A stretch of DNA of 64,000 nucleotides from Hysterangium stoloniferum (lineage: Eukaryota; Basidiomycota; Agaricomycetes; Hysterangiales; Hysterangiaceae), in assembly GCA_015178975.1 (NCBI GenBank), contig WHVD01000001.1:2170001-2234000 (forward strand). Reading direction: 5' to 3'. The notes under the pieces were generated by a model. It saw nothing but the letters and a program-made list of their open reading frames with translations, made no database searches and was not told the origin of the DNA. The position numbers and the translations under genes were made by a program. This document shows, in pieces, positions 1-64,000 of this stretch; the stretch's first letter is position 1; the number at the start of each line of letters is the position of its first letter.

Positions 1-53
1 AACCTTATTTAGGTCTAGAGCCTCTTTGGGACTTCGGCATAAAGGGAGGATAC
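1..53 (+). mobile_element. 3' internal stub of a Gypsy-like LTR retrotransposon with polypurine tract
   Basis: The purine-rich run AAAGGGAGGATAC ends directly against the LTR that begins at 54. This is where the polypurine tract of an LTR retrotransposon sits, so these bases are the last part of the internal region. The rest of the element lies outside the window. No coding domain is visible in so short a piece. Fossil; family inferred from the LTR that follows. Confidence 0.6.
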
Positions 54-778
54 TGTTACGACCCGGACAAATCCCGCCGGACTCCGGGCACTAACTCGTA
101 CGCCCCCACGCGCTACAAGCACCAATCGTCTGTTTATAGGATTTCCCGCCCGGACTCCGTTACGTCAAGACTCGTTACGTTCGACCTCATTAAGACACAT
201 ATCAGTCACCGGACTTCCCCCGGACCCCGTCTCTGTCTATGTCCGTCTTCGTCCCACGCATCAGTCACCGGACCCGCTTAGAATCCCGTCACCGCTCTAA
301 TCGAGCCCCGTTCCCGTTTTAGTCAAATGACCTGTCACGATTTAGGACTCCGCTCCCGCTCCGTTTCCCGTTATGGGTTATGCTTTGTCACGATTCGGAC
401 TCCGCTCCGTTCCGTCCCGTTCCTAACACCAATTTGGTGTTTACTATTCCCGTTTTATGTTTTGCTCGTCTCGTCTCATTATTACTGGATTCGGTATGTC
501 ATGCATTCCACGGTCTATATAAACTGGCAGATGTTGTACATACAATCCAGTCAGAAAATTAGCTTAGATTCCCCCCAGTAATCTAATACATTTTCCTCTC
601 TAAAAACCCTACTCTCATCAGACCGCTCGCACTAGTCGGAGCCCACGGGCTCCGGCGCATCTATCTCTCTCGACTATCTCGATTCACGACTCTCGACTCA
701 CGACCTACGACTCACGACCCACGAACCCCCGCCCGGACTCCCCGGGATTCCCGTCCGCCTGTCTGAAATTGGACAACA
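54..778 (+). mobile_element. 3' LTR of a Gypsy-like element (725 bp, TG...CA)
   Basis: It starts TGTTACGACCCGG and ends GGACAACA, a pattern common in basidiomycete Gypsy LTRs. A TATA-like TCTATATAAA lies near 514. Much of it is C-rich with short degenerate repeats (GACTC, CGACTCACGACC) around 660-725. The 5' LTR is off the window, so the target duplication cannot be tested. After 778 the sequence changes at once to a block repeated elsewhere in the window, which supports the right boundary. Confidence 0.65.
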
Positions 779-1240
779 CGATCTAGCGAGGGCGCAGCCT
801 ATAAGCTGAAGCCAAGTCCTACCGGATATCCCGCGGGTTTCTCCGGAAACCCGGCCTGAGTGTGTATCCTAACACAGCTCATCAAAGGGAAGTGAAAAGC
901 ACCATCATAACTCCAGCCCTGGATGAGTTCTACAGATTCCACCGTGTAATCAGGGAGCAGATCAGGCAGTCGATTTGCCACACACTAGATTCGGTACTGA
1001 TTCTCAGTGACATCACGGTAGCGGATGAGGCACTCAATTATTCCTGAGCGCTCTTTACATCTTCCCAGTCGTTCATCTCATTCCATTGGGTGGCCTTATT
1101 TGGAATCGCCACAAGTCATAGCACCCTATTCTCTTTTTGAACTGTATTTGCACCGGTTTATGAAGTGCATTGGTGTCAACCGTATCGAGACTAACAAGAT
1201 GAGCTATTGGCCAGTCAATTTGTAATCGAATGGATCTGAA
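779..1240. other. Copy of the 3' flank of the seven-helix gene family; no gene
   Basis: From about 868 the sequence (GCTCATCAAAGGGAAGTGAA onward) matches blocks near 13610, 46520, 55990 and 62290, which lie just 3' of the seven-helix relics. The closest match is 62340-62510. The first 90 bp after the LTR have no partner here. No convincing coding region is visible; the short ORFs are not conserved between copies. Confidence 0.5.
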
Positions 1241-1342
1241 TTGAAGGAAAGGTAGGTGTTTCCCAGGGGTTGATATAATAACTTCACTGACACCTCAGGC
1301 TAACTCCGGGAGACTTCGACAAGGAAGGAACTGAGACTTGAT

Positions 1343-1609
1343 TTGACTTGGTATAAAGTTCATCGTATTTTGGCTGCTGTTTATTCAATGGACCAAGTTA
1401 CAGCCGGTGGGCCATGTGAGAGTTATGACGATGTAAGCCACCACCGTGACACCACTGCGAAATTCAAGGATCCGACACTTGGACTTCCGTATAATGCATT
1501 TCCCGGTTCTTCTAAGAAGTTACGTCGATTGTGTTTGTATTGTTGTGAGGGAGGCACCAGGTACGGAAGGCTGCCTGTGAACGTTCTCGGAGCCAGCGTC
1601 TTGCGATGA
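1343..1609 (+). CDS. Unidentified 88-codon ORF conserved between two block copies
   Basis: An 88-residue frame starting MTWYKVHRILAAV and ending GASVLR is open in both block copies (here and 23878-24144). The copies differ by about eight residues, some not conservative (for example S/H, P/Q, G/E), so selection on protein is not evident. There is no signal peptide, membrane segment or motif I recognise. It may be a chance open frame in a recent duplication. Confidence 0.2.
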   Translation: MTWYKVHRILAAVYSMDQVTAGGPCESYDDVSHHRDTTAKFKDPTLGLPYNAFPGSSKKLRRLCLYCCEGGTRYGRLPVNVLGASVLR

Positions 1610-1662
1610 TTTTCAAACCCTACGTCATCTTGTTGACCAATCTGATACTATCTGATAGTTCT

Positions 1663-2087
1663 TGGCTGGGCTATACATTAAATTCAGTACTTCGAACATC
1701 TACACATTTGGAATGCGTTATATTTGTTAAGTCAAGAGTGTTAATACACAGTAGTGTATAAGCAAATGGAATCGTATACCTCATGAATATCAGGATCTTT
1801 TGGTCCGCTAATTCAATATGTATTTTATTTTGATTACATTTATTGCAAATGTGCTAAATAGTATGAAGTGGTGACCCTGACTGAATTCAGTGGCTGGACT
1901 ATATATTAAATTCGCGATTGTTCATAAGTCAGAGTGTTAATACACAGTAATGTATTTGCAGACCGAATCTTATACCTCATGAATATCAGGGACTTTCAGT
2001 CCGCTAATTAAATGACTATTTCATTTTGATAACATTTGTTAGAAATATGCTAAATGGTATGAAGTGGTGCCTGACCGAATTCAGTGG
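1663..2087. repeat. Imperfect tandem pair (about 230 and 195 bp)
   Basis: Two adjacent diverged units each begin GGCTGG-CTATA-ATTAAATTC, contain GTGTTAATACACAGTA and CTCATGAATATCAGG, and end near GAATTCAGTGG. The same pair is present at about 24184-24598, so the tandem duplication is older than the block duplication. Confidence 0.6.
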
Positions 2088-2210
2088 GCCTCCGGCGGAT
2101 GACAATTGGTACTAAAAATTCTCACTTCATTCTAGACCTGCGGACCCATGTCGAATTCGAGAACTGGCACCAGTGATCTGTTATATGGATGAACAGAGTT
2201 ATAACGAATA

Positions 2211-2578
2211 TGTTATGGATCGAAGCCTAATGTGTGCCTAATCAAAGTATGGATCGAAGTCTAATGCGTACCTAATCAAAGTATGGATCGAAGCTTAATA
2301 CGTGCCTCAAGCCTAATGAGTGCCTAGTGTGCACTCGTGATACCAATCCGATACATTGTACTATTTCTATTTTTTTCTGGACTACTATAAATTACGAGCT
2401 GCTCAACCAGCCAACCTCAGTCGATCTCTTACCTTGTGTTGACTGAGGTACGTTACAAATGTTGCATATTCACATGTGAATGCTTACACATATGAAAGAC
2501 TTTGTAACCTTTATAGGTATCAATATATATTTAGTCAATCTCTTACCTTGTGTCGACTGAGACTTTGTAACCTTTATA
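2211..2578 (+). mobile_element. Solitary LTR-like insertion, 368 bp, TSD GAATA
   Basis: It starts TGTTATGGATCG and ends CTTTATA, flanked by the direct repeat GAATA (2206-2210 and 2579-2583). The paralogous site near 24715-24725 reads straight through without it, an empty site. Inside are about three diverged copies of a roughly 34-bp unit containing ATGGATCGAAGC (2214-2310), a TATA-like CTATAAATTACG, and two copies of a block with TCTTACCTTGTG (near 2425 and 2538). The non-CA end makes the LTR class tentative. Confidence 0.65.
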
Positions 2579-2697
2579 GAATATAATGTCCCAGTCGACA
2601 CGTAACGTGAGAATCGACGGGTGTGCTTAAATTAAAACCTCCGATGGAAGGTCTCTCATGTAACAAGTTCACACGAGTTGTTAAGTTACCGGCGAGA

Positions 2698-3150
2698 GGT
2701 AAGCATAATAAGTGAAATCTCATCTCCATTGGAAGAATGGGGGACATACTGTTGAAATAGTTAAATAACGCTTGACAAACACCCTGTGAGTGTGAGGAAA
2801 GTAAACACTAAGGAGACTTTCCCACACCCACAGCAGAGTATGCTACAGGGTGCTTACCTAAGCACCTACACATCAGTGACCTTACTAGGTAACTCACTCA
2901 ATACTGCACCTACAGTGCTGGGAAAAATACTACAAATATCAGACAAATATAAGGAACATCATAGATTATGTGAGAGATGTAATATCATACTCTAACACAT
3001 ACTTCTTTGTCAAAGCATTGTGGTGTTTCTTCTCTCTGAAAATATTCTGAAAGATGAGGACTGGGAATGTGAGAAAGTCTGGGAGGAAGAATGAGCGCAT
3101 GACACAGGACTCCAGCACATGTTGCGCGATGTCACACAGTTACGGCGAAG
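2698..3150 (-). pseudogene. Ubp14/USP5-like relic, 5' fragment only
   Basis: These bases match the 5' end of the deubiquitinase relics (compare 41875-42060). Markers are AAGCATAATAAGTGAAATCTC at its right-hand coding end, the stretch GAGAAAGTCTGGGAGGAAGAATG, and GTTACGGCGAAGAAC. The rest of the gene is missing: the sequence to the left is the unrelated gene-poor block. A solitary LTR (2750-2997) splits the fragment. Confidence 0.5.
2750..2997 (+). mobile_element. Solitary LTR, 248 bp, TSD CATAC
   Basis: It has canonical TG...CA ends (TGTTGAAATAG ... CTCTAACA) and a perfect 5-bp duplication CATAC (2745-2749, 2998-3002). The uninterrupted paralogous sequence GGACATACTTCTTTGTC is seen near 8800, 28375, 41925 and 51300. 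The form fits a Copia- or Gypsy-type solo LTR; the family cannot be named from this alone. Confidence 0.8.
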
Positions 3151-3281
3151 AACTACTTTTTTGTAATTATTTTTGAAAATTAACATTCACGTATTCTTAC
3201 ATCTTCTGTTCACAATTTAATTATGGGCAGAGCTCCAGAACTCCAGTAAATAAAGGGCTTTTATATCACAGAATGATATAG

Positions 3282-6007
3282 CTAGACTTGACGGGAAAAT
3301 GTTCGATGGGTGTGATCGTGTCCGAGTTCAATCATCCTCCCATATGTACCTAGATAGCTGAAAATAACGTATCCCCCTTATTCAAGAAGTTAATACTATT
3401 AAATAAGGATAACATCGATACTCACGGGTCTCGCTCAAATACTGTGTCCGGCCACACAGGGTCATTTATCCAACTGGGCTCCGCATCATAAGAAGCACGC
3501 AACTGCACATCTGGAACAGGTCCCCCCGAGGGGCCAGAAATATAACGTGGAGAAGTAGGCTCAAACAGGAATATAGTACGCGGTTCCACATCTCCGGAGT
3601 GACTAAATTACTCTGTCAGGCTCTGACATGGATGAAGGGGGAAGTGAAACAAACGAATTCTGAGGCATTTCCACAACTACTCTTGTCCCCCAGTGGAATA
3701 CTGTTGTCACAAAGGGTTCAATATCATCTCCAATAGACGTCTGTGCTTACTGATCATCAACTCGTGTGGAGGGACACCATTCATCCCATTTTTCTCAATG
3801 TAAAGTGGTGCGTATGCTCTCCATGCTTTCTGCACTTCAAACGACGGGCCGAATTGTCCGAAACTGACATATGGCCGGCAGAAATCTTCGATGTTGGCTT
3901 CGCCAATATCATAGGTATATCTACGCGGCGGAAAACTGAACAACGATCGGGTCTGCTAGCTCGAAAAATACCTTCTCATTGGTTTTCCACCTCGTATTGT
4001 TACACTCTCACGCTCGTCTAGATATGGACACTCTTCCTCGTGGAGGTAAACCAAAACCTCGACTAGGGGTGCTATACCGAGGGTGTCAGAGAACCACTCA
4101 TGCAGATTCCCACACATTACAAAATCGCCTGTAACTTTATCCCGATAGCCCACGTCCCATAGAGCGAGGGACCCCAGATCTCCACCCTTGATAAAGCCCG
4201 TGATTGATTCCAGAAACCCGAAGTCCAGTAGTTGATTGGCCAATTGACGAATGGTGCGCGAGCTTCGAAGTTGTTGATCCATTAAAGCCGTGCCGAGACA
4301 CCATAATTCCACAGCGGACATGAATAAGTCTACGATGGAATCCGGTGATGATGGATTGATCCTAGAGTAACCGGTATAAATACCGGGACTCCATCTCCCA
4401 TAGTACCCGGACTGGCCACGGCTGCGCAGTGTTCCGGTGTACACAAGCTTCAGACGACGGCAATTGGCAGGACAGTCTGTGACAGTGACAATTGAATCAC
4501 CGGGAAGTTGAAACTGAATAGACAAAGTTAACATTGACATCTGATGTCAGTGGAATTAACGAACAAGGGAGTAAGTTGCAATGTCGTTGTTTGAACAGAA
4601 ATCAACTAATTCCTAATGTCACATTGTGACATCAGCATTTGCAGGAGAGAAGGTATCCAAGTGCGTCACATTGTAAGAATCCCTCTAAGATATATCGCGT
4701 TAGCTTGTAAATGTCGCGAGTAATTTTATTCACCATGTCCCATAGTCCCAAAATGGTTTCTCTCACATTGAATGATCTAGTGCGTTCGAGCCATTTGCAT
4801 GCGTCCTCAGGTTCAGTGCCTGGATTACGGAAAACTTGGAAAAGTACATTGTCTTGTGCGTTACTGTAGCCAAAGAACGCAGCAATGCTAGGGTTCCTGA
4901 ACATGAATGTGATTGGACTACTTGGGCTATTTAGTCTGATGTGTTGCATTCTTACCATACGTCTCGATAGGAAGTGAGGTCGCGTTGGAACTATATCAAA
5001 AGTGTGATATGTTGCAAATAGTTTCTGAAATCCAAACCAGCCAAAAACGGGACTCGTACCTTTTTGCGTCTCAAATCCCACGTGGGTCTCCCGCCTTCGT
5101 ACATTTTGACCAATACCCGCTTACCGTCACTTTCAGTCTTCGCTTCACAAAGTGTGACACTCCACCGCAAGGTGACCCCATGATTGCCTGCCTTTTCATA
5201 GTCATAATCATTGTGGTTCGCGACCGATAAGGTGCGCAACAGTTGCAAGTCCCTTCGATCGACCAAATACTGTCTCATTATGATAAACCCACGGACATGA
5301 TCTTTGAGATGACAGAACGGCCGTACGCGTTCACTAATATGGTTTCTTCGTCCCGTGACCGACGAAAACGAATCAAGGATGATGTCGTCCATTCTAGTAT
5401 CATCGACGGCTACGAGCTGAGCAACGGCTAATGAAGTATCCAACAATAAACACATCTAAGAACCAATATGCAGACGAACGACTTTGAGTGTCACTTTCAG
5501 CACGCATCATTGCTTCTTTCTCTGCTTCTTCCAATCGCCTTTCCAGTTTGGCGATAGACTTATCTCGTTGTCGCATCCAAGATACGACGTGTGCTTTAAG
5601 ACCTTTTCTTGGCTTGTATGACCTTGCAAGCGCAAGAACATCCTCAAGTGCACTGAAAACAATCGATATATTCGTCAAGTAGTGAGTCTCAAGTCCTCAC
5701 TTCTGATACTCGTCCAATATAGTTTTGAAATCGTCCGGGATGTCCTCCCACTTCCCCCTCAGCTGATCGTGGAAAGCGACGAGGCGACGTCCAGTGGTTC
5801 GGACAAGGTTATTCAACCTCTCGTTTTGCTCCCCGCTTGCCTGGTGATTGTGAATCATGATCCACATTAGCTCTTAAACTGGTGTTGATGCAGACGACCT
5901 ACCTTTACAACGTTCATAATCTCCAAAACAAGGGTCGCTGCACTCTTTAAGCCAGGTACTGGAACGGCATCGCCAGCGACTTTGACAACAATAGCTGCAA
6001 TGTCCAT
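3282..6007 (-). CDS. MLKL-N-terminal-like, kinase-like fungal protein, copy 1 (apparently intact)
   Basis: A multi-exon gene of about 740 residues. Exons as read: 5903-6007, 5701-5840, 5480-5652, 5060-5409, 5024 to about 4640, about 4540-3972, 3935-3751, 3700-3655, 3602-3426, 3357-3282. Every placed junction keeps frame and has GT...AG; the exon 5/6 junction is not settled. The start ATG lies in ACCATGG. Residues 1-35 carry AGDAVPVPGLKSAATLV, a hallmark of the helical MLKL-N-terminal-like domain of many agaricomycete proteins; a charged helix (LERRLEEAEKEA) follows. Exons 4-5 resemble a kinase N-lobe: VLVKMYEG, then SIAAFFGYS, then LFQVFRNP. I see no HRD or DFG motif, so catalysis is unlikely. 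The C-terminal part holds LWDVGYRDKVTG. Membrane-acting cell-death role is inference from the family; alternative: an orphan signalling scaffold. Confidence 0.65.
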
Positions 6008-6400
6008 GGTCGATGGTCGATGATCTTAGTAGATGGTGAGGGATAGTCGCTCTTTGGCACGAGGCGCTGTATTTACTGTTGGCTGTGCCCTGGGATGGAG
6101 CGCCGGGTCAGTAGGGGAAATGCAGTCAGTGTTCATCCAACAGCGACACACATATATTCAAAGGCCGTAATTATGGTGTGGACTTTGTCCGCAGTGGAAC
6201 TTCTGGAATATAGTAGATTAGATAGATCATTCGTCATTAAACAAAAACCGCACGATTTTTTCAATGGTTTGTCGAATAAAATGAAAGTACCATGATGTGC
6301 TAACGGACATATGGCGTTGTAGCGATAGGTCAGTTGTGCCTTGGCTAATACAGAATAAAGATGTATAAGACGGCGTCGTAATAAAATCGATTGGAAAAAG
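6008..6400. promoter_or_regulatory. 5' flank of MLKL-like copy 1
   Basis: This gap lies between the divergent MLKL-like gene (minus) and seven-helix relic (plus), so it probably holds the promoter of the former. It is conserved in all units (GGAGCGCCGGGTCAGTAG near 6100, GATCATTCGTCATTAAA near 6225, GCGTTGTAGCGATAGGTCAG near 6312). The match to 54322-54720 is almost perfect. No clear TATA box could be assigned. Confidence 0.35.
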
Positions 6401-6785
6401 TAGTCTATGATTGAGATTTGCTTTTCGGGCTTTATTTGTTGGAATTTGCGGTGCTGCTATCCAAACTGGCGCACTCGCTGGTCGTCACCTTTGTCTCACC
6501 AATCATGTATGATATAGCTATTTTGTATTCCAATTCTGCTAAATTACACGATGTGCGTTATGCCAAAAAAAAATGCATAAAATATATCAGTGCCGCAAAA
6601 TGCGCCAAGTGTCCCCTTCTGGGGTGGCGCGGAACGATGGCACGCGAGCTCGTTGTCGCTGATGACGAGCGCGGTAGTATGGCATGGGAGGACGTTGCCG
6701 AAGGCAGCGCCGCGATGACGGGTTGGCGATGTGGTCGGGAAGTGGCACCCGGCCTCGAGACTGGAGCAGGGTATTAGTGAAAAGT
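6401..6785. other. Conserved unit block upstream of the seven-helix relic; no gene assigned
   Basis: The block repeats at 12405-12770, 45295-45660, 54720-55090 and 60780-61430 (the last interrupted). It starts with GAGATTTGCTTTTCGGG and ends in a GC-rich part with GAGGACGTTGCCGAAGGCAG. Different frames are open in different copies and none resembles the expected first helices of the seven-helix family, so I leave it unassigned. It could hold a decayed first exon. Confidence 0.35.
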
Positions 6786-6845
6786 AAGTAACATTTTGTT
6801 GTCTCTGTTGTATTGGTTTTCTTACCTGGAGCGTCCCATTCTCGC

Positions 6846-7095
6846 AGAATTAGCGGTGGAAGAGGCCTCACTACACATTGCATCAAGTCATTCTACTATG
6901 TCGGGTGGGTTTCTCTCATTAATACAAGATAAATGTCATTTAGTTATTCCTGTAAGTTACACCAACTTAAAAAAAGGTTTACGCCGTTTATCGACGGAAC
7001 AACAAGTCGCTTATAGTACTAGCAATGGTATTAGCACTAGCGGTACTTGCAAGTTTGCTCGTGATGGGCCTTCATATGCCATTCGGTGAGTTCTT
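6846..7095 (+). pseudogene. Seven-helix (DUF6533-type) membrane protein relic T1, 3'-truncated
   Basis: In the right frame the region gives a segment with CIKSFYYVG, then VYAVYRRNNK (6979 onward), the RVYALY-type motif that opens a cytoplasmic loop in agaricomycete DUF6533 proteins. A hydrophobic helix rich in LALAVLASLLVMG follows and a GTGAGT donor lies at about 7088. The next exons, present in T2-T5, are absent: the sequence after 7095 is unrelated. The piece is almost identical to 55143-55406. Confidence 0.55.
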
Positions 7096-7310
7096 ATATA
7101 TTCCCATAGAGTGCCATCAAATATGTCTAAAGATTCCTGTGGCAATCGATGGCCGGTGCTCGCCTTCCTCGAGTTCATAGCAATGAAACACCGGGACCCA
7201 CTTAGGAAGTTCAGCATCAAGTAAAACTACTTCATATAACAGTTGAAAATATACAAAATGGGGTAAATATGAAAATCCTAGGAGCGTTTTAAAGGGAACG
7301 CAAATTCCAA
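7096..7310. other. Gap with no recognised gene
   Basis: This is unique sequence between the truncated receptor relic and an old MLKL-like fragment. No conserved frame, repeat or motif was found. Confidence 0.3.
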
Positions 7311-7560
7311 TTAAAACCTATTAAGTAGAGAGATTCTGGGTACAAATAAATGCCCCGCACTTATTTTGCAGAGTACCAGTAAATGTATGATGTTCACACC
7401 GGCAAGCCACATAAATACAGGTGACGAAAGATTGTTCGATAATGCCGCCGTGAATTTTTGCATTAATGGAGTTCTGAGGGGGTGCACACTTGTGTGCAAT
7501 TGTGCATCTTCAAGAGTAAGTCCTTGGATTACGGAAATATTGAAAAGGTACATGGTTTGG
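7311..7560 (-). pseudogene. Diverged relic of MLKL-like exon 5
   Basis: On the minus strand TMYLFNISVIQG lines up with the exon 5 stretch NVLFQVFRNPG of the other copies. At DNA level GGATTACGGAAATATTGAAAAG resembles GGATTACGGAAAACTTGGAAAAG. It is more diverged than any other copy, so it is probably an older duplicate. The reading frame does not continue into recognisable flanking exons. Confidence 0.4.
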
Positions 7561-8990
7561 TGCATGGGCATACAGGTGCGCGAACGGCTTCAATTCCCTC
7601 ATGCTCCCACGTTCCGCCTTCATAACCTTCTCTCGTCATTAAAAACACACTCCCTTCATCCGCACCACCCTTTCCCATTTCGATCCGACTATGCACGATG
7701 TAGTACCCAGAACGCGCGAGCGACCCTTTGTGCGATATAAACCTGTGAATATGGCATCTGGCTGGGAGTGATTTTGACCTGTGCATGAGTGGACTTTGAC
7801 TGGATGCAAACCTCATCCGGAGGCAGCGTCTGACCTGGTTGCAGTCCCGAGGCAAGGTATTCATACAAAATAAGAACAAAATCGTCTGGCAAATTGATGG
7901 GGATGTCTTCAAGAAAAAGAAAGGGAAGACTATGACAAGAGATGAAAGGAGAACAACCACCGCTGAACACGTTTTATAGGTAGCCGGTTCACGTGTGGAA
8001 AATTCGTCGCATGAACAACAAAGATATCAGGGAAAGTCGCAACACGTGCACGTCTGGAAACACTTTCACGACTTAGTCGATATCAGCCGATAGTACCGGG
8101 ACGACACTATGAAAGACTCACGCCTATGGTAGAATCCCTGCCTCACACCGTGGACACGAATACTCAACCGCATTTTTACCCGACACGCCCCCTATGCACT
8201 CACGCAGCTTCCCCCGCCCATGCAACACCTCCTCTCCAAAGCCGGGATTAGATACCGACGCTCAAATCATCATGCTCTTCCACACGACAGCACGCACCCC
8301 CTTGCACTATATACACCGTGACGCTTGCTCCACCTCAAAGCAGAAGATGACAGTAGCCTCCGGCTCCGGGACGTGTTTTTAGCTTGTTGATGCAGGACTT
8401 TAAGAATATATATGCGAAGAACTCTTGCGTGTCTTGCTGTTTCGCCATCGATAATTCCTCGTGGACTCTTCCGATGAGGGATTTGAGCATGGTGGGTTTG
8501 ATGGTTTTTGGAATACGGGAAGTGGCGTCGAGGATGGACGAGGTGATCATAGTCGATAGCATTGGTTCCATGGGCTCATTAGCACTTCGGCGGTGGTAGG
8601 GACACCGGCGGTGTGAGAGAGGAAATGGCCGTGAGGGTGCGATAACCAGTCTGAGCGGATTAAGTCCGCTATCTTGCGCATATGAAAGTCAAAAAAAGGA
8701 TATTGGGAGCTATTCGGTGCAGGAACAGGCGTGGGTGAGACAGGATAAGAGATGGTATGTGCGGAAGGCTAGTGAAATCTCATTTCCATTGGAAGAAAGG
8801 AGGACATGCTTCTTTGTCAAAGCATTGTGGTGTCTCTTCTCTCCGAACAAATTCTGAAAGACGAGGACTGGGAATGCGAGAAATTCTGGGAGGAAGAATG
8901 AGCGCAAGCCGTAGGACTCCAGCACATGTTACGCGATGTCACAGTTACGGCGAAGAACTACTTTTTTTGTAATTATTTTTGACAATCAAC
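7561..8990 (-). pseudogene. Ubp14/USP5-like deubiquitinase relic U1
   Basis: Pieces of a ubiquitin-specific protease appear in family order on the minus strand: a QQDTQEFFAYI segment (about 8430-8470), FPDIFVVHATNF followed by HVNRLPIK (about 7985-8030), INLPDDFVL and GLQPGQTLPPDE (about 7820-7910), and a His-box-like FISHKGSLARSGYY (about 7690-7735). In Ubp14/USP5 the His box reads SGHY, so the catalytic His is replaced by Tyr here. The zinc-finger, Cys-box and both UBA regions are deleted: the 5' piece (8770-8960) joins directly to the middle. It is the only copy here that keeps a His-box region. Frames shift between pieces, so it is not functional. Confidence 0.6.
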
Positions 8991-9261
8991 TGTTAAATTT
9001 GATGATGAAACACACCTTTTTATAGGGGGAGTCCACCAATTATTGCAACTTTTCATATGAAGATGCTAATTGTGGACCATGCATTTAGAGGTTAATGTGT
9101 GTCAGAACCACTATACACCTCCCAGAGCACCAAACCTATATTGTCAGGAGGTGCTACACTAACTGACACAAGATATCGAGACACAATTACTTTCACTACA
9201 AGCTTATTAAACCCTTGTAGATTGTGTATTGCAATAGAGTCAACTCATACTATTTTTAATA
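8991..9261 (+). mobile_element. 272-bp LTR-like repeat, copy 1, TSD TCAAC
   Basis: It begins TGTTAAATTTGATGATG and ends CTATTTTTAATA. The 5-bp direct repeat TCAAC is at 8986-8990 and 9262-9266 (a 6-bp reading, ATCAAC, is also possible). Paralogous positions near 18028 and 51490 lack it. A TATA-like TTTTTATAGGGG lies 30 bp inside. The same family occurs at 25855, 59550 and 60976. Solo LTR is favoured over MITE because the ends are not good inverted repeats. Confidence 0.7.
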
Positions 9262-9363
9262 TCAACATTCACGTATCCTTACATCTTCTGTTCACAATTT
9301 AATTATGGGCAGAGCGCCAAAGCTCCAGTAAATAAAGAGCTTTTATATCTCAGAATGATATAG

Positions 9364-12005
9364 CTAGACTTGACGGGAAAATGTTCGATGGGTGTGATCG
9401 TGTCCAAGTTTAATAATCCTCCCATATGCACCTAGGTAGCTGAAAATAACGTATCCACCTTATTCAAGACGTTAATACTATTAAAAAAGGACAACGTCGA
9501 CACTCACGGGTCTGGCTCAAATACCGTGTCCGGCCACACAGGGTCATGTATCCAACTGGGCTCCGCATCATAAGAAGCGCGCAACTGCACATCCAGGACA
9601 GGTGCCCCCGAGGGGCCAGAAATATAACGCGGAGAAGTAGGCTCAAACAGGAATATGGTACGCGGTTCCACATCTCCGGAGTGGCTAAATTACTCTGTCA
9701 GGCTCTCACATTGATGAAGGGGGAACTGAGACAAACAGGTTTTGAGGCATTTCCACAACTACTTGTGTCTCCCATTCGTTTACTATTCCCACAAAGGGTT
9801 CAATATCATTTCCAAAAGACTTCTGTGCTTACTGATCATCAACTCGTGTGGAGAGACACCCTTGATCCGATTTTCTTCTATGTAAAGCGGTGCGTATGCT
9901 CTCCATGCTCTCTGCACTTCACACCAGGGCCAGCAGAAATATTCGAGCCAGACATAAGGCCGGCAGAAATGTTCGATACTGACTTCGCCAGTATCATAAG
10001 TATATCTACGCGGCAGAAAACTGAGCAACGATTGGGTCAGTGTGCTAGCTCGAAAAATACCTTCTCATTGGTTTTCCACCTCGTAGGGTTACACTCTCAC
10101 GCTCGTATAAATATCTAAACTCTTCCTCGTGGAGGTAAACCCCAACCTCGACTGAGGGTTCCATACCGATGGTTTCAGAGAACCACTCATGTAGATTCCC
10201 ACATACTACAAAACCCCCTGTAACTTTATCCCGATAGCCCACGTCCCACAAAGCGATGGACCCCAGATCTCCCTCCTCGATGTCGCCCGTGATTGGTTGC
10301 AGAAACCCGAAGTCCAGTATTTGATTGGCCAATTGATGAATGGTGTGCGAGCTTCGAAGTTGTTGATCCATTAAAGCAGTGCCGAGATACGATGAATCCA
10401 CGTTGTACATGAATAAGTCTACGATAGAGTCGGGTGATGATGGATTGATCCTAAAGTCACCGGTATAAATACCGGGAAGCCATCTCCCATAGTACCCTGG
10501 GGTCCGGAACAGTGTTCCGGTAAACACAAGCTTCAAATGATGGCGATTGCCAGGACAGTCTGTGACAGTCACAATTGAATCACCGGGATTTAAAAACTGA
10601 ATAGACAAAGTTATCATTGACATCTGATGTTAGTCGAATTAACGAACGAGCTTTTCAATTCGAAATTCGCTGTTGGAACAGAGCAAGTAATATCATTCAC
10701 CATGTCCCACAGTCCCAAAATGGTTTCTCTCAGACCGGATAATCTGGTGCGTTCGAGCCAATTGCATGCGTCCTCAGGTTCAGTGCCCGGATTACGGAAA
10801 ACTTGGAAAAGTACATTGTCTTGTGCGTTACTGTAGCCCAAGAACTCAACAACGCTAGGATCCCTGAACAAGGATGTGATTGGACTACTTGGGTTATTTA
10901 ATCTGATGTGTCTCATTCTTACCACACGTCTTGATAGGAAGTGAGGTCGCGTTGGAACTATATCAAAAGTGTGACATGTTGCAAATATTTTCTGAAATCC
11001 AAACCAGCCAAAAGAGAACTCGTACCTCTTTGTGTCTCAAATCCCATGTGGGTCTCCCGCCTTCGTACATTTTGACCAATACCGACTTACCGTCACTTTC
11101 AGCCTTGGCTTCACAAAGTTTGACACTCCACCGCAAGGCGACTCGATTATTTCCTGCCTTTTCATCATCATAATGATTATGTTTCGCGATCGATATGGTG
11201 CGTAACACTTGGAAATTCCTTCTATGAACCAACCACTATATAATTACTATAAGCCAACGGGCTTGATCTTTGAGATGTCAGAATGAGCGTACGTGTTCAC
11301 TAATATCGTTTCTTCCTCGGACCGTGACCGATGAAAACGAATCAAGGATACCGCGTAATTGACGTATGATATCGACCATTCTGGTATCATCGACGGCTAC
11401 GAGTTGAGCGACGGCGAATGAGGTATCCAGCGAAAAATACATCTAAGAGCCAATATGTATCACGAACAACTCTGAGTGTCGCTTTCAGCACGCACCATTG
11501 CCTCTTTCTCCGCTTCTTCCAATCGCCTTTCAAGTTTGGCGATAGACTTATCTCGTTGTCGCATCCAAGACACGACGTGTGCTTTAAGACCCTTTATTGG
11601 TGTGTATGACCGTGCAAGCAGAAGAATATCCTCGAGTGCACTGAAAACAATCGATCTATTCGTCAAGTACGGTTACCCAGTGAATTTCAAGTTCTAACTT
11701 CTGATAATTGTCCAATATAGTTTTGAAATCGTCCGGGATATTCTCCCACTTCCCCCTCAGCTGATCGTGGAAAGCGACGAGACGACGTCCAGTGGTGTGG
11801 ACAAGGTTATTCAATCTCTCGTTTTGCTCCCCGCTTGCCTAGTGATTGTGAATCATGATCCACATCAGCTCTTAAACTGGTGTTGATGCAGACGACCTAC
11901 CTTTATAACGTTCATAATCTCCAAAACCAGGGTCGCTGCACTCTTTAAGCCAGGTAATGGAACGGCATCGCCAGCGACTTTGACAACAATGGCTGCAATG
12001 TCCAT
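9364..12005 (-). pseudogene. MLKL-like copy 2
   Basis: All exons can be aligned to copy 1: first exon 11901-12005, coiled segment 11470-11640, kinase-like part 10700-11230, and C-terminal region with LWDVGYRDKVTG 10045-10623. Exon 4 carries a stop just before VHRRNFQVLR that is shared with copies 4-7, and a second upstream stop. Exon 5 lacks its last part (a deletion before about 10690). The C-terminal exons remain open. Likely non-functional unless the open downstream part is used alone. Confidence 0.6.
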
Positions 12006-12820
12006 GAGCGATAGCCGATGATCTTAGTAGAAAGTTGCTCTTTAGCACGTCGAGGCGCTGTATTTGCTGTTGGCTATGCCCTGGGACGGAGCGCCGGATC
12101 AGTAGATGAAATGCAGTGTTCATTCAACAGCGACACACTTATATTCAAAGGCCGTATTCACGGTGTGGACTGTGTCCTGGGTGGAACTGTTGGAATAAAA
12201 TGGATTAGATAGATCATTCGTCATTAAAAGAAAAACTGCACGATCTTACCAGTGGCCTATCAAGTCAAATGAAAGTGCCATGATGTGCTAATGGATATAT
12301 GGCACTGTAGCGATAGGTCAGTCGTGCCTTGGCCAATACAGCATAAAGATGTATGAGATAGCATTGTAATAAAATCGATTTCAAAAAGTAGTCTATGATT
12401 GAGATTTGCTTTTCGTGCTTTATTTGTTGGAATTTGCGGTGCTGCCATCCAAGCTGGCGCACTCGCTCTTCGTCACATTTGTCTCATCAATCATGTATGA
12501 TATAGCCATTTTGTATTCGAGTTCTGCTAAATTACACTGTGTGGATTATGCCTAAACAATTGTCTAAAATATATCAGTGCCGCAAAATGCACGAAGTGGG
12601 CCCTTCTGGGGTGGCCAATGCTGGAACGCGGGCTCGTTGTCGCTGACGAGGAGCGCGTTAGTATGGTACGGGGGGACGTTGCCGAAGGCAGCGCCGCGAT
12701 GGCGGGTTGGTGATGTGGTCGGGAAGTGACACCTGGCCTGAGGCTGGAGCAGTGTATTAGTGAAAGCAAGTAACATTTTGTTATCTCTGTTGTATTGGTT
12801 TCCTTACCTGGAGCGTCCCG
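12006..12820. other. 5' flank of MLKL-like copy 2 and conserved unit block; no gene
   Basis: It corresponds to 6008-6840 in the first unit. It carries the same landmarks (GTCATTAAAAGAAAAACTG near 12220, GATTGAGATTTGCTTTTCG near 12400, GTTGCCGAAGGCAGCG near 12680). A roughly 66-bp piece present in units 1, 4 and 5 is missing just before 12820, as in the last unit at 61475. Confidence 0.35.
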
Positions 12821-13560
12821 TGGGCTTCTCTCATTAATACAAGATCAATGTCATTCATTAAGTCAACAACTTAAAAGGTTTGCACCGTTTATCGAAGGAA
12901 CAACAAGTTGTTTATAGTTCTATCAATCGTATTAGCACTAGCGGTATTTGTAAGTTTGCTCGTGATGGGACCAGGCCTTTATATGCGAGTTTTGAATTTT
13001 CACGAAAACAATATTTCCACCTTGTTGTTAATATCCGATAGGGTCAGCACTGCGGTTCGGATTCACCGGTTGTTTTTCTGTCGATAGAATGTCACCAAGG
13101 TTTGCATTTGGAGTGCTGCCGTTGCTGATCTACGAAACAATTCTTTGCTTCCTCGTGTTATGGAAGGCCATGCAGAATTCCGGGGATGGATATGGGTCTT
13201 CATTTTTATCAGAAATGGTACATGACAGGTAAGCAGGGTGTCCAAAGTTTCCTTGAAAGCATGGGCTTAAAAAAAAGCACCTGTCTAGTCACATTTACTT
13301 CGTTGGGTATGTCCGTCACATTTCACATTTTGTACACTTTCAAACTCTGTTTTTCCAGTATCTTCACCGTTCTCTGTCTTGACTCCACCCTCTACTGCGC
13401 CCCTGGGGCATGTTCATCATATCGTAAGTTAAACCACTTTTGCTTATTCATGCTCGAGGGGAGAATATGTATTTAGATAAGAATATACCATACCATGCGC
13501 GATGGGATGCTGACTCCTGGTGAATACCATGGAATAGGCTGAATTGTTGAAATCTTCTCA
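12820..13560 (+). pseudogene. Seven-helix (DUF6533-type) membrane protein relic T2
   Basis: Pieces in order: VYRRNNK (about 12888), a hydrophobic helix, an intron, GFTGCFSVDRM (about 13060), FAFGVLPLLIYETILC, MVHDR with a donor (about 13222), FTVLCLDSTLYC (about 13365-13400), and an IPCAMG-like last exon (about 13492). The order GC...P...YETIL...LY...IPC.MG matches the second half of DUF6533-type seven-helix proteins. The first helices are not recognisable and the last exon is interrupted, so I call it a relic. Confidence 0.5.
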
Positions 13561-14555
13561 TGACACAACTGTTACGCCTATAGCCTTTTTACCATCGACA
13601 GGCTACCGGCTCATCAAAGGGAAGTGAAAATCACCACCGTAACTCCGGCCCTGGATGAGTTCTACAGATTCCACACTGTAATCAGGGAGCAGATCGGGCA
13701 GTAGATTTGCCACACACTAGATTCGGTACTGATCCTCAGTGACGTCACGGTAGCGGATGAATTTAATTCTTCCTGGGCGCTCCTTGCTTCTTCCCAGTCG
13801 TTCATGTCATCCCGAAGGGTGACCTTATTTCCCCCGTACGAATGCGTAGCTGACCAATTTCAATGATTGCCGCTGCAATGAAATTCACCGGACTGCTGAA
13901 CTGATCAATATAAGATTAAATAATCAAAGATTCATGTGTTTTGGCAAGTATTTAGCGAAGATGTGTAAAATCTCTTGCACGAATATTTGAAATAAATTCG
14001 GATAAGATATATTAACTTTGTTGTTTTCCATGATTTGGCCGATTCACCAATATGTCCCGTTGGGGATGCAAAAGTCCTGCCACACTCCCTCGCACCACAG
14101 CGTGCGCGGGGCACATGACGCAGGACCAAAAGTGCCTCGAACAATGCTAACCAACAACAAACAAACCAAACACAGCGACGCGTCCCGGCAACTTAGCATT
14201 TGATCAGGAACCGGTGTTTCGGCAAAGTCTTCGCATGGGCGAAATACGGCCACCTCATTCCGAACGGCTGAGCTCATATAGAGTCGAACCGTTCTCAACA
14301 GAGACTACTCCATATTGTGAGACTGTGATGGTTATTGGTTCATGGCAAATCAAGATGCATGATTCCTACCTTCTGTTTTTACTATCATGTATAAATATAT
14401 ATTATGAATCATCTTTAAGTTTGAGTTGATTCTGGGTATTTATTAACTAGCTATTCTCACTCGGAATGTCGGAATGTACCCTTGACTGCTTCGAATAGTG
14501 GGTGGGAACGGAGCAAGAAGAAACGGGTCCGAAACTTAACCTTCGTGCAATGGGG
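13560..14555. other. Gene-poor 3' flank, near-identical to 46440-47520
   Basis: There are long stretches of near identity with the fourth unit, including ATTTGAAATAAATTCGG and the ACCAACAACAAACAAACC stretch (about 14149). The partner carries a roughly 57-bp extra piece near 46995. Short open frames here do not resemble proteins I know. This looks like recently duplicated non-coding DNA. Confidence 0.45.
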
Positions 14556-14559
14556 AGGC

Positions 14560-15118
14560 AGGTTCAGAGCCCGGATTACGGAAAACTTGAAAAAGTACAT
14601 TGTCTTGTGTGTGCTGCTGTAGCCCAAGAACGGAGCAATGCTAGGGTCCCTGAACATGAATGATTGGACTACTTGGACTATTTAATCTGATGTGTTGCAT
14701 TCTTCCCACACGTCTTGAAAATGAGGTAGCGTGGAAACTATATCAAAGTGTGATATGTTGCAAATAGTTTCTGAAATTCAAACCAGCCAAAACAGAACTC
14801 GTACCTCTTTCTGTGTCAAATCCCAAGTGGGTCTCCCGCCTCATACATTTTGACCAAAACCGGCGTGCCGTCACTTTCAGTCTTCGCATCACAAAGTTTA
14901 ACACTCCACCGCAAGGTGACCTGATGATTTCCCGCCTTTTCAAAATATTAATCATTGTGGTTTGCGACCGGTAGGGTGTGTAACAGTTGCAAGTTCTCAA
15001 ATACTGTCTCATTACGATAAGCTCACGGGCATGATTTTTGAGATGACAGAACGGGCGTACGCGTTCACTAATATCGTTTCTGCCTCTGCCTCTGCCGTGA
15101 TGGACGACAACGAATCAA
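14560..15118 (-). pseudogene. Partial MLKL-like copy P1 (exons 4-5 only)
   Basis: Minus-strand sequence matches exon 5 (GYSSTHKTMYFFKF) and exon 4 (MRQYL, CNCYTPYRSQTTMI) of the MLKL-like genes. All exons 5' and 3' of these are missing. At about 15118 homology to exon 4 ends and the unassigned conserved block begins, the same junction as in P2 and P4. The MRQYL form groups it with copies 1 and 3 rather than with copies carrying the shared stop. Confidence 0.5.
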
Positions 15119-15670
15119 GTAAAATGACGTGCTAAGGGGGATTAGCCATTGATCGTCTTTCTTCAGTTGGTAATATCGCTGCATCCACCTTCTTCCTCTT
15201 TATCGCATGTAGTCCCACATAATATTAAATCATACATTGTAGTTACATAGGCTGTGTTGCCTTTACTTACACTCCCTGTGGGCATCCCAAATTCTCCCTC
15301 GCCTGGGTAATGTAATTCATCAACATCATCATAGAATCATTACACTGTGTTGGATCTTTGGGACGAGCTCCGCATGCAAAATGTCATGGACTCTGAGAGT
15401 AACCATATATCTGTTGCGCGCCGCTGCTACTCAAAGAAACTCTCGTACCCCCATATCATTCTAGACATTTATGACCAATCTTGACAGTTAGTTGCAGGTT
15501 AGAAAATAATATCCCATCGATCCTTCTCTGATCCGAATGCTGCATGTTGCAGTGGTGCTTTATCGGGCGACGTTCATTATTATGTTCACAGCAAACATAT
15601 ATGTATTGCATGGATGCGTGTATGCGTGCAATTATTATTATATAACGTACATCCCACATCCTCCATCATA
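15119..15670. other. Unassigned conserved block between MLKL-like fragment and Ubp14-like relic
   Basis: The block repeats at 39511-40005, 48850-49385, 63606-64000 and partly 26600-27000. On the minus strand one frame gives DDVDELHYPGEGEFGMPTGS followed by a GTAAGT donor, and another gives HAIKRKKVDAA. Some frame is broken in every copy, so a decayed gene is possible, but I cannot assign a family. Confidence 0.35.
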
Positions 15671-15671
15671 G

Positions 15672-17720
15672 CTATCTATTCCACAGAGGGGTCAGGCCCA
15701 CTATCACTTGCCGGCGCAACTTTCGACTGCACCGAAGGATTGTTGCTGCCTGTAATGACAAAAGAAAGACGGGCGAATGACGGTGTCTAATATCATCAAT
15801 GACACACCAGGAACTTCCACATGTCCAATCAACCACAACAACCGCCTTCACGGTAGCAAATAATGCCTCCTGACAACGACCGGTAGGGAATGGCTGCGAA
15901 AGGGGCAGTATTGAAGATTGCGAGGGAGCGGGGTTTTTGTACGGGAGAGGCCGGAGTTGAGCCAGGCAATGCAAGGCGCGAGGAGCTGTTGGGTGCAGGT
16001 ACAGGCCTGGGTGAGAAAGGATAGGGGATAGTATATGTGGAAGGCGGGAAGTGTGCATATTGACTGGAGGGTGGATGCCATGTCACCACTGTGTCCCAGA
16101 TTCATGAGTCCTGTCAGTCTTTGAGAGAAGACAGGCTCACATCCATGGGGCGAGTATGACGTACCTGAGGATGACTCGATTCTTCAAGGAATGGCCTCCC
16201 TCCTTGTCCATGACACGCCTTGAAGGGAGAATAACCACCGCTGACCACGTTTTGTAGGCACCCACCTCACGTGCAGAAAATCCGTCGCATATACAACAAA
16301 GATGTCAGGAAAGCGACAACACGTGCACGTCTGGAAACACATCCACGACCTAGTCCGTATCAGCCTATAGTACTGAGACGACACCATGAAAGACTCACGT
16401 CTGCGGTGGAACCCCTACCTCGCACCGCGGGTACGAATACTCAACCGTAGGTTACCCATCCTCTCCCCTACGCACTCACGCAGCTTTCCCCGTCCATACA
16501 ACACCTCTCTAAAGCCGGGATCGGATCCCCAAATCATCATGCTCCACACGATAGCGCAAACTTCCTTGCACTATATACACCGTGACTCTTCCTCCACCTC
16601 AAAGCAGAAGATGACAGTAGGCTCCGGCTCCGGGACGTGTGTTTACCATGTTGACGCAGGACTTTTAAGAATATATATGCGAAGAACTTTTGCGCGTCTT
16701 GCTGGTTCGTCATCGAGAATTTTTCGTGGACTCTTCCGATGAGGGATTTGAACATGGTGGGTTTGATGGGTTCTTGGAATACGGGCAGTGGCATCGAGGA
16801 TGGACGAGGGGATCACCGTGGATGGCATTGGTTCCACGGCCTCACCAGAACTTCGACGGGGGTAGGGATACCGGCGGTGCGAGACGGGAAATGGCTGCGA
16901 CGGTGGAATAACCAGCCTGAACGGATTCGGTCCGCGATTTTGCGCATCTGAAAGTCAAAACAGGATATGGGGAGCTCTTCGGTGCAGGAACAGGCGCGGG
17001 TGAGAAAGGATCAGGGATGGTATGTGAGGAAGGCTGGAAGTGTGAGTATCGATGTTGCCATATAGCAGCTGTTTCCGAGATTGCGGAGTCCCGTCAGTCT
17101 TGCAGGGGAGACAGGCTCGAAAACATTACACGAGTTTGACGGACTTCAGGATGAATCGACTCCTCAAGAAATGACCTCGTTCCTTATCCATGATAAGCCC
17201 AATATCTCACTGTCGGCGTACACTCATAATCTCCGTGTCCTCGACAGTAGCAAGGTTCCTAAGCGGTGGTCCGCGATTGGTCTATCACCAACGCCACCAA
17301 CTCAATCATCAAAACTTCCCTACTCATACTCAGCTGCTCACAGAGGAAAAAAAACACCCTACTCACTCGTTTGGGGTTCGGTTCCAGCATGCTCTTCACA
17401 TACACGGATACCCAAGCATCCCACACTGCAGCTGCACATGCATCCGGGTCACATCGCCCTCTAAACACTCTCTATCCAAGCACGGGAGGCACACGTCGAT
17501 GCCTTCAAGTAGATCCTATTAGATCGCGTGGTTGGGGTGTAAGCATAATAAGTGAAATCTCATTTCCATTGGAAAAACAGAGGACATACATCTTTGTCAA
17601 AACATTGTGGTGTTTCTTCTCTCTGAAAATATTCTGAAAGATGAGGACTGGGAATGCGAGAAAGTCTGGGAGGAAGAATGAGCGCAAGACGCAGGACTCC
17701 AGCACACGTTACGCGATGTC
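15672..17720 (-). pseudogene. Ubp14/USP5-like deubiquitinase relic U2
   Basis: Family-ordered pieces on the minus strand: zinc-finger-like GIDVCLPCLDREC (about 17460-17510), Cys box LTGLRNLGNSCYMAT with the catalytic Cys kept (about 17055-17100), QQDAQKFFAYI (about 16690), EPTVIFCFEVEEE in another frame (about 16590-16635), FPDIFVVYATDFLHVRWVPT (about 16255-16315), a second Cys-box-like NLGHSGDMAST where Cys is Gly (about 16070-16100), and a UBA-like segment (about 15830-15900). The protein would cleave ubiquitin chains. Frame changes between pieces show it is dead. The second Cys-box-like segment is an oddity shared by U2, U4 and U5. Confidence 0.65.
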
Positions 17721-17722
17721 AC

Positions 17723-17977
17723 TGTAAGCCTGGCACCCCAGTCTTACTCATTGTCCTTTTGTTCCACTCCTTTGTTCTCATTGTCCCTTTGTTCCACTCC
17801 CTTGTTCCACTCCCTTTGTTCTACCACGTGATCACAGCATATAAAGCCTAGGTAGTTTTCCTTCTCTTTCCTTACCGTACGCTGCACTTGCCTGTATCCT
17901 GTCTTGTTCTGGACAATACACCGTGGTCCTGTCAACTCGTGTGACCGCCAGTGATCCCAATTGACGACGGGATTACA
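17723..17977 (+). mobile_element. Solitary LTR, 255 bp, TSD GTCAC
   Basis: It has canonical ends TGTAAGCCTGG ... GGGATTACA and a perfect 5-bp duplication GTCAC (17718-17722, 17978-17982). The empty paralogous site GCGATGTCACACAGTTACGG is present near 42035 and 51435. A TATA-like CATATAAAGCC (near 17838) and a tract of TTGTTCCACTCC-type repeats (about 17758-17820) lie inside. Confidence 0.85.
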
Positions 17978-18127
17978 GTCACACAGTTACGGCGAAGAAC
18001 TACTTTTTTTGTAATTATTTTGAAAATTAACATTCACGTATCTTACATCTTCTGTTCACAATTGAATTATGGGCAGAACTCCAGAGCTCCAGTAAACAAA
18101 GGGTTTTTATATCACAGAATGATATAG

Positions 18128-20861
18128 CTAGACTTGACGGGAAAATGTTCGATGGGTGTGATCGTGTCCGAGTTTAACCCTCCTCCTCCCATATGCACCT
18201 AGGTAGCTGAAAATAACGTATCCACCTTGTTCAAGACGTTAATGCTATTAAATAAGGACAACGTCGACGCTCACCGGTCTGGCTCAAATACCGTGTCCGG
18301 CCATACAAGGTCATTTATCCAACTGGGCTCCGCATCATAAGAAGCGCGCAACTGCACATTTAGGACAGGACCCCCCGAGGGGCCAGAAATATAACGTGGA
18401 GAAGTAGGCTCAAACAGGAATATGGTACGCGGTTCCACTTCTCCGGAGTGACTAGATTACTCTGTCAGGCTCGGACATTGATGAAGGGGGAAGTGAAACT
18501 AACAAATTCTGAGGCATTTCCACAACTACTCTTGTCTCCAAGTATATTACTATTGTCACGATGGGTTCAATATCATTTCCAAAAGACTTTTGTACTTACT
18601 GATCATCAATTCATGTGGAGGGATACCCTTGATCCCATTCTCCTCTATGTAAAGCGGTGCGTATGCTCTCCATGCTTTCTGCACTTTAGACGACGGGTGT
18701 ACATCTCCGACATTGACCATGGGCCGGCAGAACTCTTCAATGGTGGCTTCGCCAATATCATAGGTATATCTACGCGGCAGAAAACTGAGCAACGATCGGG
18801 TCAGTGTGCTAGCTCGAAAAAATACCTTTTCATTCGTTTTCCACCTCGTATTGTTACACTCTCACCCTTGTCTAAAGATCCAGACCTATAGTTGCCGAGG
18901 TTAACACGAACCCCGACTAAGGGTTTTATACCGAGGGTTTCAGAGAACCACTCATGTAGATTCCCACACACTACAAAATGGCCTGTAACTTTATCCCGAT
19001 AGCCCACGTCCCACAACGCGATGGACCCCAGATCTTCGTTGTCCATATAGCCCATAATTGGTCGCAGAAACTCGAAGTCCAGTAGTTGATTGGCCAATTG
19101 ATGAATGGTGTGCGAGCTTCGAAGTTGTTGATCCATTAAAGCAGTGCCGAGACACGAATCCACGCTGCACATGAATAAGTCTACGATGCAGTCTGGTGAT
19201 GATGGATTGATGTCAAAGTGACCGGTATAAACACCGGGCAGGTAGCCCCTGTAGTAGGCACCGCTACGCAGTGTTCCGGTGTACACAAGCTTCAGATGAC
19301 GGCGATTGGCAGGACAGTCTGTGACAGTGACAATTGAATCACCGGGAAGATAAAACTGAATAGACAAAGTTATCATTGACATCTGATGTCAGTGGAATTA
19401 ACGGACAAGCCGGTTAATATCAATTTCGTTGTTTAAACAGAATTCAACTAATTCCTTATGTCACATTGTCACATCAGTATTTGCGGGAGAGAAGGTATCC
19501 AAGTACGTCACATAGTAAGAATCCCTCTAAAATACATCGCGTTAGCTTGTAAATATCGCGCGTAATTTCATTCACCATGTCCCACAGTCCCAAAATGGTT
19601 TCTCTCACATCGGATGATCTAGTGCGTTCGAGCCATTTGCATGCGTCCTCTGGTTCAGTGCCCGGATTACGGAAAACTTGGAAAAGTACATTGTCTCGTG
19701 CGTTACTGTAGCCCAAGAACTCAGCAATACTGGGGTTCCTGAACATGAATGTGATTGGAGTACTTGGGTTATTTCACCAGATGTGTTGCATTCTTACCAT
19801 ACGTCTTGATAGGAAGTGAGGTCGCATTGGAACTATATCAAAAGTGTGATATGTTGCAAATAGTTTCTGAAACCCAAACCAGCCAAAACGGGACTCGTAC
19901 CTGTTTGCGTCTCAAATCCAACGTAGGTCTCTCCCCTTCGTACTTTTTGACCAATACCGACTTACCGTCACTTTCAGTCTTCGCTTCACAAAGTGTGACA
20001 CTCCATCGCAAGGTGACCCCATGATTTCCTGCCTTTTCATAGTCATAATCATTGTGGTTCGCGACCGATAAGGTGCGTAACAGTTGCAAGTCCCTTCGAT
20101 CGATCAAATACTGCCTCGTTATGATAAACCCACGGACATGATCTTTGAGATGACAGAACGGGCGTACGCGTTCACTAATATCATTTCTTCCTCTGCCCGT
20201 GACCGACGAAAACGAATCAAGGATGATATCGTCCATTCTGGTATCATCGACGGCTACGAGTTGAGCAACGGCTAATGAAGTACCCAGCGAAAAATACATC
20301 TAAGAGCCAATATGGATAACAAACGACTCTGAGTGTCACTTTCAGCACGCACCATTGCCTCTTTCTCCGCTTCTTCCAATCGCCTTTCCAGTTTGGTGAT
20401 AGATCTATCTCGTTGTCGCATCCAAGACGCGACGTGTGCTTTCAGACCTTTTCTTGGTTTGTATGACCTTGCAAGCGCAAGAACATCCTCAAGTGCACTG
20501 AACCAATCGATTTATTTGTCAAGTACGGCTACTCAGTGAGTCTCAAGTTCCTACTTCTGATAATCGTCCAATATGGTTTTGAAATTGTCCGGGATATTCT
20601 CCCACTTCCCCCTCAGCTGATCGTGGAAAGCGACGAGGCGACGTCCAGTGGTCTGGACAAGGTTATTCAATCTCTCGTTTTGCTCCCCGCTTGCCTGGTG
20701 ATTGTGAATCATCATCCACATCAACTCTCAAACTAGTGTTGATGCGGACGACCCACCTTTATAGCGTTCATAATCTCCAAAAGAAGGGTCGCTGCACTCT
20801 TTAAGCCAGGTACTGGAACGGCATCGCCAGCGACTTTGACAACAATTGCTGCAATGTCCAT
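18128..20861 (-). pseudogene. MLKL-like copy 3
   Basis: All exons are recognisable: first exon 20757-20861, coiled segment about 20340-20500, exon 4 open without the stop shared by other copies (19838-20272), and C-terminal region 18801-19382 with LWDVGYRDKVTG. Exon 5 has a stop shortly after the MVRMQHI stretch (about 19780), where copy 1 is open, so this copy is probably dead unless an intron removes that segment. The 5' half is almost identical to copy 4. It sits 3' of a solitary LTR. Confidence 0.6.
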
Positions 20862-20904
20862 GAGTGATGGTCGATGATCTTAGTAGATGGTGAGGGATAG
20901 TCGC

Positions 20905-21350
20905 TCTTTGGTACGTCGAGGCGCTGTATTTGCTGTTGGCTGTGCCCTGGGATGGAGCGCCGGGTCAGTAGGGGAAATGCAGTGTTCATCCCAACAGCGA
21001 CACACATAAATTCAAAGGCCGTAATTATGGTGTGGACTTTGTCCGTAGTGGAACTTCTGGAATATAATGGATTAGATAGATCATTCGTCATTAAAAAAAA
21101 GCCGCACGATTATTTCAATGGTTTGTCATAGTTGCTCTTTGGCACGTCGAGGCGCTGTATTTGTTATTGGCTGTGCCTTGGGATGGTGCGCTGGATTGGT
21201 AGGGGAAATGCAGTGTTGATCCCACCAACGACACACTCATATTCAATGGCCGTAATCACGGTGTGGACTTTTTCCGTACTGGAACTGCTGGAATACAATG
21301 GATTAGATTTATCATTCGTCATTAAAAGGCGAGACGCACGATCTTATCAA
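20905..21350. repeat. Tandemly doubled 5' flank of MLKL-like copy 3
   Basis: The segment GCTCTTTGG-ACGTCGAGGCGCTGTATTTG through GATCATTCGTCATTAAAA appears twice in a row (about 20905-21095 and 21130-21335). Other units except unit 4 (31580-32005) have it once. Since the 5' flank probably contains the promoter, copies 3 and 4 have a doubled upstream region. Confidence 0.6.
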
Positions 21351-21445
21351 TAAGTTTATCGAGTAGCATGAAAAATACCATGATGTGCTACTGACATATG
21401 GCGTTGTAGCGATATGTCACTTATGCCTTTGGATGAAGAATAAAG

Positions 21446-21906
21446 ATGGATGAGATGGAACTTGTGATATTTTTAACTCTTTCAGTAATGGATATGACTT
21501 CCGCTCAATTTTCGCTGTTAAATCTCCCAATGCTGGAGGTATCAGTTAACTATATTACTCTTACATATTTGCAATGGTGCACTCTGGTTGAGTTCCCGTG
21601 TCCAATACAGACTTCTGGGGAGGCGGCCGGTCACCTGGATAGTGTTGGTTGTTAATGGTGACATGATCTGTCTTTTCTTTACCACGCAATGTGGTTGGTT
21701 CTTGCCAAGGACATGATGGGAGAATTGCAGCAGACGGGGCTAATGGCGAGACAGCGGCTACCCGAGCTCCCCACGGCAACACCGTTGGACCTCACCACGG
21801 ACACGATGGAATTACAGTAGATGGGGTGGTTGAGCGAGATGTAGAACAGGTGTGGGTTTTACTTATGGTCAGTTTGTATTATTTGGACTGCTTTTCAAAA
21901 TTTTAA
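21446..21906 (+). pseudogene. Unidentified ORF pair with signal-peptide-like start
   Basis: The frame at 21446-21655 begins MDEMELVIFLTLSVMDMTS, a hydrophobic leader followed by a possible cleavage site, then a Cys-ending stretch. A second open frame (21691-21906) has GHDG repeats. The pair recurs at 32117-32573 in different frames, and only the first 90 bp recur near 48445. Frame disagreement between copies argues against a working gene. It could be a decayed small secreted protein. Confidence 0.25.
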
Positions 21907-22400
21907 TAATTTTGATTCACGGTGGTCATGTCAAGACGGTGTAGTAGGCGAACAGCGAATCCATAAGGGCAGGTGGCGAAACAGGATGAATAAATCAGAC
22001 AGTATTTTTTTAAATATGACTATCGCTGGGCCACCTTAATATTCTGGCTGATGCACTGGCGAGGGGTCTATCTGAGAGGGTATAGTGAACGACACATGAA
22101 TTTTCCGCCTACATGCAGGGGGCGTAAAGACCAGCAACCGGAAGGGCATTAGGGATCATCACAGTCGTGGATAATATGGCCATAAACCTTGTCGCGTAGA
22201 TATATACAGTATGCTGTGTACCACATAATTTACTTTCCACATTCCCTGCCCGAAACACGGACAACATTGTTCCCAGGATTCTGAGTGCTCTATTACCCTC
22301 ACTTTAGGCTGTCACCGATGGGTCGCGGTATCTACTGTATACATCATAATATTACATGCAATTTTAAACCACTATCTGGAACTGCATAATATTAGGCTGC
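21907..22400. other. Gap with no recognised gene (paired with 32574-33069)
   Basis: AT-rich sequence nearly the same as 32574-33069 (landmarks CCGCCTACATGCAGG and TATACAGTATGCTGTGT). No conserved coding frame, RNA gene or repeat could be supported. Confidence 0.3.
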
Positions 22401-22401
22401 A

Positions 22402-22800
22402 GTGAACTCAAGCCCAAAAAGAAATCCCATCATGTCAATAATTTTAAAATTACATGGCTTGTCATGGAACAACGATTGGCTGCAGGGAAGTGAAAACACG
22501 CCATATTTCAGTCATTATGAAATTAGATGCTGTATGGCCTACAAAGGTCCAAAATTGCTGAATATGTCTCGCTTCACATGCCATAATAACCTAGAGGCGA
22601 CGTGGCGGCTGGGATTTTACTCAACATGGGGTTTCAAATTTGACAAAAACGCTGCACTACATCATCAGATTATACTAGTAAATGGTCAAGCGTGTGAAGG
22701 GGAGCGGGGAAGGTGGGAGCGACATCACAAGCAGGTTCTGTGGAAGGAAAAACACATTGAAGGAATGTTCATATCAAGGGGACAGAGATTAAAAGAATAG
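22402..22800 (+). CDS. Unidentified 132-codon ORF conserved in a recent duplicate
   Basis: It begins MNSSPKRNPIMSIILKLHG and has Trp- and Cys-containing stretches (SWNNDWLQG, SHYEIRCCMAYKG). The paralogue at 33070 is open for only 80 codons before the frame changes. The duplication is so recent that open frames may persist by chance. There is no domain I recognise. Confidence 0.2.
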   Translation: MNSSPKRNPIMSIILKLHGLSWNNDWLQGSENTPYFSHYEIRCCMAYKGPKLLNMSRFTCHNNLEATWRLGFYSTWGFKFDKNAALHHQIILVNGQACEGERGRWERHHKQVLWKEKHIEGMFISRGQRLKE

Positions 22801-22901
22801 TCCGTGAATGATTATTCTTCATGCAATCTGAAAATAAGTTGGAATCAGCTACATTCTTCCGGTAGTAAACCTTTCGACCTACCAAGGAAACGATGAGGGG
22901 A

Positions 22902-23201
22902 TCAGTTGCTCTCCGCAAACAGAGCAATGACGTCTACCGGGGTAGCACTACTCGAGTGAGGCATCTCGGGGGAGGCCAGGGAGGCCAGGAAGGCCAGGAA
23001 GGCCAGGAAGGCCGGGGAGGCCGGGGAGGAGGGCAGGGAGGGCAGGGAGGGCAGGGGGGCAGGGAGGGCAGGGAGAGCAGGGGGGGCAGGGAGGCCGGGG
23101 ACAATCTGACGCGACTCTACGCTCTGCCATTCAACGACAGGAGCAGCGGAAGCGAGGGAGAGTAGGGCAATGAGACTGAAAAGATAGGTGAAAGAGGTCA
23201 T
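22902..23201 (-). CDS. Small secreted Pro/Ala/Leu-rich protein
   Basis: Starting at Met 23201 (a Met 12 bases upstream is less likely), the 99-residue product has a clear secretion signal: MTSFTYLFSLIALLSLASAA with a likely cut after ASAA. A short charged part (VVEWQSVESRQ) is followed by a repetitive region rich in LPALPA / LPSLPS / FLASLAS, then a hydrophilic tail ending ALFAESN. A TATA box (23272-23280 on the minus strand) lies about 75 bp upstream. The single exon, signal peptide and low-complexity body fit a fungal small secreted or wall-associated protein; no specific family is recognised. The repeat is coded by a minisatellite. A truncated paralogue lies near 33560-33660. Confidence 0.6.
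   Translation of the reverse strand: MTSFTYLFSLIALLSLASAAPVVEWQSVESRQIVPGLPAPPALPALPAPLPSLPSLPSSPASPAFLAFLAFLASLASPEMPHSSSATPVDVIALFAESN
22966..23100 (+). repeat. G-rich minisatellite (GGCCAGGAA / GGGCAGGGA, 9-bp units)
   Basis: Nine-base units such as AGGCCAGGA grade into AGGGCAGGG, in frame with the secreted protein on the other strand. The many runs of three to six G on the plus strand could fold as G-quadruplexes. The second gene copy has nearly lost this tract (about 33623-33635). Confidence 0.75.
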
Positions 23202-23270
23202 GATGTAGGACAAATATTCTAGCTGACTGCGTTGACTACGATGAGTTGGACCTTGTTAGTGGGGGATACT

Positions 23271-23281
23271 GGCCTTTTATA
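23271..23281 (-). promoter_or_regulatory. TATA box of the secreted protein gene
   Basis: The minus strand reads CCCTATAAAAGGCC about 70-80 bp upstream of the Met at 23201, a good TATA-box match at a plausible distance for a fungal promoter. Confidence 0.5.
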
Positions 23282-23282
23282 G

Positions 23283-23640
23283 GGAATCTGCGAGTATCCA
23301 CAGCCACCTGGGAGGAGGCCCCGCAGTCCGACAGTGTAAATTATTGCTGTAGGCATGCCGCCAAGAACACAAAGATATAGATTGCTCATAAATTTCGCCG
23401 TCAATTGCGAAGGTATTGAAAGAATTGGGATGTCAGTGCTGGTCCAGCACAGGCGCAAGGCGTGATACAAGATGCCATAGAAAGTTACACCTTCAGTTAA
23501 AAGACCCCACATCGCCTCAATACAGAACTAGATCCGTAATACACATACTTGTGGTAGACCTTTATGCCATAACGATTGAAAGAAAAGAATTGATGAATGA
23601 CAGACATTAACGTCTAATGACGTCCAGCTACAGAGACCTT
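23283..23640. other. Upstream gap of the secreted protein gene; no gene seen
   Basis: Unique sequence between the TATA box and the duplicated block starting near 23640. It may hold further promoter elements; nothing else was recognised. Confidence 0.3.
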
Positions 23641-24780
23641 GAACACTAAAGATTTGGAATCGCCACAAGTCATAACCCCCTATTCTCATTTTGAACTGTA
23701 TTTGCACCGGTTTATGAAGCGCATTGGTGTCAACCGTATCGAGACTAACAAGATGAGTAATCGAATGGACCTGAATTGAAGGAAAGGTAGGTGTTTCCCA
23801 GGGGCTGATATAATAACTTCACTGACCCCTCCGGCTAACTCCGGGAGACTTCGACAAGGAAGGAACTGAGACTTGATTTGACTTGGTATAAAGTTCATCG
23901 TATTTTGGCTGCTGTTTATTCAATGGACCAAGTGACAGCCGGTGGGCCATGTGAGAGTCATGACGATGTAGGCCACCACCGTGACACCGCTGCGAAATTC
24001 AAGGATCAGACACTCGGACTTCCGTATAATGCCTTTCCCGGTTCTTCTAAGAAGTTACGTCGATTGTGTTCATATTGTTGTGAGGAAGGCGCCAGGTACG
24101 GAAGGCTCCTTGTGAACGTTCTCGGAGCCAGCGTCTTGCGATGATTTTCAAACCCTACGTCATCTTGTTGACCGATCTGATACTATCTTGGCTGGGCTAT
24201 ATATTAAATTCGGTACTTAGACCATCTACACATTGGGAATGCGTTATATTCGGTTAAGTCAGAGTGTTAATACACAGTAGTGTATTAGCAAACGAATCGT
24301 ACACCTCGTGAATATCAGGATCTTTTGGTCCGCTAATTCAATATGTATTTTATTTTGATTACATTTGTTCCAAATGTGCTAAATAGTATGGAGTCATGGC
24401 CCTGACTATTCAGTGGCTGTACTATATATTAAATTCGGTATTGTGTTAAGTCAGAGTGTTAATACACAGTAATGTATTTGCAAACCGAGTCTTATACTTC
24501 ATGAATATCAGGGACTTTCAGTCCGCTAATTAAATAGGTAGTTCATTTGATTACATTTGTTGGAAATGGTATGAAGTGGTGCCCTCACCGAATTCAGTGG
24601 GCCTCCGGCGGATGACAATTGGTACTAAAAATTCTCACTTCATTCTAGACCTGCCGACCCACGTCGAATTCGAGAACAGGCGCCAGTGATCTGTTATATG
24701 GATGAACAGAGTTATAACGAATATAATGTCCCAGTCGACACGTAAGGTGAGAACCGACGGGTGTGGCTTAAAACCTCCGA
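23640..24780. other. Duplicated gene-poor block (second copy)
   Basis: It matches 1086-2640 throughout but lacks the 368-bp LTR-like insertion: the junction ATAACGAATATAATGTCCC near 24720 is the empty site. It contains the tandem pair 24184-24598. Confidence 0.6.
23878..24144 (+). CDS. Second copy of the 88-codon conserved ORF
   Basis: The length and ends are the same as for 1343-1609, with about eight residue differences. There are no recognisable motifs. See the partner entry for doubts about whether it is coding. Confidence 0.2.
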   Translation: MTWYKVHRILAAVYSMDQVTAGGPCESHDDVGHHRDTAAKFKDQTLGLPYNAFPGSSKKLRRLCSYCCEEGARYGRLLVNVLGASVLR

Positions 24781-24840
24781 CGGAAGGCCCATCATGTAAC
24801 AAGTTCACACGAGTCGTTGAGTTACCGGCGAGTAACGCAG

Positions 24841-24881
24841 TGACGTCATAATGGCCCGTCCCCCATGCTGTTATGACGTCA
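24841..24881. promoter_or_regulatory. Two palindromic TGACGTCA (CRE/ATF-type) sites
   Basis: Perfect TGACGTCA octamers lie at 24841-24848 and 24874-24881, followed by a further half-site GTGACGT at 24884. In fungi this octamer is bound by ATF/CREB-type bZIP factors. No adjacent gene is evident, so function is open. Together they also form an imperfect inverted repeat (ATAATGG ... TGTTAT). Confidence 0.35.
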
Positions 24882-25011
24882 TGGTGACGTTGGCTTCATT
24901 CCTCTAAGTCATGAGCGTCGGTTTTGGTTTGGATTGCCCAGATTTTGAGATTAATATTTTTAGACCAGGAGGGTGACAACTAATTGCAATTAATTTAATC
25001 TGTAGGTATTA

Positions 25012-26288
25012 CAGCTGTTCCGAGTACCTAAGGTGGAGTTCAGAATTTCAAAAAAATCCCGCCACAGACAAATTGTGCCATATCTCCAGAATGAGTGGCA
25101 ATTAAGGCACAATAGCATTCTATGTGTATGATATTGTATGGATCTATGTATATATGTATATATTTGCCCTTATGACAGGCTATTTAATATTCAGTGAAAT
25201 ATCATTGCAATGGTTCCCTTTCATTCAATTCTCTCTATATTTGCATATACGCTGGTGGAATTAATACTATGTATTGTATCTAAACATAACCTGAGTTGTA
25301 AGACCTAATACTACCTTTTGAACAAGTTATATTACTCACTATCTGTTGGAATCTGCAAGCCTGGTGAATCACAGTACGAGGACTCTCGACTGTTGGAGCG
25401 TAGCTACTTAGAGTGGAGCGGTGAAGAACTAAACCGGTGATATAACTAGGCTTCCAGATGAGGTTCTACTCTCATCTGGAACGAACTATATACTAGAATA
25501 CATGGTCTGTGCACTGGTCTGTGCACTATGGCGTGCTACGGATCTAGTGAACCTAAACTATATATACTATCACATGGTATGAACCGGTCCGAAATATGCA
25601 ATCACAAGACGAGTTATGATATTATACTTATGGTATATTATCATAACCTAATACTATCAAGTGTGCATACAGTAAGTGGCACAACTTGTTCAAAGGATGG
25701 TATTAAGCCTCACAGCTTAGGGTATATTCATACACAATATATAGTATTAGTCCTACCAGCTTACTATATGCAAATCAAGGAAGAATTGAATGAAGGGGAG
25801 CCATTGCACTCATATTTCACTAAATATTAAATAGCATCTCATAAGGCCAACTATTGTTAAATTTGATGATGAAACACACCTTTTTATAGGGGGAGTCCAC
25901 CAATTATTGCAACTTTTCATATGAAGATGCTAATTGTGGACCATGCATTTGGAGGTTAATGTGTGTCAGAACCACTATACACCTCCCAGAGCATCCAACC
26001 TATATTGTCAGGAGGTGCTACACTAACTGACACAAGATATTGAGACACAAAGTACTTTTATTACAAGCTTATTAAACCCTTGTATATTGTGTATTGCAAT
26101 AGAGTCAACTCATACTATTTTTAATAACTATATACATAAATATATAGATCTATACTATATAGTACACACTCCAAAATATTTTGTCTTAATTGGGTACCTT
26201 TCCTGAGATACAGCACAATTTGTCTGTGGGTCAAAAGCGGAATTTTTTTTTAAACTTTGAACTCCGCCTTAGGTACTCGGAACAGCTG
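25012..26288. mobile_element. Non-autonomous Tc1/mariner-like DNA transposon with about 110-bp TIRs
   Basis: The ends are inverted repeats starting CAGCTGTTCCGAGTACCTAA on both strands. They stay alignable for about 110 bp (ACAGACAAATTGTGC is shared inside) and are flanked by TA on both sides (25010-25011 and 26289-26290), as expected for Tc1/mariner target duplication. The body has no transposase-like frame; a 100-codon ORF at 25528-25830 is AT-rich and unlike DDE transposases. A 272-bp LTR-like insertion lies inside, so the original length was about 1.0 kb. Confidence 0.65.
25855..26126 (+). mobile_element. 272-bp LTR-like repeat, copy 2, TSD ACTAT, inside the mariner-like element
   Basis: It has the same ends as the copy at 8991 (TGTTAAATTTGATG ... 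TTTTTAATA) and a perfect repeat ACTAT at 25850-25854 and 26127-26131. It inserted after the mariner-like element had landed. Confidence 0.7.
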
Positions 26289-26439
26289 TAAAGAGGGATA
26301 ATTAGGAAATAGGTTAACTCTGCGTAGCAAAATCTGGGTGCAAAAATAAAGTATCTTTAGCTACATGCTGTAGCACATCTGTTGCAGCGAGAAGACATGT
26401 TAATGACTCTACCCCTACCACATGTCTGTTGATCTAATC

Positions 26440-26595
26440 CAAAAGACTTCTGTACTTAGTGATCATTCGTGTGGAGAGACCTTGATCTCATTTTTCTCTA
26501 TTCTGGATGCTTTCCACACTTCAGACGAGGGGTCGGCAGAAATCTTTGATTCTGGCTTCGCCGATACCGTAGGCATAGCTAGTATACACGGCATC
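26440..26595 (-). pseudogene. MLKL-like exon 7 relic at a rearrangement junction
   Basis: AAAAGACTTCTGTACTTAGTG and GGCTTCGCCGATACCGTAGG match the region around exon 7 of the MLKL-like genes (compare 18585-18765), with small deletions. At about 26600 it joins the unassigned block that normally lies next to the Ubp14-like relic, so a deletion removed everything between. Confidence 0.5.
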
Positions 26596-26599
26596 ACAA

Positions 26600-27140
26600 A
26601 TTCTACCGGTCCTCCACAATGTAATTCATCAATATCATCATAGAATCATTACACTGCATTGAATCTTTGGAAAGAGCTCCGCATGCAAAATGGCATGGAC
26701 TTTGAGGGTAACCATATATCTGTTTCGTGCCGCTCCTACTCAAAGAAACCCTCGTACCCACATATCATTCTAGACCTTTATGACCAATCTTGAGAGTTTG
26801 ATTACTATACCTCTGTCGGTCTTGAAACTTTGCAGGTTGGAAATTAATATCCCATTGATCCGTCTCTAATCCGAATCTTGCATGTTGAATAGTGGTGCTT
26901 TATCGTGGGATGTTCCATATTATGTTCACAGCGAACACATGTATTGCATGTATGCGTGCATGCGTGCAGTTGCTCACTATATAACGTACATCCCCATCCT
27001 CCATCATAGCTATCTACTCCACAGACGGTTCAAGCCCACCGGGGCAACTATTGACTGCACCAAAGGATTATTGCTGGGCGAACGACGGTGTCTAATATCA
27101 TCAATGCCACACCCAGAACTTCCACTCCGCTGTACCTTTA
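26600..27140. other. Unassigned conserved block (partial copy)
   Basis: It matches 15300-15750 and 49030-49500, including the CATATATCTGTTTCG and TTATGTTCACAGCGAACA stretches. No intact frame. See the entry at 15119. Confidence 0.35.
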
Positions 27141-27145
27141 GTTAG

Positions 27146-28500
27146 TCACCCACTAGCCAAGGATTCCTTAGACTTTTCTCTTCGGATTTCCTCTGCTAGG
27201 TAAGTAATATTGTATTCTACATGTATGTATTTAGACAGGTATAAACTCACTTCGGGTTTCCTAACACGCGTTGAAGGAAGAATAGCCACCGCTGACCACG
27301 TTTTGTAGGCACCCACCTCACGTGCAAAAATTCGTCGCATGTACAACAAAGATGTGACGGAAAGCCGCAACACGTGCACGTCTGGAAACACATCCACGAC
27401 CTGGTCGGTATCAGCCTATAGTACTGGGACGACACTATGAAAGACTCACCGCTGCGTTGGAACCCCTGCCTCGCACCACGGACACGAATACTCAACCACA
27501 GGTTTACCCATCCCGTCCCCTGCGCACTCACACAGCTTCCCCCGCGCATACAACACCTCTCCAAAGCCGGGATGGGATACCCATTCTCAAATCATCACGC
27601 TCTTCCACACGGTAACGCGCACCTCCTTGCACTACATACACCGTGACTCTTGCTCCACCTCAAAGCAGAAGATGACCGTAGGCTCCGGCTCCGGGACGTG
27701 TTTTTAGCTTGTTGACGCAGGACGTTAAGAATATAAATGCGAAGGAATATTGCGCGCCTTGCTGTTTCGTCATCGAGAAAGGATCAGGGATGGTATATGC
27801 GGAAGGCTGGAAGTGTGAATATCAATGTTGATGCCATGTAGCAGCTGTTTCCGAGATTGCGGAATCCTGTCAGTCCTGCAGGGAAGACGGGGTCGAAACA
27901 TTACACGAGTATGACGTACCTCAGGATGACTCGACTCTGACTCTTTTCAAGAAATGACCTCCCTCCCTGTCCATAGCAAACCGAATATCTCACTGTCGGC
28001 ATAAACTCATAATTGGCCTCTCCTTCTCCTCGACTGTAGCAAGGCTCTTAAGCGACGGCCCACTGCTGTTCTATCACCAACGCCACCAGCTGAATCATCA
28101 AAGCTTCCCAGCTCATCCTCAAATGCTCACAGAACAAAAAGACACACCCTACTCACTGGTTTTGGGTTTAGTTCCAGCATGCTCTTCACATGCATGGATA
28201 GCCACGCATCCCATAATGCAGCTGCACATGCATCCACGTCACATCGTCCCCCACACAGTCTCTATCAAAGCACGGCAGGCACACATCGATGCCTTCAGGT
28301 AGATCCTATTAGATCGCATGGGCACCACGTAAGCACAATAAGTGAAATTTCATTTCGTTTGGAAGAAAGGAGGACATACTTCTTTGTCAAAGCATTGTGG
28401 TTTTTCTTCTCTCTGAAAAGATTCTGAAAGACGAGGTCTGGGAATGCGAGAAGGTCTGGGAAGAAAAATGAGCGCAAGACGTAGAACTCCAGCAAATGTC
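27146..28500 (-). pseudogene. Ubp14/USP5-like deubiquitinase relic U3, internally deleted
   Basis: Cys box LTGFRNLGNSCYMAS with Cys kept (about 27829-27880), zinc-finger-like part (about 28250-28310), and the segment around HVLRLSVTSLLYMRR, which is the FPDIFVV region read in another frame (about 27330-27370). The stretch between the QQD region and the Cys box is deleted: at about 27780 the sequence jumps from the catalytic middle to the 5' part. The UBA region is mostly lost. Not functional. Confidence 0.55.
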
Positions 28501-28536
28501 ACATGATGTCACACAGTTACGCCGAAGAAATTACTT

Positions 28537-28553
28537 TATATATATATATATAT
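28537..28553. repeat. (TA)n microsatellite
   Basis: Eight TA units replace the T-rich stretch (CTTTTTTTGTAATTATT) found at this place in the other units. Confidence 0.8.
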
Positions 28554-28663
28554 TTCAATAGTAATATTCACGTAGTCTTACATCTTCTGTTCACAAGTGA
28601 ATTATGGGAAGAGTATACAGAGCTTCAGTAAACGAAGAGTTTTTATATCTCAGAATGATATAG

Positions 28664-31540
28664 CTAGATGTGACGGGAAAATGTTCAATGGGTTTGATCG
28701 TGTCCGAGTTTAATCTGTTAAAGTACATTGTATTGCAAGCCGTTGACGCATTTTATCTCAACGCTCGGCTATTTCGTACTTTACAGTGGCTTAGTCATCG
28801 TAAATAAACTTTGTCCATTTTCGCTATACCGTCAACATCTAACATAATCCTCCTCCCATATGCACCTAGGTAGCTGAAAATAAGCTATCCACCTGATTCA
28901 AGACATTAATACTAATAAATAAGGACAACATCGACGCTCACGGGTTCTCAAATACCGTGTCCGGCCACACATGGTCATTAATCCAACTGGGCTCCGCATC
29001 ATAAGAAGCGCGCAATTGCACATCCAGGACAAGTCCCCCCGAGGAGCCAGAAATACAACGTGGAGAGGTAGGTTCAAACAGGAACATGGTACGCGGTTCC
29101 ACATCTCCGGAGTGACTAAATTATTCTGTCAGGCTCTGATATTGATGAAAGGGGAAGTGGAACAAACAAATTCTGAGGCATTTCCAGAACTAATGTTGTC
29201 TGCCAGTGGTATACTGTTGTCACAAAGGGGTCAATATCATTTCCGAAAGACTTCTGTTCTTACTGATCATCAACTCGTGTGGAAGGACACCCTTGGTCCT
29301 ATTTTTCTCTATGTATAGCGGTGCGTATACTCTCCATGCTTTCTGCACTTCAGACGAGGGATGGCAGAATTTGAAGATATTGACATGGGACCGGCAGAAA
29401 TCGTCGAGACTGGCTTCGCCAATATGACAGGTATGTCTACGCGGCAGAAAACTGAGCAACGATCGGGTCAGCGTGCTAGCTCGAAAAATACCTTCTCATT
29501 GGTTTTCCACCTCGTATTGTGACACTCTCACCCTCGTCTAAATATATAGACTCTCGCTCGTTGAGATGAACACGAACCTCAACTAAGGGTTCTATACCGA
29601 GGGTTTCAGAGAACCACTCATGTAGATTCCCACACACTACAAAATCGCCTGTAACTTTATCCCGATAGCCCACGTCCCACAAGGCGAGGGTCCCCAGATC
29701 TCCATCCTTGATAAGGCCCTCAATTGGGTGCAGACAATTGAAGTCCAGTAGTTGATTGGCTAATTGATGAATGGTGTACGAGCTTCGAAGTTGTTGATCC
29801 ATTGAAACAGTGTCGCGACGCCATGACCCCGCGTTGCACATGAATAAGTCTACGATGCAGTCTGGTGATGATGGATTCATCCTAGAGTTACCCATATAAA
29901 TAATGAGATCATCCCTTCTCATGTAATACCCTCCCGGGTCACGGAACAGTGTTCCGGTAAACACAAGCTTGAGACGGTGGCGATTGGCAGGACATTCAGT
30001 GACAGTGACAATTGAATCACCAGGACGATTAAACTGAATAGACAACGTTATCATTGACATCTGATGTCAGTCGAATTAACGAACAAGGCAGTGGATGATA
30101 ATTTCGTTGTTCGAACAGAATTCAACTAATTCCTAATGTCACATTGTCACATCAGCGTTTGCGGGAGAGAAGGTATCTGACTACGTCACATTGTAAGAAT
30201 CCCTCTAAAATATATCGCGTTAGCTTGTAAATATCGTGAGTAATTTCATTTACCATGTCGTATAGTGCCAAAATGGTTTCTTTTACACCGGATGATCTAC
30301 TGCGTTCGACCCATTTGCATGCGTCCTCTGGTTCAGTGCCCGGATTACGGAAAACTTGGAAAAATACATTGTCTTGTGCATTGCTGTAGCCCAAGAACTC
30401 AGCGATGCTAGGGTCCCTGAACATGAATGTGATTGGGCTACTTGGGTTATTTAATCTGATGTGTTGCATTCTTACCACACGTCTTGATAGGAAGTGAGGT
30501 CGCGTTGAAACTATCTCAAAAGTGTGATATCTTGCGAATAGTTTCTGAAATCCAAACCAGCCAATACAGATCTCGTACCTCTTTGTGTCTCAAATCCCAC
30601 GTGGGTCTCCCGCCTTCGTACACTTTGACCAATACCGACTTGCCGTCACTTTCAGTCTTCGCTTCACAAAGTTTGACACTCCACCGGGAGGTGGCCAGAT
30701 AATTTCCTGTTGTTTCATAAACATAATCACCACGGTTCGCGACCGACAAGGTGCGCAACACTTGGAAATCCCTTCTATGAACCAAACACTATATCATTAC
30801 TATAAGCCCACGTGCATGATATTTTGTGATGGCAGAACAGGCGTACGTGTTCACTAATATCGTTCTTTCCTCTGCCCGTGACCGACGAAAACGAATCAAG
30901 GATGACATCGTCCATTCTGGTATCATCGACAGCTACGAGTTGAGCGACGGCTAATGAGGTATCCAGCGAAAAATACATCTAAGAGCCAATATGTATAACG
31001 AACGACTCCGAGTGTCACTTTCAGCACGCACCATTGCCTCCTTCTCTGCTTCTTCCAATCGCCTTTCCAGTTTGGCGATAGACTTATCTCGTTGTCGCAT
31101 CCAAGACACGACGTGTGCTTTCAGACCTTTTCTTGATGTGTATGACCTTGCAAGCGCAAGAACATCCTCAAGTGCACTGAAACAATCGATTTATTCGTCA
31201 AGTACGGCTACTCAGTGAGTCTCAAGTTCCTACTTCTGATAATCGTCCAATATGGTTTTGAAATTGTCCGGGATATTCTCCCACTTCCCCCTCAGCTGAT
31301 CGTGGAAAGCGACGAGGCGACGTCCAGTGGTCTGGACAAGGTTATTCAATCTCTCGTTTTGCTCCCCGCTTGCCTGGTGATTATGAATCATCATCCACAT
31401 CAACTCTTAAACTAGTGTTGATGCAGACGACCCACCTTTATAGCGTTCATAATCTCCAAAAGAAGGGTCGCTGCACTCTTTAAGCCAGGTACTGGAACGG
31501 CATCGCCAGCGACTTTGACAACAATTGCTGCAATGTCCAT
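28664..31540 (-). pseudogene. MLKL-like copy 4
   Basis: All exons align with copy 1: first exon 31436-31540, coiled segment about 31020-31180, C-terminal domain 29476-30060. The last exon is split by a 129-bp LTR-like insertion (28716-28844), and exon 4 carries the stop shared with copies 2, 5, 6 and 7. Its 5' half and upstream region are nearly identical to copy 3, while its exon 4 belongs to the other subgroup, so this copy is a mosaic. Confidence 0.6.
28716..28844 (+). mobile_element. Miniature LTR-like insertion, 129 bp, TSD TAATC
   Basis: Ends TGTTAAAGTACATTG ... ACATCTAACA (TG...CA, with TGTTA/TAACA inverted) and a perfect 5-bp duplication TAATC (28711-28715, 28845-28849). Empty sites are in all other MLKL-like copies (for example 51630). 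It contains AAATAAA near 28802. It is unusually short for an LTR. Confidence 0.75.
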
Positions 31541-31579
31541 GAGTGATGATCGATGATCTTAGTAGATGGTGAGGGATAG

Positions 31580-32010
31580 TCGCTCTTTGGTACGTCGAGG
31601 CGCTGTATTCGCTGTTGGCTGTGCCCTGGGATGGAGCGCCGGGTCAGTAGGGGAAATGCAGTGTTCATCCCAACAGCGACACACATATATTCAAAGGCCG
31701 TAATTATGGTGTGGACTTTGTCCGTAGTGGAACTTCTGGAATATAATGGATTAGATAGATCATTCGTCATTAAAAAAAAGCCGCACGATTATTTCAATGG
31801 TTTGTCATAGTTGCTCTTTGGCACGTCGAGGCGCTGTATTTGTTATTGGCTGTGCCTTGGGATGGTGCGCCGGATTGGTAGGGGAAATGCAGTGTTGATC
31901 CCACCAACGACACACTTATATTCAAAACCCTGGTCGCGGTGTGGACTATGTCAGTAGGGGAATTGTTGGAATACCATGGATTAGATCGATCATTCGTCAT
32001 TAAAAGAAGA
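31580..32010. repeat. Tandemly doubled 5' flank of MLKL-like copy 4
   Basis: The same two-fold arrangement as at 20905-21350, with the second unit somewhat diverged (about 31801-32005). Confidence 0.6.
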
Positions 32011-32116
32011 GACGCACGATCTTATCAATAGTTCATCGATTAGAATGAAAAGCATCATGATGACATATGGCGTTGTAGCGATAAGTCACTTGTGCCTTTG
32101 GTAATGAAGAATAACG

Positions 32117-32573
32117 ATGGATGAGATGAAACTTGTGATATTTTCTTTAACTCTTTCAGTAATGGATATGACTTCAGCTCAAGTTTCGCTGTTGAGTCTC
32201 CCGGTGCTGGGGGTATCAGTTAATTATATTACTCTTACATATTTGCAGTTGTGCGCTCTGGTTGAGTTCCCGTGTCCAATACAGACTTCTCGGGAGGCGG
32301 GCGGCGACCTGGACAGTTTTGGTTGTTAATGGTGACACGGTCTGTCTTTACCGCCCAATGTGGTTGGTTCTTGCCAAGGACATGATGGGAGAATTGCAGA
32401 CGGGGCTAATGGCGAGGCAGCGGCTACCCGAGCTGCCCACGGCAACACAGTTGGACCTCACCATGGACACGATGGAATTGCAGTGGATGAGGCTGGTTGA
32501 GCGAGATGTAGAACAGGTGTGGGTTTTACTTAGGGGCAGTTTGTTTTATTTGGACTGCTTTTTAAAATTATAA
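32117..32573 (+). pseudogene. Second copy of the ORF pair with signal-peptide-like start
   Basis: It begins MDEMKLVIFSLTLSVMDMTS and runs 70 codons. A further open frame (32262-32573) overlaps in a different register from the partner at 21691. It seems to be a decayed or non-coding duplicate; no family recognised. Confidence 0.25.
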
Positions 32574-33069
32574 TAATTTTGATTCACGGTGGTCATGTGA
32601 AGACGGTATAGTGGACGAACAGCGAATTATAAGGGCACGTGGCGGAACCGGATGAACAAATCAGACAGTATGTTTTTAAATATAGCTATCGCTGGGCCAC
32701 CTTAATACTCTGGCTGAGACACTGGCGAGGGTCTACCTGAGAGGGTATAGTGAACGACACCATGAATTTTCCGCCTACATGCAGGAGGCGTAAAGACAAG
32801 CAACCGGAGGACATTAGGGATCATCACAGTCGTGGATGCAGGAATATGGCCATAAATCTTGTCGCGCAGGTATACAGTATGCTGTGTGCCACATGATTCA
32901 CTTGCCACATTCCCTGCCCGAAACACGGACAAAATCGTTCTCAGGATTCTGAATGCTCTATTACCCTCACTTTAGACTGTCACAGATTGGTCGCGGTATC
33001 TACTGTATACATTATAATATTACATGCAATGTTAAACCCCTATCTGGAACTGCATAATATTAGGCTGCA

Positions 33070-33480
33070 GTGAACTCAAGCCCAAAAAGAAATCACATCA
33101 TGTCAATAATTTTAAAATTACATGGCTTGTCATGGAACAACGATTGGCTGCAGGGAAGTGAAAACACGCCATATTTCAGTCATTATGAAATTAGATGCTG
33201 TATGGCCTACAAAGGTCCAAAATTGCTGAATATGTCTCGCTTCACATGCCATAATAACCTAGAGGCGACGTGGCGGCTGGGATTTTTACTCAACATGGCG
33301 TTTCAAATTTGACAAAAACGCTGCACTACATCATCAGATTATACTAGTAAATGGGCAAGCGTGTGAAGGGGAGCGGGGAAGGTGGGAGCGACATAACAGG
33401 CAGGTTCTGTAGAAGGAAAAACACGTTGAAGGAATGTTCATATCAAGGGAAGAGAGGTTAAAAGAATATTCGGTAAATGA
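33070..33480 (+). pseudogene. Second copy of the 132-codon ORF, frame lost
   Basis: The first 70 codons are nearly identical to 22402 onward. An added T near 33283 changes the frame, and the rest of the partner ORF is not read. Confidence 0.25.
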
Positions 33481-33554
33481 TGCTTATTCATACAATCTGA
33501 AAATAAGCTGGAATCATTCTTCCGGTAGTAAACTTTTTGACCTACCAGTGAAAC

Positions 33555-33660
33555 CGAGGGGATCAGTTGCTCTCGGCAAGCAATGACGTCTACCTGGGTA
33601 GCCCTACTCGAGTGAGGCGCGGAGGCCAGGGGGAGGTGCCAGTCTGGCGGGACTCTACGC
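33555..33660 (-). pseudogene. Truncated paralogue of the secreted protein gene
   Basis: It keeps the C-terminal coding part (ATQVDVIA on the minus strand, compare ATPVDVIA) and a collapsed repeat. At 33660/33661, in the middle of the sequence ACTCTACGC, it stops and the inverted-repeat region begins. The signal peptide and promoter are absent here. Confidence 0.5.
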
Positions 33661-34661
33661 CGACTTATCTCGCAGATGCTTTGAAACATGTACTTCGTGT
33701 TCAATGGTCAAACCCGAAAGTACAAGATATATATTCATTATCCCCCGGCGTAGTTGCGACTGTTCCGACTTTACCGTAATCATATACCATCATTCGTTGT
33801 GACTACTAGCTAAGTAGTGTTGAATATGACGGTGTCACCATCTGAAAATACTAATGAACGATTGATATATCGTCTAACAATATAATATGCAAATGTCTGG
33901 GGTGAATGTGGAAATCACACACTCTGATCATTATCGAGGTGCTGCGATCCATGCTACGTGTTGAAAATGGTTCATTGCCAGTGGTATGGTGGGTCATTTG
34001 AGAGGATTCCTGTAAAAGTGAGAGAATTGAAAAGCGCGGGCATCCGAGATGCCACCGTGCGCAAGCGAAAGAGAACACTAAGCTGAAACAGCGCGCTGAT
34101 TGATATCGAGGTGACACCTGAGTATATAATAACATCACCAACGATTTGAAAAAGACATCTATGGCAGGTAGATAGGCTATGTGGATTGCAATTACATGGA
34201 ATCTGTGATCCTTGAAGTGCACGTTACGTATAGGGGTACAGTCAATGCAGCATCGCCCTACACACCGGTCGGGAAAGCTATCACTCTTCGTCCGCAGCGA
34301 TCACTGTTCGTCGGGGTTTGCCAGGAGAGATATGAACTAGCAGTAATATAGGCACACATTTTGTATGTACTCCCCGCTTTCGTATATCGTAGGTATTGAG
34401 TTGGGAAAGATATCATCAAGTGGGGTACAGTGTCGAGTGAGTTCCCAGGCCTGGTCCAAGAGTGGACATGAAGGTGATCTGCTCGTAATATTGTCGAATT
34501 GCGCAGCCCTCTTTCGATCTACATCCGAGAATACGCAGAGTTTTGCATATGCCATTTATACTGAAACCGAACAGAAAGTGCTTAGTTACAGCCACATATG
34601 AATCTACACTTGATCAGTTTCTCAGAGATCCATCCTCACACGGCTACCCAACCACAATCTT

Positions 34662-34817
34662 CTAGAGGTAGACGGGCAGTGTGGGATTAATCCAGTCCAC
34701 ATAGGATCCTAAGAACAGCATTGGACCACCATCCATGAATCCAACTAAGAGTGAAAACACAATGATAATGCTCACCGCCACGAACGAGGTCTCGTCAATC
34801 AGGAACTGCATTGGCAT
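34662..34817 (-). pseudogene. Membrane-protein C-terminus in the left arm
   Basis: A 51-codon frame reads MPMQFLIDETSFVAVS, then a hydrophobic helix (IIIVFSLLVGF), then ...PTLPVYL and stop. The right arm codes nearly the same peptide facing the other way, and the differences spare the helix. The upstream part of the gene is not recognisable. A fossil or tail of a membrane protein of unknown family. Confidence 0.35.
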
Positions 34818-35018
34818 CTCAACTGGTTGATCACAGATCCCCTTATGCCATGATGAATGAATGGCTAACAGGGTGCAATAAAATGTGGGGTGGCTATGTG
34901 ACCAATCTGCTTCTTAGCATGCTCTAATAAAAAGCTCACGGACACGATGCCCACTCCTGACTTTAGGCACATAGTTCTGCGGTGAGGGCAGTATATACGC
35001 TGTTGATCACTATAGCCA

Positions 35019-35749
35019 AAGAGTCCCGGACGAAACAAGAACGAGGTTTGAAGCCGCGGTATTATGAACTAAATCAGATGTCCAAGCCATCTCAAGTATA
35101 CTCGCACGTACTACACGGAATAATGAATATACAGTTCGTTAAGTGTATCATGGATGCTGATTGAGACAAGTATTAAAAGCGCTTGTATATTTTGGGAGTC
35201 TTGCACTGCTAGTCAGACTTGGAGGATCAGCGTTGATGGATATATGACAAATGTCGGAGATGATCAAAGAAGGACAGTTCAGTTATCGTCCAGCGTACAA
35301 CCTTCTTCACAAGCACATACATATCCTGCCTTCTTGACTTCTTCATAATTACTTTGACCGCCACAACTGATGGTCCCCCCGATATCGTCTTTATCGATTC
35401 GTCAGTTGGCATGTCGCCGGCGAGTCCGGGTACTTCGGGCATAACAACAAATTTGAAGTTCATTGGTTTAGAACGTCAAAACGCCAACAGAATGAGCTGC
35501 ATTGCGTACATGGAAGTTCCGGCCGACCTTGGCTGCACGGAAGATGCGCTCCACAATTGCTGCAATGATCGTATTTTTTGACGAGACTCGAGTCCTGGGT
35601 ATTGGAGATGCTGTCCAGAGTATATGTTTCAGAGGTATACTAGAAGATCCACAACATACAAGAATTGAGGCTTCTAACTATACCCAGCGTCGAAACAAAG
35701 CTTTAAAAGATGCACGTGTACACATCCCAATCTAGATGTAGTTGAGTTG
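35019..35749. other. Spacer of the inverted repeat; unassigned ORFs
   Basis: It has a 78-codon minus-strand frame (35227-35463) starting MNFKFVVMPEVPGLAGDMP and an overlapping plus-strand frame. Neither shows a motif I recognise. Confidence 0.25.
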
Positions 35750-35948
35750 GACAGTGATCAACAGCGTTTATACTATCCTCACCGCAGAACTATGTGCCTG
35801 AAGTCAAGAGTGGGCATCTTGCCCCTGAGACTTTCCTAGAGCGTGCTAAGGGCACGTAGCCACCCCACATTTTATTGCCCTTCCAGACAGTCATTCAACA
35901 TGGCATGAGCAGATATGTGATTAACCAGTTGAGGTGCTGGTGCAGTTC

Positions 35949-36089
35949 ATGACTGACGAGACCTCGTTCGTGGCGGTGAGCATTATCATTGTTTTTTCAC
36001 TCTTAGTTGGATTTGTGGATGGTCATTCAATGCTGCCCTTATGGTCTGTGGACTGGGTTAGCCCCACACTGCCCATTTATCTCTGGTAG
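35949..36089 (+). pseudogene. Membrane-protein C-terminus in the right arm
   Basis: A 46-codon frame MTDETSFVAVS + IIIVFSLLVGF + ...PTLPIYLW, the mirror partner of 34662-34817. The retained reading frame in both arms suggests the region was once coding. Confidence 0.35.
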
Positions 36090-37027
36090 AAAATTGTGGC
36101 TGGGTAGCCATGTGAGGGTGGATGTCTGGAAAACTGATCAAGTGTAGATTCGAATGTGGCTATAGCTAATTATGTCAGTAAAACCTTTGTGCGGTTGTAG
36201 GATTTTGTACGCACTCCCTGGTTCGGTGTTAGTATAAGTCGCAGATGCATAACCCTGCGTATTCTCGGATCTAGATCAAAAGAGGGCTGCGCAATTCGAC
36301 GATATTATGAGCAGATCACCTTTATGTCCGCTCTTGGACTAGGCCTGGGAACTCACTCGACACTGTACCCCGCTTGAAGATGTCTTTCCCAATTCAATAT
36401 ACATAGAACATGTATGCCCGTATTCCCACCAGTTCATCTGTCTCCTGACAAACACCCTTGATCGCGGGGGACAGGGTTGATAATTTGCCTGACCGACTTG
36501 TGAGGCGATGCTGAATTAGCTGTCCCTGTATACGTAGCGTGCACTTCAAGCATCACGACTAAATGTAATTGCAATCCATATAGCTGATCTACTTGTCATA
36601 GATTTTTTTTTCAATCGTTGGTGGTGTTATTATATACACAGATGGCACCTCGATATCAGTCAAACCGTTGTTTCAGCTTAGTCTTCTCTTCTATTCGTGC
36701 ACGGTGACATCTCAGATACCCGTACTTTTCAGTTCTCTCACTTTCTACCGGATCCCCAAGTCCTCTCAATTAACCACCTACCACTGGCAGTGCACCATTC
36801 AACCCAGATAGCATGGATGGCAGGAGCTCGATAGTGACCAGAGTGTGATTATAATTTGTCAGATGGTGACGCCTTCATCGCTAACAGTACTTGGCTGGGA
36901 GTGGCAACAGTGGTGGTATACGACTATGGTAAAGCCAGTACTGTCGCAACCACGCCAGGAGATAATAAATATATATTGTGAACCCTCAGGTTTGACCATT
37001 GAACACGAAGTACGTGTTTCAACGCAA

Positions 37028-37535
37028 CGCCGGTGGTCTATAGGAAAATGCCTTTACCTTTTCGTGAGATATAATTCTGAGTTAAATTGGGTCATGATGA
37101 TCATGATTTCCATCGCTTAGACTCGTTATCTAGGAATATTCAAGGTCATTTTCGACATTTCTGGTGAGCACTTCGATTCATTGTAACCCTTACCATCTCA
37201 AGCCGCTGTTGTAGTACATTTTAATGCAAATGTTACCAACACGGTGTGTCAGGTTCCGAGTTTTTCATCCGTGTTCAATATCTCATATCCGACAGTTGTA
37301 AGAGCTTAAATTAATCCCATACCTGTACCGTAATGATGACGCGGCTATGTCAAACACCAGCTGTACCGCCTTCTTTTGGTGGCAGCTATTCTCGTTAGTA
37401 TGGGTCGATGATTTAAAATACACTTATAATTATCCTTCCACCCCGAAAGTGTAGCTGCCGCGGTCGTATCCGTCCAAGGTACGTTCGGCGGGACATGGGT
37501 CTTAGAGGAAAACATCATATTGATGCTCTCACTGC
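37028..37535. other. Unique gap between inverted repeat and receptor relic
   Basis: No partner elsewhere in the window and no recognisable gene. The unit sequence resumes at about 37536 in the middle of the block before the seven-helix relic. Confidence 0.3.
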
Positions 37536-37539
37536 ACAC

Positions 37540-38420
37540 TGCATCAAGTCATTCTACTATGTCGGGTGGGTTTCTCTCATTAATACAAGACCAATGTCAT
37601 TTATTAAGTTACCAACTTAAAAAAGGTTTACGCCGTTTATCGACGGAATAACAAGTTGCTTATAGTACTAGTAATCGTATTAGCACTAGCGGTACTTGCA
37701 AATTTGCTCATGATGGGCCTTCATATGCCAGTCGGTGAGTTCTTCTATTTCATTAAAAAAATATTTACAACTTGTTTTAAATATGCGACAGGAGCGGCAC
37801 CGCCTTTCGGACTCACCGGTTGCTTTTCTGCCGATGGAATGCCACCAAGGTTTGCGTTTGGAGTGCTACCGTTCCTGATCTACGAAACAATTCTTTGCTT
37901 CCTCATGTTATGGAAGGTCATTCAGAATTACCGAGATGGATACAGGTCTCTATTTTTATCAGGAATGGTACATGACAGGTATATGATTTCCAACGTCTTC
38001 CCTTGAAAGCATGGGGCTTAAAAACCAGCTATCTAGTCTCATTTACTTCGTTGGGTATGTCCATCACGTTTTTTTTTCAGGGTCGCTTTTCTCATTCTGT
38101 ACACTTTTCACTCCATTTCCCCAGCATCTTCACCGTTCTGTGTCTTGACTTCACCCTCTACTGTCTCCATAAAGAGGAATGGGGCGTGTTCATCATAGGG
38201 TAAGTTAAACCAGTTTTGCTTCTTCATGCTCAAGACTAGAATATGTATTTAGACGAGAATATACCATACCATGCGCGATGGGATGCCGACTCCTAGTGAA
38301 TACCATGGAATGGGCTGAAGTGTCGAAATCTTCTCATGACACAATTGCTACGCCTATAACCTTTTACCGCATCGACAGCTACCAGCTCATCAAAGTGAAG
38401 TAAAAATCACCACCGTAACT
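37540..38420 (+). pseudogene. Seven-helix (DUF6533-type) membrane protein relic T3
   Basis: The best preserved second half: VYAVYRRNNK (37629), helix IVLALAVLANLLMMG, donor after MPVG (about 37733), intron to 37790, GLTGCFSADGMPPRFAFG, LIYETILCFLMLWK, MVHDR plus donor (about 37978), FTVLCLDFTLYCL (about 38130), WGVFIIG plus donor (about 38200), IPCAMGCRLLVNTMEW (about 38265). This order fits the DUF6533 family, plasma-membrane-type proteins of unknown ligand. The N-terminal third is missing because the upstream sequence is foreign. Confidence 0.55.
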
Positions 38421-38794
38421 CCGGCCCTGGATGAGTCTTACAGATTCCATACTGCAATTGGGCAGTAGTCCCACACTTCGATACTGATTCTGAGCGATGT
38501 CACGGTAACAGATGAGGTTGAGCGCTCCTTGCTTCTTCCCAGTCATTCATCTCATTCCGAACGTCCGAGCTTACATAGAGTCGAACTGTTTTCAACAGAT
38601 ACTACTCTCTATTGTGAGGCTGTGATGTTTGTTGTTTCATGGCAAATCGAGACACATTATTCCTATCTTCTGTTCTTACTATCATGTATAAATATATATT
38701 ACGAATCATCTTTATGTTTGTATTTTTTTAACTAGCTATTCTCACTCGGGAGGTCTGCATGCTTGACTCCTTCGAACAGTGGGTGGTGGAACGG
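38421..38794. other. Gene-poor 3' flank of T3
   Basis: A shortened version of the flank seen at 13640-14460 and 62300-62950. No gene. Confidence 0.35.
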
Positions 38795-38795
38795 A

Positions 38796-38965
38796 GCATG
38801 TTGTGTGGACCCATATATACCCATATGTACTTACTGTAGCGGCGCTATCTGTGTTAATCTACAGCCACTGGTCATTTGAGTTTGAATCTGAGTCTGAGTT
38901 TGGTCACTCCTGGTGACTTCTGTGGCTTTTTATCATCTTTTCTAACAGCCCATCACTTAATGTTT
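38796..38965. other. Unexplained insertion replacing unit sequence
   Basis: Between GGTGGAACGGAGCA and TGTGCTATGAGGAGGCGGG, about 30 bp of unit sequence (compare 63000-63040) are replaced by about 170 bp starting TGTTGTGTGGACCCATATAT. It holds a GAGTCTGAGTTT-type repeat. No target duplication was found, so I do not call it a mobile element. Confidence 0.3.
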
Positions 38966-38984
38966 GTGCTATGAGGAGGCGGGT

Positions 38985-39510
38985 TCAGAACCCGGATTAC
39001 AGAAAACTTGGGAAAGTACATTCATTGTCTTGTGTGTTGCTGTAGCCATGAATGTGATTGGACTACTTTGGGTTATTTAGTCTGATGTGTTACATTCTTA
39101 ACATACGTCTTGATAGGAAGTGAGGTCGCGTTAGAACTATATCAAAAGTGTGATATGTTGCAAATCCTTTCTGAAACCCAAACCAGCCAAAACGGGACTC
39201 GTACCTTTTTGCGTTTCAATCCCACGTGGGTCTCCCACCTTGACCAATACCGACTTTCAGTCTTCGCTTCGCAGAGTGTGACACTCCACCGCAAGGTGAC
39301 CCGATGATTTCCTGCCTTTTCATAGTCATAATCATTGTGGGTCGCGACCGATAAAGTGCGTAACCCTTGCAAGTCCCTTCCATCGACCAAATACTGTCTC
39401 ATTATGATAAACCCACGGACAAGATCTTTGAGATGACAGAACGGGCGTATGCGTGTTCACTAAATCATTTCTGCCTCTGCCCGTGACGGACGAAAATGAA
39501 TCAAGTACCA
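38985..39510 (-). pseudogene. Partial MLKL-like copy P2 (exons 4-5 only)
   Basis: It holds exon 5 remains (39000-39180) and exon 4 (39190-39500: MRQYLVDGRDLQ, LRTLSVATHND). There are several deletions, including most of the SIAEFLGYS part. It joins the unassigned block at about 39511, the same junction type as P1 and P4. Confidence 0.5.
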
Positions 39511-40005
39511 TGATGAACTGAGGGGGAATAGCCATTGATTGTCTTTCTTCAGTTAGCAGTACCGCTGCATCCACCTTCTTGCTCTTTATGGCATGCAGTC
39601 CGACATAAAATTAAATAAGTTACATAGGTTGTGTTGCCTTTACTTACGCTTCTTGTATAAATCACAAATTCTACCTGAATCATTACACTGCGTTGAATCT
39701 TTGGAAAGAGCTCCGCATACAGAATGGAGTGGACTCATGGCAACCATATATCTGTTTCGCGTCGCTCGAAACTCTCGTACCCCAAATTATCCTAGATATT
39801 TATGACCAATCTTGATAGTTAGTTGCAGGTCAGAAAATATTATCCCATCGCTCCGTCTCTCATCCGAATCTTCTAGGTTGTATGGTGGTGCTTGATCGTG
39901 AGATGTTTATTATGATGTTCACAGCAAACATACATATATTGCATGTATGGATGTATGCGTGCAGTTACTCACCATATAACGTACATTCCATATCCTCCAT
40001 CAGAG
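39511..40005. other. Unassigned conserved block (copy)
   Basis: It matches 15119-15670 with gaps. See that entry. Confidence 0.35.
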
Positions 40006-42040
40006 CTATCTACTCCACAGGCGTTTCAGACCCACTGTCACTTGTCGCCGCAACTTTCGACCGCACGGAAGGTTCATCGATACCTGTAATGTCAAACGAA
40101 AGACGGGCGAACGACGGTGTCTAATATCATCAATGACACACCCGGAACTTTTACATATCCAATCAACCACAACAACCGCCTTCCCGGTAGCAATTAATGC
40201 CTTCTGAGAACGACCGGTAGGGAATGACTGCGAACGGGGCGGCATTGAAGATTGGGAGGGAGGGGGCTTTTGTACGGGAGAGGCCGGAGTTAAGCCAGGT
40301 AATGCAAGGCGCGAGGAGCTGTTGGGTGAAGGTACAGGCCTGGGTGAGAAAGCATAGGGGATAGTATATGCGGAAGGCTGGAAGTGTGCATATTCACTGG
40401 AGGGTGGATGCCATGTCGCCACTGTTTCTCAGATTCCTGAGTCCTGTCAGTCCTTGCGAGAAGGCAGGCTCGAATCAATGGGACGAGTATGACGTACCTG
40501 AGGATGACTCGATTCTTCAAGGAAGGGCCTCCCTTGTCCATGACAAGCGTTGAAGAGAGAATCACCACCGCTGACCACGTTTTGTAGGTATCCAGCTCAC
40601 GTGCAGAAAATTCGTCGGATGTCAGGAAGAGCCGCAACACGTCCACGTCCGGAACACATCCACGACCTGGTCGGTATCAGCCTATAGTACTGAGACGACA
40701 CTATGAAAGACTCACGTCTGCGGTGGAACCCCTGCCTCGCACCACGGACACGAATACTCAACCGCAGGTTTACCCATCGTGTCCCCTACGCACACACGCA
40801 GCTTCCCCCGCGCATACAACACCTCTTAAAAGCCCGGGGTCTGATACCCACGCTCAAATCATAATGGTCATCCACAAGCTAGCACGCACACCCTTGCACT
40901 ACATACACAGCGACTCTTGTTCCACCGCAAAGCAGAGGATGACAGTAGGTTCCGGCTCCGGGACGTGTTTTTAACTTGCCGACGTAGGTCTTAAGAAGAA
41001 TATATATGGGAAGAACTCTTGCACGCCTTGCTGTTTCGTCATCGATATTTCCTCGTGGACTCTTCCGATGAGGGATTTGAACATGGTGGGTTTGGAAGGG
41101 TTCTTGGATACGGGCAGTGGCGTCGGGGATGAACGAGGGGATCACCGTCGATGGCATTGGTTCCGCGGCCTCACCAGCACTTCGACGAGGGTAGGGACAC
41201 CGGCGGTGTGAGACGGGAAATGGCTGCGAGGGTGGGATAACCAGCCTGAACGGATTCGGTCCGCGATTTTGCGCATCTGAAAGTCAAAACAGGATATGGG
41301 GAGCTCTTCGGTGCAGGCACAGGCGCGGGTGAGAAAGGATCAGGGATGGGATGTGGGGAAGGCTGGAAGTGTGAGTATCGATGTTGATGCCATGTAGCAG
41401 CTGTTTCCGAGATTGCGAAGTCCCGTCAGTCTTGCAGGGGAGACAGGCTCGAAAAAATTACACGAGTATGACGGACCTCAGGATGATTCGACTCGTCAAG
41501 AAATGACCTCGTTCCGTGTCCATGACAAGCCCAATATCTCACTGTCGACATACACTCATAATTGTCCTTCTCCTTGTCCTCGACAGTAGCAAGGTTCTTA
41601 AGCGGCGGTCCGCGACTGTTCTATCACCCACGCCACCACCTCAATCATCAAAACTTCCCAGCTCATACTCAGCTGCTCACAGAAGAAAGAAAAACACCCT
41701 ACTCACTCGTTTCGGGTTCGGTTCCAGCATGCTCTTCACATAACGGATACCCAAGCATCCCATAATGCAGCTGCACATGCATCCGCGTCAAATTCTCCCC
41801 CACACACTCTCTATCCAAGCACGGGAGGCACACGTCGATGCCTTCAAGTAGATCCTATTAGATCGCGTGGTAGGGCGTAAGCATAATAAGTGAAATCTCA
41901 TTTCCATTGGAAGAAAGGAGAACATACTTCTTTGTCAACGCATTGGGTTGTACCTTTTCTTTGAAAATTGGGAATGCGAGAAAGTCTGGGAGGAAGAATG
42001 AGCGCAAGACGCAGGACTCCAGCACACGTTACGCGATGTC
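40006..42040 (-). pseudogene. Ubp14/USP5-like deubiquitinase relic U4
   Basis: The complete set of landmarks on the minus strand: zinc-finger-like GIDVCLPCLDREC (about 41805-41850), Cys box LTGLRNFGNSCYMAS-type with Cys kept (about 41385-41435), the QQD region (about 41000-41090), FPDIFVV-region remains (about 40590-40640), a second Cys-box-like segment with Cys changed (about 40400-40440), a UBA-like SQKALIATG (about 40195-40225), and the start of a second UBA region (about 40000-40060). Frames change between pieces, so it is a pseudogene. Confidence 0.6.
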
Positions 42041-42189
42041 ACACAGTTACGGCGAAGAACTACTTTTTTTGTAGTTATTTGTGAAAATTAACATTGACGT
42101 ATTCTTACATCTTCTGTTCACAATTGAATTATGGGCCGAGGTACAGAGCTCCAGTAAATAAAGAGTTTTTATATCTCAGAATGATATGA

Positions 42190-44911
42190 CTAGACTTGAC
42201 GGGAAAATGTTCGATGGGTGTGATGGTGTCCGAGTTTAATCATCCTCCCATATGCACCTAGGTAGCTGAAAATAACGTATCCGCCTGATTCAAGACGTTA
42301 ATACTATTAAATAAGGACAACATCGACGCTCACGGGTGTGGCTCAAATACCGTGTCCGGCCACACAGGGTCATTTATCCAACTGGGCTCCGCATCATAAG
42401 AAGCGCGCAACTGCACATCTAGGACAGGTCCCCCCGAGGGGCCAGAAATATAACGTGGAGAAGTAGGTTCAAACAAGAATATGGGACGCGGGTCCACATC
42501 TCCGGAGTGACTAAAGCACTCCGTCAGGCTCTCAGTGATGAAGAGGGAAGTGAAACAAACAAATTCTGAGGCATTTCCACAACTACTCCTGTCCTCCAGT
42601 AGATTACTGTTCTCACAAAGGGTTCAATATCATTTCTAAAAGACTTCTGTGCTTACTGATCATCAACTCGTGTGGAAGGATACCCTTGATCCCATTTTCC
42701 TGAATGTAAAGTAGTGCGTATGCTCTCCACGCTTTCTGCACTTCAGACGACGGGCCGAAGTGTCCGACATTGACATCGGCCCGGCAAAACTCCCCGATTC
42801 CGGCTTCGCCAATATCACAGGTATATCTACGTGGCAGAAACTGAGCAAACGATTGGGTCAGTGTGCTAGCTCGAAAAATACCTTCTCATTGGTTTTCCAC
42901 CTCGTATTGTTACACTCTCACACTCGTTCAAATATATAGACTCTTGCTCATTGAGGTGAACAAGACCCTGGACAAAGGGTTCTATACCGAGGGTTTCAGA
43001 GAAGCACTCATGTAGATTCCCACACACTACAAAATGGCCTGTATCTTTATCCCGATAGCCCACGTCCCACAAAGCGATGTCCCTCAGATCTTCATTGTCG
43101 ATATAGCCCGTAATTGGTCGCAGAAACTCGAAGTCCAGTAGTTGATTGGCCAATTGATGAATGGTGTGCGAGCTTCGAAGTTGTTGATCCATTAAAGCCG
43201 TGCCGAAACACCATGAATCCACTTGGGACATGAATAAGGTTACGATGGAGTCCGGTGATGATGGATTGATCCTAGAGTGACCGGTATAAACACCGGGAAG
43301 CCATATCTCATAGTACCCTAGGACACGGCTGACCAGTGTTCCGGTATACACAAGCTTCAGATGATGTCGATTGGCAGGACAGTCTGTGACAGTGATAATT
43401 GAATCGCCGGTATTTAAAAACTGAATAGACAAAGTTAATTGACATCTGATGTCAGTCGAATTAACGAACAAGGTCATCAATTTCAATGTTGTTGTTTGAA
43501 CAGAATTCAACTAATTCCTAATGTCACATTGTCACATCAGCATTTGCGGGAGAGAGGGTATCAAAGTACGTCACATTGTAAGAATCCCTCTAAAATACAT
43601 CGCGTTAGCTTGTAAATATCGCGCGTAATTTTATTCACCATGTCCCACAGTCCCAAAATGGTTTCTCTCACATCGGATGATCTAGTGCGTTCGAGCCATT
43701 TGCATGCGTCCTCTGGTTCAATGCCTGGATTACGGAAAACTTGGAAAAGTACATTGTCTCGTGCGTTACTGTAGCCCAAGAACTCAGCAATGCTAGGGTC
43801 CCTGAACATGAATGTGATTGGACTACTTGGGTTATTTAGTCTGATGCATTCTTACCACACGTCTTGATACGAAGTGAGGTCGTGTTGAAACTATATCAAA
43901 AGTGGGATTCGTTGCAAATAGTGTCGGAAACCCTAACCAGCCAAAGCGGGGCTCGTACCTTTTTGTGTCTCAAATCCCATGTGGGTCTCCCCCCTTCGTA
44001 TATCTTAACCAATACCGACTTACTGTCACTTTCAGTCTTCGCCTCACAAAGTTTGACACTCCACCGCAAGGCGACCCGATCATTTCCTGCCTTTTCATCT
44101 TCATAATCATTATAGTTCGTGATCGATATGGTGCGTAACACTTGGAAATCCCTTCGATGAACCAAACACTATATCATTACTATAAGCCTACGTGCATGAT
44201 ATTTTGTGATGGCAGAACAGGCGTACGTGTTCACTAATATCGTTCTTTCCTCTGCCCGTGACCGACGAAAACGAATCAAGGATGATATCGTCCATTCTGG
44301 GATCATCGACGGCTACGAGTTGAGCGACGGCTAATGAGGTATCCAGCGAAAAGTACATCTAAGAGCCAATATGCATAACCAACGACTTTGAGTGTCACTT
44401 TCAGCACGCACCATTGCCTCTTTCTCCGCTTCTTCCAATCGCCTTTCCAGTTTGGCGATAGACTTATCTCGTTGTCGCATCCAAGACACGACGTGTGCTT
44501 TGAGACCCCTCCTTGGTGTGTATGACCTTGCAAGCGCAAGAACATCCTCAAGTGCACTGAAACAGTCAATTTATTTAACAATTACGGTTACTCAGTGAGT
44601 CTCAAGTTCTCACTTTTGATAATCGTCCAATATAGTTTTGAAATTGTCCGGGATATTCTCCCACTTCCCCCTCAGCTGATCGTGGAAAGCGACGAGGCGA
44701 CGTCCAGTAGTCCCGACAAGGTCATTCAACCTCTCGTTTTGCTCCCCGCTTGCCTGAATTATGATCCACATTAGCTCTTAAACTGGTGATGATGCAGACG
44801 ACCTGCCTTTATAACGTTCATAATCTCCAAAACAAGGGTTGCTGCACTCTTTAAGCCAGGTACTGGAACGGCATCGCCAGCGACTTTCACAACAATGGCT
44901 GCAATGTCCAT
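42190..44911 (-). pseudogene. MLKL-like copy 5
   Basis: First exon 44807-44911, coiled segment about 44400-44570, C-terminal domain 42866-43440 with LWDVGYRDKDTG. Exon 4 has the shared stop, and exon 5 has a small deletion at the VRMHQ stretch (near 43845) also present in copy 6, which breaks the frame. The second exon is shortened at its 5' end. Confidence 0.6.
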
Positions 44912-45690
44912 GAGCGATGGTCGATGATCTTAGTAGATGGTGAGAGATAGTTGCTCGAGGCGCTGTATTTGTTATTGGCTGTGCCCTGGATGGTGCACCG
45001 GATTGGTAGGGGAAATCCAGTGTTGATCCAACCAACGACACACTCATATTCAAAGGTCGTAATCACGGAGTGGACTTTGTCCGGAGTGGAACTGCTGGCA
45101 TATAATGGATTAGATACATCATTCGTCATTAAAAGAAACGCCGCACGACCTTTTCAATGGTTTGTCGAATAAAATGATAGTACAGTGATGTGCTAACTGA
45201 CATATGGCATTGTAGCGATAGGTCAGTTGTGCCTTGGTTAATAAAGAATAAAGAAGTATGAGATGGTTGTAACAAAATCGATTGGGAAAAGTGGTCTATG
45301 ATTGAGATTTGCTTTTCGGGAATTTGGGTTGCTGCTATCCACGCTGGCGCACTCGCTCGTCGTCACATTTGTCTCGCCAATCATGTATAATATAGCTATT
45401 TTGTATTTGAGTCCTACTAAATTACACGGTGTGCATTATGCATAAAAAAATGTCTAAAATATATCAGTGCCCCAAAATGCGCCAAGTGCGCCATTCTGGC
45501 CTGACCAGGAACGATGGGACGCAATCTCGTTCTCGCTGACGGCGAGCGCGTTAGTATGGCACGGGAGGACGTTGCCGAAGGCAGCGCCGCGATGACGGGA
45601 TTGTGGTGTGGCCGGGAAGTGACACCCGGCCTCGAGACGGGAACAGGGTATTAGTGAAAAGTAAGTAGCACTTTGTTATCTCTATTGTAT
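44912..45690. other. 5' flank of MLKL-like copy 5 and conserved unit block; no gene
   Basis: Homologous to 6008-6800. Carries a single copy of the flank that is doubled upstream of copies 3 and 4. Confidence 0.35.
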
Positions 45691-46460
45691 TGGTTTCATG
45701 ACCTGGAGCGTCCCATTCTCGCAGAATTAGCGGTGGAAGAGGCCTCACCACACACTGTATCAAGTCATTCTACTATGTTGGGTCAGTTTCTCTCATTAAT
45801 ACAAGATCAACGTCATTCATTATGTTACTAACTTAAAATGTTTACGCCGTTTATTGACGGAACAACAAGTTGCTTATAGTACTAACAACCGTATTAGCAC
45901 TAGCGGTACTTGCAAGTTTGCTCGTGATGGACCCGGGCCTTCATATGCCATACGGTGAGTTCTGGCATTCCATGAAAACAATATTTCCAACTTGTTGTTA
46001 ATATGCGATACACCAAGGTTTGCGTTTGGAATGCTGCCGTTGCTGATCTACGAAACAATTCTTTGCTTCCCCATCTTATGGAAGGCCATTCAGTACTACG
46101 GAAATGGATATGGGTCTTCATTTTTATTACATGACAGGTAAGCAGAGTGTCCAAAGTCTCCTTGAAAGCATGGGCTTAAAAAAAAGCACCTGTCTAGTCA
46201 CATTTACTTCGTTGGGTATGTCCGTCACATTTCACATTTTGTACACTTTCAAACTCTGTTTTTCCAGTATCTTCACCGTTCTCTGTCTTGACTCCACCCT
46301 CTACTGCGCCCCTGGGGCATGTTCATCATATCGTAAGTTAAACCACTTTTGCTCATTCATGCTCGAGGGGAGAATATGTATTTAGATAAGAATATACCAT
46401 ACCATGCGCGATGGGATGCTGACTCCTGGTGAATACCATGGAATAGGCTGAATTGTTGAA
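45690..46460 (+). pseudogene. Seven-helix (DUF6533-type) membrane protein relic T4
   Basis: VYAVY-type motif near 45845, helix to about 45955, GVLPLLIYETILCF-like part read in another frame (about 46030-46080), then FTVLCLDSTLYC (about 46270). The stretch coding GLTGCF...DGMP is deleted. From 46100 on it is almost identical to T2. Confidence 0.5.
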
Positions 46461-47515
46461 ATCTTCTCATGACACAACTGTTGCGCCTATAACCTTTACC
46501 ATCGACAGGCTACCGGCTCATCAAAGGGAAGTGAAAATCACCACCGTAACTCCGGCCCTGGATGAGTTCTACAGATTCCACACTGTAATCAGGGAGCAGA
46601 TCGGGCAGCAGATTTGCCACACTAGATTTGGTACTGATCCTCAGTGACGTCACGGTAGCGGATGAGGTATTTAATTCTTCCTGGGCGCTCCTTGCTTCTT
46701 CCCAGTTGTTCATCTCATCCCGAAGGGTGGGTGGCCTTATTTCCCCCATACGAATCCGTAGCTGACCAATTTCAATGATTGCGGCTGCAATGAAATTCAC
46801 CGGACTGCTGAACTGATCAATATAAGATTAAATAATCAAAGATTCATGTGTTTTGGCAAGTATTTAGCGAAGATGTGTAAAATCTCTTGCACGAATATTT
46901 GAAATAAATTCGGATAAGATATATTAACTTTGTTGTTTTCCATGATTTGGCCTATTCACCAATATGTTCCGTTGGGGATGCAAAAATCCTGCCACACTGA
47001 ACAACCTTGCAAGGTTTGAACGGGAAATATCTTTTGTGCGCCCCTCACACTAGTACAGCGTGCGCGGGGCACATGACGCGGGACCAAAAGTGCCTCGAAC
47101 AATGCTAACCAACAACAAACAAACCAAACACAGCGACGCGTCCCGGCAACTTAGCATTTGATCAGGAACCGGTGTTTCGGCAAAGTCTTCGCATGGGGGA
47201 AATACGGCCACCTCATTCCGAACGGCTGAGCTCATATAGAGTCGAACCGTTCTCAACAGATACTACTCCATATTGTGAGACTGTGATGGTTATTGGTTCA
47301 TGGCAAATCAAGACGCATGATTCGTTCCTTCTGTTTTTACTATCATGTATAAATATATATTATGAATCATCTTTAAGTTTGAGTTGATTCTGGGTATTTA
47401 TTAACTAGCTATTCTCACTCGGAATGTCGGAATGTACCCATGACTGCTTCGAATAGTGGGTGGGAACGGAGCAAGACGAAACGGGTCCGAAACTTAACCT
47501 TCGTGCAATGGGGAG
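46460..47515. other. Gene-poor 3' flank, near-identical to 13560-14555
   Basis: See the partner. A minus-strand frame 46510-46800 (MNFIAAAIIEIGQLRIRMG) is open here but not in the partner, so it is not supported as a gene. Confidence 0.4.
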
Positions 47516-47519
47516 GCAG

Positions 47520-48330
47520 GTCCTGATTACGGAAAACTTGAAAAAGTACATTGTCTTGTGTGTTGGTGTAGCCCAAGAACGGAGCAATGCTAGGGTCTCT
47601 TAACATGAATGATTGGACTACTTGGACAATTTAATCTGATGTATTGCATTCTTCCCACGGGTCTTGAAAATGAGGTAGCGTGGAAACTATATCAAAGTGT
47701 GATATGTTGAAAACAGTTTCTGAAATTCAAACCAGCAAAACAGAACTCGTACCTTTTGTGTCTCAAATCCCACGTGGGTCTCCCGCCTTCGTACATTTTG
47801 ACCAATACCGACTTACCGTCACTTTCAGTCTTCGCTTCACAAAGCTTGACATATTACAAATATAGTATCTCAGTCGACACGAAGATTGTAAATCGACTGA
47901 TATAAAAGATCGAACATTGGTAGTGCTCGTATTTATGTGGATGCGAACAATGAATCCCATGGCACAAAAGAGACGGTAGGACAATGGGATTGTAACAATA
48001 GAAAACGGACAAAAAGAAATATTTACGGTTCGTGGTCAAAGTGTTATTGTTGTTTGTGACATCGTGTTTATCCTCGTGTTTATTCAGGGCATGCGTAAGA
48101 CACAGTTCATAACATGACATTCCATCGCAAGGCGACCCGATCATTTCCTGCCTTTTCATCGTCATAATAATTATGGTTCGCGATGCGTAGCAGTTGCAAG
48201 TCCCTTCGATCGACCAAATACTTATTAAGACGAGCCCAAGGGCATGACCTTTGGGTGTGACAGAACGGGCGTACGCGTTCACTAAGATCGTTTCTTCCTC
48301 TGCCCGTGACTGACGAAAACGAGTCAAGTA
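47520..48330 (-). pseudogene. Partial MLKL-like copy P3 (exons 4-5), split by an insertion
   Basis: Exon 5 remains at 47525-47720 and exon 4 remains at 47750-47850 and 48115-48330. The gap is a 263-bp insertion. Upstream of exon 4 it continues into sequence from another part of the unit instead of the block used by P1, P2 and P4. Confidence 0.5.
47852..48114 (+). mobile_element. LTR-like insertion, 263 bp, TSD TGACA
   Basis: Perfect flanking repeat TGACA (47847-47851, 48115-48119; TGACAT is also possible). The uninterrupted site TTTGACA(T/C)TCCACCGC is found near 59245 and 53443. One end reads TATTACAAATATAG and the other CATAACA. A CTCAGTCGACAC stretch resembles the reverse strand of the insertion at 2211-2578, suggesting a related family. 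Confidence 0.6.
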
Positions 48331-48850
48331 TCTGTGCTAACTGACATACGGCTTTGTAGTGATAGGTCAGTTGTGCCTTCTGATCAGTTGTCTTGCCTTG
48401 TCCTTTGCCAATTGGAGCTAGTATTGTGTATCGGGTAAAACGTGAGACGTATGGATGAGATGAAACTTGTGATATGTTTGTAACCCCTTGCAAGAATGGA
48501 TATGACTTCAACTCAAGTTTCTCTGTTAAATTTCCCACTGCTACAACACGACTACCTGGTGTCGTGAGAGCAGGTCAGGATCACCGATGTTAGGTATATG
48601 TTCAGTTCAGTAATATTACTTTTTACACAATTGGAGTGGTGCAATCTGGCGAGCCAGTAGTAGCTTCTGTGTATTCAACACAAGCTAGCCTGTATAGGTC
48701 AAGTTTCATACCTAAAATTCGGCATCCAAATCTTCGACCAATAACATTTTCAAGAACAAGTCACTATTTAACGAAGAAGATGATAGAAATAACGCCATCA
48801 TTTCAAAGTGTAAGTGTACAATCCAACAAAACAGTGATATTGTTGTAAAA
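48331..48850. other. Mosaic of unit fragments; no gene
   Basis: It contains a piece of the MLKL-like 5' flank (GACATACGGCTTTGTAGTG near 48342) and of the 21446-type ORF (GATGAGATGAAACTTGTGA near 48454), then about 300 bp of unique sequence with a 70-codon frame I do not recognise. Confidence 0.35.
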
Positions 48851-49385
48851 TATAATAATTGCGTGAGGTGATTAGCCATTGATCGTGTTTCTTCAGTCAG
48901 CAATCCCATTGCATCTACCTTCTTCCTCGTCATCACGTGTAGTCCCACATAAAATTATATAATGCATTGTAGTCACATAGGCTTTGTTTTGCCTTTACTT
49001 ACGCTCCCTGTGCAAATCACAAATTCTACCGGGTCTCCACAATGTAATTTATCAACATCACTATAGAATCATTACACTGCGTTGAATATTTGGAAAGAGC
49101 TCCGCATGCAAAATGGCATGGACTCTAATGGTAACCATATATATGTTTCGCTTCGCTCGAAACCCTCGTACCCCCATATCATTCTAGACATTTATGACCA
49201 ATCTCGATAGTTAGTTGCAGGTTAGAAAATAATATCCCATCGATCCTTCTCCGATCCGAATCTTGGTGCTTTATCGTGAGATGTTTATTATTATGTTCAC
49301 AGCAAACATATATGTATCGTATGCATGCATGTATGCGTGTAGTTACTTGCCATATAACGGACATCCCATATCCTCCATCATATTT
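48850..49385. other. Unassigned conserved block (copy)
   Basis: It matches 15130-15690. On the minus strand one frame reads SDVDKLHCGDPVEFVICTGS before a GTAAGT donor. See the 15119 entry. Confidence 0.35.
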
Positions 49386-49387
49386 AT

Positions 49388-51440
49388 CTACTCCGCAGAG
49401 GGTTCAGGCTCACTGTGACTTGCCGCCGCAACTTTCGACCGCAGCAAAGGGTTATTATATTTGTAATGACAAAGGAAAGAGCGAACGATGGTGTCTAATA
49501 TCATCAAGACACCCGGAACCTCCATATGTCCTATCGACCACAACAACCGCCTTCCCGGTGCAAATAATGCCTTCTGACAAGGACCGGTAGGGAATGGCTG
49601 CGACCGGGGCAGTATTGAATATTGGGAGAGATGGGGCTTTCGAACGGGAGAGGCCGGAGTTAAGCCAGGCAATGCAGGACGAGAAGAGCTGTTGGGTGCA
49701 GGTACAGGCCTGGGTGAGAAAGGATAGGGGATAGTATATGTGGAAAGCTGGAAGTGTGGATATTGATTGGAGGGTGGATGCCATGTCGCCACTGTTTCCC
49801 AGATCTCTGAGTCCTGTCATTCCTTGAGAGAAGACAGGCTCGAACCCATTGGGTGAGTATGACGTACCTCAGGATGCCTCGAATCTTCAAGGAATGGCCT
49901 CCCTCCTTGTTCATGACACGGGTTTGAAGGGAGAATAACCACCGCTGACCACGTTTTGTAGGCACCCACCTCACGTGCAGAACATTTGTCGCATATACAA
50001 CAAAGATGTCAGGAAAGCCACAACACGTGCACGTCTGGAAACACATCCACGACCTGGTCGGTATTAGCCTATGGTACTGAGACGACACTATGAAAGACTC
50101 ACGTCTGTGGTGGAACCCCTGCCTCGCACCGCAGGCAGGAATACTCATCCTGTCCCCTACGCGCACACGAAGCTTCCCCCGCGTATACAACACCTCTCTA
50201 AAGCCGGGGTTGGATACCCACGCTCAAATCATCATGCTCATCTACAAGCTAGCGCGCACACCCTTGCACTACATACACAGCGACTCTTGTTCCACCGCAA
50301 AGCAGAGGATGACAGTAGACTCCGGCTCCGGCTCCGGGACGTGTTTTTAACTTGCTGACGTAGGACTTGAGAAGAATATATATGCGAAGAACTCTTGCAC
50401 GTCTTGCTGTTTCGTCATCGATATTTCCTCGTGGACTCTTCCGATGAGGGATTTGAACATGGTGGGTTTGGAAGGGTTCTTGGGATACGGGCAGTGGCGT
50501 CGGGGATGGACGAGGTGATCATCGTCGATGGCATTGGTTCCATGAGCTCACCAGCACTTCGACGAGGGTAGGGACACCGGAGGTGTGAGACGGGAAATGG
50601 CTGCGAGGGTGGGATAACCAGCCTGAACGGATTCGGTCCGCGATGTTGCGCATCTGAAAGTCAAAACAGGATATGGGGAGCTCTTCGGTGCAGGAACAGG
50701 CGCGGGTGAGAAAGGATCAGGGATGGTATGTGCGGAAGGCTGGAAGTGTGAGTAAAGATGCCGATGCCATGTAGCAGCTGTTTCCGAGATTGCGAAGTCC
50801 CGTCAGTCTTGCAGGGGAGACAGGCTCGAAAAAATTACACAAGTATGACGGACCTCAGGATGATTCGACTCGTCAAGAAATGACCTCGTTCCTTGTCCAT
50901 GACAAGCCCAATATCTCACTGTCGGCAAACACTCAATAATTGTCCTTCTCCGTGTCCTCGACAGTAGCAAGGTTCTTAAGCGGCGGTCCGCGACTGTTCT
51001 ATCACCAACGCCACCAACTCAATCATCAAAACTTCCCAGCTCATACTCAGCTGCTCACAGAAGAAAATAAACAACCTACTCACTCGTTTTGGGTTCGGTT
51101 CCAACATGCTCTTCACATACACGGATACCCAAGCATCCCACAATGCAACTGCACATGCATCCGGGTCACATTGCCCCCCACACACTCTCTATCCAAGCAC
51201 GGGAGGCACACGTCGATGCCTTCAAGGAGATCCTATTAGATCGCGTGGTTGGGGCGTAAGCATAATAAGTGAAATCTGATTTCCATTGGAAGAACGGAGG
51301 ACATACTTCTTTGTCAAAGCATTGTGGTGTTTCTTCTCTCTGAAAAGAGTCTGAAAGACGGGGACCGGGAAGACTAGAAAGTCTGGGAGGAAGAATGAGC
51401 GCAAGACGCAGGACTCCAGCACACGTTACGCGATGTCACA
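49388..51440 (-). pseudogene. Ubp14/USP5-like deubiquitinase relic U5
   Basis: The clearest copy. GIDVCLPCLDREC (about 51185-51230), then EPPLKNLATVED in another frame; Cys box LTGLRNLGNSCYMAS (about 50765-50812); QQD region (about 50390-50440); FPDIFVVYATN and HVRWVPTK (about 49965-50010); second Cys-box-like TGLRDLGNSGDMAS with Cys to Gly (about 49778-49820); UBA-like segment with CQKALFA (about 49555-49600). The order matches Ubp14/USP5 (zinc finger, Cys box, catalytic middle, UBA). The His box is missing downstream. Several frame changes show it is a pseudogene. Confidence 0.65.
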
Positions 51441-51586
51441 CAGTTACGGCGAAAAACTACTTTTTTTGTAATTATTTTTGAAAATTAACATTCACGTATT
51501 CTTACATCCTTTGTTCACAATTTGATTATGGGCAGAGCTCCAGAGCTCCAGTAAATAAAGGGCTTTTATATTACAAAATGATATAG

Positions 51587-54321
51587 CTAGACTTGACGGG
51601 AAAATGTTCGCTAGGTTTGATCGTGTCCGAGTTTAATCCTCCTCCCATATGCACCTAGGTAGCTGAAAATAACGTATCCACCTTGTTCAAGACGTTAATG
51701 CTATTAAATAAGGACAACATCGACGCTTACGAGTCTCGCTCAAATACCGTGTCCGGCCACACAGGGTCATTTATCCAACTGGGCTCCGCATCATAAGAAG
51801 CGCGCAACTGCACATCTAGGACAGCCCCCCCCGAGGGGCTAGAAGTATGACGTGGAGAAGTAGGCTCAAACAGGAATATGGTACGCGGTTCCACTTCTCC
51901 GGAGTGACTAGATTACTCTGTCAGGCTCGGACATTGATGAAGGGGGAAATGAAACTTACAAATTCTGAGGCATTTCCACAACTACTCTTGTCTCCAAGTA
52001 TATTACTATTGTCACAATGGGTTCAATATCATTTCCAAAAGACTTTTGTACTTACTGATCATCAATTCATGTGGAGGGATACCCTTGATCCCATTCTCCT
52101 CTATGTAAAGCGGTGCGTATGCTCTCTCCATGCTTTCTGCCCTTCAGACGACGGGAAACCTCCGACATTGACAATGGGCCGGCAGAACTCTTCGATGGTG
52201 CCTTCGCCAATATCATAGGTATATCTACGCGGCAGAAAACTGAGCAACGATCGGGTCAGTGTGCTAGCTCGAAAAATACCTCCTCATTGGTTTTCCACCT
52301 CGTATTGTTACACTCTCACCCTCGTCTAAATATCTAAACTCTCGCTTGTTGAGATCAACACCAACCCCGACGAAGGGTTCTATACCGACGGTTTCATAGA
52401 ACCACTCATGTAGATTCCCACATACTACAAAACCCCCTGTAACTTTATCCCGATAGCCCACGTCCCACAAAGCGATGGACCCCAGATCTCCATCCTCGAT
52501 GTCGCCCGTGATTGGTTGCAGAAACCCGAAGTCCAGTATTTGATTGGCCAATTGATGAATGGTGTGCGAGCTTCGAAGTTGTTCATCCATTAAAGCGGTG
52601 CCGAGATACCATGACTCCACTTTGGACGCGAATAAGCTTACGATGGTCTCGGGTGATGATGGATTGATCCTAGAGTCACCGGGATACCATCTCCCATAGT
52701 ACCCTGGGGCACGGTTGAGCAGTGTTCCGGTGTACACAAGCTTCAGATGACGGCGATTGGCAGGACTGTGTGTGACAGTGACAATTGAATCACCGGGAAG
52801 ATAAAACTGAATAGACAAAGTTATAATTGACGTCTGATGTCAGTCGAATTAACGAACAAGCCAGTCAATTTCAATGTCATTGTTTGAACAGAAATCCCCT
52901 AATTCCTAATGTCACATTGTCACATCAGCATTTGTGGGAGAGAATCCAAGCACGTCACATTGAAAGAATCCCTCTAAAATATATCGCGTTAGCTTGTAAA
53001 TATCGCGAGTAATTTCATTCACCATCTCCCATAGTCCCAAAATGGTTTCTCTCACATCGGATGCTCTAGTGCGTTCGAGCCATTTGCATGCGTCCTCAGA
53101 TTCAGGGCCCGGATTACGGAAAACTTGGAAAAGTACATTGTCTCGTGCGTTACTGTAGCCCAAGAACTCAGCAATGCTAGGGTCCCTGAACATGAGTGTG
53201 ATTGGACTACTTGGGTTATTTAGTTTGATGCATTCTTACCACACGTCTTGATAGGAAGTGAGGTCGTGTTGAAACTATATCAAAAGTGGGATACGTTGCA
53301 AATAGTGTCGGAAACCCAAACCAGCCAAAGCAGAACTCGTACCTCTTTGCGTCTCAAATCCCACGTGGGTCTCCCGCCTTCGTATATTTTAACCAATACC
53401 GACTTACTGTCACTTTCAGTCTTCGCCTCACAAAGTTTGACACTCCACCGCAAGGCGACTCGATGATTTCCTGCCTTTTCATCATCATAATGATTATGGT
53501 TCGCGATCGATATGGTCCGTAACACTTGGAAATTCCTTCTATGAACCAAACACTATATAATTACCTATAAGTCCACGGGCATGATCTTTGACATGACAAA
53601 ACGAGCGTACGTGTTCACTAATATCGTTTCTTCCTCTGACCGTGACCGATGAAAACGAATCAAGGATACCGCGTAATTGACGTATGATATAGTCCATTCT
53701 GGTATCATCGACGGCTACGAGTTGAGCGACGGCTAATGAAGTATCCAGCAAAATGCACATCTAAGAGCCAATATATAACGAACGACTCTGAGTGTCACTT
53801 TCAGCACGTACCATTGCCTCTTTCTCCGCTTCTTCCAATCGCCTTTGCAGTCTGGTGATAGACCTATCTCGTTGTCGCATCCAAGACACGACGTGTGCTT
53901 TAAGACCTTTTCTTGGTGTGTATGACCTTGCAAGCGCAAGAACATCCTCAAGTGCACTGAAAACAATCGATTTATTAGTCAAGTACGGTTACCCAGTGAG
54001 TCGCAAGTTCTCACTTCTGATACTCGTCTAATATAGTTTTGAAATCGTCCGGGATGTCCTCCCACTTCCCCCTCAGCTGATCGTGGAAAGCGACGAGGCG
54101 ACGTCCAGTGGTCCGGACAAGGGTATTCAATCTCTCGTTTTGCTCCCCGCTTGCCTGGTGATAGTGAATCATGATCTACATCAGCTCTTAAACTGGTGTT
54201 GATGCAGACGACCTACCTTTATAACGTTCATAATCTCCAAAACAAGGGTCGCTGCACTCTTTAAACCAGGTACTGGAACGGCATCGCCAGCGACTTTGAC
54301 AACAATAGCTGCAATGTCCAT
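51587..54321 (-). pseudogene. MLKL-like copy 6
   Basis: First exon about 54217-54321 with ACCATGG start context as in copy 1; coiled segment about 53790-53960; C-terminal domain 52264-52818. It carries the shared exon 4 stop and the small exon 5 deletion found in copy 5. Its 5' end and upstream flank are nearly identical to copy 1, while its 3' half resembles copies 3 and 5: a mosaic. Confidence 0.6.
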
Positions 54322-55140
54322 GGTCGATGGTCGATGATCTTAGTAGATGGTGAGGGATAGTCGCTCTTTGGCACGAGGCGCTGTATTTACTGTTGGCTGT
54401 GCCCTGGGATGGAGCGCCGGGTCAGTAGGGGAAATGCAGTCAGTGTTCATCCAATAGCGACACACATATATTCAAAGGCCGTAATTATGGTGTGGACTTT
54501 GTGCGTAGTAGAACTTCTGGAATTCTAATGGATTAGATAGATAACTCGTCATTGAACAAAAACCGCACGATTTTTTCAATTGTTTGTCGAATAAAATGAA
54601 AGTACCATAATGTGCTAACGAACATATGGCGTTGTAGCGATAGGTCAGTTGTGCCTTGTCTAATATAGAATAAAGATGTATAAGACGGCGTCGTAATAAA
54701 ATCGATTGGAAAAAGTAGTCTATGATTGAGATTTGCTTTTCGGGCTTTATTTGTTGGAATTTGCGGTGCTGCTATCCAAGCACTCGCTCGTCGTCACCTT
54801 TGTCTCACCAATCATGTATGATATAGCTATTTTTTATTCCAATTCTGCTAAATTACACGATGTGCGTTATGCCAAAAAAAAATGCATAAAATATATCAGT
54901 GCCGCAAAATGCGCCAAGTGTGCCCTTCTGGGGTGGCGCGGAACGATGGCACGCGAGCTCGTTGTCGCTGATGACGAGCGCGTTAGCATGGCATGGGAGG
55001 ACGTTGCCGAAGGCAGCGCCGCGATGACGGGTTGGCGATGTGGCCGGGAAGTGGCACCCGGCCTCGAGACTGGAGCAGGGTATTAGTGAAAAGTAAGTAA
55101 CATTTTGTTGTCTCTGTTGTATTGGTTTTCTTACCTGGAG
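54322..55140. other. 5' flank of MLKL-like copy 6 and conserved unit block; no gene
   Basis: Nearly identical to 6008-6840. See that entry. Confidence 0.35.
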
Positions 55141-55142
55141 CG

Positions 55143-55940
55143 TCCCATTCTCGCAGAATTAGCGGTGGAAGAGGCCTCACTACACATTGCATCAAGTCAT
55201 TCTACTATGTCGGGTGGGTTTCTCTCATTAATATAAGATCAATGTCATTTAGTTATTACTGTAAGTTACACCAACTTAAAAAAAAAAAAGGTTTATGCCG
55301 TTTATCGACGGAACAACAAGTCGCTTATAGTACTAGCAATGGCATTAGCAACTAGCGGTACTTGCAAGTTTGCTCGTGATGGGCCTTCATATGCCATTCG
55401 GTGAGTTCTTATATATTTCCAACCTGTTGTTAATATGGATTAGGGTCAGAACCGCCTTTCGAACTCAACGCTTGATTTCTGTTGATGGAATGCCACCACA
55501 GTCTGCGTTTGCAGTGCTGCCATTGCTGATCTACGAAACAATTCTTTGCTTCCTCATGTTATGGGAGGTCATTCAGAATTACCGAGATGGATATGGACCT
55601 CTATTTTTGTGAGGAATGGTACATGACAGGTAAGCACAGCGTCCCAAGTCTCCTTGAAAGCATGGGCTTAAAAACCAGCTGTCCAGTCTCATTTACTTCG
55701 GTGGGAATGTCCGTCGCGTTTGTTCGGGGTCACATTTCTCATTTTGTACACTTTTTAACAGAATTTTTTCAGTATCTTCACCGTTCTCTGTATTGACTTC
55801 ACCCTCTACCGTCCCCCCTGGGGTATGTTCATCATATCGTAAGTTAAACCACTTTTGCTTATTCATGCTCGAGGCGAGAATATGTATCGAGACGAGAATA
55901 TACCATACCATGGAATGAGCTGAAGTGTCGAAATCTTCTC
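55143..55940 (+). pseudogene. Seven-helix (DUF6533-type) membrane protein relic T5
   Basis: CIKSFYYVGW (about 55187), VYAVY-type motif (about 55292), helix and donor near 55400, DGMPPQSAFAVLPLL and IYETILCFLMLWE (about 55480-55570), a stop just before GMVHDR (about 55610), and FTVLC-like part (about 55775). The first part is nearly identical to T1, but this copy keeps the following exons. Confidence 0.5.
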
Positions 55941-56290
55941 ATGACACAGTTGTTACCTATAGCCTTTTACCCGATCGACAGGCTATCAGCTCATCAAAGA
56001 GAAGTGAAAATCACCACTGTAACTCCGCCCCTGGATGAGTTCTACAGATTCCACACTGTAATCGGGGAGCAGATCGGGCAGTCGATTTGCCACACTAGAT
56101 TCGGTACTGATTCTCAGTGACGTCAGGGTAACGGATGAGGTAGTTAATTCTTCCCGAGCGCTCCTTGCTTCTTCCCCAGTCGTTCATCTCATTCCGAAGA
56201 GTGGCCTTATTTCCCCCATACGAGTGCATAGCCGACCAATTCCAGTGATTGCCGCTACAATGAAATTGACCGGACTGCTGACACATCAGG
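55940..56290. other. 3' flank of T5
   Basis: Copy of the flank at 13590-13900 and 62270-62580. No gene. Confidence 0.35.
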
Positions 56291-56560
56291 AGTTACAACA
56301 TTTAAGGCGGTACTAAAATATTATCTAAACCTGTTTACAAAACTTTAAGTCCTAAAATGGATTTGAACTCAGTTATTACTTCAATTTTAGATGTGATCTG
56401 AACTTGTTGTTTAGGACACATTTTTACCAGAGTTTTTATTCTAAGTCCAGACAAATGTTTACCCCTTATAAAAACCTCAAGTCTGAACATAGGTTTAAAA
56501 ATAAAATAAAACCCTAAATTTTGTAATGACCTTAAACTAATTGCTTGCATCACCCGCCCA
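56291..56560. other. Unique AT-rich insertion-like segment
   Basis: About 270 bp without a partner in the window, AT-rich, with repeated TTTAAAAATAAAATAAAA-like ends. No target duplication could be identified because both flanks are rearranged. Confidence 0.3.
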
Positions 56561-56640
56561 GTGTTTAGCGTGTTGACGCAGGACTTTAAGAATATATATG
56601 CACAGAACTCTTGCGACTCTTGCTGTTTCGTCATCGAGAA
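56561..56640 (-). pseudogene. Ubp14-like fragment (QQD region), relic U6 part 1
   Basis: The minus strand reads TKQQESQEFCAYIFLKSC, matching the QQDAQEFFAYI region of the other relics. Both sides are rearranged. Confidence 0.5.
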
Positions 56641-57025
56641 TTACTGAGTAACCGTACCTGACGAATAAAAAAATTTTTTTTTCAGTGCACTTGAGGATGT
56701 TCTTGCGCTTGCAAGGTCATACAAACCAAGTCAAGGTCTTAAATCACACGTGTCTTGGATGCGACAACGCGACAAGTCTATCGGCAAACTGGAAAGGCGA
56801 TTGGAAGAAGCGGAGAAAGAGGCCATGGTGCGTACTGAAAGTGACACTCAGAGTCGTTCGTTACATATTGGCTCTTAGATGTGCATTTTGCTGGATACTT
56901 CATTAGCCGTCGCTCAACTCGTAGCCGTCGATGATACCAGAATGGACGATACCATCCCCGATTCGTTTTCGTCGGCCACGGTCAGAGGAAGAAACGATAT
57001 TAGTGAACATGTACGCCCGTTCTTC
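56641..57025 (+). pseudogene. Inverted fragment of MLKL-like exons 3-4
   Basis: The plus strand carries the coiled segment (GKLERRLEEAEKEAM frame) and the start of exon 4 (DDTRMDDTIPDSF). It is the exact inverse of 59415-60060 in copy 7, including the odd A/T run in the intron, but without the 272-bp insertion there. It lies inside the broken Ubp14-like relic. Confidence 0.7.
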
Positions 57026-57245
57026 GCGTGGTTGGGGCGTAAGCATAATAAGTGAAATCTGATTTCCATTGGAAGAACGGAGGACATACTTCTTTGTCAA
57101 AGCATTGTAGTGTTTCTTCTCTTTGAAATTATTTTGAAAGACGAGGGGTGGGAAGGCGAACAAGTCTAGGAGGAAGAATGAGCGCAAGACGCAGGACTCC
57201 AGCACACGTTACGCGATGTCACACAGTTACGGCGAAGAAGTACTT
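57025..57245 (-). pseudogene. Ubp14-like 5' fragment, relic U6 part 2
   Basis: It matches 51235-51465, the 5' part of relic U5 (GCGTGGTTGGGGCGTAAGC onward). The middle of the gene is replaced by the inverted MLKL-like fragment. Confidence 0.5.
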
Positions 57246-57369
57246 TTTTTGTAATTATTTTTGAAAATTAACATTCACGTATTCTTACATCTTCTGTTCA
57301 CAATTGAATTATGGGCAGAGCTCCAGAGCTCCAGCAAATAAAGGGTTTTTATATCACAAAATGATATAG

Positions 57370-60300
57370 CTAGACATGAAGGGAAGAAATGTTCGATGGG
57401 TGTGATCGTGTCCGAGTTTAATCCTCCTCCCATATGCACCTAGGTAGCTGAAAATAACATTTCCACCTGATTCAAGACGTCAATACTATTTAATAAGGAG
57501 AACATCGACACGCACCGGTCTGGCTCAAATACCGTGTCCGGCCACACAGGGTCATTTATCCAACTGGGCTCCGCATCATAAGAAGCGCGTAACTGCACAT
57601 CTAGAACAGGTCCCCCCGAGGGGCCAGAGATATAACGTGGAGAAGTAGGTTCAAACAGGAATATGGTACGCGGTTCCACGTCTCCGGAGTGACTAGATTA
57701 CTCTGTCAGGCTCTGACATTGATGAAGGGGGAAGTGAAACAAACAAGTTCTGAGGCATTTCCACCACTACTGTTGTCCTAAAGTAGTTTACTGTTGTCAC
57801 AAAGTGGTCAATATTATTCCCAAAAGACTTCTGTGCTTACTGATCATCAACTCATGTGGAAGGACACCCTTGATCCCATTTTCCTCCATGTAAAGGGGTG
57901 CGTATGCTCTCCACGCTTTCTGCACTTCAAACGACGGGACAAAGTCTGCGATATAGACACTGGGCCGGCAGAAATCTTTGATGCTGCCTTCGCCAATATC
58001 ATAGGTATATCTACGCGGCAGAAAACTGAACAACGATCGGGTCAGTGTGCTAGCTCGAAAAATACCTCTTCATTGGTTTTCCATCCCGTATTGTTACACT
58101 CTCACGCTCGTCTAAATATCCAGACCTATGGTTGCCGAGGTTAACACGAACCCCGACTAAGGGTTTTATACCGAGGGTTTCAGAGAACCACTCATGTAGA
58201 TTCCCACACACTACAAAATGGCCTGTAACTTTATCCCGATAGCCCACGTCCCACAAAGCGATGGACCCCAGATCTCCATCCTCGATAGAGCCCTCAATTG
58301 GTTCCAGAAACCCGAAGTCCAGTAGTTGATTGGCCAATTGATGAATGGTGTGCGAACTTCGAAGTTGTTCATCCATGAAAGCAGTGCCGAGACACCATGA
58401 ATCCACCTTGTTTACGAATAAGCGTACGATGGAATCTGCTGATGATGGATTGATCCTAGAGTGACCGGGATAAACACCGGGATACCATCGCTCATAGTAC
58501 CCTGGGGCACGGCTGACCAGTGTTCCGGTGTACACAAGCTTCAGATGACGGCGATTGGCAGGACAGTCTCTGACAGTGACAATTGAATCACCAGGCATAA
58601 AAAACTGAATAGACAAAGTTATGATTGACGCTGATGTCAGTGGAATTAACGAACAAGCGAGGCAATTTCAATGTCGTTGTTTGAACAGAAATCAACTAAT
58701 TCCTAATGTCACATTGTCACATCAGCATTTGCGGGAGAGAAGGTATCCAAGTACGTCACATTGTAAGAATCCCTCTAAAATATATCGCGTTAGCTTGTAA
58801 ATACTGCGAGTAATTTCATTCACCATGTCCCATAGTCCCAAAATGGTTTCTCTCGGACCGGATAATCTAGTGCTTTCGAGCCAATTGCATGCGTCCTCAG
58901 GTTCAGGGCCCGGATTACGGAAAACTTGGAATAGTACATTGCCTTGCGCGTTACTGTGGCCCAAGAACTCAGCAATGCTGGCGTCCCTGGACATAAATGT
59001 GATTGGACTACTTGGGTTATTTAATCTGATGTGTGACATTCTTACCACACGTCTTGATAGGAAGTGAGGTCCCGTTGAAACTATATCAAAAGCGTGATAC
59101 GTTGCAAATAGTTTGTGAAATCCACACCAGCCAAAGCAGAACTCGTACCTCTTTGTGTCTCAAATCCCACGTGGGCCTCCCGCCTTCGTACATTTTGACC
59201 AATACCGACTTACCGTCACTTTCAGCCTTTGCTTCACAAAGTTTGACATTCCACCGCAAGGCGACCGGATGGTGTTCTGCCTTTTCATCGTCATAATCAT
59301 TATGGTGCGCGATCGATATGGTGCGCAACACTTGGAAATTCCTTCTATGAACCAAACACTATATCATTACTATAAGCCCACGGGTATGATCTTTCAGATG
59401 ACAGAACGGGCGTACATGTTCACTAATATCGTTTCTTCCTCTGACCGTGGCCGACGAAAACGAATCGGGGATGGTATCGTCCATTCTGGTATCATCGACG
59501 GCTACGAGTTGAGCGACGGCTAATGAAGTATCCAGCAAAATGCACATCTTGTTAAATTTGATGATGAAACACACCTTTTTATAGGGGGAGTCCACCAATT
59601 ATTGCAACTTTTCATATGAAGATGCTAATTGTGGACCATGCATTTGGAGGTTAATGTGTGTCAGAACCACTATACACCTCCCAGAGCATCCAACCTATAT
59701 TGTCAGGAGGTGCTACACTAACTGACACAAGATATTGAGACACAAAGTACTTTTATTACAAGCTTATTAAACCCTTGTATATTGTGTATTGCAATAGAGT
59801 CAACTCATACTATTTTTAATACATCTAAGAGCCAATATGTAACGAACGACTCTGAGTGTCACTTTCAGTACGCACCATGGCCTCTTTCTCCGCTTCTTCC
59901 AATCGCCTTTCCAGTTTGCCGATAGACTTGTCGCGTTGTCGCATCCAAGACACGTGTGATTTAAGACCTTGACTTGGTTTGTATGACCTTGCAAGCGCAA
60001 GAACATCCTCAAGTGCACTGAAAAAAAAATTTTTTATTCGTCAGGTACGGTTACTCAGTGAGTCTCAAGTTCCCACTTCTGATAATCGTCCAATATAGCT
60101 TTGAAATTGCCCGGGATATTTTCCCACTTCCCCCTTAACTGATCGTGGAAAGCGACGAGGCGACGTCCAGTGGTCTGGACAAGGGTATTCAATCTCTCGT
60201 TTTGCTCCCCGCTTGCCTGGTGATTGTGAATCATCATCCACATCAACTCTTAAACTAGTGTTGATGCACACGACCCACCTTTATAACGTTCATAATCTCC

Positions 60301-60383
60301 AAAACAATGGTCGCTGCACTCTTTAAGCCAGGTACTGGAACGGCATCGCCAGCGACTTTGACAACAATGGCTGCAATGTCCAT
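57370..60383 (-). pseudogene. MLKL-like copy 7, split by an LTR-like insertion
   Basis: All exons are recognisable: first exon about 60279-60383, coiled segment 59830-60010, exon 4 59086-59520, C-terminal domain 58050-58616. The 272-bp repeat (59550-59821) sits in the intron between exons 3 and 4. The shared exon 4 stop is present. Intron 2 carries an A/T run (AAAAAAAAATTTTTTATTCG) seen only here and in the inverted fragment. Confidence 0.6.
59550..59821 (+). mobile_element. 272-bp LTR-like repeat, copy 3, TSD CATCT
   Basis: Perfect repeat CATCT (59545-59549, 59822-59826). The inverted paralogue at 56875-56885 is the empty site. Nearly identical to the copy at 25855, so both insertions are recent. 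Confidence 0.75.
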
Positions 60384-60975
60384 GGTCGATGATCGATGAT
60401 CTTAGTAGATGGTGAGGGATAGCCGCTCTTTGGCACGTCGAGGCGCTGTATTTACTGTTGTGTGCCCTGGGATGGAGCGCCGGGTCAGTAGGGGAAATGC
60501 AGTCAGTGTTCATCCCAACAGCGACACACATATTCAAAGGCCGTAATCATGGTGCGGACTTTGTCCGTAGTGGAACTTCTGGAATATAATATTAGATAGA
60601 TCATTTGTCATTAAACAAATGGCGCACGATTTTTTCAATGCTTTGTCGAGTAAAATGAAAGTAGCATGATGTGCTAACGGACCTATAACGTTGTAGCGAT
60701 AGGTCAGTTGTGCCTTGTCTAATGCAGAATAAAGATGTATGAGACGGCGTCGTAATAAAATCGATTGGAAAAAGTACTCTATGATTGAGATTTACTTTTC
60801 GGGCTTTATTTATTGGAATTTGTGGTGCTGCCATCCAAGCTGGCGCACTCGCTCGTCGTCACATTTGTCTCACCAATCATGTATGATATAGTCATTTTGT
60901 ATATGAGTTCTGCTAAATTACACAGTGTGCATTATGCCTAAAAAATTGTCTAAAATATATCAGTGTCGCAAAATG
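60384..60975. other. 5' flank of MLKL-like copy 7 and start of the conserved unit block
   Basis: Homologous to 6008-6600. The unit block is interrupted at 60976 by an LTR-like repeat. Confidence 0.35.
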
Positions 60976-61242
60976 TGTTGGAATTGGTGATGAAACCACC
61001 CTTTTCCTAGGGGCGGTTCACATTTCCTCACTTTTTCATAGGAGGATGCTAATTGTGGACCATGCTTTCTGAGGTTAATGCATGCCAGAACCAGTGTACA
61101 CCTAAACTAGCATCCTACCTATCATGTCAGAAGGTGATTCACTAACTGACACATTGATTAACAAGCAAGTACTATTATTACAAGTTTATTACCCACTTGT
61201 ATATTGTGTATTACAATAAGCCAACTCATGTTATTTTTAATA
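60976..61242 (+). mobile_element. Diverged 267-bp member of the 272-bp LTR-like family
   Basis: Starts TGTTGGAATTGGTGATG and ends TTATTTTTAATA. The flanks AAATG (60971-60975) and AAAGG (61243-61247) differ at one base. Empty site near 12588. Its divergence from the other three copies marks an older insertion. Confidence 0.65.
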
Positions 61243-61474
61243 AAAGGCATGAAGTGGGCCCTTCTGGGGTGGCCAGGAATGCTGGAACGCGAGCTCGTTG
61301 TCGCTGACGAGGAGCGCGTTAGTATGGCACGGGAGGATGTTGCCGAGGGCAGCGCTGCGACGACGGGTTGGTGATGTGGCCGGGAAGTGACACCCGGCCT
61401 GAGACTGGGGCAGTGTATTAGTGAAAAGTAAGTAACATTTTGTTATCTCTGTTGTATTGGTTTTCTTACCTGGA

Positions 61475-61752
61475 GCGTCCCGTGGGCTTCTCTCGTTAAT
61501 CCAAGATCAATATCATTCATTAAGTCAATAACTTAAAAAGGTTTGCCCCGTTTATCGACGGAACAACAAGTTGCTTATAGTTCTAAAATCGTATTAACAC
61601 TAGCGGTACTTATAAGTTTGCTCGTGATGGGACCAAGCCTTCATATGCGAGTTTTGAAATTTCACGAAAACAATATTTCCACCTTGTTGTTAATATCCGA
61701 TAGGGTCAGCACTGCCGTTCGGATTCACCGGTTGTTTTTCTGTCGATAGAAT
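61475..61752 (+). pseudogene. Seven-helix (DUF6533-type) relic T6, 3'-truncated
   Basis: Related to T2: the VYRRNNK-type motif (about 61545) and helix with LAVLISLLVMG, then an intron and the start of the GFTGCF exon (about 61715). At 61752 the unit sequence stops and unique sequence begins. Confidence 0.45.
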
Positions 61753-62180
61753 GGATGACTCTCCGTAGCCCTAGAATCCTAAATTCTCAGTTCTAAATGA
61801 TATTGCCGGTATGCCGATGGTTAAGCGACTACAAGGGAAGCTGTCATGTCACCTTTCGAAGGTCGATGATTCGTCCTAAACAAAAAATTATGAACGAGGT
61901 CAGGACCCTCGTTCATAATTTTTGTGAGTACCTAATTTCTCAGTGTGTCATATATTACTCCATATATCCTTTTTCAGTCATTTGCTTCCGCCCTGCCACC
62001 TGGCCCTCTGTATCCGGTCTGCAGCTGCGACTCCTGCTTTGTTCATTGCTATACCCTTTTTGTCTGGAAAGTCCTTTAAGATTTACTGGTAGGCAAATAC
62101 ATTATTTAAAGTTTAGTGAAATGCGTCAAACAATTTACACAAATAGATACAAAGGTTACAAACATATAGGTTTCGAATAT
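61753..62180. other. Unique insertion-like segment with a strong hairpin
   Basis: No partner elsewhere in the window. A 136-codon plus-strand frame (61797-62207) has a Cys/Leu-rich stretch but no motif I know, and it runs into the receptor relic on the right. A perfect 17-bp hairpin lies at 61883-61923. Confidence 0.35.
61883..61923. repeat. Perfect 17-bp inverted repeat with 7-bp loop
   Basis: AAAAATTATGAACGAGG pairs with CCTCGTTCATAATTTTT across the loop TCAGGAC. It could be the ends of a tiny element, a cruciform, or an RNA hairpin. The context gives no function. Confidence 0.6.
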
Positions 62181-63045
62181 ACCATACAATGCGTGATGGG
62201 ATGCTGACTCCTACCTACTGAATACCATGGAATGGGCTGAAGTGTCGAAATCTTCTCATGACACAATTGTTACCTACAGGCTACCAGCTCATCAAAGGGA
62301 AGTGAATCTCACCACCGTAACTCCGGCCCGGATGAGTTCTACAGATTCCACCGTGTAATCGGGGAGCAGATCGGGCAGTCGATTTGCCACACACTAGATT
62401 CGGTACTGATTCTCAGTGACGTCACGGTAGCGGATGAGGCACTCAATTATTCCTGAGCGCTCTTTACATCTTCCCAGTCGTTCATCTCATTCCATTGGGT
62501 GGCCTTATTTCCCCATACAAATGCATATCCGACCAATTTCAGTGATTGCCGCTACAATGAAACTCACCGGACTGCTGAACTGATTGATATAAGATTAAAT
62601 AATCAAAGGTTCGTACCAAAAGTGCCTCGAACAATGCTAACCAACAACAAACAAACCAAACACAGCTACGCGTCCCGGCAACTTAGCATTTGATCTCGAA
62701 GCGGTGTTTCGGCAAAGCCTTCGTATGAGGGAAATACGGCCACCTCATTCCGAACGTCTGAGCTCATATAGAGTTGAACTGTTCTCAACAGATACTACTC
62801 TAGATTGTGAGACTGTGATGTTTGTTGTTTCATGGTAAATCGAGACGGATCACATCTTCCGTTCTTACTATCATGTATACATATATTTTACGAATCATCT
62901 TTATGTTTGAGTTCATTCTGGGTATTTTTTAACTCGCTATTCCCACTCGGGAGGTTTGAATGTATCCTCTGACTGCTTCGAAGAGTGGGTGGGAACGGAG
63001 TAAGACGAAACGGGTCCGTAACTTAATCTTCGTGCTATGAGGAGG
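62180..63045. other. 3' end of a seven-helix relic and gene-poor flank
   Basis: ATACCATACAATGCGTGATGG onward is the last exon (IPC.MG type) of the receptor family, followed by the usual flank. The flank is a shorter, diverged version of 13600-14550. The part 62340-62510 is the closest relative of 930-1110. Confidence 0.4.
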
Positions 63046-63049
63046 CAGG

Positions 63050-63605
63050 TTCAGAGCCCGGATTATGGAAAACTTGGAAAAGTACATTGTCTTGTGCGTT
63101 ACTGTAACTCAAGAACGCAGCAATGCTAGGGTCCCTGAACATGAATGTGATTAGACTACTTGGACTATTTAATCTGATTCTTACCACACGTCTTGACAGG
63201 AAATGAGGTAGCGTAGAAACTAAATCAAAAATGTGATATGTTACAAATAGTTTCTGAAATTCAAACCAGCCAAACCAGAACTCGTACGTCTTTGTGTGTC
63301 AAATCCCAAGTGGGTCGTCCGCCTCGTACATTTTGACCAACACCGGCTTGCCGTCACTTTCAGTCTTCGCTTCACAAAGTTTAACAGTCCACCGCACGGT
63401 GACCCGATGACATTCTGCCTTTTCATAATCATAATCATTGTGGTTCGCGACCGATAAGGTGTGGAACAGTTGCAAGCTCTTCGGTCGATCAAATACTGTC
63501 TCATTACGATAAGCTCACGGGCATGGTCTTTGAGATGACAGAACGTGCGTACGCATTCACTAATATCGTTTCTGCCTCCACCCGTGACGGACAACAACGG
63601 ATCAA
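63050..63605 (-). pseudogene. Partial MLKL-like copy P4 (exons 4-5 only)
   Basis: Exon 5 (63050-63260) and exon 4 (63270-63600; MRQYLIDRR, CRSRTTMI-like) with the same truncation points as P1. Homology to exon 4 stops at about 63605, where the unassigned block begins. Confidence 0.5.
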
Positions 63606-64000
63606 GTACCATGACGTGGTAAGGGGGACTAGCCATTGATCGTCTTTCTGCAGATAGCAATAACGCTGCATCCACCTTCTTCCTCTTGATAGCATGTAGT
63701 CCCACATAATATTAAATCATAGATTGGAGTCGCATAGGCTGTGTCGTCTTTATTTACGCTCCCTGTGGACATTCCAAATTCTCCCTAGCCTAGACAATGT
63801 AATTCATCAACATCATCATAGAATCATTACACTATGTTGAATCTTTGGAACGAGTTCCGCATGCAAAATGTCATGGACTCTGAGGGTAACCATACATCTG
63901 TTGCGCGCCCCTGCTACTCAAAGGAACCCTCATCCTTCTAGACATTTATTACCAATCTTGACAGTTAGTTGCAGGTTAGAAAATAATATCCCATCGATCC
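63606..64000. other. Unassigned conserved block (copy, runs off the window)
   Basis: Matches 15119-15520. The next Ubp14-like relic would be expected just beyond the window end if the unit order holds. Confidence 0.35.

Follow-up and report, generated by a model that had tools for sequence, protein, structure and literature searches.

The window analysed here, a stretch of 64,000 nucleotides of Hysterangium stoloniferum DNA, is a slice of a larger, megabase-scale array of one multi-exon gene family. The array itself, a comparative gene model, constraint on both ends of the encoded protein, an excess of amino-acid changes in its back part and exchange of sequence between copies were all computed directly. 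The explanation that we find best, and hold with middling confidence, is a hypervariable family for non-self recognition, in which a constant helical front and a middle part resembling a kinase N-lobe would be joined to a hypervariable C-terminal face, acting through a mechanism that we infer. A large, clustered and fast-changing family with many open copies offers a concrete candidate for somatic incompatibility in basidiomycetes, a process that PMC8229728 describes as poorly understood and modelled on ascomycetes.

Alignment confirmed the content that an initial annotation had given for the window, namely seven full-span copies, all on the minus strand, with four partial copies and fragments. 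The full-span copies, spaced 5.8-13.4 kb apart, are copy 1 (aligned core 3250-6100, open), copy 2 (9332-12091, broken by a 46-nt deletion and altered splice sites, and 98.9% identical to the open locus L022), copy 3 (18098-21186, open), copy 4 (28635-31865, open), copy 5 (42158-44993, open, with a GC donor at exon 1 and a modelled exon 11 acceptor without AG), copy 6 (51555-54414, broken by a frameshift near the end of exon 10 or in exon 11), and copy 7 (57338-60477, open except that the usual stop codon is lost, with a 268-bp insertion within an intron). The partial copies, also on the minus strand, each lie upstream of a full-span copy: 14559-15130 some 2.5 kb from copy 2, 38982-39505 some 7 kb from copy 4, 47525-48331 some 2.5 kb from copy 5 and 63046-63617 some 2.6 kb from copy 7. 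An inverted gene fragment was aligned at 56655-57023 on the plus strand. The flanks are collinear, flanks and partial copies are repeated together with the genes, and several small insertions lie near the repeats.

The limits of 3282-60383 first set for the cluster did not hold, as the gene family continues for about 1 Mb. One conserved exon has at least 141 matching places genome-wide, 64 of them within 1.0 Mb of contig C1, where they span 1.80 to 2.81 Mb in long same-strand runs. The genome also has at least 150 matches to DUF6533, a family abundant in agaricomycetes, against zero in 14 control genomes, as would suit an agaricomycete. For comparison between copies we used a set of 27, comprising the seven of the window and 20 picked among the best matches to copy 1; identity across their 351 pairs is 87.5-100% (median 89.6%), far above chance.

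Exon structure and open copies

The revised model of copy 1 has 13 exons on the minus strand and encodes 642 residues; its splice sites were inferred by comparison and chosen partly to remove lesions. The front part of the protein is divided over three exons. Exon 1 (5903-6007) holds the start codon and MDIAAIVVKVAGDAVPVPGLK, with an open frame, a GT donor and low omega, exon 2 (5701-5840) continues the front, and exon 3 (5495-5652) was placed by lesion positions with a putative GTGACA donor, for which the alternative GTGCTG gave the same counts when the variants were compared. Exon 4 (5327-5427) precedes a putative intron of 57 nt (5326-5270), which contains a shared TAG together with 1-nt insertions of other copies. 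This TAG, at codon 191 of our first model, was considered as the mark of a dead lineage, an idea that was dropped because GT and AG flank the stretch in 27 of 27 copies each. Both pN (0.130) and pS (0.233) are elevated in the 57 nt, which would be compatible with an intron and is no proof of one.

The middle part starts in exon 5 (5060-5269, ..VLVKMYEG.., placed by alignment) and continues through the 35-nt exon 6 (4956-4990, FQRDLTSYRDV-W), which was found by dynamic programming over the 27 copies; an exon of this size occurs in five of eight loci searched, including the divergent L034 and L042. Exon 7 (4734-4896, ..NPSIAAFFGYS..LGLWDM) has GT at its end in all 27 copies, and the open reading frames of the divergent paralogues L032 and L033 stop at the same border. 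Exon 8 (4670-4684) is a putative micro-exon of 15 nt, with AG in 26 of 27 copies and a CTAAC-like branch site; it yields 19 open copies, against 18 with a single longer exon (4896-4670), although the pN of 0.051 against a pS of 0.116 in that alternative favours coding.

The hypervariable part begins in exon 9 (4565-4612) and has its largest exon in exon 10 (3972-4513), which is open in 25 of 27 copies. The C-terminal LWDVGYRDKVTG singled out in the initial annotation is located here, within the hypervariable part and yet in a conserved stretch. Exon 11 (3751-3935) has an uncertain acceptor, at 3936 or 3921, and exon 12 (3655-3700) is small and hypervariable. Exon 13 (3422-3602) forms the conserved, low-omega end, with the stop codon TGA at 3424-3422; this end of the best path scores 218.3, and the runner-up, ending at 3330, scores 218.0.

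Under this model 19 of the 27 copies lack a premature stop or frameshift and eight are broken, proportions that are not a genome-wide rate, since the loci added to the window copies were selected for high similarity to copy 1. GT/GC-AG is present at every modelled border in 16 of the 19 open copies, and the usual stop codon is absent from its usual place in three of the 19 (L014, L023 and window copy 7). Five of the seven window copies (1, 3, 4, 5 and 7) are open and two (2 and 6) are broken, so that the earlier impression that only copy 1 was whole has to be given up. Our first model, which was based on copy 1 alone and had 11 exons and 734 residues, was open in just 4 of 27 copies; it was rejected because the distinct stops and frameshifts of the aligned copies concentrate in the final exon and around the exon borders of that model. 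Judged by reading frames, the family is no graveyard with a single live gene, and the case shows that a wrong exon model can give a living array the look of a graveyard of pseudogenes.

Likeness of the front and middle parts

The N-terminal part is conserved and looks helical. It shares its N-terminal position and the look of its start, including a leading helix, with the BaMLKL, HeLo-like and Goodbye-like four-helix domains; in BaMLKL, according to PMC9815663, the leading helix precedes the bundle. Unlike in those groups, no profile match here exceeds its cut-off, and the MLKL-like assignment originally made for the front was not upheld. A Pfam search with the spliced protein returned no family at E <= 0.1 for window proteins (one of these scans used a 656-residue variant of the model), and a weak match occurs in one paralogue: the joined N-terminal piece of L033 matches PF22215 (MLKL_N) at E = 8e-4 with 19.4 bits, below the cut-off of 27 bits, and matches the unrelated family Mqo slightly better. 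The remaining N-terminal paralogue pieces (seven of eight) have no MLKL_N match. A single genomic exon, C104:54410, lies above the MLKL_N cut-off (30 bits), and profile comparison of the family with it (hhalign) scored 13.2, a value reached by 38 of 200 shuffles and no better than chance. Membership of the family in MLKL is thus unproven.

For the middle part, the earlier description as a kinase N-lobe without HRD or DFG survives in its second half, as neither of these motifs, by which an active kinase is recognised, is seen in the translated copies; the likeness to a kinase is one seen by eye. The revised middle exons can be read as beta3-alphaC-beta4-beta5-alphaD, and the order VLVK..FQRDLTSYRDVWNPSIA..GYS as the beta3 lysine, alphaC and H/N-P-x-I motif. 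K24 and G60 are invariant in the five sequences of alignment A5. None of four spliced middle pieces matched Pfam at E <= 10, and profile and single-sequence searches of the PDB found no kinase. Scans of the protein against Pfam and NCBIfam assigned no family. The best PDB match of the protein in sequence searches was a myosin coiled coil (E 0.0012).

The succession of a helical part and a kinase-like part in which HRD and DFG are not seen recalls animal and plant MLKL (4HB and pseudokinase), from which the window proteins differ in matching neither MLKL nor kinases in Pfam or the PDB and in carrying an extra hypervariable C-terminal part. One could regard the array as a cluster of true MLKL-family executors, each a four-helix bundle with an activating pseudokinase, whose variable C-terminus meets fast-changing regulators such as pathogen inhibitors. 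The sub-threshold match of L033, the kinase-like reading of the middle and the richness of Basidiomycota in MLKL-like domains (PMC9815663) would agree with this account, which nevertheless appears doubtful given the lack of a match in most N-terminal pieces and in the window proteins, the profile comparison that equals shuffles, and the missing kinase match.

Selection and sequence exchange

Codon models, run with custom code on 18 open copies (L022 was omitted because it is near-identical to copy 2), divide the protein into constant ends and a variable back. Omega is 0.38 in codons 1-132 (positive class p 0.12), 0.58 in codons 133-298 (p 0.08) and 0.40 in codons 597-642, values that indicate overall constraint on codons 1-298 and 597-642. 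In codons 299-596 omega is 1.15, with 16.2% of sites at 5.2 (2dlnL 336.9), and 34 of the 36 sites with a posterior above 0.95 fall in codons 321-574. When 30-codon blocks were given their own trees, 4 of 22 passed Bonferroni correction, all within codons 301-480. The first model agrees (5 of 25 blocks significant, all in its codons 391-660), also when restricted to its four open copies (exons 6-9, 2dlnL 30.6, p 2.3e-7; exons 1-5, p 0.68), and pairwise counts point the same way. Inside a single exon, strongly conserved residues interleave with variable ones. Replacement changes gathered in one part with a class of positively selected sites, a feature of hypervariable recognition families, are found here, less strongly by a tree-free minimum-change count, which gives 1.16 in chosen variable segments (p 0.25, not above neutrality) against 0.53 in the rest (Fisher p 1e-9).

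Linkage between variants has an r2 of 0.43 at distances under 20 bp and of just 0.03 above 800 bp, a decay matched by none of 1000 permutations. As linkage decays within a few hundred bases, the copies exchange sequence, a second feature of hypervariable recognition families. Mantel tests were mostly flat, with uncorrelated distance matrices for most block pairs, a result also expected from a star-like history, so it is from the linkage decay that we conclude exchange. Among 15 copies on C1, proximity brings no greater similarity (r -0.04). The description of the locus as a birth-and-death cluster holds in that one multi-exon family has gained and lost copies locally, and falls short in that the copies also exchange sequence.

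An account by passive expansion would have the copies multiply by unequal crossing-over and the back change fast from weak constraint, with a mundane role or none today. In its favour, the ratio from the minimum-change count is not above the neutral level in the variable segments, recombination may inflate tree-based tests such as our codon models, and the broken copies would fit as well. We consider this account somewhat unlikely, since blocks with their own trees retain strong positive classes, conserved and variable residues alternate within one exon, and both ends of the protein are constrained. A selfish, conflict-driven family, in which poison/antidote-type killers or drivers diversify to evade suppression and not for host recognition, would also show local amplification, one fast-changing part and many copies, some of them broken; neither a paired antidote nor a dual transcript was seen, and constraint on the front across 27 copies suits ordinary protein function, which makes such a family unlikely. 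It is highly improbable that the repeats derive from a transposable element that has captured a gene, since despite their number and the small insertions nearby they occupy one region in long same-strand runs with collinear flanks and show gene-like constraint, and none of seven further window ORFs scanned has a transposase-like Pfam match.

Relation to known recognition systems

In the non-self-recognition reading, tandemly amplified genes would encode intracellular proteins of about 642 residues, whose variable face might bind a changing ligand, one originating in a different individual, a virus or some other microbe, or else a guarded host protein. Binding would release the constant front part, and the freed front could then serve as an executor that signals or disrupts membranes, much as happens in cell death of the NLR or MLKL type. 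New faces would arise by unequal crossing-over and gene conversion, and the many open copies would form the repertoire. The selection pattern lends indirect support to a putative role in allorecognition. More tentatively, the family may represent a class that is neither NLR nor HET, with a helical front, a middle like a dead kinase and a non-repeat variable face, maintained as a megabase array of copies that swap pieces and serving an agaricomycete as a repertoire for somatic incompatibility or antiviral defence. If the non-self-recognition reading is true, tandem duplication, gene conversion and diversifying selection have produced recognition repertoires in fungi outside NLR-type receptors as well. 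We found no description of a comparable array in the part of the literature that was searched. Structure prediction for the hypervariable exon of the seven window copies gave a low pLDDT (34.9) and no usable fold.

In het-V of Podospora, PaMt2 joins an MLKL executor to a TUDOR reader (PMC8229728); het-V is a lone locus whose reader domain is known, whereas the variable part here matches no known domain. In the architecture that we propose, as in PaMt2, a protein that is no NLR would carry both executor and reader. Fungal NWD genes have hypervariable, positively selected repeats that exchange sequence (PMC4986451), and Podospora het-d, het-e and het-r (NACHT-WD40) resemble the present family in their constant effector end, hypervariable selected recognition end and exchange between members (PMC4986451). 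Unlike the products of NWD/NLR genes, the window proteins have no Pfam match to NACHT or NB-ARC and no match to WD, ANK or TPR; variability here lies in a non-repeat part, and dozens of copies of the gene are clustered in one local array.

The array and its gene model

BLAST of copy 1 (minus strand, core 3250-6100) and repeat finding recovered in the window the seven full-span minus-strand copies, four partial copies and fragments that the initial annotation had described. Homology among units runs beyond the gene on both sides. Flanks and partial copies also align collinearly from unit to unit (for example 12826-14903 with 45788-47851, and 15137-17722 with 48867-51439). Of the partial copies, three are situated ~2.5 kb upstream of a full copy and the remaining one ~7 kb upstream. 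When the whole assembly (111 Mb, 554 contigs) was queried with the conserved last exon, entered with one wrong residue, at least 150 rows were obtained, which merged into at least 141 places; these counts are lower bounds because the best 150 of 175 candidates were scored. At least 64 of these places fall on contig C1 (1,797,369-2,810,508), which also carries the window (C1:2170001-2234000). Among the matches listed there, up to 19 in a row share a strand and the median spacing is 10.7 kb; further places are on C113, C145, C140, C244, C198 and more contigs. The front part as query gave 238 matches, counted per exon. DUF6533, in which agaricomycetes are rich, had at least 150 matches in the assembly compared with none in 14 control genomes, as would be expected of an agaricomycete.

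We assembled 27 copies from the seven in the window and 20 of the best genome matches (L009-L028). Their median identity was 89.6%, and distance along C1 did not predict similarity. Only two of 351 pairs exceeded 95%: copy 2 (9332-12091), which has lost 46 nt by deletion, is 98.9% identical to L022, which is open, the mark of recent duplication and subsequent loss; L023 (C198) and L024 (C145) reach 100% (1.000 as rounded) yet differ by two 1-nt changes in reading, and may stem from contig overlap, from two haplotypes or from very recent duplication. A divergent sister group occurs on C71, C210, C75, C21 and C90; its loci L032, L033 and L043-L048 (on the first four contigs) share ~30-38% identity with the array family in matched exons and have their parts in the same order.

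The first gene model (11 exons, 734 residues, fitted to copy 1) was open in only 4 of the 27 copies. Its distinct lesions were unevenly placed, with none in exons 1-2, two frameshifts and no stops in the 542-nt exon, five frameshifts and eight stops in the 355-nt exon 5, and eight frameshifts in the last exon; we replaced it because the lesions bunched at exon edges and in the last exon. The revised model (13 exons, 642 residues) came from inspection and a dynamic programme scoring open frames across all copies, and contains a 69-nt intron, a 35-nt exon and a 59-nt intron, with a stop codon directly after exon 13. A putative 57-nt intron (5326-5270), which the programme had not put forward, was added by hand, since 27/27 copies have GT and AG at its borders and the shared TAG and the 1-nt insertions lie inside it. 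The 35-nt exon was present at five of eight further loci searched, including divergent L034 and L042, and the exon 7 border is also where the ORFs end in L032 and L033, themselves divergent; both observations support the revised model independently. Under this model 19 of the 27 copies lack premature stops or frameshifts, 16 with consensus borders, although the usual stop codon is missing in three of the 19; with five of the seven window copies open, the earlier view that only copy 1 is whole does not hold.

Mosaic constraint and exchange between copies

Constraint differs along the gene. Pairwise omega, counted on the first model, was 0.26-0.34 in exons 1-2 and 0.31 in exon 10, but about 0.9-1.2 in exons 6, 7 and 9, with intron divergence of 0.07-0.16 in the same comparison. 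Using a custom implementation of codon models M1a and M2a on 25 copies (first model), we obtained a 2dlnL of 710, with codons 389-642 holding 49 of the 54 sites above 0.9. Restricting the analysis to the four open copies gave 30.6 for exons 6-9 (p 2.3e-7) and 0.8 for exons 1-5 (p 0.68). As counter-evidence, exons 1-5 across all 25 copies likewise gave 41.8 (p 8e-10), in part because of stretches that are intron in the revised model. With that model and 18 of its open copies (L022 omitted as nearly identical to copy 2), the positive class had p 0.12 in the front (codons 1-132) and 0.08 in the middle (133-298) and gave no signal in the conserved end (597-642), whereas the hypervariable back (299-596) gave a 2dlnL of 336.9, omega being 5.2 at 16.2% of sites.

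Across 135 two-state sites, linkage fell from an r2 of 0.43 at <20 bp to 0.03 at >800 bp, a decay matched by 0 of 1000 permutations, while the proportion of pairs showing all four combinations rose from 0.27 to 0.95 over the same range. These two trends show that the copies exchange sequence in short tracts. Because copies recombine, 30-codon blocks were given separate trees; 5/25 blocks on the first model and 4/22 on the revised one passed Bonferroni correction, every one in the back part. Counting minimum changes, a conservative approach, gave 1.16 for the variable segments against 0.53 for the rest (Fisher p 1e-9), although 1.16 is not itself above 1 (p 0.25). Taken together, the evidence for positive selection is good but not beyond doubt.

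Protein identity and likely function

The initial annotation had proposed an MLKL-like front, which our searches did not bear out. Window proteins matched no Pfam family at E <= 0.1. Among eight joined N-terminal paralogue pieces, that of L033 matched MLKL_N (PF22215) at E 8e-4, a score under the cut-off and slightly behind that of an unrelated family, and the other seven gave no MLKL_N match in the Pfam scan. One exon genome-wide passed the cut-off (L049, C104:54340-54900), and the family profile resembled it no more than it did shuffles. This exon sits in an 891-residue open frame and has a second relative at C104:15957. The suggested kinase N-lobe in the middle part stands as a reading by eye (VLVK, FQRDLTSYRDVW-NPSIA-GYS and VLFQVF), with a lysine invariant across five sequences, but none of the searches made supports kinase likeness. 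Structure prediction for the variable exon gave no confident fold (pLDDT 35).

The family is most likely a recognition protein with a variable face and a constant front, in which the face would meet a putative changing ligand and the front would signal or kill. The data establish the array, its open copies, the mosaic constraint and the exchange between copies, from which the ligand, the executor activity and an outcome in cell death are inferred. Hypervariable NWD genes and the het-V executor-reader protein are known parallels; the array family differs in its size and in that Pfam found no NLR domain in the window proteins.

Other repeats in the window

A 272-bp element occurs at four places (8991-9261, 25855-26126, 59550-59821 and 60976-61242), three at 97-100% and the fourth at 76%. 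It interrupts an intron in copy 7, and the two matches to copy 1 on either side of it share an overlap of 9 bp, a possible target-site duplication. The arms of a large inverted repeat (33677-35011 and 35753-37026) are 76-79% identical and ~740 bp apart. A Pfam scan of one ORF within the repeat gave no convincing match. Copy 1 has ~247 bp (2750-2996) in its 3' flank at a point where other copies are continuous. In copies 3 and 4 the stretch around the start is tandemly duplicated with a 231-bp period (20897-21327 and 31576-32020), and short tandem arrays have units of 196 bp (1728-2087) and 34 bp (2214-2307).
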